From Hawksworthiomyces lignivorus (lineage: Eukaryota > Ascomycota > Sordariomycetes > Ophiostomatales > Ophiostomataceae), in the NCBI GenBank assembly GCA_002917075.1, contig NTMA01000090.1, positions 106,317 to 170,316 of the forward strand: a stretch of DNA of 64,000 bases, given 5' to 3'. Within the stretch, counting starts at the first letter, position 1. Each line of letters opens with the position of its first letter. Position numbers and translations under genes: made by a program. The notes under the pieces are model-generated. The model was not told where the DNA came from. It did not search any database and was given only the letters and a program-made list of their open reading frames with translations. This document shows positions 1 to 64,000 of the stretch, piece by piece.

Positions 1-542
1 GTGAAATAGAGGGGACTATGGCATATCTAAAGCACCTTCTATCCGCATACTGATAGTGCTGACCAGCCGTGGATGGCACTGCGGCTTGAGAGCATGTCAG
101 GCCAATTCGCTAGCGGCCGCGGATGGGCTGGCCTCAAACCAGCAGTTCACGTCTGAGTGTGACCACTGCTCGTGGAGGTGGAATGCTGGCGACGAGATTA
201 GAAATAAAAACGACAGTAGAATCACGGAATTCGACACACGTGCAAGATGTAGATCACTGCCACAAAAATACGGCACTAAGTTCGCGATAGGAGCGGGACG
301 TTACATCGAGCGCATCCTGCAGCTGCAGGAGGAGTCCAGCTTTTGGCGCAGCGACAGCTGGCAGTCAGCAGTGAGCACACGGACGACAAGGCTGGGATTC
401 TAAATAATGTGTCTAGCATTCTTAATTTTAGACAGACGTGTAGGTGCAAATATTTTGCGTCTCCTCGCTGAGTCCGTGTCTCTGATTTTCGCCGGCGCTC
501 ATTGTTGCTTTTCTCAACAGTGACCATCCAAGTTCCGCCACC
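1..542. other. left edge, no supported gene
   Basis: I see no convincing coding region. The next gene probably has a further 5' exon (signal peptide) somewhere here, but I could not place it. Open frames in both strands look like chance. Confidence 0.4.
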
Positions 543-1661
543 ATGTTGAAGAGGGACGAGACAGTCATCCCCGCCATTTGTTTCGACATCTGCAGTATGT
601 ACCTCTTGCCTCTATTTTGCCTCCGTTCTTTTTTCTGACTTTCCCGCCAACCGTAAGACGAGGCGTACCTTGATGCGCAACGTATCGGCAAGGTCCCTGC
701 CCTTTGCGATTCGACCTCAGCATTCGTGACCGATTACAATGGCTGCACTACCTGCGTAGATGCAAATAGTAACAATACTTCGATTGCTGGTGACTATATC
801 AGCCAGGAGTTTGGGCAGTTCCTCAGCTACTGTGAGGTTGTCCCCGCCGTCTCCATCTCCGACGTGTCCAGCTCGTCGATTACCTTCTCCACCGCGGAAA
901 CCATCCTCACCCAGACCGACGGTGTTGTCACCACCCTCCACTACGTTGTGCAAGACGCGCCCACTACGCAGTTCCATGTTTCACAGTCGCAGAGGTCTGG
1001 GCTGCCCTCGTCGACCTCCCTATCTGCTACGACGAACACAAGCACACCAAGCCATGTTTGTAAGTAAGAGATGGAAAGGAAAGAGCAAAAATTAAAAAGG
1101 GAAGGACAAAGAACCAATAAAAATTTAGGCAGAGTAATAAAAGTATGGAGGAACACATAAGCGGGAGCGACACATTGACGAAAAGAAAAAGCTAATGGTC
1201 CAGTGAGCACCGGCGCCAAGGCCGGTATCAGCATTGGCGCCATTGCTGGCTTCACGCTGATTGCTAGCCTCATAATCTACCTCGTCTGGAGGGTCCGGCG
1301 CGATGCACTGGCCAAGAAGCGGAATGCCGCGACGGGCCAAGGCCAGGCACAGGAGGGCTACACCAAGCCTGAGCTGGCCGCCAACGAGATCGACTCGAAA
1401 AAGACTGCCAGGGAGATGGATGGGGACCAGGTAATTTACGAGATGGACAGTCTGGCGTCGCTGCACGACCACCGACAGCAGCAGCAGGCGCCCGTGGAGA
1501 TGCTGGGAAGTGTGCCCGCCCTCCCGGACAACCGTCTAGTGCCAAACTTGACCTACCTGGCTCCCGAGCAGGCTGCCCTGACGGAAGGTGTGGAATCAAT
1601 ACCGCCACTTGGCACAATACAACAAGATACACCAGGTGATGCTAGGTTGGCTGAGGTTTAG
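543..1661 (+). CDS. single-pass membrane glycoprotein-like protein
   Basis: Model of three exons (543-594, 658-1059, 1204-1661), in frame across GTATGT-AAG and GTAAGT-CAG introns, 303 aa as drawn. The N-terminal half is a Cys-containing, Ser/Thr-rich ectodomain with a CFDIC...ALC...CTTCV...YC pattern that I recognise from fungal membrane-anchored surface proteins (often annotated as LPXTG-domain-like). A single hydrophobic helix (GISIGAIAGFTLIASLIIYL) follows. It is stopped by basic residues (RVRRDALAKKR), and a Gln-rich cytoplasmic tail of about 120 aa closes the protein. Topology suggests a plasma-membrane surface or sensor protein. The ATG at 543 sits in a good context but gives no signal peptide, so an upstream exon is likely missing. 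Function unknown; no visible link to the catabolic genes downstream. Confidence 0.55.
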
Positions 1662-3331
1662 GTTTGGCAGGGTCGGCAGGACAGCCTCAATTAGCTAGGA
1701 CGGACTAAATGGGACGCGGATGAGTGAAGTGCGGTAGCCGACATAGGCTCGCGTGTTGTATTTTCTACCTAATGAACTTGTCTTCCAGAAGATTATAGTC
1801 GGATCAACTTAATGTATATCTTTGCAATTTTGCTATGCTTGCCAGACGATTGTCAAGTGTGTGTAGATTCTAGGCTTGGTAGCACGCCAACTGTATTGAA
1901 CTAGATATTCATACGGGTAAGCTGCCGACAAGTTAGGAATACCGAAGGCATTCGTCCCGGTTTTAGGCATTTTATAGAAGGCTGCATTATGCTTTGTTAT
2001 AAACGCATATGCCATGCTCAACTATTAATTGTTAGCTCCGTTGTTATCTGCCAGGCAAAAACGCTCATCGAAAAATTTCTTTTTTACCAAGCATCAACGC
2101 TGGATACTTTCACACTAGCGCTAAGCACCTCTGCACAGAGGCTGCGCTTCGTGCCTAGCCAGGCCATTAATGCCTGCGCTGCATGCGCCACGACTTCAAG
2201 CAAGGGACTTGAAAAAGGACCAGGGGGAATGGCCCCACAAGGCCACTGAACACACTGCTGTGACCTGTTGCCCTACTAAAGTGATCTGAATGAAATCTAC
2301 CTGCCTCCCCCCCATTTTACGAGAAGCTTTCATTCTCTCCTCCTGTCGGCTCTACCCGGGCCTTTCCAAGAAGATTTCATCTTCGATCTTGATTAGATTT
2401 TATTTTCACAATCTTGTCTGACTACCCTGACCATCTTGGTATATTTTAGCTTGGGGGTGGATTTCATTTCTAGATTTCATTTTTATCAGTTATTTAGGAT
2501 CCATTATTGACAGCCAAACCACGTTTAATATCATACATATATCTAAATAAATAATTGAACACTTGAAGGTATTTAATTATATACATACGATTAAACTTTT
2601 TTTTATTTATTAAGAATTATAGCTGATGTTTAAGACCCAATGAATTAGAACTAATTAGAACTTAGTTTCAAGTGAATTTAATGAGGATATAATAGAACAT
2701 AAAATAGGTCAGGCTTCGGTGAGATATTTTGAGTCTTATGGCCAGAACCTAAATTAGAAATAGCGATAATTCTTCCCAACGAGTCAGTCACTCTCTGTCG
2801 GGAGATGTCAGCTAGTGGCTCAAGTGACGGAGGACATTAGAATGCCACATCAGATACTACCACGACTGTATACGACTCGCTGGTGGCAATTCTTAGATGC
2901 AAGCAACTCAGTGAGCCAGTGCTAAGACGAGGTCGAAAACGCAAACCTTATAGAAGTATTCAAATATTTTAATATTTGTGCTGCTTTTGAATTACACTTA
3001 AGAAGGATTTATTGATTGTAGTGTGCTTCAGCTTGTTAGTATTAAGATAATACCACTGACGGAGTTTTTATGATTCTCCCTTGAACCCAACAGATAATAC
3101 TTCACAATAACTTCCAGCTCTGCTGCGGTCGAACCAGACCAAAAAAAAAGTGTCCATTCTAGGACGCGAGAACTTGAAACTCAAAGTTAAGATAGCTGCA
3201 CATATACGCCATGATACAGTATAGGACAAAAATACATATTTTGTTCATAACCTCTTACTTAACCGCCTTCCATGATTCTATAAATAGAGCCTTTACAACT
3301 TGGTAGCAGTGTTAAACTAACCGATTTATTG
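1662..3331. other. intergenic, AT-rich, no gene seen
   Basis: About 1.7 kb, becoming AT-rich after 2,400. No ORF with family resemblance and no recognisable repeat. A short stretch on the minus strand near 3,120 resembles a tRNA B box but lacks an A box. Confidence 0.5.
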
Positions 3332-4165
3332 TTACTTCGAACTCTCTGCGACCTCCGGATCTCGTTGCTCTCGTAGAAATTCCACCCGGCGGGCGATTGC
3401 TTCAGCAGTCAATTCTGGCTGGGAGGAGACACAAAATTTGCCCTCTGCAATCTAAGATATCATAACTCGACACCCTTCATCTAAGTCTATGCTATGTTCC
3501 CCTAGTAGATTATCTATTGCTTTCCGACATGCAGCCACGCTGTCTGGCTCTCCTCGTCCAGCTTGCGACTCGAAGATGCTTGTCTTGAGCATGTCAGGCA
3601 GGACAGAACAGACGTGAATAAGGATGCCCTTCAACTTCATCTCCAGGAACAAGCCTTCCGAGAATGCTTAGACTGCGTGCTTGGTGAGAATGTAAGCAGT
3701 TTGTGTAGGCATGACACCAAATGATCCAACGCTTCCCAGGTTAGCCACCCAGCATTCATCACCCGATTCGATCATTCTTGGAACAAAAGCTCTAAATCCA
3801 TGGACAACGCCTCAGATGTTGATGTCCAAGGTCGCATCCTAGCGCTCTGAAGGGATTTCCCAGATGAGGCCCATCGTTTCGATGCCTGTATTGTTAATAA
3901 GGAGTCCAACGCTGTTGTGTTTCTTGAAGATTTCGTCTGCAAGTCTATCGAGCTGAGAAGGCTTTGAAACTTCTATGGCCATAGCCTCGGCAGAGCCACC
4001 AGATTCTTTGATTGCATTAGCAGTATTCTCTGCACGCTCGAGAGAGACATCCGTGACATAGACTGTCATTCCCAGCTGAGCGGCTCTACGGGCAAGCCCA
4101 GAGCCAATACCAGTGCCGGCACCGGTGATAACAGCAACACCTCCGGCGAGTTTTTTTCTCAGCAT
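3332..4165 (-). pseudogene. SDR oxidoreductase pseudogene, four in-frame stops
   Basis: Reading the minus strand from the ATG at 4165 to a natural TAA at 3332 gives exactly 278 codons, the normal size of a classical short-chain dehydrogenase/reductase. It keeps the cofactor motif TGAGTGIGSG, an NNTG at the NNAG position and a C-terminal part typical of the family. The frame is broken by TAG (3839-3841), TGA (3812-3814), TAA (3668-3670) and TAG (3452-3454). The first two replace conserved Trp positions and the last two probably Gln. All four fit C:G to T:A transitions, as left by RIP or cytosine deamination. No indels are needed, so inactivation looks recent or mutation-driven. It lies next to a dead alpha/beta hydrolase, the same pair of families that is intact at 41-43.7 kb. 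Confidence 0.85.
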
Positions 4166-4585
4166 CAGATGAAGCAGGCATCATAATTTTGACAGAGGTT
4201 AGAAGATAAATGGCTCTATGGAATAAGCGCTCTGCTTCTATTACCAAGGCAAGTCTTGAGCTACTCTTGCAAAGACAAAGCAGGACCATCATTATTATAC
4301 CTAGACATGTAAAATTTGGGACGGGATTCTCGCCAGCCCCTCTCCGAACTGACAAATAGTAATGACTCACACATCTGCATCTCGCCTCAGATCGTAATTC
4401 AAGCACTAGGTCTAGTACAGAGCATAAGATTATCTGTACTAGTATTCACAGAATTAATAGATAACATCTAATAATAAATAGCATAATCATATAACGGGTG
4501 TTCTAGCGAAATATTACCGGAGTTTTCGAGTGCTGCTATCCCATCATAGAGAAAAGCGCCCGATGAAAAAGTGAGCAACTCCAGC
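4166..4585. other. gap between two pseudogenes
   Basis: About 420 bp between the dead SDR and the dead hydrolase. Nothing recognisable; no CGG-N4-CCG site. Confidence 0.5.
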
Positions 4586-5657
4586 CTAGCAACTCTCCCT
4601 ATCATTATTATAGCCTTTCTTGTGATGGCTGAACCCATGCACCGCATCTGGAAACTCCTGTACGCTTACATTTCGATCTGCGGCTTGCAGTTTCCTAACG
4701 TACTTCTCAGTCTCCACTTTCAAGCAATCTTTCCCAGCAATAATACACAATACAGGTGGCAGTTAGAGAGAGCGAAGTAGCACTTCATTGGCGTCTACCG
4801 GGGCGATAAATATCTGCCCTTTGTTCACGTATGGTGGAAGATATGATGTTTCCATTAGGCTTGCCACCCATACTGGTATGCTGGCTGCTCGCACCTCTTC
4901 ACTACAGGCATTGTAGCGATTCGCGCATGGCCTGTTAGTGGAAAGACTGGGGTAGAGGAGTACTTGCCCGACCTGATGAAAAGTCTTAGGTAGTGCCTTT
5001 CTATATCGAGCACAGGGTCCTGATGTAAAGCTCAAAAGTATTATTAATACCGTCGTGAGATTTCCGCCTACTGAATTCCCCATGACTGCGATGCGCGAGG
5101 GATCAATCGTTACTCCAATGATGTTGCTAGTCTGCGGATCTGTTACCCATCAAAGAACTTCATACAGTTGCAAGAGAGCATAAGGATAAGGATGCCTTGG
5201 AGCCTTAGCGTAGTCGACCGAAATTACGACTGCGCCAACCTGTGATGATGTCAATACGGAGCTCCGGCTAAGTTTGAATGAATAGCCAAAAGAGCCAACA
5301 GACTTACATCGTTGCTCAACTTGCGATCGATGTGCTCGCCATCTGTGGGCTGGCCAAGGATGAAACCCCCGCCTTCTGCGACAAGAATAAGTGGAGCGAT
5401 GCTATCAACCCAGAGCTGTGATGAGACTGCTTTGGCACATAGAGCGAGACCACAACAAAACCTTCACCTAGGGACGGAGTTTCTACTCTATGAATCATAT
5501 CAAATGAATCCCCGTTGCCCGATATGCGTGCGATGGCTTTCCGGAGAACCCAAGCAACTGTACACAGATACAAGGCGTAGAAAACATTGTATCCAGCCCC
5601 CATGGCGATTTCAGGCGCAGGTATCAAGATTTGGTCTATATTGTCTTCCGACATCAC
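4586..5657 (-). pseudogene. alpha/beta hydrolase (fold-3 type) pseudogene
   Basis: The minus strand encodes a full-length fold-3 (hormone-sensitive-lipase-like) hydrolase in pieces. These are an N-terminal segment from the ATG at 5657, a segment EGGGFILGQ that replaces the usual HGGG oxyanion region, a GT-AG intron just before VGAVVISVDYAKAPRHPYP, the nucleophile elbow GNSVGGN (the usual GDSAGGN with Ser kept), and a C-terminal LPPVLCIIAGKD plus DAVHGF carrying the catalytic Asp and His. It is broken by a frameshift near 5,420 and by an in-frame TGA at 5150-5152 that probably replaces an Arg codon (CGA to TGA). It once could have opened a lactone or ester; it cannot now make the full protein. 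Confidence 0.8.
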
Positions 5658-6589
5658 CCATGCACTGTTGAAGAGAATTTTTCAACGTTGTAGATTAATG
5701 CAGGCAAAGAATTAGTTGACTTTTCGATGATTTTCTTAACATAATTTCGCTAATTGCAAGCTCTCGCCGAAGCTATATCGGAAAAATCCAAGAAGCAGGA
5801 GGCAAGTTTTGGGTGACTCGAGTCAGCGATGCTGACTCGACTATAATTCCAAGACATGAGCACCCAAGTCTAGTAAGCCAACTGTTTTAATGGAAATACT
5901 CCGATGTAAGTGAAAACTGCTCACTTAGACACTTTGGAGACAAGGAAAGCTATTAAGGTCATCGGAGGTAAGTCCATTTACCTGTGTGGTCTTATGCTTT
6001 CGCCTTTTTGGGTATTATTCTCTGGCGTGCGGAACTTACTGGAGCCGGCCACGAGCACGATAAAATTCCATATAATCCCCATATCTAAGGACAGTCTAAG
6101 CCCTTCTGTATACTAAACCTACAGTGAACTACACCATAAACTGAGTCAATATACCTGAGTCAGAGTTCGCCTAAGGTCCGGTGAATGCAGGCGAGTGTCA
6201 GTCAGAGTACTAAGGATCAAGGACACGTTAACTACGCGAAGACGCCATGTAACACCACTTACGTGGCCTAGACACTTACACAAACAGTATAAAAACCAAA
6301 GCTTTAAAAGAGAAAATGTTAAGGAGTGATTTGTGGACTAGATGGAGATAGTACGAAAGTGAGAAGTATATTACTAACTATACTCAAAGGAATACAAGAC
6401 TGAGTCATAGTCGCCTTTCTTGGGAAGTTATATTTTATGACATTTAGATATATGTATTATAACCTGTGATTTATATGCTCTACTTCTGCTAGACCGAAAA
6501 GTGTAACAAATAATTTGTTTTTTTTTATTAATAGGATAACGTACAGTTAATATTAGGATATACTAATTAATAATAACATGGGACTTAAC
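5658..6589. other. intergenic, no gene seen
   Basis: About 930 bp separating the hydrolase pseudogene from a solo-LTR-like element. AT-rich from about 6,420. No supported feature. Confidence 0.5.
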
Positions 6590-6768
6590 TGTCAAGCTAG
6601 TTTGAGTAGAGCTATTGATTAGGAGAGGCTAAAAAGGATATCCTAGAGGGAGGCAGGGCGAGGAGCCCTCTCTATATAGTGCTATATACAGTGTATCACC
6701 ACGGTATTCAAGTGATAGGCATACGGTATCAACCTACAGGCATGGTATTATATAAGCACTGCTCAACA
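6590..6768 (-). mobile_element. solo-LTR-like element, copy 1
   Basis: 179-bp element whose minus strand starts TGTTGAGCAG and ends CTTGACA (TG...CA ends). It is flanked by a perfect 5-bp target-site duplication TTAAC (6585-6589 and 6769-6773). It closely matches the copies at 25.3, 30.1 and 59.7 kb. It contains no coding capacity and a self-complementary core (gaggagccctc...). Size, termini and duplication fit a solo LTR of a Ty1/copia-like element or a TRIM. It lies about 260 bp beyond the stop codon of the catalase gene. Confidence 0.85.
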
Positions 6769-7024
6769 TTAACTACTTCTGTCGCCTCGGACATAGACAC
6801 CACAGCCAGTTAAGTGAGGCGGAGGACCGCAGAGGGAGCCATCGCTGTCTGAAACCATTTGATTGAATTACTGAATATCACGTTTTTTTTAATGGTCAAC
6901 ATCGAGGTTATCATTTTTATACCTCGGGGGGATACCTTTTTCTACAGTGGAGCAAGAATCTTTCAGATGAGCCTTACATCAATCCACTGCTTCACGCACC
7001 AACGAACTATATCACTCCTGATAT
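6769..7024. promoter_or_regulatory. catalase 3' region
   Basis: Short AT-rich stretch downstream of the minus-strand catalase gene. It should hold its 3' UTR and polyadenylation signals. No individual signal called. Confidence 0.3.
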
Positions 7025-9423
7025 CTAATAGGCCACTAGTGTGTTCAATCCATCTAGTTCACGGTCAAAGTTCCGATGCTGCACAATGCTGCCAAAGAAA
7101 GCCTTGGTAAAGTCCTTATCTGGTTCTGAGATTGTTATAACGCCGTAGCCTTGCACTAATCTTTTGCTCTTGGATAACTCAATGTCAGGTACATCAGCTA
7201 AGGCCTCTTGAAGTAAGCCAACGGCTTCACCAGTTGCACCAATAGTTTTCAGATGACCGAACGCCTCCCGCAACCAGTGAAACACGCGACCCTTCATTCG
7301 TTTCTGAGTAAGAGCCTCAACCGAGGCCTTGCCTCCGGGGATGAAGACGGCATCCACCATCGTTGAGCGGAATCCCTCAAGATGGTGATCTGGATTTGTT
7401 CCCTTTGAGGCATTAGCCCCGAAAATTTGGCGACGTTTAGTGCCGATGATGACAGGTACGGCCTTCTCGGCTGCCAAACTGAACCTCATCGCATCAAAGG
7501 CCACTGAATCGAAACCGTCACCAATAATTATGGCAACGCGGCGACCGGCAATGGTGGGCGATGACGGCGGGAAGTCAAACTGCGACAGACCGGGAGCCTT
7601 CTTCCCATGATTACTGCAGCCAGAATTCTTGAGGGCCGCCATATTACTAGCAACTTCGCGACCGCTAGGTCCTTCGCCCGGCTCAATTCCATAGCCGTGG
7701 CCGGTAAGGCCAGCGGCAGCAGTCTTCCCCGTAGCGCTAGTACTGCTGGAAGCGGCGCCGCCTATGCCGGATTTTACTGCACCGGCTACCTTTTGAGCGA
7801 TGCCACCGCCGCTCTGATCGCTGCCGTCGCTGCTGCCGTCGACCATTTCGGCAACAGTTTGGGCTAAGCCGTCATCAATATCAGCTAATTTTTCTACCAT
7901 ACGCACGTATACGAGCGGATCATCACAGTGATCAAGCTCGAAGGCAAACGCGTTCGCTACATGGTTCTTCTCGACGCGCGACAGGCTGTTGTAGAAAAGC
8001 TGTGCCTGGCTGAGGTGCTCGCGGAACTTGGGCGACAGCGTGCGCGCCTTGATACCGGCGATCTTGGCTGCATATTCGGCGTAACCGCCATCTTCGGATG
8101 TGGCTGGCGGCTGTGAGTTGTAGCGGTTGGGCCAATAGTTTACATTTCCAGGAGTAATAGTATGGCGCAAGGCGCCATCGCGGTTAAAGTTAAGTACGGG
8201 ACAGACGGGGCGGTTGATAGGTAGCTCCTCCCAGTTAATTCCAAGACGACTGATCTGGGTATCGAAATACGAAAAATTGCGGCCTTGTAGGAGAGGGTCG
8301 TCTGAATGCCCAATGCCTGGCACGACATGGCTAGTGCAGAAGGCGGCTTGCTCCGTCTGTGGGAAGAATTCGTCCACATTACGGTTGAGTTCAAACTCGG
8401 CAAAGTAGCGGACAGGTACTTGATCCTCCGGCCACACCTTTGTGGCATCGAGGATGTCAAAGTCGAAGCAATGCTCGTCGGCTTCGGGTATCACCTGGAT
8501 CCCGAATCGCCAGCGTGGAAACACACCGTTGGCAATGGCTTCCATCAAGTCCTTGCGGTGGAAGTCCGGGTCCTGGCCTGCCAACTTGAGCGCCTCATCC
8601 CACACGAGCGAATGTACGCCCAGCACTGGCGTGTAGTGAAACTTGACGAAATGTCTTTCGCCAGCTGTGTTCACCAGTGTGAACGTGTTCACGCCGAAGC
8701 CCTGCATCATGCGATAGGAACGTGGGATTGCTCGGTCTGACATGGCCCACATAAACATATGGGTAGCTTCAGGGTGCATATACATGAAGTCCCAGAAGTT
8801 GTTGTGTGCCGTTTGTGCCTGAGGCACCTCGTTGTGCGGTTCTGGTTTTCCTGCGTGGATCACGTCCGGGAATTTGATTGCGTCTTGGATGAAGAATACT
8901 GGGATATTGTTGCCCACAAGATCCCAGATGCCCTCTGCCGTATAAAACTTGATGGCAAACCCGCGGACATCACGCACCGTGTCTGCGCTGCCACGGCTGC
9001 CCAACACCGTTGAGAAACGCACAAAAATCGGAGTTTCACGTCCTGTGTCTGTCAAGACAGGGGCCTTCGTTAGATCGCTGATGTTCTCTAGCACCCGAAA
9101 CGTGCCAAACGCCCCGGTACCACGAGCATGCACGACACGTTCAGGGATGCGCTCATGGTCGAAACGGTGAATCTACAAAGCATGCGACGAAGTCAGAATT
9201 TCGACAGCAAACCTTGTCAAGCCAAGATCTTTCTAGCACGAACCTTCTCCCGTGCAAGTGGGTCCTCAAGTGTATTAGGCCCAATGCGGTCTTTGTCCAC
9301 GATCCGCAGCCAATGGTCATTATTGGACTGTCGCACACCATAATCAGATGTAAGCTTCGATTCGTTGTTCACATCGATGATATTTCGCCGCATGTCTTCA
9401 AATTTGTCACTGCGGGAAGTCAT
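7025..9423 (-). CDS. large-subunit catalase with C-terminal DJ-1/PfpI-like domain
   Basis: Two exons (9423-9244, 9172-7025) give 775 aa. The first intron interrupts the N-terminal region just before the helix that leads to the active site. The core has the catalytic His in RVVHARGTGAFG, then FVRFSTVLGSRGSADT, the distal Asn in LVGNNIPVFF, and later RLGINWEELPIN. The last 150-200 residues have the Rossmann-like look (GRRVAIIIGDGFDS, VDAVFIPGGKAS) of the flavodoxin/amidotransferase-like domain that marks clade-2 large catalases. The enzyme converts H2O2 to water and oxygen. There is no C-terminal peroxisome signal (it ends NTLVAY), so it may be cytosolic or secreted. Peroxisomal acyl-CoA oxidation makes H2O2, so its place beside beta-oxidation genes makes sense. 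No CGG-N4-CCG site was found upstream. Confidence 0.95.
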
Positions 9424-10039
9424 GTTGTCGAATTAAATTGATGATCACTCTCTATGTAAGGAGCATGTCTAGTTGTTTAATTCAAGGCGCTGGAGCTGCC
9501 CAAATCACAGATTCCTTGGCTTTCTCTCTTGTCTTTTATATTTCGATAAAGAATCTGAAATATCCAATATTTTAGAACTAATTTGTAGACTTTTCACCGA
9601 TTTTCTAGTTTTGACGTCAACGATAAGAGTACACCCGTCAGCATGGCTTCTTTTAGTTGACGTATCGCTGCCGCCGATCTTTTTCTCCAAGCTTTCAGAT
9701 CATGACTATGACGCATCAAACTGGGCGCCATTTTTATAACAATGTGCATAAATGGACACTCTATTGCGCAAAATAAATGAGGATTTCGACGAAGGGCAGC
9801 TAACTCAATTACGACGCCATATAATTTAGAGGGTTTCTTTTCGGTTGTGGGATAACTACGAACATTTTGTAATGTCACGAAAAAACAAACCCATCAGGAT
9901 TTTGTAAGACGTAGAGCTTAAACTAAAATAGGGTTAGACTTCGATTACGTCTTTTACACGTCTATTCCAAAGATATGGACCTTGTTTTTTACAACCACTA
10001 ACGTATCTTTAGGGTTGTCATTTATTATTTCCTTCCAGA

Positions 10040-10315
10040 GATTCTCCTCACGATACAGAGATTCTCCTTTTAAGATCCTCTTTAAATGGGGATTTTCTCC
10101 ATTTGAGAATATTTCTTTTCCTAAAGGATATTCTTTAAGGGAATATCTCTTGAAGAGATTTTTTTTTTTTTTTGGAGAACCTTAGTTGAGAGGGGATATT
10201 TTCTTTTGGGAGAATTCTAAACTTGTAAAGATATTTTCCTCGGGAGAATTCTTGGTTTATAAGGATATTCTTCTTTTGAGAGAATCTCGGATTTAAAGAG
10301 TTATTCTTCTGTAAG
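10040..10315. repeat. degenerate tandem repeat, about 35-42 bp units
   Basis: Successive blocks share the theme gatattctt-ttgagagaat followed by a short AT stretch (for example starting near 10,195, 10,230 and 10,262). The units vary in length, so this is an old, diverged array or a low-complexity tract. Confidence 0.5.
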
Positions 10316-10411
10316 GGGTGTAATAAGTGTTAGTGGATCTCGAGAGAAATATATTGTTTCGATAATTAGATTTTTTGAGAATTTTCCGAAACTTTTTTCT
10401 TAATTAGATAT

Positions 10412-10491
10412 TGTTGAGCTACAGCACCTACCGCACTATAGAGCGACAGGGCACAGCAAAGTAAACACTAAAAGATTAGGGCCTTTCAGGG
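10412..10491 (+). repeat. dispersed repeat shared with subtelomere at 63,308
   Basis: About 80 bp starting TGTTGAGCTACAGCACC that closely matches 63,308-63,387 near the telomere. The TGTTGAG start is like a copia LTR end, but no partner end or target duplication was found. Confidence 0.6.
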
Positions 10492-11472
10492 TATAAACGG
10501 CCTGTAAGGCCCTGTAATATTGACAAATTTGACGTTAAACTTATAAATTCAATAATTAACCAACTAGTACAACTATAGGGACCAATGTGGGACCGTTGAA
10601 AAAAGAACTTTCAGCTTCTTACAGTCCCACCAACTTCTTGGTACTCCAAGCATTGGATAAAGCTAGGGTGTTCACAAAGTTATTTTTTTTTTTCGCAAAA
10701 TTATTTTTGTATAGAAAAATCAAAAATCGATTCATTAGTATGGTAATACTTTCCTTTAGCCCAACGGTCTACGCTCAAGCACCCTCAAAGGTAAATAAGC
10801 TTTAAGGGTAGATAAACGTCAAGGATAGACAAACGTCGAGGATAGTCAAGTTTTCCAATTGCCCTATATTGTTTTAGACTATAACTAGACTAGATTCTAA
10901 CCTACCTACTATCTGATAAACTATAATACCTTCCTGCTTAGAAAAATTCAACTTATTTAACAGTTATACGTATGTGAGCAGTAGGTCCAAGAATCCACCG
11001 TAAAAATACAATGTTAGGTTTAATATTATATTATAGTAATTTAAATTTATTATTAAATTAAAATATAAAATATAAAATATTTTAATAATTAAAACACTTA
11101 TAGATTCTTATCACTATATTTACTCCAAAAAGATTAAAATATTATTAAAAGACTTGAAGAAACTTTGTTATGATGAAGATAGATTCAACGAGTATTGAAT
11201 TCTTCTTATAACTTTAACCTATTTTAAAGCTGACATTTTGGCTCTTGTAGAGACCCGTCGGCGGCTAAGATTCTCCAACCTCGACCCGAAATGCCGAGTC
11301 GTAGTGTCAAATTGATAGGTAGTTTAGTCATAACTTTCATAAGCAGAGCTGCAAGGATTGCTATAAAATACTGTAATGTCGATTTTGCCGATTTTGTCCA
11401 TTTTTAAATATATAAGCCGATGAGACTCCGCGTCAATTGACATATGCTCGGCAACAATAGTATTAATCAATT

Positions 11473-12754
11473 ATGATGGATAGTCTTAGACAACAAATCG
11501 ACGTCTCGTCTTTAGAGGCTTATCTCCGGCTCAAGGTCCCGGCAATAACACTCCCACTATCGATGAAGCAGGTATGACTCTTTACGCCCTCCTTCTGTAG
11601 GCATGTTTGCTAATATGATGGGTGATAGTTTAGCCAAGGCCAGTCTAACCCTACCTACCAGCTCACATCATCAACAGGTATTCGATATGTCCTCCGCAAA
11701 AAACCTCCGGGAACTCTATTATCCGAAAACTCGCATAATATCGAACGGGAATATAGAATCATGCGTGCGCTGAAGCACACAGACATTCCTGTTCCTGATA
11801 CTATATGTCTTTGCGAAGATAGTGCTATTATCGGCACACCGTTCTATATCATGAGCTTCATAGATGGGCGGATATTCGAGGATCCAGCTCTGCCAGAACT
11901 ACAGCCCCGAGAGAGATTCGAGATGTACGTCATCCTCGTGGCCATGCAAAAGCTATAAGTAACTTATTATGAAATTAGATGGCGGAGCGCTACGAATTGT
12001 CTCGCCTGGGTGCATCAAGTTGATCTAAAAGCCAGTGGCCTGGTGAAATTTGAACAACCAACTGGCTTCTACGAGAGACAGATGAGAACACTTTCGAAGA
12101 TACAAGAAGGTCAAAGCAGAGTTGTTAGCATCAGAGACGGAAAGAAAATTGGGAGCATTCGTCATCTTGTCGATATTCTTCGTTTCTTTCAGTGCATGCA
12201 ACCACCGGATCGTGTGACACTGGTTCACGGAGACTTTAAGATTGATAATCTTGTGTTCCATAAAAGCGAGCCGAGGGTTATTGGGATACTAGAGTAAGTA
12301 AAACTCGTTGTGTCTGCCGGGTTTTCAACCAAAGTTCCTAATCGCAAGCAGCTGGGAAATGTCAACCATTGGTCATCCTCTTTCTGATCTTGTAAACCTC
12401 ACAACACCTTATCTTGAAGTTGAACCGCGCCTTGGGCCCGGACGAGGGCGTGGACAAGCCGAGTTTCACGCTTCCACCGCTGCAGAGTCGGGTCTACCTC
12501 TTAGGCAACAGGTACTGGATTGGTACAGCCAAGCGGCGGGATGGAATGCATGTCCTCACATGGCCTGGGGTGATGCGTTTGGTATGTTTAGAGCAACCAT
12601 CATTGTGCAAGGCATCGCAGCTCGATATGCAATGGGTCAGGCATCAGGATTGGACGCGCAAGTCATTGCTGGTCAAGTGGCACCCTTTGCAGATTTCACG
12701 TTGAAGCTGGTTCGGAAGGCCCAGGAGCAGTACAGGTCAGACAATCATATTTGA
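11473..12754 (+). CDS. APH-family small-molecule kinase (ACAD10/11- or LvaA-like)
   Basis: Four exons (11473-11571, 11629-11924, 11979-12293, 12352-12754), 370 aa, all junctions in frame. It carries the aminoglycoside-phosphotransferase fold: a nucleotide-binding N-lobe (FSQGQSNPTYQL, YVLRKKP), the catalytic loop LVHGDFKIDNLVF and the metal-binding DWE after the last intron. The sequence just before (TNCLAWVHQVDL) is typical of the branch that includes the kinase domain of ACAD10/ACAD11 and bacterial LvaA. These enzymes phosphorylate the hydroxyl of 4-hydroxyacyl-CoA so that it can be eliminated to an enoyl-CoA. An enoyl-CoA hydratase gene starts 530 bp downstream on the same strand. Substrate is inferred from family and context; antibiotic resistance is unlikely. 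No C-terminal peroxisome signal is seen. Confidence 0.85.
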
Positions 12755-13284
12755 TCGACGGGTGAAAGTTAAGAAGGTTGTGCATTTTTCAGACCGCCTT
12801 TACTGCGCAAACTAGAAGTAACGAACTTGATCCTGATGTAAGCCTAGCTTTGGTTGTATACAGACATAAATGTGCATCGTTTTGCAGGACCCTAATCGCA
12901 ATTGACTCGCATACAAAAACAAAGACTTTGTAAGGCTCATATTCCATTTGCTTTTACTACTTGTTTCAGTACATGCTTCGCGTTTTGGTAGCATGAACGC
13001 GGTAGTGAACAGACAGGCATATACTTGAAAAAAGTTTCAAGAGCAACATGAGTCGGTTTCCGTGGGGGGTTTCGTTTGCCGTTATTGGTGTTTATCAATG
13101 TTATGGACCGAAATACCGGCTGCGGCTGAAAGAAAGAAATACTAAACACTACCTTATTGGTTTGCCGATCTCTACGCATTGTATGAGTAAATAAATATAT
13201 AATCTTAGCCGATAATATTCTCGCCTTCAACAGAATCAAGCTAATAAATGTGTATGGTGCTAATGAACCTTCCTTCTGTGAATC
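12755..13284. promoter_or_regulatory. spacer and hydratase promoter region
   Basis: About 530 bp between kinase and hydratase. It contains CGGTTTCCG (near 13,052), a CGG-N3-CCG that misses the N4 spacing of the shared site by one base. Nothing else recognised. Confidence 0.35.
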
Positions 13285-14390
13285 ATGGTCTCCATCAGCA
13301 TCCCGAGGTCCTACGCCGATGTCGACTGGCCTAACATCAGAGTGGTCACACACCCACCCGACCAGCTAGTTGCAACTAAAGTCATGGTGATTAGCATCAA
13401 CCGTCCAGAGAAGCAAAATGCGTTTACTGTCGGCATCGAGGACGATATAATTCGCGCTCTGAGTTTTTTTGACGTAGACGACCGCATACGTGTTATAGTT
13501 GTCACTGCCGAGGGTCGGACTTTCTGCACAGGCGCTGATTTGGATATCGGCCTTCACCGTGCGGATGGCGAGGGGGTCAAGGACCATAGGGACGGGTATG
13601 TACTACTACGGCTTAGACACATGCACCCCTAAACTGACCTTTCTCTGTTGTAGTGGCGGTCGACTTGCGTTGGCTATTCATAGATGCCGCAAGCCTGTCA
13701 TTGCCGCTATTCATGGATCTGCTGTGGGAGTAAGTATGAAAAGCTCCGCAATGTTGGTCAAACCCAAGCACTAAATTCATTTACTATAGATAGGCATCAC
13801 AATGACACTTCCCATGGCGATACGCATCGTATCCGCTACCGCCAAAGTTGGCTTTGTCTTTTCCCGACGTGGTTTGGTTATGGAAGCTTGCTCAAGCTAC
13901 TTTCTGCCACGATTAATCGGATATTCTCGGGCCTTGTAAGTCCAAAAACGTTGATAATTTGATAACTTGAGCTTACTAGTCTATTTCAAACAGGTACCTC
14001 TCAACTACTGGATCGGTAGTTCCCGCAAATTCTCCAGTAATCAAAGATCTTTTTGCCGAAATCCTACCATCACCACAAGAAGTCTTTCCCCGAGCTCTAC
14101 AAATTGCTAGTGACATAGCAAACAATACATCCCTCGTGAGCACCTATCTCATGAAGGAGATGATGTGGCGGAACCCTGGCACTGCCGAGGGAACACATCT
14201 ATTGGACTCGGAAATTATGTACAGGCTCTACAATAAGCAAGACAAGAAAGAGGGTATTCAGTCTTTTCTTGAGAAGAGGCCTGCAGATTTCAAAGGCAGT
14301 GTCAACAAGGATCTGCCCGATTGTGTCCCATGGTGGGAACCGGTCGATATTGAAAAGAAACTGAAGCGACCTAATTTGTCCAAGCTCTAA
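13285..14390 (+). CDS. enoyl-CoA hydratase/isomerase family, peroxisomal (SKL)
   Basis: Four exons (13285-13595, 13654-13729, 13790-13935, 13994-14390) give 309 aa. Crotonase-fold marks are [28 protein letters not shown] (CoA/oxyanion region), [17 protein letters not shown] (second oxyanion glycine region) and [19 protein letters not shown], which contains the acidic catalytic position. The protein ends in SKL, the textbook type-1 peroxisome signal, so it should work in peroxisomal beta-oxidation, hydrating a 2-enoyl-CoA. It belongs to the fungal subgroup with the RRGL...E..SS.FLPRL pattern. It sits between a putative hydroxyacyl-CoA kinase and an SDR, all on the plus strand. Confidence 0.93.
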
Positions 14391-15020
14391 GAGCTGATAT
14401 AGAACCCTGATAGTGTCATAGTTGAAAATAAGCTATATAGAATAGAGAAATAGGTGAAATAAATACGTTGGCTGTGGTTGGTAGTATTCAAATAGGGTTA
14501 AAAGTAGGGACTAATGTAAATCGTGTTTTCGATTTCCTACTTGCTCAGCCTGCCCAGCTCGTCACAACATTGCAATGTTAACTAGTACAACATTGATTCT
14601 ATGGCAATTGCTTTGTCACTACGTCAAACCTGTAGTGTCAATAGACAGACTTCCACGTTTTGCCGGAACTGCAAATAGTGGCTCATAGGCGTCAGAATAT
14701 AAACACGACCAATCACCACATGATAGACATGACTGACATAAAAAGTATAACATATCCTAGTGCGGGAGCTGGAGGATGTGTGCTGATCTTAGCTTGTGAT
14801 TACACATATTGGAACAACGTTCCTGGGAATAAACAGGTGCGGGGTGGTTGTAGTTCTCTTTCGGCATCTCGGGCGTCGGAACTCATGCGCTGTACTATTT
14901 AAGCATCAATGAAGTTTGATCTTCTAATTCCTCATTATGGAGATAAATTGACATTATGGGGTTGAGACTGATCCAAAGTGCAAATATATCCCAAATCACG
15001 TAGCCACTTGTCCGAAAAAG
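14391..15020. other. intergenic, SDR 1 promoter side
   Basis: About 630 bp without a gene. One CGG half-site (near 14,663) but no full CGG-N4-CCG. Nothing else recognised. Confidence 0.4.
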
Positions 15021-16040
15021 ATGGCCATTCAAATTTCACCAAAAAGGGTAGCCGTCATCACTGGCGGTGGTGAGTGCCCGAGTTGACGTTGAGAGCGCAG
15101 CTCTTCTAAATAATGGAAATGAAGAAAAAGACGAGTTTAAACTGACTATATTTTAGCCACCGGCATGGGCAATGGCGTCGTGCTCGATCTGGCGGCCAAG
15201 GGATGGAAGGTGGTCATACTTGACTACAACGAGACAGACGGGAAGCAAGTTGCCACCAAGGTCCAAGGGGACTTCTACAAAGTTGATGTTCGGAGTTGGA
15301 AACACCAATTTATCGCCTTCGAAACCACATTTGAGAGGTATGGGAGGGTTGATTTCGGTACGTAGATGGTATACATGACCTATTGCAGGACTTTCTTTCC
15401 CTAGGGCTGATTTACTGACATGTGGCGACTATCAGTTTTTGCAAATGCCGGACGAGCAGATGTCTACGATTATTTCGAGTTACAGGGAACTACAAATTTC
15501 ACTGCAAATGAGGCGCCGAACCTAGATGTGATTGATATCAACCTTCAAGGCGCGTCATATACTAGCCTCCTGGCGCTTCGCGCTTTTAGGCAAAACCCGC
15601 CCGAGGTCAAAGACGCACTTCTGGTGTTGACATCCAGCGGCGCAGGAATCTATCCGACGCCAGTACAGCCATTTTACGCAGCAGCCAAGCACGGCATCGT
15701 TGGACTTGCGCGCAGTATGGGCTTGCGACACCAATCGGAGGGGATACGCGTTTGTGCGCTTGTGCCGGGACTTGTGCCGACCGCAATTATGCCACGAGAA
15801 ATCATTGACCGTGTAGACAAGAGTTTAGTTACACCTATCAAGCACATTGTCACGGCAGTAGATGATATGCTCACTAGAACCACGCTAAATGCAACAGTGT
15901 GCGAAGCGAGCGTAGATAAGCTATTTTATCGAGATCCACCTGGCTTCCTAGACGAGGCGCAACGACGGGTTATTTTAGAGGTATCAAATGACATGCGTGA
16001 AGACTTCAAAAGGGTACGGGAGAGTAAGTGCGCTAGATAA
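15021..16040 (+). CDS. SDR 1, short-chain dehydrogenase/reductase
   Basis: Three exons (15021-15069, 15157-15357, 15436-16040), 284 aa. The first intron splits the cofactor loop, which reads VITGGATGMGNGV after splicing. The acidic residue after beta-2 (ILDYNE) favours NAD(H). ANAG, the Ser in LTSSGAG and the YAAAK catalytic Tyr/Lys are all present. It resembles the 15-hydroxyprostaglandin-dehydrogenase-like branch. It probably oxidises a secondary alcohol to a ketone (or a hydroxyacyl-CoA to a ketoacyl-CoA, given its neighbour). The C-terminus (CAR) is not a clear peroxisome signal. Confidence 0.93.
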
Positions 16041-16465
16041 ACATTATGATTTGTCTCCTGTAACTATATATCTCCGCTTGGAACCGCTGTTCACGTTCAA
16101 GCTCGAGGTGAATAGACTAACAATGCCATAGAACCGTGTTTATAGTCCCACTTTGATAGGTTAAAACAAACGTATAAAAATCATTCCACAAAATGAAAGC
16201 TTACTTGATCATCCGTTCTTTGCTCTTCTTGCTACTATTGCCGGTCTCATTCATTTTCCCACTTGATCATGCTCCTCCGGTCCGCCTTCTACCACCGGAT
16301 TACCGAGTTACCGGCAGCGGCTACACATCACCTCATCACTATCAAGATTTATCACGATTGCTGCTGTAATATTAAACTAAATACACTTAAAATTTTGTTG
16401 CGAGAAAGTATCTAATCCTATCATCTGCGTTCTTGTCAAATCCTTTGTATACTCTAGGTACTACC
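16041..16465. promoter_or_regulatory. cyclase-gene promoter region
   Basis: About 425 bp. It holds the CGG-N4-CCG site at 16,296 and several other CCGG/CGG triplets between 16,275 and 16,320, so it could bind a Zn2Cys6 protein at more than one position. Confidence 0.5.
16296..16305. promoter_or_regulatory. CGG-N4-CCG site (CGGATTACCG)
   Basis: Inverted CGG triplets 4 bp apart, 161 bp upstream of the cyclase-family start codon. The identical 10-mer lies upstream of SDR 2 (32,096). Candidate binding site for a cluster Zn2Cys6 dimer. Confidence 0.65.
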
Positions 16466-17710
16466 ATGTCGTCCACATCTCTATCGCGGCCAGATTATGA
16501 TTCGCTTCCCTTTCACCCCGAAGCAAAAAAGAGGTCATGCTGGGGCTTATGGGATAAGAATGGCGAGCTAGATCATCGTGGGGGTATGAGTAAAGTCGTC
16601 CCAAATCTATGTGGCCGGTCAAACTAAACCCGCTGGTAGCATTGAACAATATTACACCAACAGCTCGAATCACAGCTGCTCGAGAGGTTACACATGGCCT
16701 GTCATTCCCCTTGGACTGGTCTTATTCGAATATCGGAGCGCCACCGTTTGGCCGCTCAGGACTTAAACACAAGATTATTAACTACCTGCCTATAACAGGG
16801 GAGATGGCACACGATGATGAGGTGTCGCTCAACACGCAGTGTGGTTCACAATGGGACGGTTACATGCACTACGCCGACCAGAGTATCGGCTGTTACTACA
16901 ATGGCCTAAAGCACTCTGAACTAGTTGCTTTCGGTCCAGATGCGCATGGAATAGATTGTGGGTATAGTAGCTCCTTATTCCCGAACCGTAGATACAGGCA
17001 CTTACTGACAGAAACAACTCCTAGACTGGTGCAAAGAAGGGATAACTGGGCGGGGTGTCCTGCTTGACTGGCCGAGATGGTTGGAAAGTACCGGACGAGA
17101 CGCGATTTCGGCGGATTGTTCATATGGTGAAAATGACCTTCCGAATTTCTCAGCATAATCTCTGTTCACAAGTAAGACTTAACTAATCATCTTCTCCTAG
17201 CCATTCCCGTGGAAGACTTGCAGGAAGTTGCGCGCCATCAAGGAGTCATCTTCAAGGAAGGAGATATTCTCATCATACGCACGGGCTTTATCAAGTGGTT
17301 TGAATCCACTTCTGCGGATGCTAGAGCCGATGTCTTCGACCGCCTTGCATTCACCGGCGTCAAACAAGGCGAGGACACCCAACGATGGCTATGGAACGAA
17401 GGATTTGCAGCTGTTGCCGGAGATAGTGTTAGCTGGGAATGTAAGCTACGTCATTGATATTCATTAAGCCTAGAGACCTGTACGCAAGAAGGCTGACCTC
17501 CATGCAGGCTTTCCTCCACCAAACGACGGCAGTATGCTTCACCAATGGCTACTTCCACACGCAGGAATACCCATTGGGGAGATGTGGAATCTGGAGAAAC
17601 TAGCAGATGCCTGTTCAAAAGTCGGGAGATGGACATTCCTCCTAACTTCAGCGCCTCTTAACATCAAAGGCGGTATTGCAAGTCCTCCTAATGCAATTGC
17701 ATTACTGTAA
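16466..17710 (+). CDS. cyclase-family (kynurenine formamidase-like) metal hydrolase
   Basis: Five exons (16466-16583, 16640-16957, 17025-17126, 17201-17440, 17508-17710) give 326 aa. The fold is that of the Mn/Zn-dependent cyclase family (Pfam cyclase, PF04199). ALNNITPTARITAARE leads into the domain. QWDGYMHYADQ supplies the metal-binding Asp/His set in the fungal version of HxGTHxDxPxH. GRGVLLDWPRW follows, and the C-terminal ASPPNAIALL is typical. Members hydrolyse amides or open/close ring acyl groups in aromatic and alicyclic degradation. Here it could open a ring diketone or lactone produced by the BVMO/SDR steps (inference). It has a CGG-N4-CCG site 161 bp upstream. No targeting signal. 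Confidence 0.9.
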
Positions 17711-18379
17711 CTCTGTCGAATAGCTGTCGCTACACATTATAAACAACTGGCCTCGGCAAAAGAAAGCTTTTAATTTTATGTGCTTCCAAGTCTCTGAATA
17801 TACGCAAATTATAACTAATTTAACGAGTAGCGGTGTTAATGTGATGCTTTGCTACAGAAATTCACCAAGATTGGCTTTCTTTCATATGCCCTAAACAGTT
17901 AAAGCCTCTTAAACTGTGCTATTCTCCCTGGGGTACCAGCCGGTGAATGCCTTTCCGTGCATCCTACAGTGTGACGAAGGCTGATAGCAACGTAGGTAGA
18001 TCTTGTTATCTCTTTCGATGTGTTCAACGATTCATACAGAGCGCTACCTTTCCTAGCGAGAGTCAAGTCCTCAATGAAGTCATTCCTTGTTGGAGGACAC
18101 CGATCGCGAGGATTTGTTTTGGAGCTGTTTGGAGGACTAACGAACATTTTCACAATTTGGCTTCTGGAAGGGCGTGTGGAGATTTCGTATTGACGGTAGA
18201 ATGTGCGCTGCCAGCGAAGCAGTTGTTAAGTAGCTGGACCTCATGTACAAAGACGAGAAACGGAGTACATCGGGCTTCGTGGAAGAGTAGTGAGTTGTTG
18301 TCTGAAGCTATTCTGCCCTCCCGCACTGTCTTGAAACCATACAAAAAGGGGAATCAGCAGAGGCGGTGGCAAGGCTCTG
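17711..18379. other. intergenic, possibly decayed LINE sequence
   Basis: About 670 bp between the cyclase gene and the recognisable LINE 3' end. An open frame runs through from 17,947 into the LINE part, but I could not match its first 130 codons to anything. Confidence 0.35.
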
Positions 18380-18990
18380 ACGGGGATCTACGGCAGCCCG
18401 CCTGCCTTGACCCGCGCTGGGCCCCCAAGGCGACTCTTCAAGCACACAACCACTTCACCAAAGCCGAAAGCAGCATCCTTACACAGTTTCGTACGGGACA
18501 CATTGGCCTCGCAGCCTTCTTACGCCAACGACGCCTCAGAGACTCCCCACCTGCGCCTGCGGCGACGAGGACGAAACAGTAGAACACGTACTTCTTCGCT
18601 GCCCCCGGGGGTGAACAAGCCTCCCAACTGGCCACAGACACCAGAAGAGCTATATAACAGGCTATACACAGGAGGCGTGGCCGCTAGACCTATCTTCCAT
18701 TGGTTCAAACGCAGCGGACGAATCCTAGACTACTGCTTAGCCGCCAGGCTGGAAGAAAACAACACACAGGAAACAACAGAGGAGGCCCCGACGACAGCTG
18801 AGAAGGCGGCAAAGGCCGCAATGGAGGCTGCGGAGGCGGCAGACACTGTATCAGAGGAGGCCGCCAGGGCGGAAGCAAGGGCAGAGCCGGAAGAGGTGGA
18901 GGTGGCAGAGGTGAGAGAGGCCTTAGCAAGGCTGTGAGGAGAGCCACAGAGAAGGCAGGAGGGCCAAGCGGGCCAACAATACACACACAC
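18380..18990 (+). mobile_element. Tad-type LINE retrotransposon 3' end, relic
   Basis: Conceptual reading on the plus strand shows the C-terminal end of a fungal non-LTR retrotransposon ORF2: FTKAESSILTQFRTGHIGLA, then (after a frame change) CACGDEDETVEHVLLRCP, the CxCG...H...C motif, then TGGVAARPIFHWFKRSG. At least one frameshift and in-frame stops separate the parts, so it is dead. The Ala/Glu-rich tail after 18,760 is low complexity. No reverse-transcriptase domain remains in the window. It separates the kinase-hydratase-SDR-cyclase block from the AtuA-BVMO block. Confidence 0.75.
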
Positions 18991-20028
18991 ATCACTGTAA
19001 TCTAATTCCTTATTTGTTCGCTATATCCTTTAGTACTATAGCGGTTTCTGCGCCGGGAGGATTCCGTTAGCTTAGGCGTCACATAGCCAGGAGTGGCTGA
19101 GAATAAAGACGATGAAACCTAAAAGGGGAGCCAAACTTTTTCTTCTTTTTACTAGACAGGCTAGGCAGGCACGACAATACACACTTTCTGAAGATATACG
19201 GCTCCCGATCAGAGTACAGACTATTCTTTAGAACAAAAACGAGGTCAATTAGCTGCGAACTGATTGTGAACTGAAAAAGGCCTCTGGCCACAAGGCAGAG
19301 GCTGACCCGGCCTCAAGGCTGCTGTAGTCTCACCACATAACTCAGCCGTCTATGCAACAAGGGAGGTTGTCTTGTGCTCTCTCCTTACGGAGAGAGCCAT
19401 TCAATGTCCAGATCAGAGCTTTAAAGGTAGTCGGGGGTGATGCCGGTGAGTTGTGGTGGTTTTGGTGGCTAGGTAGAGTCGTGGGGTCAGCCCGTCTCGC
19501 TCTCAGTATCATTACAGCCGGTAATTCATCTCCGGCACACTAGACGGCTTACGACTCAAACTTCCGTTCCAAGACGACACATGTCTGGTTGTCTCGGTAG
19601 CGGCCCATACATAACATTCCATATGTTTGGTCTACTTGGATTTTGCTTTATTCATACCTGAGCTCTATATATGTTTTAGTTCTACCTATCATAGTACCTT
19701 CCTCGTGTCGCTTCAGCTTAACCCCCTAGGGATCAATACTAATGACTGGCCGAGCTACCTGCAGTAGGAGCGAGACGCCGGAAAGCCGAGACTAAGAAAA
19801 ACGCTCTGCAGATAAAACAAAGAGACTATGCTAACAATAGGCGGGATATTTATGGTGAAGAAAATCAGATAATATACCAACAGGTATCATTATTTCATGT
19901 CCTGTGTCTGAAGCCTTCATATCGTCGTACCATATCCGTTTGAGTGTTCTGTAATCCCTAGGAGGATTTCGTGAAGCTTGTTCGGAGAAGTGCCCTTTCA
20001 CTGGCTAGTAATTTATAGCGAATCGACC
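18991..20028. other. spacer and AtuA-gene promoter
   Basis: About 1 kb. The first part may still be LINE 3' UTR. The rest holds no gene. The CGG-N4-CCG site at 19,779 is the only feature I can support. Confidence 0.45.
19779..19788. promoter_or_regulatory. CGG-N4-CCG site (CGGAAAGCCG)
   Basis: Inverted CGG triplets 4 bp apart, 241 bp upstream of the AtuA-family start codon. Confidence 0.6.
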
Positions 20029-22117
20029 ATGGCATTGTTCTCTCGTCGCCCCGTGCGTATTGGCAACTGTGCTGGTGCTGCTTGTGATGCTGGCTATCAA
20101 ATGCTACGCCAGTGTCAAGGGGGACCGATCGATGTGGTCACAGGTGACTACTTAGCAGGTCCGTAATTCAGCGAACCCAAATTAAAAAAACTCTGTAACT
20201 CGGCTGACATGCAATCATCTCCTAGAGGCCAATCTGGGCCAGAATGCAGATATGTACCACTCAAATGCTCATCCCGGGTATGAACCTAATGCACTCGATG
20301 GCATTAGGCTCTCGGTGGACGTAATTGCGCAGAAAAAGATCAAAGTAATAGTCAATGGCGGGGCTCTGAATCCCGAAGGCCTGGCTAGAGAGGTCTGGAA
20401 AATCGTATGCTGGGTCTTTTCTTCGGTTCACCTTGGATCATAATTTGACAAATAATCTATCTAACTCTACTAGATTTCTAGTAAAGCTCTCGACCTCACA
20501 GTTGGTTGGGTCTCCGGAGATGATATCTCACAGCTATTCAAGGAGTCACTTTGCAAGAACATCGTACACTTGGACGGAGATAGTCAGGCTCCCTTCCTGC
20601 ACGCGGAGACGAGACAGTTTATCAAGTGCCCAGGCAACTTTAAAGTCGTGAGCGCCCATGCATATGTTGGTGCTCGGGGTATCAAACGCGCGCTCGACTT
20701 GGGCTGCGATATCATCATCTGTAAGAGCCTACAAATGTCAATTGCCAGGACCCCAAGGCTGACTAGTTACCGTGCAGGTGGCCGCGTCTCAGATGCCAGT
20801 CCCGTCATAGGTGCAGCCTGGTGGTGGCATGGTTGGCCGGAGACCAATTTTGACGCACTAGCTGGGTCCCTTCTCGCGGGCCATCTCATTGAGTGCAGTG
20901 GCTACAGCACCGGGGGGAACTTTTGCGAATTTTTCCAGTTTCCACGGGATCGCTTGGTTGACATCGGCTTCCCCATCGCCGAGATCCACGGCGATGGGTC
21001 AAGCACCATCACAAAGCATGAAGGGACACGCGGGTTCGTAACAGCCGACATCGTGAAGGCACATTTGTTGTATGAGATCCAGGGAAACATCTACCTCCAC
21101 AGCGACTCCGTGGCCGACCTGACTCATGTAAAAATTGACGATGTTGGGAAAGATCGTGTTCGGGTAAAAGGTGTGGTAGGGCTGCCACCACCGCCCACAA
21201 CGAAGGCTGCTGTGTTTTACCGTGGGGGCTGGCAGTGTGAGTACACTCTAAACGCAACTGGATATGCTACAGCAGAGAAGTTCAGGTTGCATGAGTCGCA
21301 GATTCGATTCAGGCTGAAGGAGGAGAGTGAACTAGACAATTTCCAGGTTCTCGAATTTCAAGTGTATGGCCTTCCTGAGACGAATCCAAGGTCCCAACTT
21401 CGAAGCACCACGGCCATCAGGGTCTTCGGTCAAGCAAAAGAGCGCATTACTGTTGAAGCACTCGGTAGAGCCATGCTCGACTCGCTGCTACAGCACTACG
21501 CTGGGATGCATGGTAGTCTTGATTGGAGGCTACTGGTGCCCAAGCCTTACATCGCGTACTGTCCCTGCCAGGTGTCTCAAAGGGACCTTCGAGAGGAAGT
21601 ACACCTTCTCAAGGGTGATGGGAGCGTCATCACCGAGAAGGTTGGAACGCCTGAAGTGACACAAGAATTAGGGTCGCGGCTAGATTACGATGCGGCTCAC
21701 GACGTACCAATTACTTTATTCGGAGAGACCCGATGTGCTCGGATTGGGGACGTGGTGCTAGCGCGGTCTGGGGACAAGGGTGCAAACCTAAACCTAGGAC
21801 TGTTTGTCCGCGAGGATGACGAATGGAAATGGCTTTGCAATGCGCTGAGCCGTGACTCCTTTAAGCAGCTTATGGGGGAAGAATGGAAGGAAACGTACAA
21901 GCTGGAACGTTGCGAACTTCCTGGTATTAGAGCGGTTCACTTCGTAGTCTACGGAATACTCGGGCGCGGTGTCAGCTCAACCGCTCGTCTGGATGCCCTT
22001 GGGAAAGGATTTGCTGAATTTATCCGAGATCGTTGGTTTGATGTACCTCTCCGATTCTTGGATCGATATACTAGTAGCCGGCCGCCTAGCCACGGAGATA
22101 GATGCATAGAGTGGTAA
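20029..22117 (+). CDS. AtuA-family protein (DUF1446, acyclic terpene utilisation type)
   Basis: Four exons (20029-20158, 20226-20404, 20474-20720, 20778-22117) give 631 aa, the usual length of fungal two-domain AtuA proteins. VRIGNCAGAACDAG opens the DUF1446 domain. VTGDYLAEANLGQN, IVNGGALNPEGLA and, after the third intron, IICGRVSDASPVIGAAWWWH and GYSTGGNF are its hallmark blocks. The last 100 residues (RIGDVVLARSGDKGANLN) form the C-terminal ferredoxin-like AtuA domain. Bacterial AtuA is needed for growth on citronellol/geraniol through geranyl-CoA; its exact reaction is not established. Its presence suggests that branched terpenoid acyl-CoA intermediates are handled here. BVMO 1 follows on the same strand. 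It has a CGG-N4-CCG site 241 bp upstream. Confidence 0.92.
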
Positions 22118-23015
22118 GATTCGGAATTAGATACTCTGGAATCCATGTCATAGAGATATAAATTGTCATTTTTTGTTGTTTGCTTACCCATTAAATAAGG
22201 CAGCAGGCCTAATACCGACCCGCCACTCAGTAGTAAGGCACTCATACTTTAAGTGATCACAAAGATAACCTCCATAGCTTTCGTCGAATAAACACTAGCG
22301 GCGAACGAAATAAATCAACATACGTTTTCCTAGTGGGTAACGTATTTTCTTAGAGGAGCTACAATCTAAGCACACCTTTTGCAGCGAAATTCTGACATGG
22401 CACTGATCAACTATGTAGATATCGGTGCGTGTACTATAGCTTCAACCCCAGAGCGCAGATTTGAACAATTTTTGCCTTGGTTTCTGGAAGAAGTATCGCT
22501 TAGAGTGAATTATTTTCGAGAAATGTGGCAATAATGCGTAGCCAACCATATACTGAGTGTCCGATATAGTTCACAAACCCATAACTCACCATCAATATCA
22601 TCAAGTTTGATGATGTCAGCACCAAATTATCTAAAGTGCTTTAGGACAACAGACCTCCACGACTATCTTCGTAGCTCGTAATCACAGTGTAGTGTTTTGA
22701 TTTAGGGCATGCGGGGTTTTGCAAGGCGTCTGTCCGGAGAGCCGTCGGAGCATGCCTACCGTACCGAAGTGCCGGTCTGATCATGGACTAGGTAAAAGGA
22801 AGGGAGGTAAGATAAATATATTATGTAAGAACTTCATTAAACCTTTGTCAAGGACAGATTTTTTTCTTACTGACGCGTTGATAACTCCCTGCACCACTTG
22901 TATAGCTGGATTCCCAAACGCATTCCCGTTAAAAGTTGTGAATAAATCATATACGAAACAACCAACACGCACAATACTACGTACTACATACCTAGGTAAT
23001 CGCCAAACATCCACA
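22118..23015. promoter_or_regulatory. spacer and BVMO 1 promoter
   Basis: About 900 bp, no gene. It contains the CGG-N4-CCG site at 22,735. An open frame from 22,719 runs into BVMO 1, but the family N-terminus starts at the ATG at 23,016. Confidence 0.5.
22735..22744. promoter_or_regulatory. CGG-N4-CCG site (CGGAGAGCCG)
   Basis: Inverted CGG triplets 4 bp apart, 272 bp upstream of the BVMO 1 start; another CGG follows 2 bp later. Confidence 0.55.
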
Positions 23016-25181
23016 ATGGTTTATCCAGGACAACCCCACTTCACTGATTTCAAGGCGCCGATCATCCAGAGGGCAATTGACGACCCTGGGCGCAAACTCA
23101 GGGTGGTCATGGTCGGAACGGGCATATCTGGAGTGACCACTGCTATCAGGTTTCCCGAACATCTAGGGGACAGCATTGACCTACAGCTATACGACAAGAA
23201 TCCAGGTATATAATATCAGCGCATATTATTACACACACTTTGGATTCAGCGCTAATGTGTCATGTAGATATTGGAGGCGTCTGGCTGGAAAACCAGTATC
23301 CAGGCGTAGCTTGCGACATTCCCGCGCCTTGTTTCCAGTTCTTGTTTGAAAATAACCCAAACTGGTCCAAGTACTACGCCGAAGGTCATGAAATTGTCAA
23401 ATATATTCAGCAGGTAGCCGACAAGTATGACGCACGCAAGTACATGAAGTTCAATCACCTTGTGACAGGGGCCAACTGGCAAGAAGAGGAAGGCAAATGG
23501 CTTATAAAGGTCAAGGATATGAAAACAGACCGAGTATGCCCCTGGAACTCCTCTTACATACGCGCTACTAAGCTAGTTACTAAGAACGTTTGAAACCAGG
23601 ATTTTGAAGAAAGTGCAGATGTGCTTATATTGGGATGGGGCATGTTAAACAACTGGGAGTGGCCAAAGGTTAAAGGTATTCACTCTTTCAAAGGAGCATA
23701 CATGCATTCGGCCAACTATGACACGTCCTTCGACGCGACAGGGAAGACTGTTGCAGTTGTGGGTGGTGGTTCGTCAGGTATTCAGATCCTTCCACACATA
23801 CAAAAGGTTGCAAAACACGTTGATCACTACATGCGGTCACAGAACTGGATCGCTCCACTCGGATTCGGCGCGATTGAGCTGGAGAAGCGAGGAAAGCTCA
23901 GCCAGGGCAACTGTACGTGACTATTACTTTCATCTATACCACGCATATCTTGTCTAACAGAAGCCTCAGTTGAGTATACAACAGAAGAGAAAGAGCTGTT
24001 TGCCAAGGATCCAAATGCCTGCCATAAGCACCGACGCGAGGTAGAGGAAGCAATGAATGACTACATGACAGAGTCCGGCTTCACATATGGTACACCGCGA
24101 CAGCAAGCCATCCAAAGAAAATTCAAGGAACATATGAGCTCTCTGCTCAAAGAGAAGCCGGATATCCTGGGCAGTATTCTGCCAAATTATCCTCCAGGAT
24201 GCCGCAGATGTAAGTCAAATTATCTACAAGGGTTCCTAAGTTGTTCACTAATTTGCCAAGTGACTCCGGGCCCTGGCTACCTTGAAGCGCTCAATCAACC
24301 CAACGTCGACTTTATTCCCAAAGAAATCTCTCATGTTACAGAGGACGCAATTATTGATAGTGACGGGATAGAGAGGAAAGTTGACGCCATCATCTGGGCT
24401 ACAGGGTTCAATGTGTGAGTCTCCAACTAACCACCTCTGGCGATGCTTGCTGCCCAAAGCTCAGAAAATCGCTAATAAGAGCTCAAACAGTGACTTCGTC
24501 AGCCGTTTTCCAATAGTTGGGAAGGATGGCATCACCTGGAACCAGGTTATGGACCCAGAGCCAGAGGCATACCTAGGCATGTGCGTCGACAAGATGCCCA
24601 ACTGCTTCGTCTATATGGGACCAAACTGTGGACCGGGCGCAGGCGGCGCCTACCTATGTGTCGATGGCGAGTGTGAGCTGATGATCTCTTGCCTGCGCAA
24701 GATGCTTCGTGACAAGCTCAAGAGCATGACGATCAAGTCTGAGCGGGTCAAGCAGTACGCAGCGCACACCCACGCCTACTTTAAGACGTCGATCTTCGGC
24801 CAGCCTTGCAAGTCATGGTTCAAGCGTTCCACTGAGGACGGTCGCAATATTGCTTATTACTGCGGAAACGCGCTTAATCTATTGTATGCGCAGCGCAATC
24901 CACGCTGGGAGGACTGGGACTACACATACCTTGATGAGATGGGGGAGAACCCTATGTCATGGTTGGCCAACGGATATACTCTTGACGATTATAGCGGCAA
25001 TACACGTACGAAGTATCTCGATCCCTTGGAAATTGACTTCCCGCCACTCCCGAGCAACAACCAGAGGAGTGGTGAGGTGATCAGCGTGGAATATAGCGAC
25101 ATGCGTCCATCGGATTCGGTCGCGACAATGCCTGGCCATATCCAAGCTGCAGGGGAGGCGGCATTGTTTGGACAAGCCTAG
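23016..25181 (+). CDS. BVMO 1, flavin-dependent (Baeyer-Villiger type) monooxygenase
   Basis: Six exons (23016-23205, 23268-23533, 23600-23912, 23970-24209, 24261-24414, 24491-25181) give 617 aa. FAD-binding VVMVGTGISGVTTA and NADPH-binding VAVVGGGSSGIQILP form the two Rossmann motifs, with NQYPGVACDIP and DAIIWATGFNV typical of the StcW-like fungal group. The fingerprint FxGxxxHxxxW reads FKGAYMHSANYD, with Tyr in place of Trp, which is unusual and may change specificity or activity. Expected reaction: NADPH- and O2-dependent conversion of a ketone to an ester or lactone in the cytosol. A solo-LTR-like element starts 133 bp after the stop codon. It has a CGG-N4-CCG site 272 bp upstream. Confidence 0.92.
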
Positions 25182-25314
25182 GATAGTTACAGCATATAGC
25201 AATATATAGACAGTTTATACAGAAGTATAGCTATTTAATGTACCTACTTAGAATTATGTCCTCCGTATATGACGTCCCGCTAGTATGCAGCTCCACCTTA
25301 AGCAGCACGGCCTG

Positions 25315-25492
25315 TGTCAAGCCGGGTTGAGTAGAGCCATTGATTAGGAGAGGCGAAAAGGATATCCTAAAGGGAGACAGGGCGAGGAGCCCTCTCCATA
25401 TAGTGCTATATACAGTGTATCACCTCGGTATTTAAGTGATAGGCATACGGTATCAACCTACAGGCATTGCATTATATAAGCACTGCTCAACA
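25315..25492 (-). mobile_element. solo-LTR-like element, copy 2
   Basis: 178 bp, TG...CA ends (minus-strand sense), perfect 5-bp target duplication GCCTG at 25310-25314 and 25493-25497. It lies in the short gap between the 3' ends of BVMO 1 and the convergent acyl-CoA ligase gene. Confidence 0.85.
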
Positions 25493-25616
25493 GCCTGAAA
25501 CCATTTATGATTACTGTTGAAACAACTACGAATGGCACTGCACCTCTTTAAAGCGCCATAGAGCTGTTTACTAGTTATGAACCAATTTGAATTGCCCTAG
25601 AGCTCCGTAAGCGTTT

Positions 25617-27508
25617 CTACAACTTAGCAACAGCAACTTCCAGTTCTTGCAGCTGAGCTCTAAGCTGCCTCCGTGCGATTTTGCCACTAGGTGCCCTTGG
25701 AATCTGCGGGATAAAAGAGATTCCAGTAACCCACTTAGTACGGAATTTTCTCTCCTGGACAAATCGCAAAAGCCCATCTGCGAGCGATTGAGACGGGTGG
25801 AGGCCTGGCCTGACGACGATACATGCGTGCGGCCTTTCACCAGTGTATTCATCAGGCAGGCCAATGACAGCCGCGTCCTGGACGTCACGATGGGTGAGGA
25901 GCAGTTCCTCGAGCTCCGCGGGTGCCACCCCGACACCTTTCACCTTGATCATTTCTTTTAGTCGGCCGGTGATTTGTACGCACCCGTTCGGTAGCATCTT
26001 GCCGATATCGCCGGTTCGCAGCCAACCATCGGAGCCAAATGTTTCCTGGGTAGCTTCGGGATTGTCGAGATAGCCCATAGTGCATTGCAGTCCCTTGGCC
26101 AGCACTTCTCCCTCTCCCTCCACTTCCTTGCCAAACTCGTCAACGAATTTGAGTTCTGTACTGGCGACAATTGGCCCCACTGTTGACGCGTACTCGTAAC
26201 CGTAGTGCGCCGGATCATGTGCGGTAAGGCACGAACTTGATTCAGTCATGCCCCAGCCCTGCTTGAAGCCTGTGAGAGGGAATTTCTGCTGCAGCCGCTT
26301 GATAACCTTCGGTGGGAGCGGAGCAGATCCAGAGCTGAGGATCTGAACACAGCTCAAATCGTACTTAGATACTATTGGATCTTCAGCCAAACGGATTAGG
26401 ATGGGGGGGACAATGGTGAGTTCTTTCAATTGATATTCGACGATGCTGCGCAGCATGGCCTCCATTGTGAACTTAGGCATCAAGACGATATCCGCCGCTC
26501 GAAATATCGGCAGATGCAGTAGGTGAACCAATCCGGTAACTATAATCTCGATGTTAGCCAAATTTATTATTCGGTTACTGTCTCTTTGTGGCAAGCAACA
26601 CGCTGTCACTTACTGTGATACAGAGGAAGGACCGCGAGCACCTTGTCCACAATAGGTGATGTGATTTGATCCATCTGCATACACTGCGCAATAACATTTT
26701 GATGAGAAATCATGCACTTTAGCGAAATCCACAGTTAGTAAGCATATGGTCCTCAATGGGTGATCAACAAAAAAAGATAGAAACGTGGAAGGAAGTAGGT
26801 TGATCCGGATACTCACGGCTTTGGGTTTCCCCGTAGTCCCACTGGTAAAACTGAGATACCCGCAAACTTCCCCGTTTGTTTTGCCTTCAGGTATCTTGAA
26901 CGACGGAACACAGTAACTTCCTGTCGCTTGTATGCTGCCTGCTATCAGGTCTCTGATGCTGCGATGACCTGAAGCATGACCATCTAGGAGGATGACATGG
27001 CTGGAAGGAATTCCAGTTTTGGATGCTGCTGCAACCGCGATGGGAAGGGAAGCCAGAGCCGTGATGACATAATTTGCCCGAGAGACTGTCAGGGTCCAAG
27101 TCATCTCCTCGACATTTGACGAAGGCGAGACGCCACCGACAATTCCGCCGAGTCTGACCACGGCATACATGGCCACAGGATACCATACTGTGTTCCGAGT
27201 GAAGATAATGGCTATATCCTGTGATCGTAGTCCGCATTCGTGAAAAAGTCCAAAAGAGAGGTTCTCAGCGTGCTTCTTCAACTCTACGTATGTAAAAGAT
27301 TCTTTAGTGTCTGCATTTGTAATGCGCCGTTCCCGAATCCCTTGATTTTGGTTCGGGCTCTGGGACTCGAGCGACGGTGACTCGAATAGCCAAGACCATG
27401 TGGTCACATCAGTCGGACCTAGAAGCTTATTTTAGCCTTATGAAGAACATGTTGAAGAATCTCTTCAAACTGACAGGAAATATCGGGGTGAAGCGACTTG
27501 TGAGGCAT
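25617..27508 (-). CDS. acyl-CoA ligase, 4-coumarate:CoA ligase-like, peroxisomal (AKL)
   Basis: Four exons (27508-27475, 27418-26817, 26716-26614, 26539-25617) give 553 aa of the ANL adenylating superfamily. Motifs in order are LSFTSGTTGKPKA (ATP-binding loop, cut by an intron right after), GWGMTESS, DGWLRTGDIG, GRLKEMIKVKG and the catalytic Lys in PRAPSGKIARRQL. The last three residues are AKL, an accepted type-1 peroxisome signal. It would activate a carboxylic acid to its CoA thioester inside the peroxisome, feeding the SKL-tagged hydratase. The start codon at 27,508 gives the family N-terminus (MPHKSLHPDISCPTDVTTW after splicing a 56-bp intron). It is divergent from BVMO 2, 406 bp apart, with one shared CGG-N4-CCG site between. 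Confidence 0.93.
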
Positions 27509-27914
27509 TTTGACTTGAATTTCGGTGTGCCTTTCGGTGTTTGTATGGAATAATTTTGTAACCTGCGAGAGTTCTGGCGATCTACGAAACAAACCTAGGA
27601 CCCTGGGATGCCCATGGCATAATGCGAAGAGCTCAGAGTAAAAGCGTGTTTCTCACATCGCCCGTCAGGAAAGGGGAAGAGGAAAGCACAGATTAATTTA
27701 TTGCGCAGCACAGAGCACCTCGGCGGTGGTGCTGGTGGAATTGGGCATCGGCAATTCGGATCTCCGCACTTGATTCTTTCGCACAACCCGACTAGGCTTG
27801 CTAGATATTAACTCACGAAGAACCGAGCAGCATCGGAACAATGAAAACACAAAAAGCTCTTACGCAATTTATTTAAAAAGAAGCAAAAGACAGTCAACAC
27901 AAATCAAAAAAGCT
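27509..27914. promoter_or_regulatory. divergent promoter, ligase / BVMO 2
   Basis: 406 bp bidirectional promoter. The only recognised element is the CGG-N4-CCG site at 27,757, 249 bp from the ligase start and 149 bp from the BVMO 2 start. Confidence 0.65.
27757..27766. promoter_or_regulatory. CGG-N4-CCG site (CGGATCTCCG)
   Basis: Inverted CGG triplets 4 bp apart inside the divergent ligase/BVMO 2 promoter, so one site could serve both genes. Confidence 0.65.
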
Positions 27915-30056
27915 ATGGATTCTCTTTCAACCAATGGAACTACTCTTCCAGAGTATTACAAGCAACATGGACTCCAGCCGCGGCACTTGCGAATCATAGG
28001 GATCGGTGCAGGAGCATCTGGGTTGCTCCTTGCTTATAAGATCCAGAGGAATTTTGACGGTATCGACCTAAGAATCTTTGAGAAGAATGAAGGTGAGTGA
28101 ATGTTTCACAAATATACCAGCAACACCTTCAGTGATGGCTTAGCGCTGATTCCCGAGGGTTCAGGTATCGGGGGAACTTGGTGGGAGGTGGGTCACACAA
28201 TAGGCGTTTATCATCACAAGTACTCGTCGGTTGTCTAATACGTGAACCGAATTGTAGAATAATTACCCGGGGTACGTTGCTTTCATGCAGTCCACTTCCA
28301 GCAGGATCACTGGTGACTAAACCCATCTCCTAGCTGTGCCTGTGATAACTTTTCACACACATACACCTTTTCTTTTGAACCTAAGACGGACTACAATGGA
28401 ACGCTATCGACGTCTAAAGAAATCCAGGAGTTTGTCTTTTCCTCTTCTTGATCTTTTTACTTTGAGTAAGAAAGCTGATATTATTTGAAGTTACTTTGTC
28501 GAGTTTGCCAATAAGTACAGTTTGGACAAGTACATCAACCTCTCGCACAGGGTGAATGGCTGTTGGTGGGATGAAGCCTCTGCCGAATGGACTGTAATTG
28601 TTCAAAACACTGTAACAAACGTAGTGCAGACTCATGTGTGTGATATCCTGGTTAGCGCTACGGGTGTGCTCAACTCCTGGAAGTTACCCGATGTCAAGGG
28701 TTTCGACTTGTTCAAGGGCCCCGTCGCACACAGCGCGGCCTGGGACCCATCGATCGATCTGAAGGACAAGACAGTTGCACTAATTGGAAATGGGTGAGCG
28801 GAGGACACCTCCTACCTGCCGAGGGCTTCATTCGTCCAAACTAATTCAGCATTCATTCGCTAGATCGTCAGCCATCCAGATCCTCCCGGCAATCCTCCCT
28901 GAAGCCAAGAAGGTCGTGAATATGATCCGGTCTCCAGCCTGGATCACAACTCCTTGGGGAAAGAACGCACCCAGAACCTTTACTGATGAAGAGAGAAAAA
29001 ACTGGGCGGACCATCCAGATGAGCATCTTCAGCTTCGCAAGTCCGTAGAGGCAACCAACAACGGCTTTTTCAAGATCTTCATCAAGAGCTCCGCTGAGGC
29101 TGCAGCGGCTCGCGATGCTTTTACCAAGCAGATGAGGGGAGTCCTAAACGACCCTGAGCTCTGCAAGCGTCTTATTCCACGGTGGCCTCTGGGATGTCGT
29201 CGTCTAACTCCGGGTGTCGGATACCTTGATGCTCTCGTCAATCCCAAAACACAGATTGTCCACGAAGCGCTAGCTGAAGTCACCGAAACCTCGGTGAAGA
29301 GTATCAGTGGTCAGGAGTTCCCAGTAGATGTCATCATATGCGCTAGTGGATTTGACACTTCGTTCCGGCCGAAATATCCAGTGGTTGGGCCAGACGGACA
29401 GAATCTCCAGGATATGTGGAGTTATGAGCCAAAGGGATACCTGGGACTGGCAGTACCAGAATTCCCCAACTTCTTCTGCTTCTTGGGTCCCAACTGTCCC
29501 ATTGGAAATGGTCCTGTATTGAGTGCGGTTGAGGCCCAGGGTGACTACATCTGCAAGTTCATCAACCGCCTTCAGTCTGAACACATCAGGTAAGTCCTTT
29601 CCGTCTTAATCAGGTTAACATGTAATGTGCTAAATATTTCACAGGACCGTCAAACCGAAGATGAGTGCTGCGGACGAGTTTATGCGCTTCAAGGATCGCT
29701 TCTTCGAGACCACTGTGTGGAGCGAAAATTGCAACTCTTGGTACAAACTCAAGCACAACAACAAGATTGCGGCGATCTGGACCGGCTCCACACTCCATTA
29801 CCTCCGCGTAATTGAGAACCCTCGCTATGAAGATTGGGACTATACGTACCTGTATGAGAATCGCTGGTCGTACATGGGTAATGGCTTCGCCCCAGATGAT
29901 GTGGACCCTACGGCAGACCTTGCCTGGTATATCAGACAAACAGATGACTCTGCGATTCTGGGCAACAAGCGGTACCACGGCGGAAAGTGGGCAGGCAACA
30001 GGGGAGAGAGTGTTGTAGGAGTGGACAGGCGTCATGAGAGCAAAGAGGCTACCTGA
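27915..30056 (+). CDS. BVMO 2, Baeyer-Villiger monooxygenase with canonical fingerprint
   Basis: Seven exons (27915-28092, 28165-28187, 28258-28271, 28334-28429, 28491-28793, 28864-29589, 29645-30056) give 583 aa. Exons 2 and 3 are only 23 and 14 nt, yet together they restore the conserved GIGGTWWENNYPGCACD block exactly, which supports the model. The FAD site is IIGIGAGASGLLLA. The fingerprint FKGPVAHSAAWD matches FxGxxxHxxxW in full. The NADPH site (GNGSSAIQILP) spans an intron. CRRLTPGVGYLDAL and VDVIICASGFDTSF are family blocks. It is therefore the best candidate in the window for a conventional ketone-to-lactone oxygenase. A truncated solo-LTR-like copy begins 84 bp after its stop. Confidence 0.94.
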
Positions 30057-30140
30057 GCAAGACGTGCGAAGATTCCTAGTGAAACATATATAAATATTTC
30101 GAGGGAATAAACTATTTAGAACGGTCATTAAATTACTCTA

Positions 30141-30225
30141 TGTTGAGCAGTGCTTATATAATACCATGCCTGTAGGTTGATACCGTATGCCTATCACTTG
30201 AATACCGTGGTGATACATTGTATAT
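30141..30225 (+). mobile_element. solo-LTR-like element, copy 3, truncated
   Basis: First 85 bp of the element (TGTTGAGCAG start); homology stops abruptly near 30,225. No target duplication could be checked because the other end is missing. Confidence 0.8.
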
Positions 30226-31075
30226 TGAGTTGGGAGGCTTGGCGCACGTGCCTCAGCCCTGTGAGGGATTTGCCGTTGTTTACGTGACGATAGATAATTT
30301 GTATGAGGGACGAACGAGGCCTCTGAAGATATTAGGTGAGGATCGATCGACCAGGGCCCTCACTCGGGATGGAGCAATAATTTTGCGGCCTCAAAGCGAT
30401 ACCAAAAATAGGAGTAGAACGAGAGATAGCTTCGAGATAGAGCAACAATCAACACACCTTTTTCAACACTCTTGCGACGCCCCTAAGCCGACAATTGCCC
30501 ACGACTGCCAGAAAGCGCCGTAAAGCTGCAGACGATCTTGCGGCCTGACAACATTCTCACCGTGCTTACGCTCCCGCCCAGAGTGCTATACGGTGGCCAA
30601 TAGCTAGTAATTTTGCATCTATGGGGGTCGCCGCTTGCACAGTCGGCATTTGTTTCAATAGCAAATTAACATTACCCCAAGAAATAGCAAAAGTTATGGA
30701 TTAAAATCATCTATACCTATACCTATAGAAAGATGATTTTTATCTACTAACGCCAAAGATATTGGGACTCTTTACTTAATATTCGGATTATTTCAGGATT
30801 ATTAGGTACAGCATTCCCTATATTAATAAGAATGGAACTTGGTGGACCAGTATTGTAGAATCACTGATATGGAGGTAAGTTGCAGTGTTCATCAAAATCG
30901 TCTCGTTGTTAGTGATCGGCCGTATTTCTCTGAGAATGCTGAGTAATTCTATGGACAATAACGTAGTTCTCGGTTACTTTGCTGCAATAATTCTGAAATG
31001 TAAGAATATGCAACGTATATATCACAGAGACTGGCTCTTTTTGAGATTATAAGTAGTTAACGGGAACATCTTGAA
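30226..31075. other. intergenic, no gene seen
   Basis: About 850 bp between BVMO 2 and the convergent SDR 2. The truncation point of the element marks a rearrangement or deletion. Nothing else recognised. Confidence 0.5.
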
Positions 31076-31915
31076 CTACTTATCAGCAACAGCTGTCAGG
31101 CCGCCATCAACTAGGATGTCGGCACAGTTCACATAGCTGCTCTCGCCACTCAGTAGAAAGCTCGCTACATTGGCCTGCTCCTCACACTTGCTAGGTCTTC
31201 CCAAAGGAACACGATTACTCCATCCTGAGGCCTGCTCCTGGAACCGGGGGTCGTTCTTAAATTGCTTCTCGTAGTCAGCATATCCTTCAGTGAGAACCGC
31301 TGCTGGCGAGATTGAGTTGCAGCGAATGCCATGTCTACCATAGAACATGCCTCCAATCTTGGTGATTCCAATGACTGCGTGTTTGGTAGCCGTGTAACAA
31401 GGCTGGCCCACGGCCACGTGTCCACAGATAGAGGCCGTGTTCACGATGGCGCCCCGCTGGGGCGTGCCACCCAGCGTGGCGAGCGTCCCTTTCGCGATGC
31501 GTGGCTCTTGCTTTCGCATTTGTTCGGCTTCGTACTTTTGGCAAAGCCAAACGCCCCGTTGGTTGAGTTGATAGAGCGAATCGAACTCTTTGGCCGTTAC
31601 GGAGTCTTCGTTGTCGTCAAGCATTTGCCCTTTGCCAGCGTTGTTGGCCGCCCAGTCCAGCCTTCCCCATTTCTCCACTGCGGTCTGCACCATCCGCTTA
31701 ATATCCTCTTCCTTTGTTACATCTGTCTGAAGAAACACTGTCTCAACGCCGAATTCTTTAGCTATGGCTGCGGCGGATGCTTCGCCCTTTCCCTGAACGT
31801 CGGCAAGGAGCACATTAATTCCTCGTGCGGCTAACTTGCGCGCGATGGCGAATCCTATGCCCTGCGCTGCCCCTGTGACAATTGCCACTTCGCGTTGAGT
31901 TTCGTGGTCAGACAT
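31076..31915 (-). CDS. SDR 2, short-chain dehydrogenase/reductase
   Basis: Single exon, 279 aa. Classical SDR layout: AIVTGAAQGIGFAIA (cofactor loop), an Asp at the end of beta-2 (LLADVQ), which suggests NAD(H), NNAG, the Ser in NTASICG and the catalytic YTATK, and a C-terminal ILVDGG. It could oxidise the ring alcohol made by the P450 to the ketone substrate of a BVMO; the direction is inferred. It shares a 596-bp divergent promoter with the Zn2Cys6 gene TF1, with CGGATTACCG 181 bp upstream of its start. Confidence 0.95.
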   Translation of the reverse strand: MSDHETQREVAIVTGAAQGIGFAIARKLAARGINVLLADVQGKGEASAAAIAKEFGVETVFLQTDVTKEEDIKRMVQTAVEKWGRLDWAANNAGKGQMLDDNEDSVTAKEFDSLYQLNQRGVWLCQKYEAEQMRKQEPRIAKGTLATLGGTPQRGAIVNTASICGHVAVGQPCYTATKHAVIGITKIGGMFYGRHGIRCNSISPAAVLTEGYADYEKQFKNDPRFQEQASGWSNRVPLGRPSKCEEQANVASFLLSGESSYVNCADILVDGGLTAVADK

Positions 31916-32511
31916 TTTCTGCTAGATTTTTTTCTTTTGCGTTCCGATATCGCTGGTACCGATTGGCATGTCACCACTAAAGGTGGTGTATTAGTACCTT
32001 CATTTACAGGGAGTACTGAAGTAGCACACCGGAATGCCGACAAATCAGACATAACTTAGGCCCGGGTCCGTGCGACTCGGTCAGCACGGATTTGCCGGAT
32101 TACCGCGCCCCACGGGAGGAAAAAGTTACTCGTCTCATCCCATCGAATTTTCCCATTGGTACGCCAGTCCCAACCAAAGACGGCATTCTGGCAGCCTCGT
32201 TACTGGTTTGATGTTGTAAAGCCCACCACTTACGCCGGTCGCGTGCCAGCTGAAGGCTCTCTGTGCTTGAATTCTTGTCTACCCGATCCAATAGCGGCGA
32301 AATTCCCCAGATCCACGTTATATACTACATGCTTCACCAAATGTGATGCAGCATCCTGGTAGTCAAGGAAGACCTAGTATTCGACCAAAGATATATACGC
32401 ACATGAACTTCAAATCCGATTTTCAACCACGCGCTCTACCTTGGATCAATTCCACCCTCTCCTCGAGTCTCTTTTTCAGTTACCATAATCATAATTTCAC
32501 CCGTCGCTCAA
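31916..32511. promoter_or_regulatory. divergent promoter, SDR 2 / TF1
   Basis: 596 bp. It contains CGGATTACCG at 32,096, preceded 10 bp upstream by CGGATTTGCCG (N5 spacing). The cluster regulator gene itself may therefore be controlled through this region. Confidence 0.6.
32096..32105. promoter_or_regulatory. CGG-N4-CCG site (CGGATTACCG)
   Basis: Identical to the 10-mer upstream of the cyclase gene. It is 181 bp from the SDR 2 start and 407 bp from the TF1 start. Confidence 0.65.
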
Positions 32512-35367
32512 ATGCCTTGTCCATCTTACGACAGCGTCCCTTCTCATCCTAAACGAACAAGGCCTCGCGCCACAAGAGCCTGTATGTCATGTAGACTGAG
32601 AAAAGTTCGCTGCGACGTCTCTATTCGAGGGACTCCATGCATGAACTGCTATCTGGATGAACGCCGGTGTTTTGTCAAGCAACGTGCATCTCCACGGTAC
32701 GTAAGGTCGCCTCCGTAGAAGCATCATGAACTGATGCAAGAGACTCCACTTAGTGCACGTTCGAAATCCTCGACCGCATTCGGCAATTCTCCATCCGGTT
32801 CAGACGTGTCTCAATTTCATCTAACACAAACGATTTCTTCCAGCAGTATGGGCCAGAGTGTTTTTCAACTCCCAGACCCAACTCAGCCGTTATTTGATGC
32901 ACCAAAGACTGATATATGCCAACTCAAAAACCCAAAGCCATTCTGTGCCCTCGAAAGCCAAGTGAGAATTATTGAAGAGGGTCATATGGCAAGTCAATGC
33001 AGTAATGAAAACAGCAACCAGCGCTCTACGTCAGAAAAGAGCGATCAATGTCTTGATCAAACATTGCCGCAACCACCGTTTCAGGCGTATCCCGGCCAAT
33101 TGGTACCATACACGACGTACAATTTTGTATCTCTCAGCAACATTTCTGGATTAAGTTGCCAAGATATCTCCTTTCTTGATGAACAAGGCTGCTTTCGACT
33201 TCCCTCGGAATCAGTTCTAGATAAGTGTCTTCGGCACTATTTTCTTTACGTCCATCCTCTCCTGCCGTTGTTTGACGAAGGGGACTTTTGGGAATGCTGT
33301 CGACAAACGGAGGAAATAGCGAATCCTAAGAGAAAGATTTCGTTGTTAGTCCTCCAAGCTCTACTCTTTGCGGCAACCAGCGTGAGTTATCTTTACATGT
33401 AGTTGTCCATTTATCATATATCGTTCAGCTGACCGAATCATAGTTCGTACCTCTAGACGTTCTCAGTTCTCTCGGATACCAAGACACCAGATCCGCGAGA
33501 GCCGGTCTTCACCGGAAAACTAAGGTTAGTGGTTATTTTGACTGTCATTCGGCGCCTGGCTGACTAGAGACTACATTGTACGTTTAGCTTCTGTTCGACT
33601 TGGAGACAGAATCGTCAGCGGTGTCCATCGCTCAGGCCACGTTGCTCCTATCCTTTTGGTCCCCCGACGTCTCATATGGCACCAAATTGGAGAACACCAA
33701 ATGGCTCAGGATTGCAATCGAGCATGCAAAAGTAGCCGAGGCCCACCGCATCTCCTCCGATTCACTACTCTCCACGGAAAGTCCTAGTATGTTGAAAAGG
33801 CTCTGGTGGTGTTGCATTATTCGCGACCGCATCCTCTCACTATGCTGCCGGCGTAGTCCCCTCATTTCGCCTACTGATTTCGACATCGCTACCTATCCGG
33901 CCCTAGAGTACGATGACATGGCTAGCGAAATTGACCGCAGCGTGGTGTACAACTATGGCACGAAGCGGAGACTCGTGGAAATTCTTGTCAAGGTCACCGA
34001 GTTCTGCAAGATCTTGACCAACGTACTTCTTTTGGTCTACCCACAGGATGATGCGCGGAACTTCGACCGAGAACGTGTGACAAAAGAAGTCCAGCAAATT
34101 GCCGACTGTAGGCTGCTTCTCTGTGCGTGGAGTCAGCATGCTAACCCTCGCTTATTCTTGGCTATGGGTGGCGAGGGCGAGACGGAAGGTAACGTTTCAA
34201 ACTTTAAGTTTGAACATGAGTCTGAGGCTCTATTTACCAACCTCACATGCCTATACTACCAGTGAGTTTGTTTCCCGATGTGGGGTAGTCAGTGCGATTT
34301 ATTTATCTGGTCTCGACGTCTAGTTGCTTTACGTCTGTTATTATTAGTCTTCGTGAACGAACTGACAACGGCATGCCAGCACCGCTCGTGTAGCACTCTC
34401 TCATCACGAAATTCTCTTAGCCACAAACCATTCTCCTCATCCGGCTCTCCCGGTGAATATATTGGGATATGAGATCACGAAGATCTTCGAGGCCCGCTGT
34501 GAGCTTGAAGATGCTATATCAGCTTTAACTGACACGTTCCAAACCTTGATGCGTCGAGGGCTGGTTCATCAGCTACCAGTCAGCGCTGTTGCATGCGCTG
34601 CGGTGCCGTTGGTTCTGCATGTTTTGAGCGCCAAGCTGTCCTGCGCTGGCGGATCTCCATATTCTCGATATTGTTCAATGCAAATATCGTCTGACAAACT
34701 GCGCGGCCACGAACAACACAAGCTCAGCACTATATTCCAGGTCATGACAATATTTTGCAAGCAGTACCAGTCTGCAGACTTTGTGGCCCGTACAGCGCGA
34801 TATATAATCGGCTTGGCAAAACTTGACGAGCCCTTACACGCCGGTGCAGTCGGCAGCGGCGGCAGCTCCAAGATTGACTGGACTGATCTGCTTCTGCTAC
34901 GGCCAGCATGCTATCTAAGACTGATTTTGAGCATGGACTTGAGCCTCAGTAAGCATAGGCTCTCTGAAGAATGTGACTTTCCCGTCAATCTGAGGGGCCA
35001 GTTCGATACGGGCGTCAGCTTGATTTGCATCTTGTTGGATCATAATGCAGTCAAAGTACAGAACGGCGGAGCATCATCCACTGATGACGACAGCCACGAG
35101 TCACCGTCGATGCAATCAAATCAGTCCCTACCCCAGATGGAGTCACGGGAGCCCGGCGACGATACGAAAAGCTGGTTCGACACCATTAGTACAGATATGT
35201 TGGTGGATTTCCGGCCCTTGTCAGGGAATGAGGCTGTAGGAGGCAGCATATTCGGCCTAGAAAATGATGCGGATTCATCACTTGATTATTTCTCACCATA
35301 CTTGACTTTTATGGGAGACACTGAAGGTACTCTTTTCGAATTATCTCCAGGCAACAATAACCTTTGA
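32512..35367 (+). CDS. TF1, Zn2Cys6 fungal transcription factor
   Basis: Five exons (32512-32700, 32743-33381, 33444-33524, 33588-34261, 34380-35367) give 856 aa. The N-terminal binuclear zinc cluster is ACMSCRLRKVRCD...CMNCYLDERRC, preceded by basic residues (KRTRPRATR). The fungal-specific middle homology region follows: LRHYFLYVHPLLPLFDEGDF, LLLSFWSPD, RLWWCCIIRDR. The C-terminal PVSAVACAAVPLVLHVLS block is typical of this class. It is a nuclear DNA-binding regulator; zinc-cluster dimers commonly bind CGG triplets, matching the sites found across the window. Odd point: intron 1 as drawn is only 42 bp (32701-32742) and, if it is not removed, a TAG at 32716 would truncate the protein after the zinc cluster. 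Confidence 0.88.
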
Positions 35368-35714
35368 CTGTTTTTTTTTATCTACGACAAATGGAAACTA
35401 GTTAGTTTAGAACTCTTAGTTAATTAGGAATGCATTTTCCAGGTACTACTTATATATGCAGATAGTGTGGCTATGAATCCTGCTAGAGAAATAAATGTTC
35501 AGAAAGAGAAGCAGTCTTCCCGCCAGGTTCGGCTTTGTAAGCTAACTGCCAGCTTTCCTGATTTGCATATGGAAGCACCAATAAGACGCGATATAGTGAT
35601 ATGGGTTCTATGTGATAATGAAATGCAGTTGCAGGTTACTGCTATCGATGATAACTACCTAAGCCCATGGGCGTGAGGTGAATTAAAATCACTTTGACTT
35701 CTAACGACCTCCAG
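35368..35714. other. gap between convergent TF genes
   Basis: 347 bp shared 3' region of TF1 and TF2. Nothing recognised. Confidence 0.5.
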
Positions 35715-38700
35715 CTACACACTCTGCTCTTTTTTTTGTTGGACTAGCAAACGAGCCGCACGAGAAAAGAATGCTAGGAAATGCGTCTGGTGGATATCCG
35801 ACACGAGCGGATGTGGCATGTCGGCCCCGTGGACCGTTGATTCTACAACCATAGACATGAGTTCCAGGTGAGATGCAGATTTAGGGTCGGTTGGCTGATG
35901 AAGTACTGCAATGAACAATACATGGAATGCATACACTGGTAAGGTCAATATATGCCTTACGGCAGGTTAGCCGAGATCATAAGAGCATGCAGACGGGTAG
36001 ACACTCAGAGGGTGCTCACGAACCAGAAATAATTGGGTCGGCGGTGAGGCACTGCAAACACGATCTTGATCAAGTTCTCTGCGGCTTCGCTAGCAATAGC
36101 TAGATCCTGAGCAAGCGAATGACTCGGTTGGGACAAACTAGCTTTGCCAAGCCTGAACTGTTTCATTTGGTAGGCGGTCTTCAGGACTATTGGCCGCAGC
36201 CGGATAATCCAAGTCGCCGCCATTAGTTCGCAAAACAATGTAACAACCGGCAGGACGGTCGCTTCTGGTATTACCAAGAGCTTGGCGGCAAAGGACCCCG
36301 GGCCTGCCAGTACATCTAGCTCGGGACATGCGCCGAGTTTCGCGATCTAAAACACTTTAGTACGACTGAATGGATCTATAGTTGAAGTCAAATGCAGCAC
36401 AAACTTTCATCTCGAGCTCTTGGATCTGTGGAACAAGATCAGCCATGTTGAGGTCATTTAATGTATAATCATGGACATCCAGAAGCAAATAAGATATCTC
36501 AATGTTTCGTTTAAACAGGCGTCTTAACAACGCTGCATCTGAAGTGCCACCAGAACCATGGGTTTGAAGGTTCGAGAAGGCGCTGTTGAGGATAGCGTCG
36601 CTAGGAAGTCGTAGGGAAATAACTTCTCGTCGAAGGAAGGGAGGTCGTCCAAGACGGATGATAAGTTCTTGATATTTACTTGTCAGTAGTCTATCCTGAT
36701 GTTAAAGACAATCAATATAGTAGACTGGGACAACTATACGGGCATCCAGGCAGAACAGGGACCAAAACACCAAGCTGCGTTGGCTAATATCCTCCTCAGA
36801 GAGCTGCCACGATCGCTCCTGTTGTACGTGGAGACCTAAGGCGTAGCTTTCAGACACGGCGCAGCTCAAGAAAGTGCATCCCCATTGAGGTGACGTTGTG
36901 TGGCTGAGGAACACATGCTATGCGGCTTTTGTGTTAGCAAACAGAAATGTCTCCTAATAAGGGGGGAAAAGATGCTTCTTGTACGCTGGATGGAATGTGT
37001 GTGGAGTGGACAGATATTGCGACGTTCGGCTTACCATTAAGATCAATGTCTGGACCTTCCGCAGACATCCCGTTGCCAAGATCACTTTTTGTAGCAGACT
37101 GAGAGCATTGGTGAAGAGAGCACAGCATTCAGTTTCGCTCCCAATAGGGCTAGCCCTACACCCTATTGCTAGAACGACGTTTACCAGAGTACACCACACC
37201 GGTTCGTCTGAGGGCATAAGAGCGTCGTATGTTGCGGTGAATTTATGGAGAAACTCTTCCCGGCTGAGAATTGGAAATGCACTGCGACACTATAATTAGC
37301 TAGACGCATTGTAAGCAAATGGGATTCCGCATTCACCATTGTACAGATGTGAAATATGCTAATTTTCAACTCTCGTAATTAGCCAGATAAAACTGAACGT
37401 TTCAAGACTTGAGGCAGATTACCATTGACATAGGATAAAGCCGTATCGGATGAAGGCAGAACGAAGAAGTCGTAGCTCTGGTCTGCGTGGAGGGCCGGAT
37501 TGATCGGCGTCCACTTACGGAGAAAGGTGTCAAGCTGCTCTGATACGTAGCTGGATCCGGTGACCTCGGTGATCCACTCTTGCCCGAGCTTTGTAGCAGG
37601 GATATACTACAGAAGCCAATATAATTAGAATGCAATCGTTTTTCCTTTTGGCTCGAAGATACACCAAACATGCTCCATCACGGAGTGTGCTATGACCACT
37701 GCGCCGGACACTTTTTCTTACCGACATGCTGGGCCCTTCACTTTAGTGTTAATTAAATATCACCCGTAGATACATTGGAACTGATCATTACCTAGGTATT
37801 TCATATATCCATCCAGGGACGTTTGTAGGCTATGGCCAATGTCGTCTTCCGGGTCCACACTGAAGTCCGCCTCGTGCTCTGAAGGCTGATGCAGCGGATG
37901 ATCGAGTCCATTTGAGCCGCTTAATGCAAGGGCTGGTGTCTGACTGGGCCTAAGACCGTCTTCATCTCGCAACTGAGTATCCAGCATATCCGTAAAGTCA
38001 GAGGTCTCCGGTGGAACTGAATGCGCGAACAAGAAGATGGATGGGCTGACACCATCTATTAAGTCATAGGAAGAATCATTCAGGCCCACCACGTCCTGCA
38101 TTCTGTCCCTATGGTCATAATTAAAGTCTTCCAGCAGACCAGTAACGTTTTCTTGGAGAGCAATATCGACACTATCCTGTTGGCTGTCGTTGGGCGCTAC
38201 ATGTATGGTCTCAACGTTGCCAGATTCGCAATCATTTGACCCAGAGGCTGTGGATGAGTTGTCCGGCGTGCGAGGCATTGCATGCTGAGAAATTGAAGTC
38301 TCAACATCTATGCGCGCAATGAGAAATGTTAGAAATTTGACGGAAAATATTCACTCGCGGTACTAACATACTCGGAGCGTTGGCACCTATGCTGGTGAGG
38401 CTTCCCGCACATGAGCAAATTGGGTGCCGTCTCTGCAAAACTTGATGTCTGCTTTCTTTCCTCTTTTCCGCTCCTGCTCGTGGAGCTCGAGGAAGGTAGA
38501 TACATTCGGACTTGTGAATAAGACACTGGGAACATGTTGGTTGACGCGCATCGCCTGCGGGCTAATCATCAATCGACCATTCTGTTCCCCGAGAATGACG
38601 AGGAAAGCGTATGGAACGCAGTTGTACACAAGACTCACAGCGAACTTTTTTCTTATGACAGAGCCTGCATGCTCTGGGGGTCCGCCTACAGAGAGAGATG

Positions 38701-38789
38701 CGTCAGCAAGGTATGCTAGAATCAGGGACAGATGATACATGTCCAACCAACCTCTGAACCCAGTCCTCAGAGTCAGCCGAGCGATCCAT
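35715..38789 (-). CDS. TF2, Zn2Cys6 fungal transcription factor, 12 exons
   Basis: Exons on the minus strand: 38789-38752, 38685-38639, 38554-38387, 38307-37792, 37735-37722, 37606-37423, 37358-37337, 37281-37035, 36917-36735, 36695-36405, 36346-36024, 35955-35715; 757 aa with every junction in frame. The zinc cluster is built from two exons: ACRLCHKKKVRC, then TCSQCLIHKSECIY. A 14-nt micro-exon supplies the GPS of LGPSMSY. Middle homology region: YFTSVQCAFPILSREEF, MHVFLSHTTSPQWGCTF, LVFWSLFCLDARID, IIRLGRPPFL. It is a nuclear regulator and, with TF1, the likely reader of the CGG-N4-CCG sites. The longest open frame in this region (38387-39208) is a shadow of exons 2-3. It is convergent with TF1. 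Confidence 0.85.
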
Positions 38790-41042
38790 ATGGTCCACGG
38801 GTTGAGAAATTGAATGGATGTATTATAAGGGATTGCAGGAAAAAAAAGAAGGAGAAATATAAAAGTCTTCCCGAATTGGCCAATTGACCCGTTGTTTATC
38901 TGTCTGTTTGTCTCCGCGGCTTTATCTAGAATAGAAGCATTTAACATCGTAGGATCCGCGGCCCCCGGAAAGACGAGGGACCAGGTCATGGAGCCGCTCA
39001 CCGCTATAATTCTGCCAGCAAAATTATTGGCGATAGTTAGTGGTTCGTAGCGCACTACGGATAGGCGAGGAAGGTGCGGGGGGAAACTAAACCAAAAATA
39101 GGGCGTAGTGGTGGGGATCACGGATCTCCATATCCAGATCCCACTGTTACAGACGCTAGACAAGGCACTCGCCATGTGTATGGTTGCGAGAAAAATGGGG
39201 GAGTCCACAACAAGACTGCATTAATTATTGACAGATACACGCGGCTCTCTCAGGTTAACCTGATACAGTAGTAATTAAGTCCTTACAGGTATAGGCGGGA
39301 GTCGTCGGCGATGGAGAGTTAACCTTGGCCTTGGTGCTCCTCCTATGTTTTCATGTGACCGCTAAGCTGTTGGTTAGAAGTGGAATTAATTGCCCCAACA
39401 TTTGTTTTTACCCCTCTTCCGTGCATCCGTGAATACGACGTGCTGATATGCCCTTGTGAGTCAATGTTGGTCCTAGAATCTATTCGTCAAAAGCAATATT
39501 TTTTCCCTTGTGTATGAATTGACATCGCGATGGATAATTATCTCGGGGGGTTCTTTAAATATATGTTCGTCACAAAGCAAATTTTCCAATGTCATGTGTC
39601 AGCGAGTTGAATCTAAGCGTATGCAATACAGGCTCTAGGCCTAATCGTCTACGAAGGTAAATAACTCTAACAATTATTACATCCCGAAATGCGTCCATTT
39701 AATTAGTCAGAACACACAGAACTTTTACAATAGCCGGGGAACTTAAACACTAGTTTAGGACCCTTGTGCTCAAGAATCCACCACCTATCTTGGTTGCGGA
39801 GAGAATAAATCTCCCTTACGGAGTATTTGAGCTAGTGAATTTTTATAAACAAGGCATCAACCCTGTCTTAACTACGTAAATATCGCGCACTTGGTCGTAT
39901 GAGCCATATCGTCTTAATTTTGGAAGCACGAATTCTCGGATACAGGAATCTCTTAGTTGGTGCACGTACAGGATTTCTTAAAACAATAATTTATATCATA
40001 TGATTCAGTACCTTTGCTAAGACTATACAGTAATGTTGCTTGGCCACTATGAATTTGTCTAGAATCACATTAAGAGTTAGTCTTCCCACTAGTCGTAGTG
40101 ACAGTTTTCTCTCATTTTCTAAGATTCTGCACTACACAGATCTAGCATGTGATGGAGAAGAACGAACTTCTTAAATCTGTAAACGAGTGAGCGAAAGCAG
40201 TCAGCCAGCCAGGCGCTACACCCCATTGGAAGGCTGTGGTCAGCAACCCTGAACGTAACTAGAAGCAATCAACGTCGAGAGATGTCTTAAAAAGATTGCT
40301 ATAGTTTCGCCGAGCAAACACACGAAATAAATTTACGACAACCAATCCTAGATGAATCAAAGACTGCTTTCTCGACTTTAGACAGATGATAGTATTAAAC
40401 AGATATCTCTACTAGATCAGGGTCACAGCATCAGACAAGTGCGCTTGTGGGTTAGAAGGAGAGGCAGTGACAGATTTTATGTTCTGTTACACACAGTGAA
40501 CCGCTCACAGGAAGTAATATCCCTTTCTTCCCGGAAGGAAAATCGGCTTTTGACGCCAAGGACTAGAAGCAAAATATAGAAGTAGTGATAGCTAGTGTAC
40601 GGCTAGCAATAGCAATAGGAGGGCTAAACGTGAATTAGGTACAGGTGAAACACCTAAAGCACTAACGCGAACGCAACTCGTCTAAGTTGTGTCGGACCTT
40701 ACGCAGTGAATGCGTTCTAACTACCGAAGACATGATGTTGGACACTTAGAAATGGCCTTCAATCTGTCTTACTTCCAACTCTATCAACTGCGAGAGTCTA
40801 CAGCGAGGAAGTTAGATGAAGAAGGCAGAAATCGAAAGGGGGAATGTGTGGAATGCGCGGGACTCGAATCTTTTTAAGGACATGCGCTAGTAGATTACCT
40901 GGTTATAGCTGCCCTTTCAAAAGAAAGTTTGCCAGGCCTAATAAACTTTTATGTGTGTTGTGAGAGACAAGCAAGAACGGAGAAAAAGAAGAAAAGACCG
41001 CGGTCGACATTAGTATTGCCCATGGCCCAAACCGTCTTGTCT
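38790..41042. other. 2.2-kb intergenic region, no gene seen
   Basis: TF2 promoter side at the left (a one-mismatch site CGGATCTCCA lies at 39,121). The rest is non-coding with no repeat I could recognise. Confidence 0.5.
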
Positions 41043-42518
41043 TTAAACACTCAGTGCCTTCACAGCAAGCATCCATTTGATCTGGCTTGCCATCTCCTCC
41101 GTAGCTTCCCTGGCAGCAGGTATGTCCATCATGTGAAATCCATGCGGAAGGCCGTCATACACCTTTAATTTCGTAAGGACGCTGTCGTATCTATGTCAAC
41201 AATCGTTTCCTTACAGTGTCGTTGCCCAATCATGTGAAGACCTTACCCATTATGCTCCAGCTCGCGGGCGAACGCAATGCCTTGGTCTCGCATGGGATCA
41301 AACCCTGCACAGAAAATTGCTTTATCGTTGCCATTCTTGGTCAGAGTCTTGCAATTTTCCAATGTATTTCACCATTCACTGCGGGTCTCAGACTTACACA
41401 TTACAGGGAACTTATCTAAGATCGGTGATAATAGTGGTGATATCATCGGGTCTCTAGGTCGATCTGGAACATATAAATCTGGGCGAATGGGGTGTTAGCC
41501 GTATGCACAAGTCAAGCTACAAACACGAAAGGTCAAGGACTTCTACCAAAACAATAGCTCATTGCCTCTGCATTCAGCAATGGAGCTTTAGCGTGCTCTG
41601 TCCAGCTTGTGTGCGGATACTTGTCGTGAGGAAAGTGCAGAGGATCGCATGTTACTGGTACTTATAATATATTAATAATCACCTAGATCAGTGTGAAGCC
41701 AGCGATTTTGACTTACTGTTGAGTAGCATTCCACACACAGAATTTCTTGTTCGGTCAGACATCAACTGATATATACCGCAGGCAAGGCTCGTGCCTGCGC
41801 TTGTGGCCTCTAGGATTATTCTGGATTTGTCAAACTTATGACCGAAGGAATCACCGATTACCTAGTCAAACCAGTCATCACGGTCTTGTTCTTATTTCCT
41901 ACGGGAAACATGGTGCAAGGTGTACCTGTCGAAATGCATCTTCGCAATCATAGAGTGGCACTGGGTACTTGTGTTCAGGGCTCCTGTAGTAAAAAGATAA
42001 GTGACGAGTCGTGTTAAAACTTGGGTTCACGTACGCATACAGCCTATAGTGAACACTAACGGCGAAGCAGTCATGCTTCCGGACGGCTTCTCTGCACAAC
42101 CCGTCTTCGACGAGGTAGTCTCCCACAACCCAACCTAGGGAATTTGCCAGTATTACCAGAGTATTAGAAATGAAAGACACGTATAAGTAACCTTCAAGAA
42201 TATTTGTTCTCAGATTTACTAACCTCCTCCGTGGATAGCAAATACAAGCGGTCTTGCCGCCCGATCGTCACCGCATAAACTTTGCCGTCGTTCGTAACAT
42301 AGAAGCCTCAAGGATGCCCCATCCCGAGCATGTACAGACTCCCAGAACACGTGGACATCACCATCATCCTTGGCTCCCGCGATCAATTGTTCTTCTGTTC
42401 TTCGGAGCTTGGAGAAAGATGCAGCATCCGGGAATGCAGCAGGATCTAAAGCAGGGAATTTATCAACCGGCCACGACGCAGAAGCATAATATTCCTTGTC
42501 TCGTGTTATGTCTGACAT
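41043..42518 (-). CDS. alpha/beta hydrolase, fold-3 (HSL-like) esterase
   Basis: Eight exons (42518-42224, 42134-42041, 41983-41926, 41861-41717, 41660-41547, 41478-41405, 41347-41247, 41190-41043) give 342 aa. FAIHGGGW is the oxyanion-hole HGGG, split by intron 1. VSVHYRLSPEHKYPVPLYDCE is the hallmark strand-loop. The nucleophile elbow is ATSAGTS: the usual first Gly of GxSxG is Ala, but Ser is kept. CAGFDPMRDQG carries the catalytic Asp and LPHGFHMM the catalytic His. It hydrolyses esters or lactones, most simply the lactones made by the BVMOs (inference). It is divergent from SDR 3. The same pairing exists as pseudogenes at 3.3-5.7 kb. An ATG 21 bp upstream (42,539) is an alternative start. 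Confidence 0.9.
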
Positions 42519-42847
42519 CGTGTGGCAATGAATTGGCAATGTGACAATTAAGGCTGGGTTTGTTGTTGTTCTTGGGCAGGAGAAATGTAAGTGAGTTGGT
42601 CCTTATGATTTCGAGGTTTCTCATATTACTTGACGGAGCCGAATTGCCGGGAATTTGAAGCATGTCTAAATACCCGATTTACCAATGGCCTTTCCCCCCA
42701 GTTCCTAGTCTATTTCTCAGTGCATATAGTCGTCTTCAAGCATCAACTCTATCATTGCCCGAATAATCTATCTATGCAGCCCCGATATCATACATTCTCT
42801 CAATCCTGCCTACAATTCCTTCGACAGACCCCACGGGAGGTTAAATC
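42519..42847. promoter_or_regulatory. divergent promoter, hydrolase / SDR 3
   Basis: 329 bp. It contains CGGAGCCG (N2) and further CGG/CCG triplets near 42,634-42,652, but no N4 site. Confidence 0.45.
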
Positions 42848-43657
42848 ATGGCAACAGAGGATCATAAAGTCCCATGGTCTGAAAAGACATTTGTTGTGAC
42901 GGGTGGTGCCTCAGGAATAGGCCTTGAGGTCGTTAAACAATTGCTCGATAAATATTCCACAGTTCATGTCATTGACCGAGTGGCCTCCATGCCCGATTTA
43001 CTGAAGAGTGTTCAAAAGGGGCAAATTTACTTCTACGGCTCCATCGATATTTCATCACGCCAAGCCGTCCATGAAACCTTCAAGCAAATCTATAGCCGCA
43101 GCTTGAATATTCATGGTCTGGTTAACAATGCTGGGATCAGCCCAGCTAGCGGAAAAATACTCGACAGTGATGCCACATTCGACGCAAACATGTCGGTCAA
43201 TGTAGGGGGCACATTCAACGTCTCATCCGAGATCTTGAGAACTATCATAAATAATAGGTGTGGTAAGAAAGAATACACCTGGAAGCCAGGTATGAGCGGT
43301 GTTTGCAGTATCGTCAACCTAGGATCAACAGCGTCCTACCACGGATATTCGACTATGGGCGCCTATGTGGCTTCCAAGCACGCGGTTCTGGGGCTCACAC
43401 GTACTTGGGCCCTGGACTTTGCCCCATTTGGGGTCAGGGTGAATCTCGTTGCCCCCGGGATCACCCGGACACCACTTTGCGAAGACCAATTTGGGGTTGG
43501 CGAAAGAGGAGATATGTCAAGGGCCACGTTGGCAAAAGTTCCATTGAAGAGGATGGCGGAGCCCGAGGAGATCGCGAATTCGATCATATTCCTGCTTGGG
43601 GATGAGGCCTCTTTCATTACGGGCCAGGTCTTGAGTGTCAGTGGCGGGTTCCCTTGA
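42848..43657 (+). CDS. SDR 3, short-chain dehydrogenase/reductase
   Basis: Single exon, 269 aa. FVVTGGASGIGLEVV is the cofactor loop, with Asp after beta-2 (HVIDRV) favouring NAD(H). NNAGIS, the catalytic Ser in LGSTAS and YVASKHA are present. VNLVAPGITRTPL and a C-terminal VSGGFP complete a classical SDR. It probably oxidises an alcohol to a ketone, or a hydroxy acid released by the neighbouring divergent hydrolase. The ATG at 42,848 follows directly on the promoter and gives the usual N-terminal length. Confidence 0.95.
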   Translation: MATEDHKVPWSEKTFVVTGGASGIGLEVVKQLLDKYSTVHVIDRVASMPDLLKSVQKGQIYFYGSIDISSRQAVHETFKQIYSRSLNIHGLVNNAGISPASGKILDSDATFDANMSVNVGGTFNVSSEILRTIINNRCGKKEYTWKPGMSGVCSIVNLGSTASYHGYSTMGAYVASKHAVLGLTRTWALDFAPFGVRVNLVAPGITRTPLCEDQFGVGERGDMSRATLAKVPLKRMAEPEEIANSIIFLLGDEASFITGQVLSVSGGFP

Positions 43658-44429
43658 TGAGGTTGAGACTTATTATAGAGCTGGCAAAAATAGTTTCTCA
43701 AATCTCCTATTTCAGATCCGCTACCAGAAGTCAGCACCTAGACGTCCATAACATAATGTCAAGTTGCAGAGGCTCTTAGATGTCATCTTACTCCCGCTGA
43801 AAGGTGACGTACTGCTCTGGAAAATACAAAATATGTCGCCACAGAGGTTTCCTACCGCGTGACATCACACGTATTAAGACGGTGACCTGGTAGCTCAGGT
43901 AGATACCGCTAACTGAAGCCCTTTTAAGTGATAGCCACATAGCGGTATGAGTCAAAAGCTTCGCCTCCTGTTAGGTATATTCCAGCTAAAAATTGCAGCG
44001 CACAGGCTAGTTAGTAATCAGTGGAAGTAGGTCATCCCACACAACACTATCAGCACTATCAGCTTCATCCAACCACATAAACGAACCCCCAACTAATTAG
44101 AATATTAGCGGCCCCGAACTTTCTACACCTGTGTTTCAATGGTTGTGGTACATTTCTGTAGTACAGCTTTACCGCAAACCTCCCGTTCCGAAATGCCGGA
44201 GTTATGCATGCGGTCTAGGATATCTGCCGGAATTCCGGTGTTAGCAATCCATGTTAATCAGCATAGGCCAAATATCTTTGACGCCAAACACATATTAGCA
44301 GTTCCACAACTACAATATTTCGGAACTTGTTCTATAAAAAAAAAAGTCGGTTTCTATCTCTTCATTACCCCTTCCATTATTCAAATCTTTGATTACCTAA
44401 CTACATGCAAAGAAGGAACTGTTGTCAAA
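43658..44429. promoter_or_regulatory. spacer and P450 promoter
   Basis: About 770 bp. CGGAATTCCG lies at 44,228, with several further CCG/CGG triplets at 44,172-44,212. An open frame from 44,139 runs into the P450 but lacks a membrane anchor in that part, so the ATG at 44,430 is chosen. Confidence 0.5.
44228..44237. promoter_or_regulatory. CGG-N4-CCG site (CGGAATTCCG)
   Basis: Perfectly palindromic version of the shared site, 193 bp upstream of the P450 start codon. Confidence 0.65.
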
Positions 44430-46542
44430 ATGGAGTATCTGACCAATCTCAACAGTGGAAGTGTAGTTCTTCTCGCGGCCTTCGTTGTGTTATTGGGTGT
44501 CGGGTTGTGTAAACTATTGATGATTGGAATGAGGGAGCCAGGGCTTCCTCCAGGACCTCCAACTACGCCCTTGTTTGGGAATATGTTGCAGGTTCCAGCC
44601 CACCAGACTGAATGGCAGTATGTGGATGCTTTCATGTACCCTCTGTACGGCCTAAGACAAGTTTCTGAGAATAATTCCTGTGATCTAGGTTGACCGAATG
44701 GCACAAACAATACGGCCCAATCTACTCGCTGAAGATGGCCAACACGACCATGATCATCTTGAAAGATCGAGAGGCCATCCGTGATTTATGGGAAAAGCAA
44801 TCCAGCATCTACTCAGACAGGATGGAGGGGTATATAGGCCAATTACTGCACAGTCTGAACCACATAACTGAGAAAAGTATGGGCGAGGAATGGAAAGACA
44901 GAAGGAAGATTATCTCACACTTCTTCTCGCCTCACATGTTGGAGACTAAGCACTGCCATCTCCAGGAAGCCGAGTAAGAGAGCAAGATGAGAACATCTTC
45001 TTGGAAAGTAGTCTTGCTAATATCCAAATTTATCAGGGCTCGCGCTTTTCTCAGACAAATGATGCTAGAACCGCAAAATGTCTTCCAGAACTGCAAGCGA
45101 TTCTCCTCGGCAATTACCAGTGCTCTTGTATATGGTAGACGACCTAAATCATTTGAAGATCCACTTTGCCAAGTGAGTATTCCAACACACCCTTCACATG
45201 TAGTTGTGTTCACCTAGTGTAAGTGCTGACATTCCTTATTTTTTGTCTTTCCAAAGAATGTGGCTGAAGCGATGAAATTGCTGAGCGACAATATGGAGTT
45301 CGGATCCACGCCCCCAGTCGACGAGTGGCCTTTCAAAATTCTCCAATGGTTGCCTGCTTCATTGGCTTCTTGGAAACGGCGTGCGGTTACCAGTGGCGAG
45401 AAGATGGATAAGTTGTGGAGAACACTATGGGATGAGATGGTGGCTCGTCGTGAAAAGGGACAGGCCCGAGAATGCCTGCTTGACAAGTTCCTTGATGATG
45501 AAGATAGCGGAAAGACCAAGTGGAAGTGGGGGGACAAAGGAATTAGGTTTCTCGCGGGGGAGATCGTGGAAGCCGGAGCCGACACGACTTCCTCGACCCT
45601 CCTCTCGTTTGTCATGGCCATGGCCAATCACCCCGACATACAGCGAAAGGCCCAAAGGGTGATTGATGAAGTTGTTGGAACTGATCGGTCCCCGAACTGG
45701 GATGACTTTGACGCACTCCCCTACATCACCCAGATTCAAAAAGAAGTGCTGAGGTGGCGACCAGTGTGCGTGAATATGGTCTTTGTTCCCCTAAATGATG
45801 CTGTGGCGCTAATTGTTATGAACAGTACGACCCTGGGAGCTCCACATGTGGCTCGAGAAGGTAAGCTAACTTGGTTTTATAGATTTCGTTTGAATATATT
45901 GGCTAACAACCGCTGCAACAGAGAGGTGGTACAAGGGATATCGCATACCGAAAGGTGCCAGGACAGTTCAAAATACCTGGGGGATGCATCAAGATCCAGA
46001 GTTTTATCCAGAACCGGAGAAGTTTAATCCTGACAGGTAAGTACCGTAACACATAGTTACCCACAAAGTTCTCTCAGGAACTCATGTGAACTGTTCACTT
46101 CCTGCAGATACGAGGGCAAGCTTCGTCTAGCCGACCACTATGCTGGAAACCCTAATTGGGAAGGGCGAGATCACTACAGTATGTATGTAACTAAACAGCT
46201 TTAAAAAAAAAAAAAATACTAATTGGTGGACAATCAGGCTACGGGGGGGGTCGGCGCATCTGCCCAGGCATCCACATAGCGGAGCGCAACCTCTGGCGCG
46301 CCATCTCGAAGACACTATGGGCATTTAACATTGAGCCTCCCATTAACCCCGCTACAGGCAAACCAGAGCCCCTGAACACTGCCGCCTTTTCAGTAAACGG
46401 TGAAACTTCAGCCTATGCTCCTGGGGCAGTTCGCGTTCCTTTGCCTTTCTCGGTCCAAATTACGCCCCGGTCAGAGCAGCATTGCAGGGTCATTGAACGG
46501 GAATACGTAGAGGGGTTGCCCATCCTCGAGCAATACGAGTGA
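44430..46542 (+). CDS. cytochrome P450 monooxygenase
   Basis: Eight exons (44430-44617, 44689-44973, 45037-45172, 45257-45765, 45826-45860, 45922-46036, 46108-46178, 46238-46542) give 547 aa. An N-terminal membrane anchor (VVLLAAFVVLLGVGLCKLL) is followed by the Pro-rich hinge LPPGPPTTPLFGN. I-helix EAGADTTSS, K-helix ExxR in EVLRWRPV, the FNPDR region and the haem loop YGGGRRICPG with the axial Cys are all intact. It is ER-bound and would insert one oxygen into an unactivated C-H bond, a fitting first step on an alicyclic or terpenoid substrate. The group is close to fungal O-methylsterigmatocystin-oxidoreductase-like P450s, but I cannot name the CYP family. It follows SDR 3 on the same strand. 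Confidence 0.95.
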
Positions 46543-48760
46543 ACCAAGACGGTCTTCAGCAAGGTTACAAAGATAAAACGCGGCACTCTCAATTCGTAAC
46601 AGAAGCCGAAGGGAAGACAAAGAGGCTATGAAAAATGCTGAGATATATAAGGGATTTTATAGAGGCGACTATATTGGATTCTACACAGGCACAAGTTCAT
46701 TTTACGCGTAGAAAGCCGACGATATGTCTATCTCCTTTATACGTGTTCGAGGTTGTTTACTACTTTACATTTAGAAATAAGAATTTTTCCTGCATACCCG
46801 AAGGTGTGTTCAACCGTGGTGTGCTGCAATGAATTTTATATTGCCTACGTCAGAAAACTTTCCCACGATACATCTCAAATTTTTCCCTTTCCCAGATGCC
46901 CAATGTTGGCCTCGAAAAGGTAAGAAATTGTCAGATTACTAGGGCCCGGGTCAGAATGCAGTGATATAGGCCTGCAAGACCTAAAAAGGAAGTTGAAACT
47001 AGAAAAATAGAGATAGAGAAGGTCATCTACTAGGCATTGTGTACCTGTAATCATCTTGTTTTGTTCTGCTATCTCTGTGCGTAGTTCGCGTTTATTACTA
47101 CGCAAACCCCAACGGCACATGAAAGCCACCCGAGACTTTGGCTAACTTAATGGCTCGCCTCATACGGCGATGGCTCAAGTAGATCGAGCATATTCCAGAT
47201 TATTGATTGGCAGGCCGACTCTATGAGGATATACAATGGGCGTAGCCTCAAGCATCACTAGGTAGTTCACAATACTTCCTTTCCTCTACCTACTACCTAC
47301 TTCTTTACATATATTGGCCCATCTCGTATCATCGTCTCTTTATTTAATTAGGCGATAGTTTTTGCCTAGAGGGTTCTGTTGAACTATGCTGAATAGGCCC
47401 TAGTGCCAGGTAAAAGAATACTCCCCTACCTAAGCGCAGATCGGGTATATAGAGGGCTCATAGTAACTCAACAGATTCTTCCTACTATGGAGGTACAAGG
47501 AAGTGAAGATTGATTAATAAATACAATTGAAAACTATTCCCTACTTAAGCGCGAACCATTATTACTATGACGTCTAGTGTGGATATTAGTACGGTCGTAC
47601 TCTCAGATGTTAGATAATTACGGTGCAATTTCTTTAGAGAATTCCCATAAATTTTGTGGCAGTGTCGGCTGAACCTTAAGCCGGCCGATTCTCTAGACTT
47701 CTGTCCCACACTAGACCGCAAAAGTCCCTTTACACAAATTGTCGCCCTTTGAGGAGAACCTGGATACGGCATTTCGGCACTCCGGTATTTGCTGGCGTCG
47801 ACTACATCGTCATACCGTCACCAGCGACGGAAATCTCCACATTCCACACCTGGGTTAAAGGAGCGAAGTCACGGGTGCGACGTAATCTTTGATCCGTTAG
47901 GTCCCAATAGTCTGGGGCTGTTCAGCCCCAAACTCTCCGTACAATTAATGTAACTATAGTTTCATGACTTGGTGCCCTATCAGACGACCATGGATGGGTG
48001 CGTCTATGTGGGTTGCTTCGTCGTGAATAATGTTATTAATGACAAGCCGATTCGACTGCAGTTTGGATCTAGATCTTTCTAGCCTCAGCAGCCGTATTAC
48101 ACGATGCGTTACCGGTGCTACTCCGAACAACTTCCTCTATGGTATATATTATCGTAGTAGAAGTGCGGCTATGCCTATATAGCACTGGTATGCAATAACT
48201 ACATGTTGTTATTAATATGCAGCCAATCTTCAAGGACGTGGATTAGAGCTGTTTAAAATCTAAGTTCGATGTGGCTATTGAAATAGTACGTCTTTCTAGA
48301 AATCCACTATACAGTTTTTCACAAACTCATATAGCCAATAACCACAAAAAGATGTCTCATGGTATAGTAGCATCTTGGCATACATTGGCACACCATGTCT
48401 ACTCCAGTAGCTTCGGGGAGAGCTAATAGTCCGTAACATCGCCTAACCAGGTCTAGACTAGACTAGCTAGATATTTCCCCAGAACGTCCTTTACCCCAGG
48501 TCTTGGCATGGTTCAGAAGGCCACGTTAAATTACCGGATTTCCGGATTGTAGAAGAAATAATGAAATGTCATCCGGGAATTTGTATAGACTTAGTGTAGG
48601 AACGAGTACAAGGCGTTATATAAGGGTTACGAGGGATCTATCATTAGTGACCTTATGTATTCTATCAAGGACAACATTCCTATCAATCGAGAGCACCTCA
48701 CATATTACGTCTCTTCGTCGAATTTTCTCGCGGTCAAGATTACGGCAGGACGGAGCCAGA
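46543..48760. other. 2.2-kb intergenic region before the MFS gene
   Basis: No gene or repeat recognised apart from the CGG-N4-CCG site at 48,535. Several short open frames, all without family resemblance. Confidence 0.5.
48535..48544. promoter_or_regulatory. CGG-N4-CCG site (CGGATTTCCG)
   Basis: 217 bp upstream of the MFS transporter start codon; a further CGG follows at once (CCGGATTTCCGG core). Confidence 0.65.
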
Positions 48761-50727
48761 ATGGGTATCTCGGACAAAACTCGTCAGAATTTGGTACGAC
48801 CGACTATGGCATCAGCTCCCTGTCACACTTTAACTATCTCTTGACTGGTGATTCATATAATAATTAATCTCACTTGAACAGGTGCTGGCTGGTGCCACGC
48901 TCGGGTCATCGGTTGTGGGATTTAGCTCAGCAGTCATCTCATCAACCCTGAATCAACCCGGGTTTTATAGTACTATGAAGATGCCTATGTCTCCGACAGA
49001 GCCTGGCTACGATCATACTACGTCAATCATTAGTGCTGCAAACTCAGTCTTTTACGCTGGCGCTTTTTTCGGCACCATTATGATCTCGTGGCCCGCTGAG
49101 AAATGGGGGCGAGTCAAGGCTTTCCAGCTCAGCGCTCTCTGCCATATCGTGGCATGTACTCTTCAGGCAGCGGCTCAGAATCAGGCAATGGTGTGTCGTG
49201 CTTTAATTAGACCCTGCAGCTACCTCAATATTTTTTTTTTGTCTAACGAAAGGCGTTACTTGATGGCAGTATCTTGTCTCGCGTCTGCTAGCTGGTTTTG
49301 CTGTTGGCCAGGGCACTGGCGTGATGACCACCTACTACTCGGAAGTTAGCGTTCCTCAGAGGCGCGGGATGCTGGGAGGACTTCACGGCCTGATGATTGA
49401 AGTTGGCGCTCTTTCCAACGCATGGATATCGCTGGGGGCATACTACTCGAAAAGTTCCAGCTTTGCATGGCGCTTTCCAATTGCTTTGGTGTGTGCTCTA
49501 GCACTCGCTCTACTACTTGTATCATTTTTCCGTAAGTACCCAAGTGAGTAATATCACACTAACTCCTCGCTAATACTTTTAACTAGTGCCTGAAACGCCT
49601 CGCTGGTTGATTCGCAATGGAAAACCCAAGGAAGCGTTGGAAGTTTTGCAGATGCTTCACGGCCCTGATATGGCCGACAGGGAATTCCAGCAGATTCAGG
49701 TTCAAACCGAAGCTGATGTCGAGGCAATGGGATCAGCTGGAGTCTTGCAGGTATTCGTAGACCGAAACTATCGTAAAAGACTCGGTCTTGCGATTGGGCT
49801 GGTTTGCTTTGCACAAAGCAATGGCATTCTACTCATATACAGTGAGCTTGACCGTGCACTATTATGACCAATACTGCGAGTTTTTATCTGCTGACGCGTA
49901 GCTCCTCTTCCTACGCAGATTATAGCTCAATCATCTATACCACCCTTGGGCTAAGCAATAGGGATGCCCTGTGTTTGTCCGGCGGGTGGATCACATTCAC
50001 AGCAGTGACTATGGTATGTGGCAACTCTGTCAGCGACAGGTTTGGAAGGCGCGCAATGTTGAGTAAGTATCTATTGCCACTTGGATTAATCAATTTTTTT
50101 TTTGAACGGTGAACTGACATGCGTGCGAATTAGTGTTTGGCTTCGCTGGATGCTGTTCGTGCTTGTCCATATATACTGCCTGCCTTTCGCGGTTTATTGA
50201 GACACAAGGGACGAAATGGGCTGCTCTTTCAGTTGTATTTATCTTCTTGGATGTCATTCCTTACGGAGCAGGCTTGGGGACCACCCAGTTCACAGTACCG
50301 ACCGAGATATTCCCGAATCATCTTCGCTCATTTGCCAGTGCAGTCTCGATCAGCTGTATCTACCTCATTCAGGTCATGTGGTTGAACGTCGGGCCACTAG
50401 CTCTGCAGCGAGTTGAGTGGAAGTTCTATATTACCTTTATCGTTCTGGGCTTTTGTGGTTTCTGGTACATCTTTTTTTTTATACCGGAAGTAAGTTGATG
50501 CCAGCTACAAAATAACCCCTTTTTTGTTATATGGAGAACAAGTCGCTAACGACTGAATCGTTGTGATATAGACTGCTCGATTACCTCTCGAAGAGATTGA
50601 CGAACTCTTCGGCAAGAGTGTGGCGGCCCACTTAGACAGTGTCGATGTAAAACCAAATTCAGACCACGTGGAAAATGCTAAGCCTAGTGAAACTAGATTC
50701 AGGGAAAAAAGTGATAGTCCTGTTTAG
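48761..50727 (+). CDS. MFS transporter, sugar-porter type
   Basis: Seven exons (48761-48793, 48882-49190, 49270-49531, 49587-49841, 49919-50062, 50134-50489, 50572-50727) give 504 aa, about twelve membrane helices. Family signatures: the first helix with GATLGSSVVGFSSAVIS, WPAEKWGRVKAF after helix 2 (in place of the usual D-R-x-G-R-R), PETPRWLIRNGKPKEA in the central loop, SDRFGRRAML, and PTEIFPNHLRSFASAVS after the sixth helix of the C-half. Plasma-membrane proton symporters of this family carry sugars, quinate or other small hydroxylated compounds. Here it may import the substrate or a glycoside of it (inference). The first exon is only 33 nt but is confirmed by the in-frame junction QNL|VLAGATLG. 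It has a CGG-N4-CCG site 217 bp upstream. Confidence 0.92.
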
Positions 50728-51846
50728 ATAAAGTGGGTCGACAAATACTGTCAGTTTCCCCTAATGGTGCACTAACGCGCGGACCAAGGAGTGACTCGCT
50801 GACAAATACTAAGGACACGTCATTACTCTCGCCATTCACGTGTCTGGTTCACTACTGTTGAGTTCAGGTGAGCAGATTGTTAAAGGAGAGATAACTGTGC
50901 CTACGGTAGTCTGTGGCTAAACCTTTTAGTAAGGGGTAGTCACAGTGTGATATATACAGTAAATGAGTGTAATTCATACAGTGTTCAACTACTAAATATA
51001 AGTTTCACCAAACTGATCATGTACTTGTTCCATCTAATATCCACAAGGATAAGGTTCATAACATTCAACTTCATATAGCGTCGTGTAACGCAAGGTGTAC
51101 TGGATAGGGTGAAGATCAAAGGGCCATAAGAGCATATTGATAACAGTGCATATACCTACTGATTAAAACTGAATCTTATGTAAGTAATCGTAACTCGTAC
51201 ATGATTCACGCAATATGCTAGAATAACAGCCCTGAGGATTTACAGTGGGCCACATTAGTATATGTGGCCATCTTGCTAGAATATGCGACTCTCACTGTGT
51301 CCCTGTGGATATCCTTCTGGTATGCGGTTACAACAGGAGGGCGCTTGTGGTGTAGCAACCGAAACGCCAAACAATATACCCTTGTATTTCACTACCAATC
51401 CTATTCTTGACCAACAGGGTAACATCGCACGTTAATAGCATTCTGACGCTTCATCGGTGGCTCCTCGACTCAACTAACCAATATAACCACCACAACCTCA
51501 CAGCTAAAGTTAGCAATAGTATAGAGCCACGCCAAACATTACCAACGCCATACGGGTGCGTTCTGAAGGAGTATTGTCCTCCCTTTGTCATAAAGGTGGC
51601 TTCGCAGCTGGATCAGTGCTTGGCTTCGTCAATTTTAGTCTCGTCAATGCTCAATCAAATATGTCACAAGTAGCCTTCATTGAAAGGACTATTTGGTTTG
51701 AAAGGACTATTTGGTTTGCTAGAAACTGTCCATCGGTATCTATGTAAAAGTACATGTTGCAAGCTATCCGGTGTAAAAAGCGAAGAGTCCGTGATCCCCT
51801 TTTTATTGTGGCAGCAGGCAGAAATTACGAGTTGTGAATTGTAATA
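50728..51846. other. intergenic, no gene seen
   Basis: About 1.1 kb. Only a short direct repeat (GAAAGGACTATTTGGTTT twice, 51,678-51,713). No coding sequence supported. Confidence 0.5.
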
Positions 51847-52307
51847 AGTCCAACCCCCCCCCCATTCGCACCACCCCCCCATTTGCACCACTCTTTTGTT
51901 AGCAGCACTGCAAAAAAACGCGATTTTCAACAACAAATATCTCCTTCATTTTAATGATCAGTATACTGTAACTTCTTTTAGATATTAACCTAGTATATGT
52001 AATGTATTTAGGAAACTTTAGGCTGATTTTACAGTATATTGATTGAAATTCTAACGGATTTAAACCCACTAACAATTTTACTAGTAAATTATATACAAAT
52101 TTGTTAAATTTTCATTTTAGTTTAAAAAATTCAAAACAATACTTAAAAAATTACAATCTTTAAAATTTTATTCTCAACTATATGAATTATATTTGATCTT
52201 AGTTTTACGATTATACAGTAAAATTTCAAAAAATCGAGTAAAATTTGGTCAGTTTTATATGGCGTTTTGGTTCAAATGGGGGGGGTGCGAATGGGGGGGC
52301 TTGGACT
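51847..52307. mobile_element. MITE, pogo/Fot1-like termini
   Basis: 461-bp non-coding AT-rich element with terminal inverted repeats of about 40 bp. The left end starts AGTCCAACCCCCCC, then ATTCGCACC and a second C-run. The right end is its near-exact reverse complement, ending GGGGGGCTTGGACT. It is flanked by TA on both sides (51845-51846, 52308-52309), the target duplication of Tc1/mariner-pogo elements. The AGTC-type start with C-runs is like Fot1/pogo transposons of fungi. No transposase inside, so it must be moved in trans. Confidence 0.85.
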
Positions 52308-52503
52308 TATGTTATAGTTTTTTTAGTCCCAGTAAGACTAAACACTAAAGTCTCATAAAAATTAAACTAGACATAAGAGAAGGCGTTTTCTCTACATAAT
52401 GACAAGGAAGCCATAGATTACGTTCTTTGTCGTGAATCTAGATGCTAGTTTTTAAGTTGGACATGTACAAATGGCCCCCCCCCCCCTGTCTTTTGTTTTG
52501 AAA

Positions 52504-53596
52504 CTAATACTGGCCAAGAAGACCTGCCTTTACATCGTTCTTTCCATAGCTTCTTACGACCTCACGAGTCACCTTCAGAATGTCCTCGTGTCCCAATTCA
52601 AGAATTTTATCGCTCTCTGCCGCCGCGAGGCTCCAATCCGACCCGAATTGTGGGGCATAGATTGCTGCCAGTAATAGTTCCATTTGGCCAATTGCCTTCC
52701 CGTGCGCCAGCTTGTTTCGAGCTTCTCGAATAGTATCATCCGTGGTTTTGGGTGTGACTTTCCACTCGGTGTTTGTGACTTGTTCTAAAACCTTCAAAAC
52801 TTCTTTCTGGTTAGTTGTAAACGAGGACACATATAAAACCTTGTTTTGAGTCTCGTGTAAGTGGCGAAGGATCGAGTCGACAACGGTGCAGGTCTTTTGC
52901 AGCGTGGTAGCGCAGAATGGCTTCAGACCGTCATCAAATATTTCCGCAGTGTGCTTTTCGAGGTCATAACGCATGAATCCTATTTTAAGAGCCTTGCCAC
53001 CATGAGAAAGTATCAGCCCAATCGCCTTTGACACAGATCGCACAATGAGATCGCACAATGGATGCGCACAAACCACTTACCCAGTCATAAAATGGGCCGA
53101 CAGTAACCGCCGTCCAAGAGAAGGACGGATTCTCAGATGCCTTTTGACGCAGATACTTCCTGATCTCGACCCGGTCGCCATGCATACTCCATAAAGCTAT
53201 CATCGTTGGGTTCTCCATATTTGAGCTGAATTCTCCGGGTATTAGCCTCTCCACACCGGCATCCACAATGGCGTCGATGAGGGCTTTTCTCCTGTCCACT
53301 TTCATTGATGCCACTAAGTCAACCACAAACCGCTGTCCTTTGAAATCACGCAGTAGGGACTCATATGAAAAGTCGCTTTTCACGACTTCAACTCCATGAG
53401 GAACATGTGCCTCGCAACTCAAGCGACAAAGGACAGAGACCTTGTATTTTGTTTTCAGATTGGCGAGGTGCTCGATCAGTGATGGAGCTAAAACGCCGCT
53501 TGGCTAGGAGTTTCGTCAGTTAGTCAATATCTAATAGTGGAATCGATTGGTTTACCTTACCCCTATGACCATAATATTAGAAAGTTCCGAAGTCAT
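52504..53596 (-). CDS. NmrA-like / isoflavone-reductase-like NAD(P)-binding protein
   Basis: Three exons (53596-53561, 53503-53081, 52992-52504) give 315 aa. MTSELSNIMVIG joins PSGVLAPSLIEHL to form the glycine-rich dinucleotide loop. VERLIPGEFSSNMENPTM and TAVTVGPFYDW are typical of the PCBER/NmrA-like group, and the C-terminal half has its usual helical make-up. Members reduce C=C or C=O bonds of phenolics and terpenoids, or act as redox-sensing regulators that bind NAD(P) without catalysis. In this setting an ene-reductase-like or sensor role is possible; I cannot choose. It is divergent from BVMO 3, about 1 kb away. Confidence 0.85.
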
Positions 53597-54617
53597 GGTT
53601 AACTCTCTGAATGCCACTGTTTTCTAACACGGCGATACAAGTCGAATGACATACTGCTCAATTGACCTGTGGCATATTTAGGTGGAATTTAAAGCTTATA
53701 GTGATCAGTTAGCTTGCCACAATCGACCGAAAAGCCGGCACCCCACAGCACACCCTTTTCCAGTCAAATACAAATTATCTTTCTTTTGAAAGGAGGACTA
53801 TTACATCTTATAATTATCAACCTTAGCCATTGCTGAGACAATAGAATATCCATAATAGCTACGATCTATAAGAACAGGCTGGACTTTATAGAACCAACTG
53901 AACAAAAAAAATTACTTAATTTAATAAGAGGATTATTAGAGATGGCAAGCCAACTTAAATAACTGCAATAAATTAAGGAAAATAGTATAAATTAGCAAAA
54001 AAAGATATGTTCATAATATATTATTTTGGAGTTAACCTATTACCTTACATAGTCGTACATTAAAACCTTTTTCTTATATAAGGTGTGCTTCTATGCATAC
54101 TCCTTCTTTCAGCTGTACATATTTATGTATTCACACAGTTATTTTTTCCTATTATGTTTGACCGCCTTTTTCCAGTCTATTATTTAGGCCTCGTGTGGGA
54201 GTTGAATTCCAAGATAAAGCATTATAACAAAAAAATCAAGTTTTTTAAAACATCGACCGTGAAAGATAAATATGGATCTTCCATCGTATTATGCGCATAG
54301 AATTTCAACGTACGAAGACTTTGTAGCGAAAATCAGTTGTTAGGCTAGTTGTTCAACAACATGTGTGGGGCGGCTCACAGTCCCCGAAGCCGGCATCTCG
54401 GCCGTTTATGATGGTGGCGAGAGGGCAACTCCGGATAACCAGATAGACACTAAATAGTAACAAGACGTGACACCAGTAATATGACTTATTGTAGGTGAAG
54501 TCCAATTTTATGTTTTTGCAAACCATCAATTGTAACCACTAGCCTTGATCCTTCACCTTCATCGAGCATCTTCACATTCAATCCCAACACGTCATTGCTT
54601 GTTCCACCTTAGGCATC
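53597..54617. promoter_or_regulatory. divergent promoter, NmrA-like / BVMO 3
   Basis: About 1 kb, AT-rich in the middle. It contains CGGATAACCA at 54,432 (one mismatch to CGG-N4-CCG, 177 bp upstream of BVMO 3) and CGGCATCTCGGCCG near 54,391. Confidence 0.4.
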
Positions 54618-56564
54618 ATGACTGCTATAGCCCCCTCACTGGCTAGCAAGGTCCTGGAAGTACAGGAGAAGTACGACCAGGAGCGTGCCAAGAGACTTCG
54701 AGCCGATGGAAACTCACAGTTTGTCGAGTTCGCAAAGCTGGACAAGTATGCTAAGGTTTTGGAGAGCATCTGGATCGACCGAAGTGTTGACCAAATTCTC
54801 GCTCCCCCTCTGAAGGAAGGTTCGCGATGCGAAATCTTGATTCTGGGAGCGGGCTACGGTGGCCTTCTCGCCGCTGTGCGCCTCATAGAGCGGGGTGTTG
54901 ACCCAAATGATATTCGATTTGTGGACTGGGCAGGAGGTTTCGGCGGGTCATGGTGGCTCAATCGATACCCGGGCCTCATGTGCGACATTGAAAGCTACAT
55001 CTACATGCCACTGTTGGAAGAGACTGGCTATATGCCAAAGCACAAATATGCTTATGGTCCCGAGATTAGAGAGCATGCGGACAACATTGCTCGCAGGTAC
55101 GGGCTTCATGACAAGGCCTTGTTCGAAGTAACAGTCCTGGACATGTCACTCGATGAGACCAAATCCGAGTGGGTCACAACGCTCAGGTCAAGGGCGGCTC
55201 GTAACCACAATGAAATATTCAAAATTCGATCTCGCTTTGCTATTCTCGCCACGGGTACACTCAACTTCCCCAAGGTCCCCAACATTCCAGGTCTGGACAA
55301 GTTCAAGGAACACAGTTTCCATACCGCATTCTGGGACTATGAGTACACCGGTGGCAGTGAGACTACACCCAAAATGTCCAACCTGATGGATAAGAGAGTT
55401 GGTATCATTGGAACAGGTGCGACCGCTATCCAAGTAGTCCCAGAGCTTGCTAAATGGGCAAAAGAGTTATATGTCTTCCAGCGCACGCCGTCCGCTGTGG
55501 ATAAGAGGGGTCAGCAAGCGACAGACCCCGAATGGTGGAAGCAGGCACACGGGAAGCCGGGATGGCAGAAGGAGAGACGAGTGAACTTCCGCAAGTTCAC
55601 CTCAAATGAGCCAGATCTTCCTTCCGTCGACCTTGTCGGCGATGAGTGGACTAAATTTCCTAGTTATTCTGGTCAAATTGGTTCGCCCAAGGCGCCTGTA
55701 GATGAAAAGGAAATTCCGACCTATGTCGCGCAGCTCCATGAGCTGGATGTCGTTCGACAGCACAAAGTACGACGGCGTGTCGACGAAATTGTCCGCGATA
55801 AGGGAACAGCTGAAAAACTCAAGGCGTGGTACCCGGGCTGGTGCAAACGGCCATGCTTTCACGACGAGTATCTGCAGACTTTCAACCAGAAAAACGTCAC
55901 TCTCATAGACACTAATGGCAGAGGCGTTGACGCTCTGACCGAGTCCGGTCTCGTTTTCGATGGCAAGGAGTATCCCTTGGACTGTCTCATCTTCAGCACG
56001 GGCTATGAGATCTCTCTCTCGGCGAGCCCGGCAGGCCGTGCTCACATGACAGTCCACGGCCGAGGTGGACGCTCTCTAGAAGACAAGTGGGACGCCGGGG
56101 TCGCTACACTTCATGGTCTCAACAGCAACGGATTTCCGAATCTTTTTTGGTTGGGACTCACCCAGGTAGCCATCACGTCAAACCAGATCTGGATTATCGA
56201 GGAGCTCGCGAACCACTTGGCTTACATCTTCTCTCGATCCGAAGAGGTAGCTAAGAGCCATGGAGCTATTGCAACACTAGAGGACAAATATCCTTTCACC
56301 ATCGAGGCAACTGTGCAGGGTGAGGAGGATTGGACTAGGAAAGTTGTTGAACGTGCGGGGGGTTTTGCCGCAAGTGCGTCTTGCCCCCCAGGCTACTTCA
56401 ACGCGGAGGGTGAAGCGTTCCGTCAGGCTGAGAAGGGACCTGAGGCGCGTTTGAAGCTTGCCAGAGGGGCCGTTTGGGGGACAGGTTTCAAAGATTTTCT
56501 GGAACACCTGGAGAGGTGGGAGAAGGCGAATGATCTTGCTGGGCTTGACATTAAATTGGCTTGA
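54618..56564 (+). CDS. BVMO 3, intronless, long N-terminal extension
   Basis: Uninterrupted 648-aa flavin monooxygenase. It has about 75 extra N-terminal residues before the FAD site ILILGAGYGGLLAAV. GGFGGSWWLNRYPGLMCD follows, then the NADPH site GIIGTGATAIQVVP and the late block CLIFSTGYEIS. The fingerprint FxGxxxHxxxW reads FKEHSFHTAFWD, with Glu for the usual Gly. This is a different BVMO subfamily from the three intron-rich ones: longer, no introns, different codon environment. Separate ancestry or separate acquisition is therefore likely. Expected role is ketone oxygenation to ester/lactone, perhaps on a different ring or a later intermediate. It is followed on the same strand by BVMO 4. 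Confidence 0.93.
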   Translation: MTAIAPSLASKVLEVQEKYDQERAKRLRADGNSQFVEFAKLDKYAKVLESIWIDRSVDQILAPPLKEGSRCEILILGAGYGGLLAAVRLIERGVDPNDIRFVDWAGGFGGSWWLNRYPGLMCDIESYIYMPLLEETGYMPKHKYAYGPEIREHADNIARRYGLHDKALFEVTVLDMSLDETKSEWVTTLRSRAARNHNEIFKIRSRFAILATGTLNFPKVPNIPGLDKFKEHSFHTAFWDYEYTGGSETTPKMSNLMDKRVGIIGTGATAIQVVPELAKWAKELYVFQRTPSAVDKRGQQATDPEWWKQAHGKPGWQKERRVNFRKFTSNEPDLPSVDLVGDEWTKFPSYSGQIGSPKAPVDEKEIPTYVAQLHELDVVRQHKVRRRVDEIVRDKGTAEKLKAWYPGWCKRPCFHDEYLQTFNQKNVTLIDTNGRGVDALTESGLVFDGKEYPLDCLIFSTGYEISLSASPAGRAHMTVHGRGGRSLEDKWDAGVATLHGLNSNGFPNLFWLGLTQVAITSNQIWIIEELANHLAYIFSRSEEVAKSHGAIATLEDKYPFTIEATVQGEEDWTRKVVERAGGFAASASCPPGYFNAEGEAFRQAEKGPEARLKLARGAVWGTGFKDFLEHLERWEKANDLAGLDIKLA

Positions 56565-57302
56565 TGTCTCTATAGAACTTTACTACATTTCTATTCACAG
56601 TGCACCTAAGCAGTCAGGCAGCTAGATGACAAAGAGGCCTGGGGACATTTAAATTTACTACTATGCCATAAGTAGTCATTTGAGTGAAAGCCGGGCCACA
56701 TCTTTCACTATTTTTGTCTCCCATTGCATAGCAACTGCTTGTGTCGGCAAACATATGTCCGTAACCTTTCACCAGACGAGCGTACTTTCGATCATAACAA
56801 ACTGCACTGCACCACAAGTCACGACACAATCGTCATCTGGTTAACCGATAGAATTTCCTCCAACATTTTAAGATTCAGTAATTAGCTGTACAGGTTGCCG
56901 GCATTGAGGTTCGCCGCTATCCATACGAACTAAGACATATAGATATTGAGTAACCACATGCAGATAGTCTTATTGGGAGGTATTCGAGGCCGCACCTACT
57001 GTTAGTGTGTTGTTGGGGGAGGGAAGGAGGGGATCAAATTTGCCTTTCGACCTATTTGGGCTGTGGATGCCGACTTGCCGAACACGATTTGATACAACTA
57101 TCAAGTACATTGCCCCAAACCGAAGAGCCGTGAGCACATTCATCACAACAATTTAAGTTGTGGGTGAGCGTATCATGCTAGTGCTGAGCCATTAAGTAAC
57201 GCAATCAGTATCTTGAGACATCCTACAGTTGCCTCATTATCATATGCTTTTCTAATTCACTACTGAAAACCCCTGTGAAATATTCTAAACTATTTATTAG
57301 CC
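56565..57302. promoter_or_regulatory. spacer and BVMO 4 promoter
   Basis: About 740 bp with no gene and no full CGG-N4-CCG site. Nothing else recognised. Confidence 0.45.
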
Positions 57303-59609
57303 ATGGCAAACGACGGAGAAGCCCCACCAAAGACAAACGATGTTATCATCGATGTATCAACAAAAAGTCACACTAGCGGACATACTCGCGATTACGAGAT
57401 ACCGGATTTGTACCACTCTCAAATCACAAAGCAAATCAAAGTCATCTGCGTAGGCAATGGCATATCGGGAATCTACTTGGCGTATCGCATGCTGAAGCGG
57501 ATGAAGTCCTTTGAATTGACAATCTATGAGAAGAACGCTGATATTGGTGGCACGTGAGTGTGCTCTGCTCCCCTTTGAGCTTCTTTGGCGTAGTCAGTGA
57601 TGACTGACCTTTGCATATCGGGAGCCGTAGGTGGTTCGAAAATAACTATCCTGGGTGTGCTTGTGACATTCCGTCCCATCTATACAGTATGTGTAGTTAT
57701 TATTGAAAATTTCTGTTCACAAGTGGTGACATCGGAAGGTTAACGTCTGCTCGCTCGTCCTAGCATTCTCGTGGGAGCCCAAATACGACTGGTCTAAATA
57801 CTACGCTGATGCTTTAGAGATTCATGCTTACTGTAAAGGTGCGATAATGAACAATGAAAACGACGTGCAGGTTTAAGGTTGCATGTCTGGTCTGGTGGGT
57901 GTCTTGAGCTGACGTGTGTCTTATGTGCCTCAGAGTTTTACGAGAAGCACAACCTATCTCAGTTCACAAAACTGCAGCACCGGGTGCAAAAGGCCGTATG
58001 GCATGAAGATATCAAGCAGTGGGAGGTCGCAGTCGAGGATACCGCAACTGGAGTTGTGAAGCAAAATTGGTGTCATGTGCTCATCAATGCCACTGGCTTC
58101 CTGAACAAGTGGAAGTGGCCCGAAATCAAGGGACTCAAGACCTTTACACGACCCAAGGTCCACTCCGCCAACTGGGATCACAGCATCGACTATAACAATA
58201 AGACCATCGGAGTCATCGGTACGGGATCGAGCGCTATTCAAATCGTCCCTCAGATGCAGAAAGGTTGGTCCACAACATCTTAACACATGAGATATTAATG
58301 ATATTTAAGACTAATGCTCACATGCACCTAATAGTGGCAAAGGAACTGACGGTATTCATGCGATCACCTACCTGGATTGCGCCGGCACTAGGTTCTGCAA
58401 CCGCGATCCAATACAGGGGTGACTACGGAGAAGAAGCCCTACATGAGACGGACGGTCACCAGCAGTTCACCTTCACAGAAGAGCAGAAGCAACGCTTCAA
58501 GAATGATCCCCAGTACTATCTCCAGTTCAGGAAAAAGATTGAGGCTGAGCTGAATTTCATGGCGGACTTCTTCATCTACGAAAGTGATATCCAGAAGGCA
58601 ACCCAGAAAGTTATCACGGAGAAGATGAAGGCCCGTCTTGGTAAGGGCAATGAGAAGCTTGCCGAGAGACTCATTCCAACATGGCCACCAGGCTGTCGTC
58701 GTCTCACACCAGGCGACAATTACCTCGAGTCTCTAGTTAAGAAAAATGTCAAGACCATCTTTAGTGGCATCGACCGAGTAGATGAGACGACTATCTACAT
58801 GGAGGACGGGACAAAGCACGAAGTTGACATACTGGTAAACTCCGATTTTTAGACCGTCAGTGGAGTGAGTCCTAGTAACTAACGATTGAACCTGACAGGT
58901 GTGTGCTACTGGGTTTGATGTGTCCTTTGTGCCTTCGTTTGAAGTAGTTGGACGCGGTGGTCTGAGCATCTCGACTGCATGGAAAGACATTCCAGATGCC
59001 TACTTGGCATTGACGGCCCCGAATTTCCCCAATTACTTCATCATATGTGGTCCTCAAGGCCCCCTAGGCAATGGATCTATCCTTCCGGCGGTCAGTATTT
59101 GTTTCATCATTCGACATCTAAAATCTAGACTAACCTTGTATAGATCGAAGTCATGTGTGACTATATTGTCACGTTTGCTATGAAGATGCAGGCAGAGAGA
59201 ATCGCATCAGTCGAGCCAAAACGTCTGGTTACATCTCAATTCCAAGAGCATATGAGCAAATTTCATAAGAAGAGCGTATGGGGACAACCATGCCGGTAGG
59301 TCCATTCCTATTTTGGTTAAGCTCAACAAAAGACATATCTAAACATGTGTTCTTATTAGATCGTGGTACAAGAACGGGAAAGTGGAAGGGGAGCCACAGC
59401 TGTGGTGCGGCTCTGCGATCACGTATATCAAGACTATCAAGGAACCACGGTATGAAGATTACGAAATTGAGTACGAGGGCCCCAACATGTGGGCTTTCCT
59501 GGGGAATGGTAAGGTCAAGGCTCACACTCCACTCCCGGATGGCAGTATGGATATAACTGGCTTGACTCCATATATTCGCAACGCGGATACACCTTGGGAG
59601 ATTTCTTAG
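57303..59609 (+). CDS. BVMO 4, flavin-dependent (Baeyer-Villiger type) monooxygenase
   Basis: Eight exons (57303-57553, 57631-57686, 57764-57838, 57934-58263, 58335-58834, 58899-59090, 59144-59295, 59360-59609) give 601 aa. FAD site CVGNGISGIYLAY; IGGTWFENNYPGCACDIPS (joined across intron 1); NADPH site GVIGTGSSAIQIVP; CRRLTPGDNYLESL; CATGFDVSF. The fingerprint reads FTRPKVHSANWD: His and Trp are kept but the Gly is Arg. The gene is a paralogue of BVMO 1 and BVMO 2 by intron style and sequence blocks. A solo-LTR-like element starts 81 bp after the stop codon, as with BVMO 2. It is convergent with the beta-lactamase-like esterase. Confidence 0.92.
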
Positions 59610-59690
59610 CATGTAAAACCACATTTATTGTCTTGTCTCAGTAGCCCATCTACATAGCGGGTTCGCATGGTCCCAAAAATGTTTATGTTC

Positions 59691-59870
59691 TGTTGAGCAG
59701 TGCTTATATAATACCATACCTGTAGGTTGATACCGTATGCCTATCACTTGAATACCGTGGTGATACACTGTATATAGCACTATATAAGAGAGGGCTCCTC
59801 GCCCTGCCTCCCTCTAGGATATCTCTTTTGGCCTCTCCTAATCAATGGCTCTACTCAAACTGACTTGACA
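59691..59870 (+). mobile_element. solo-LTR-like element, copy 4
   Basis: 180 bp, TGTTGAGCAG...CTTGACA, perfect 5-bp target duplication TGTTC (59686-59690 and 59871-59875). It sits between the 3' ends of BVMO 4 and the esterase. Confidence 0.87.
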
Positions 59871-60015
59871 TGTTCCTCATTCATATCATCACCCTTCCAA
59901 AATTGAATTCACGAGACAGCAACGTCTACTTTCCAAAGGTATCACCCGTCATTGTGGGAAGTTAGCAATACCAATCTAGAAAGCTTGTTTCAAAGCGACG
60001 GTCACCTCACGGCTA

Positions 60016-61533
60016 TCATACAGTATCTGCAAGTTTCTTGTACGAAGCCGCGATAAACCTATCATTCGCCTTTAGGGCCAAAGTGTCCGCATACGTCAAA
60101 ACCGAGGAGACCATTGCTCCAGCCACTCCCTTTTCTAAGTCCACCCACTAATGACGACAATTTAGTACGAATTAATGCACATAGCCCATCGGTGGGATAA
60201 CCGAGGTCACAGACATTGAAGAAATCACTTACCCAGTAACAGTTAGGAAACCCACTCCATTGAATACTGCCGGGGCTGATCCCCGTATCAAGCTCGTCCA
60301 GGTTGATCAAAACCCCGAGGCCAAAATTCTTACGCTTGTGCACAGGGACCTGCGCCGTGATATTGAGGTTCTGATCGGCTGTCATACGTGCCACTCGCTC
60401 CTCTAGGAATCGAGAAGTAACCAGCGCGGGCTTTGCAATCTCCTGGATAGACTCGGGTGACAGTATCTGTGGGCCGCTATTTGCAAGGAACACACCATGA
60501 AGGAGCATGCAGAGATCATTGGCGGTGCTCCAGAGGCCACCGCCGCCGTTGTGGTTGCCGGAGCGTGCATAAGGAGTTCCAGAATTCTGTGCAAGCTTGA
60601 GGGAACCGTCTTCCTGGCGGAAGTGGGTTCCGGTAAGTCTGTTGGAGAAATTCGGGTCGTTAAGAGGGTTGAATGTCGTGTTTAGCAGCCCCAGTGGCTG
60701 AAATATGTGCTTCTCAAAGTACTCTCCGAGCGTGATGTTTCCGTTCAATCGTGATATCTGTGATGGTATTCTTAACAACAATCTTTGGAAAACTAAAAAG
60801 TCATAATTGAACGGTAGCTTACCAGATGTCCCATCCAGTCCATTCCTACGGAATAAGTCCATCCTTCACCCGGGGAGAAGACCATTGGGTACAAAAGGTC
60901 TTCCTACCGTTTGAAAACAACCATTAGCAAGCGATGATGAGTGAGCACAGTTAACAGCAAGAAAGGGAAACACACAAGATTTCCCGATTGAGAATTAGTT
61001 TCCTTGTGCTTGTACTGGTTCCAGCGAATCAAATCTGGCTCGGAGATGTCCACTCCAATACCACTCTGGTGGCTCAGGATCTCTCGAATAGTAGGTAATC
61101 TCTTCGGCTTACCGAGGATAGGGCTGCCGTCCTCAGCCCATCCTTTAAGTAGAGGCAGATCCTTGAGTTCGGGGAGGACATTGGTGGGAACAGTGTCCAG
61201 CGTGATCAGACCGCGTTCGACACACTGCATCACTGCAATGGTCACGCATATCTTGGTACACGAAGCCACCCAGAAGACAGTGTTTTCGTCTACCTCCAAG
61301 TCGTCCTGGCCGAGGAATCTCTTTCCGTTAGCTGCGTTGTAAAGAGTTTCACCTTTACGAGAAATGATCAGTAGTTATTACATATGAAAAACAGTCTAGG
61401 TTACTCTTAGAATACCACGAGTAATTTGATTACAGTTTCCCTTACCTTTTCTATTTACCGACTTGATCTGGAATCCAGGATAGCCATGCGAAGATCCCGT
61501 GACATCCTCAAAAATTGAGTCTAAAGCATTCAT
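60016..61533 (-). CDS. serine beta-lactamase-like esterase (class C / EstB type)
   Basis: Five exons (61533-61446, 61352-60976, 60903-60823, 60757-60233, 60147-60016) give 400 aa. The SxxK motif is ASCTK (nucleophile Ser and general-base Lys). The second motif is YSVGMDW, at the YxN position, and a Gly-rich GNHNGGGGLWSTANDL segment follows. It ends WWVDLEKGVAGAMVSSVL, typical of fungal class-C-like esterases and LovD-type acyltransferases. Such enzymes cleave short esters and lactones or transfer acyl groups; true beta-lactamase activity is unlikely. It is a second candidate for opening BVMO lactones. It has CGGAATGCCG 140 bp upstream. It is the last gene before the telomere; an upstream in-frame ATG (61,590) is possible. 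Confidence 0.88.
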
Positions 61534-62340
61534 TCTGATAGCTTTCACGTAAGTATATCTTTGATTGATTGAAATAAAGGTTTTCTTCAACCATTAATCA
61601 AATTTGTAAACTATTAAGAATTACTTTTCGTCAAAGTATTATATATATCAGTAATATAAAGGTCTTTAAGGCCGGAATGCCGAAATAATTAACAGTTAAA
61701 TTTTATCTTTAAACCCGAGATACCGATTGAAATAAATATTATAAACTAAACCAAAATTATATTTCAATCTATTTTAATATTATTATAAGTATTCATATTT
61801 ATACACGTACGTTTTCCTATTTGTACATAAATTTTCAATGTCTTAGACATTACATTTTTGGGGATTGTTATAATACCATCACTTTTTATTAAAATACTAT
61901 CAAAGTGGGCCTAATAAATGGGCCTGCTGACACATTCGTCCGAAAGATACTTAGTTCGTCTTAGTAAAATGTATTCTTTTCGAAGTAATTAGACGGCCAC
62001 CACTATGGTATCGCCCTCACCATCCCCATCACCATTTTGTTGCTCCTATTATTCAGTCTGTCTATCCATTTCACCTTCAAATTCAGTTGGAATCAGATAA
62101 TCTTCTTCGTTTATAGAGGCATCCTCTAGATTGGCCAGATATCTGTCTGATACTCGTGATGCCACTGTCTGTGAGGGATTAATTTCGTCTTCGGACACTT
62201 CCACTGTCTTTCTCCTCTCCTCTGTCTGAACAATTTCAAACAAACTGGATTCTCTAATCGTACCATTTTTCCCTAAAGGAAGGTAGGACGAAGAGCCTTA
62301 GTAAAATATATATATTGAACCCTATATATGTATAAGAGGT
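61534..62340. other. AT-rich subtelomeric spacer and esterase promoter
   Basis: About 800 bp with long A/T tracts. It holds the CGG-N4-CCG site at 61,673. The small minus-strand frame at 62,049-62,243 (rich in Glu) may belong to the retroelement debris but is not identified. Confidence 0.45.
61673..61682. promoter_or_regulatory. CGG-N4-CCG site (CGGAATGCCG)
   Basis: Inverted CGG triplets 4 bp apart in otherwise AT-rich DNA, 140 bp upstream of the esterase start codon. Confidence 0.6.
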
Positions 62341-62580
62341 CTGTTGGCAATGAACGTAGGAGGGCCTTGAGGCAATAGCATACGCCTAAAATAACGAAAG
62401 ACTAAAGATACAGAAAAAAGAAGACTCCCTTTCGACTCCCAGGGACGAAGTGTAAGGGGTCTGCTGGCGAGGAGCACAAGAGAGCCCTGAGGCAATAGTA
62501 TAGGCCTGATTGAACGAAAGACTAAAGATACAGAAGAAAGAAGACTCTCCTTCGACTCCCAGGAGCGAAGCTCCTGGCTC
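62341..62580. repeat. tandem duplication, two 120-bp units
   Basis: 62341-62460 and 62461-62580 are two copies of the same 120-bp sequence (start CTGTTGGCAA / CTGCTGGCGA; shared core ACGAAAGACTAAAGATACAG). They lie just beyond the retroelement coding end and are probably part of its 3' LTR. Confidence 0.9.
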
Positions 62581-62728
62581 AAATAAGGGGCATCAGGGGC
62601 AAGTGGGCCGGTGGGCCGGTAGGTCGTCCGGGCGACCGACTTCTCTCTTCCCCGGTGTCCCGCTGGATCCCACCGGCCTGTTCCCTGGCCCTGGGTTTGT
62701 CCTGGGCCGTCCTTGGGGCCTTGGTCTA

Positions 62729-63020
62729 TTACAATACCCCCCTCCTCCGGGGCCTCGCCTCCTGTTCCGTCGTTTGTCCACCGGTGTTCGGTGTATTGGT
62801 CTTGTTGTCACCCCACGACGGCGGACCTCGTATGTCCTTCTCGTATCGCGTTAGGGCCTCCGTCTCCGTGAAGTCCCGTACCGACTCCCACGTGGGAGCC
62901 GCGTATCCCGTCCAATGTACCTTAACCTGTCACTCTCGGCCCCGACGTTTGTGGGCCGAGATCTTGTCAACTTCCCATTCCTCCGTGTCGTCGATCTATA
63001 TTGATGATGGTTCGTCGTAG
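62729..63020 (-). pseudogene. Ty3/gypsy chromovirus integrase C-terminus (chromodomain), relic
   Basis: The minus strand encodes a chromodomain: EEWEVDKISAHKRRGRE, then VKVHWTGYAAPTWESVRDF, then the run to a short basic tail ending RRRGVL and double stop (TAA TAG at 62,731 downward). This is how fungal chromoviral Pol proteins end. In-frame stops (TAG before the domain and TGA in the middle) replace what are probably Gln and Arg codons, again C:G to T:A. No reverse transcriptase or RNase H is visible; only the 3' end survives next to the telomere. Confidence 0.8.
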
Positions 63021-63307
63021 ACACGTCGTTGGTTCGACAACGGGTCGTTTATTAATCGTCTGATCAGGTCCACTGTTACAAAACTACAATAAGTAATGTA
63101 TAGAGTGATCAAGTCTAACGTTTATATTCTGAGTGAGAACTGTGTAGTGTATCAATATATACAATGAGGACACTGAATGGTAGAGAAGTGTTTTGTGTAA
63201 GTCTCAAGATTCAGACAAACGGTAACGACTGGATCGTTACCGTAAACTATCTAAGTTATCTAAGTAGGAAATATGTAGTTATATAAATGTGTAACTTCAT
63301 TCGTACT
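63021..63307. other. subtelomeric spacer
   Basis: About 290 bp between the chromodomain relic and the dispersed repeat, possibly older integrase sequence at its left end. Nothing further seen. Confidence 0.4.
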
Positions 63308-63387
63308 TGTTGAGCTACAACACCTCACCGCACTGTAGAACAACAGGTCACAACAAAGTAAACACTAATTGACTAGGGCCTTATGGG
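63308..63387 (+). repeat. dispersed repeat shared with 10,412
   Basis: Starts TGTTGAGCTACAACACC and matches 10,412-10,491 over about 80 bp with scattered substitutions. Possibly the start of an LTR. Confidence 0.6.
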
Positions 63388-63876
63388 GCACTCTCTCTCA
63401 ACACAAAGTAGGTTCAGGATAGTGGGTTATCACGAAATAATATTTTTACATTATAAAATACAGAAAAATTCAGAGATTACAAAAATATATTTTTTATTTT
63501 ACGAATCAAAAACGTTGAATTGTGAAAAATCAAAAACAAAAAAAACCAAAAAAGTAGTTGAGTTTGAAGAAAAAAAAGTCAAAATAGTAGAGAAAAAAGA
63601 AGAGATTTGATTGGAAAGACTAGACAAAAAATCAGATTGGTCAGATTGAGAAAATTAGTAGAGAACGTTTTAAAAAGGAAATTGATTCGGTTTTGAAACA
63701 ATAGAGACAAGGATTCGTAATTTGTTTATAATTTGTTTAATTTGTGAATTTCTAGTTGATTAGGAAAATACTCTGAAGAATAATAAATGTAATTTTAAAT
63801 AAATATATAATTTTATTTGTAATTTTGGAATTTTTCGTTTTATACAATACTGAATTAAACTTGGTTTAAAATATGA
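63388..63876. other. AT-rich telomere-adjacent sequence
   Basis: Purine-rich then AT-rich low-complexity DNA (many AAAAA and GAAAAA runs). The Lys/Glu-rich open frame here is an artefact of composition. Confidence 0.6.
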
Positions 63877-64000
63877 TAGGTTAGGGTTAGGGTTAGGTTA
63901 GGGTTAGGTTAGGGTTAGGTTAGGGTTAGGGTTAGGGTTAGGTTAGGGTTAGGGTTAGGGTTAGGGTTAGGGTTAGGGTTAGGGTTAGGGTTAGGGTTAG
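63877..64000 (+). repeat. telomere, (TTAGGG)n with TTAGG variants
   Basis: Tandem TTAGGG reaching the window end, G-rich strand reading outward 5' to 3', as expected at a right chromosome end. The inner part (to about 63,950) is interspersed with 5-bp TTAGG units. The outer 50 bp is pure TTAGGG. This fixes the whole window as subtelomeric. Confidence 0.97.

Follow-up and report, generated by a model that had tools for sequence, protein, structure and literature searches.

Promoters of a fungal gene cluster encoding two zinc-cluster proteins share the direct repeat CGG-N5-CGG

Promoters across a ~50 kb gene cluster in the 64-kb window (the whole stretch of 64,000 nucleotides analysed) share a direct repeat of CGG, CGG-N5-CGG (equivalently CCG-N5-CCG), and two genes within the region, TF1 and TF2, encode proteins with Zn2Cys6 domains (Table 1). 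The cluster contains four BVMOs, AtuA, a P450, SDRs, a CoA ligase, an enoyl-CoA hydratase and a cyclase-family protein, as well as hydrolase, esterase and MFS genes. It is oxidative and probably catabolic, and a putative substrate class is given below. The same control sequence is found before nearly every cluster gene, and therefore one zinc-cluster regulator, which would bind and activate at these sites, probably switches on the whole cluster. We consider it likely that one operator is common to the cluster promoters and that a pathway-specific Zn2Cys6 activator, TF2 being the likelier candidate, switches the genes on together.

The direct repeat and its distribution

A trinucleotide dyad scan of the cluster promoters, from which SDR0 and catalase were excluded, ranked CCG-N5-CCG first among 39,420 dyads (P 9e-14), with 23 strand hits in 14 of 15 promoter regions. 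Once the APH promoter was added afterwards, there were 24 strand hits in 15 of 16 regions, corresponding to 22 places as the two palindromic ones count twice. The direct spacing profile from N0 to N20 in these 16 regions displays 24 occurrences at N5 and 0–5 at every other spacing. In the flank, the repeat was found in 2 of 23 promoter regions (gene models scoring at least 20, one region <60 bp dropped). The region-based P, which palindromes do not inflate, was 1.7e-13 compared to a minimum of 4.7e-9 across 500 random flank sets. In an occurrence-based control at least 1 of 200 random flank sets had a more extreme best P (1.5e-25), a set presumed to represent low-complexity sequence.

The promoter sites yield the consensus YCGG-C-A-T-T-Y-CGG. 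The strict form CCGRRDWRCCG occurs 20 times in the window, 0 times in the adjacent 100-kb flank and 978 times in the whole genome, a window density 14 times the genome average; as the form was derived from these very sites, this enrichment involves some circularity, which affects the dyad scan and the spacing profile less. None of the 20 falls inside a modelled gene body, although bodies fill 67% of the 11.2–61.8 kb interval. The tightest form, CCGRAWTGCCG, has 7 of its 92 genome copies here, and any other stretch of similar length holds at most 2. The base preceding the 5' CGG is C in 11, T in 9, A in 3 and G in 1 of the 24 promoter strand hits; apart from this pyrimidine, columns beyond the operator show no clear conservation. 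Duplicated promoters were rejected as the source of the shared operator for this reason.

It is scarcely credible that base composition alone, with CG-rich promoter patches yielding paired CCGs by chance, accounts for the pattern. The raw repeat is denser in the genome (27,262 copies, 40 per 64 kb) than in the same contig's 100-kb flank (24), and the window's 43 copies are close to the genome average, as such an explanation would have it. However, no direct spacing besides 5 is elevated in these promoters, the spacer is conserved and the strict consensus is concentrated as described above.

Most operators lie 124–282 bp 5' of a start codon, in either orientation. Gene starts derive from a home-made gene finder (those of APH and MFS are provisional), and models outside the cluster or doubtful were left out, e.g. 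543–2249, 4763–5654, 18243–19075 and 50823–51135. The 21 starts used comprise 20 plus APH, the latter added once its site was seen; a direct repeat is found near 18 of them, compared to 10 for CGG-N4-CCG. Strict sites begin at 11,286, and the last of them ends at 61,725, close to where the contig stops; neither catalase nor SDR0 has one. The operator thus suggests the cluster extent from sequence alone.

Table 1 CGG sites of the cluster promoters and the two candidate regulators.
Feature	Position	Strand	Location and remarks
CCGAAATGCCG	11286..11296	+	187 bp before APH-family gene (start 11473 provisional)
CCGAAATACCG	13108..13118	+	177 bp before enoyl-CoA hydratase
CCGAGATGCCG	14862..14872	-	159 bp before SDR1
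CCGGATTACCGAGTTACCG	16295..16313	+	triple tandem CCG before cyclase; includes the 16,296 CGG-N4-CCG site
CCGGAAAGCCG	19778..19788	+	251 bp before AtuA
CCGGAGAGCCG	22734..22744	+	282 bp before BVMO1
CCGAAGTGCCG	22764..22774	+	252 bp before BVMO1
CGG-CAATT-CGG (27749-27759) overlapping CGGATCTCCG (27757-27766)	27749..27766	-	between ligase and BVMO2
CCGGAATGCCG	32029..32039	+	124 bp before SDR2, 483 before TF1
CCGGATTACCG	32095..32105	+	190 bp before SDR2, 417 before TF1
TF1	32512..35367	+	Zn2Cys6 regulator; zinc cluster 32581-32670
TF2	36005..38789	-	Gal4-like Zn2Cys6, Zn_clus + Fungal_trans; exon structure and 3' end approximate
CCGAATTGCCG	42639..42649	+	between hydrolase (131 bp) and SDR3 (209 bp)
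CCGAAATGCCG	44188..44198	+	242 bp before P450
CCGGAATTCCGG	44227..44238	both strands counted	palindromic, before P450
CCGGAGTGCCGAAATGCCG	47767..47785	-	triple tandem, ~990 bp before MFS with no intervening gene seen
CCGGATTTCCGG	48534..48545	both strands counted	~226 bp before MFS (provisional start); final spacer base departs from strict consensus
CCGTCCTGCCG	48743..48753	-	18 bp before provisional MFS start; CCG-N5-CCG, off consensus; probably incidental
CCGAAAAGCCG	53727..53737	+	141 bp before NmrA-like gene
CCGAGATGCCG	54391..54401	-	227 bp before BVMO3
CCGACTTGCCG	57070..57080	+	233 bp before BVMO4; outside strict consensus
CCGAAGAGCCG	57120..57130	+	183 bp before BVMO4
CCGGAATGCCG	61672..61682	+	149 bp before esterase
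CCGAGATACCG	61715..61725	+	192 bp before esterase

The inverted CGG-N4-CCG reading

The initial annotation had proposed that inverted CGG triplets spaced by 4 lie upstream of most cluster genes. All eight sites it quoted are present at the positions given, and a ninth promoter site, at 32,030, had been missed; distances given as 140–275 bp measure 124–281 bp to the nearest modelled ATG. The pattern is indeed above chance (25 in the window compared to 7.0 in dinucleotide shuffles, the largest of 100 reaching 20), and the proposed CGGA preference is seen (CGGANNNCCG, 15 + 6 strand hits versus 5.96 per 64 kb genome-wide). The notion that the cluster promoters have in common a CGG-based site at a restricted position was likewise borne out. 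'Most cluster genes' is nonetheless too strong for CGG-N4-CCG, which lies upstream of 10 of the 21 starts (8 promoters), and the conserved element is the direct repeat instead. In the dyad scan CGG-N4-CCG ranks eighth (P 9e-5, uncorrected for the 39,420 dyads).

It is very improbable that a dimer binds the inverted triplets themselves (CGGA-N3-CCG). These are enriched across the 500-bp promoters of 18 cluster genes (7,176 bp in total), where 9 occur versus 1.9 expected at the genome rate (11,815 in 43.7 Mb, or 17.3 per 64 kb; P 2e-4) and 0.5 at the flank rate (P 4e-9), with other inverted spacings from 0 to 20 found at most 3 times each. The neighbouring 100 kb of this contig, equal in GC, contains 7. 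Of the 25 window sites 9 are in cluster promoters, 7 in masked gene bodies and 9 elsewhere, some of the last falling in genes omitted from the mask. The 16 outside cluster promoters are close to the genome average, yet occur at about four times the flank rate, so that the flank comparison overstates promoter specificity. Against an inverted element, all 9 promoter sites belong to or overlap a direct repeat. Eight have C before CGG and hence read as CCG-N5-CCG repeats whose spacer starts with G; the ninth (27,757) has one CGG in common with the CGG-CAATT-CGG at 27,749.

Promoters chosen for the absence of CGG-N4-CCG still contain 8 direct repeats in 3,271 bp, versus 0.79 expected at the flank rate (P 2e-6) and 2.0 at the genome rate (P 1e-3); they are a subset of those scanned, not independent, and include APH, added after its site was seen. 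Nine cluster starts lacking CGG-N4-CCG have a direct repeat 131–233 bp upstream in all cases except TF2. The dyad scan, the spacing profile and these promoters led us to reject CGG-N4-CCG as the primary element; it is a sub-reading of the direct repeat. The overlapping CCGG, which makes a direct repeat look inverted, is a trap for fungal promoter motif calls.

Two factors could also read overlapping sites, one the direct repeat everywhere and the other the inverted repeat in a G-variant subset (cyclase, AtuA, BVMO1, SDR2/TF1, P450, MFS and esterase). Two Zn2Cys6 genes are available and the subset is about half of the promoters, but we regard this arrangement as improbable. Across the 24 promoter strand hits, the position responsible for the apparent CGG is occupied by A 13 times, by G 10 times and by T once (G 8 times by place, with each palindromic place counted once), and the A variants are without any inverted repeat. 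With a window A:G ratio of 1.17, there is no surplus of G; the observed 13:10 (13:8 by place) is near or above that ratio and gives no sign of separate selection for G.

Two loci elsewhere in the genome provide a comparison. One (contig C8) contains the best BVMO4 paralogue, NmrA/SDR-like genes and a CoA ligase, and has 10 CGG-N4-CCG in 20 kb, none of which falls in the 500 bp preceding any of these gene models, as well as one strict direct-repeat consensus. The other (contig C16) displays, among the matches listed, several CGGAWWNCCG near a BVMO paralogue. This is another site type, genuinely inverted, with 0 strict direct repeats; it shows what genuine CGGATATCCG promoter sites look like, and to that extent favours the dimer reading.

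TF1 and TF2 as candidate regulators

The presence of two Zn2Cys6 proteins, as initially annotated, is confirmed by Zn_clus matches in both (TF1 22.3 bits, TF2 39.7 bits, Pfam cut-off 21), each also containing a Fungal_trans domain. The TF2 zinc cluster matches those of LAC9, GAL4, HAP1/CYP1 and PPR1 by sequence, while some TF1 relatives are annotated as cutinase transcription factor 1 beta.

TF2 appears the likelier reader of the operator, with TF1 the alternative. Alone among the cluster genes used, TF2 lacks a site in its 500 bp of upstream sequence (one off-consensus CGG-N5-CGG lies 640 bp upstream), and for this reason is probably expressed independently. In Cylindrodendrum, a TF2 relative (G7Z17_g2514) is four locus tags from a BVMO1 relative (G7Z17_g2518), each on a contig of 218,994 bp. 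The evidence for this synteny is a single species, a pair of locus tags and an incomplete match (48% over 30% of the TF2 model).

We consider it unlikely, if a serious contender, that TF1 reads the repeat and controls its own gene via the two sites shared with SDR2, with TF2 acting elsewhere or upstream. TF1 is located mid-cluster, its divergent promoter with SDR2 contains those two sites, and its zinc cluster follows KRTRPRATR, a basic stretch of the kind TerR is described as needing (see below). However, the two sites are 417–483 bp from TF1 and 124–190 bp from SDR2, the latter within the usual range. The nine best-scoring TF1 relatives are 33–37% identical, and the Cylindrodendrum ones among the matches listed, including the closest, lie on contigs that differ in length from that of the TF2 and BVMO1 relatives.

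With TF2 as the preferred reader, its DNA-binding domain (or that of TF1) would bind CGGCATTTCGG, in which the CGG half-sites point the same way with 5 bp between them. A Zn2Cys6 activator on YCGG-C-A-T-T-Y-CGG could then induce the cluster genes jointly, an independently expressed TF2 inducing the enzymes and perhaps TF1. More tentatively, and at somewhat under even chances, TF2 may be an activator that travels with the cluster and does not regulate itself, a single YCGGCATTYCGG operator type driving all other genes, subordinate TF1 included, of a fungal pathway as yet undescribed that opens the ring of a cyclic ketone or terpenoid. In literature from mainly non-subscription journals, none of the matches listed for AtuA, BVMO and fungal or monoterpene clusters fits by title or start of abstract, and matches to CGG-N4-CCG spellings concern bacteria, judging by title. 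If TF2 does play this part, the cluster would be an 18-gene regulon under a single operator at one locus. The operator offers an exact and cheap means to tell which of the two zinc-cluster proteins runs the cluster.

Comparison with known CGG-site systems

Gal4-type sites consist of inverted CGG triplets, e.g. CGGN11CCG. The cluster sites share with these the CGG half-sites and a putative reader of the Zn2Cys6 family, but are direct rather than inverted. AmyR/InuR sites (CGGN8CGG; PMC5468973) are also direct CGG repeats controlling catabolic genes, with a spacer of 8 compared to 5 here. The CLR-1/ClrA site, CGGN5CGGNCCG (PMC5468973, PMC6498484, PMC12911045), contains the same CGG-N5-CGG core, and the zinc clusters of TF2 and CLR-1 are of equal length with 14 of 31 residues identical. 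A CLR-1 type triple site was rejected as the operator, as the full motif with its third half-site CCG at N1 occurs 0 times in the 64-kb window.

The operator resembles the published site of TerR, TCGGHHWYHCGG, from the Aspergillus terreus terrein cluster (PMC4360782, PMC10512231): in each system a single cluster carries direct CGG repeats spaced by 5 bp in its promoters, and TerR is a cluster-encoded Gal4-type Zn2Cys6 reader, as is putatively the case here. TerR binds CGG-N5-CGG and reportedly (data not shown there) does not recognise 4-bp or inverted sites; it needs a basic stretch before the zinc cluster (PMC4360782), which TF1 also has. Differences lie in the T that precedes the 5' CGG of TerR sites, where we find T in 9 and C or T in 20 of 24 strand hits, and in the terrein setting, as the oxidative cluster here has no polyketide synthase among the modelled genes. 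The TerR form with spacer HHWYH, CGGHHWYHCGG, fits 19 of the 24 promoter strand hits and occurs 20 times in the window, once in the 100-kb flank and 1,825 times genome-wide (2.7 per 64 kb), while the spacer here is narrower, mostly C-A-T/A-T-Y.

A direct CCG repeat in the cluster promoters

Every trinucleotide-Nk-trinucleotide dyad (k 0-20, both strands merged, 39,420 dyads) was scored in 400-bp promoters merged into 15 regions that run from enoyl-CoA hydratase to esterase, a set fixed before the scan. The top-ranked dyad was the direct repeat CCG-N5-CCG, with 23 strand hits in 14 of the 15 regions compared to 1.9-2.9 expected (P = 9e-14, 39,420 dyads). The inverted CGG-N4-CCG ranked eighth, and several of the dyads ranked in between (CGA-N4-CCG, CGG-N3-TCC, CCG-N3-TGC, CCG-N4-GCC) are offset versions of the direct repeat. 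The APH promoter joined the set only after its site was noticed, giving 24 strand hits in 15 of 16 regions (22 places, with two palindromic sites counted on both strands). Direct CCG repeats with spacers N0 to N20 number 2, 0, 3, 4, 3, 24, 3, 1, 3, 3, 3, 2, 3, 3, 3, 5, 2, 2, 1, 3 and 2 in these 16 regions.

In the adjacent 100 kb of the contig (the flank), 2 of 23 promoter regions contain CCG-N5-CCG. The region-based P is 1.7e-13 for the cluster, while 500 random flank sets reach 4.7e-9 at best. By copy count, one or more of the 200 flank sets came out more extreme than the cluster (P = 1.5e-25; flank median 5e-6), an extreme tentatively attributed to low-complexity sequence; the lowest copy-based P among 100 Markov sets was 1e-7. 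With 43 raw copies of CCG-N5-CCG, the window comes close to what the genome averages (40 per 64 kb), which cautions against over-reading operator specificity.

In the CGG orientation, the 24 strand hits read Y (20/24), CGG, C/T/A, A/T, mostly T/A, mostly T/C, mostly T/C, CGG. Conservation of bases beyond this consensus is not clear in the promoter sites, hence the cluster promoters are not recent duplicates. The strict form CCGRRDWRCCG, derived from these same sites so that its enrichment figures are partly circular, occurs 20 times in the window, 0 times in the 100-kb flank, 0 times in 30 kb of contig C16 and once in 20 kb of contig C8 of the same genome, with 978 copies genome-wide (1.43 per 64 kb). 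None of the 20 falls within modelled gene bodies, which occupy 67% of 11.2-61.8 kb, and in 18 cases the nearest start follows at 124-282 bp. The remaining pair makes up a triple tandem array ~990 bp ahead of the MFS gene, which is either a distal site or the mark of a missing small gene. The tightest form, CCGRAWTGCCG, has 92 genome copies, 7 of them in the window; a reading of this complete list found no other 64-kb stretch with more than two. Among the 21 starts used (with TF2 set at 38,789 and APH at 11,473), CCG-N5-CCG is present within 500 bp of 18, and absent over that distance at TF2, catalase and SDR0, the latter two located left of the first strict site.

Features of the window and of contig C16 of the same genome
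Feature	Sequence	Coordinates	Strand	Remarks
Short SDR-like model and multi-exon model	window	3.8-6.1 kb		SDR-like model from 4,165 downward; multi-exon model poorly supported
Site of the APH promoter	window	11,286
TF1	window	32512-35367	+	Zn2Cys6 regulator gene
TF2	window	36005-38789	-	Zn2Cys6 regulator gene
Triple tandem CCG repeat fitting the consensus	window	47767-47785		no open gene seen from array to MFS
Three CGG-N4-CCG	window	62608-62662		near contig end; spacers at odds with cluster consensus
Three CGGATATCCG	C16	41898, 50281, 52910		within 11 kb
Zinc cluster	C16	66457-66546	-	cysteine spacing as in TF1; adjoins BVMO paralogue
BVMO paralogue	C16	67133-69173

Origin of the inverted CGG-N4-CCG reading

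The initial annotation had placed a shared inverted CGG-N4-CCG site upstream of most cluster genes. All eight sites it quoted are located where it put them, and the motif is enriched, with 25 copies in the window vs 7 in the adjacent 100 kb and a genome average of 17.3 per 64 kb. The 500-bp promoters of 18 cluster genes hold nine, where the genome rate predicts 1.9 and the flank rate 0.5; all other inverted spacings between 0 and 20 occur three times at most in these promoters. The remaining 16 window copies are near the genome average and ~4 times the flank rate. The enrichment thus holds, yet only 10 of the 21 starts used have such a site.

It is the inverted geometry that is not upheld. A CCG-N5-CCG repeat with G as first spacer base reads CCGG and thus contains CGG-N4-CCG, which explains the original reading: eight of the nine promoter copies are direct repeats of this type, while the ninth (27,757) shares its CGG with CGG-CAATT-CGG at 27,749. 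The first spacer base is A in 13, G in 10 and T in 1 of the 24 strand hits (G in 8 by place); given a window A:G ratio of 1.17, there is no excess of G. The preference for A following CGG is real and reflects the conserved second spacer base of the direct repeat (A in 18/24).

Nine cluster gene starts lack CGG-N4-CCG (APH, enoyl-CoA hydratase, SDR1, TF2, hydrolase, SDR3, NmrA-like, BVMO3 and BVMO4). Their promoters (3,271 bp), selected for this absence and a subset of the scanned set rather than an independent one, contain 8 direct repeats, where the flank rate predicts 0.79 (P = 2e-6) and the genome rate 2.0 (P = 1e-3). The repeat is located 131-233 bp upstream of eight of these starts, the TF2 promoter being the sole one without.

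On contig C16, CGGATATCCG (only 28 copies genome-wide) is found upstream of an MFS gene, an amidase-like gene and an MFS/regulator pair, named by reading. No C precedes these sites, hence they are genuine inverted repeats, and a further small regulon with the geometry first proposed may therefore exist there.

Gene content and extent of the cluster

Genes were modelled by a small Markov/splice-site finder that had been trained on the contig itself, and the models were tied to Pfam, with matches for AtuA, CoA ligase, SDR1-3, sugar-type MFS, NmrA-like, BVMO1, BVMO3, beta-lactamase-type esterase, catalase, P450, cyclase-family PF04199, enoyl-CoA hydratase, APH and Abhydrolase_3. The names BVMO2 and BVMO4 are based on sequence and on BVMO4 matches to BVMO1-3, and SDR0 is SDR-like by reading of its sequence only. 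The co-occurrence of P450, SDRs, four BVMOs, hydrolases, CoA ligase, enoyl-CoA hydratase and AtuA suggests, going by the functions of these families, that a cyclic alcohol or ketone may be oxidised to a lactone, followed by ring opening and beta-oxidation-like breakdown.

BVMO1 has seven relatives at ≥60% identity (Cylindrodendrum, Fonsecaea, Cosmosporella, Polytolypa, Coniochaeta, Mytilinidion and Sporothrix), after which identity falls to 45%. This fungus has a large BVMO family: a whole-genome search with BVMO4 returned 104 exon-level matches spread over many contigs, those in its own cluster among them. The zinc cluster and BVMO paralogue of contig C16 form another BVMO-regulator pair. As the window is the final 64 kb of contig C182 (assembly of 43.7 Mb, 191 contigs), the cluster may continue past it. 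The two models at the left end seem to lie outside the regulon, since neither has a strict operator upstream.

Candidate regulators and comparison with known operators

The presence of two Zn2Cys6 genes in the region is confirmed by Pfam, which matches zinc clusters in TF1 and TF2 and a Fungal_trans domain in TF2. The short-loop zinc cluster of TF2, ACRLCHKKKVRCDARQPTCSQCLIHKSECIY, matches LAC9, GAL4, HAP1/CYP1 and PPR1. Two TF2 relatives were found among the 7,998 candidates scored (those with most words in common), including Cylindrodendrum hubeiense G7Z17_g2514 (48% over 30% of the approximate TF2 model). Four locus tags separate this gene from G7Z17_g2518, the BVMO1 relative with 81% identity, each being on a 218,994-bp contig. 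TF2 is also the single cluster gene without a site, which would suit an activator that is expressed independently, and is probably the reader of the direct repeat. That TF1 takes this role is possible but rather unlikely. It has two sites in common with SDR2, 417-483 bp from the TF1 start, and 79 relatives among 7,996 candidates scored (likewise those with most words in common). The best nine share 33-37% identity with it, and some relatives bear the name cutinase transcription factor 1 beta. Among those scored, the C. hubeiense protein closest to TF1, g5076, belongs to a contig of 123,330 bp.

In the available text of PMC4360782 and PMC10512231, the terrein-cluster protein TerR of A. terreus recognises the direct repeat TCGGHHWYHCGG, but reportedly no four-base or inverted arrangement (data not shown in PMC4360782). 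As in the TerR site so described, CGGHHWYHCGG fits 19 of the 24 strand hits of the cluster, whereas the T ahead of the first CGG is present in only 9 of 24. Unlike the CLR-1 system, for which the available text of PMC5468973, PMC6498484 and PMC12911045 gives the site CGGN5CGGNCCG, the window contains no copy of this full sequence. Because 19 of 24 hits fit CGGHHWYHCGG while CLR-1 sites are absent, the cluster element looks, by its site sequence, like a TerR-type operator.
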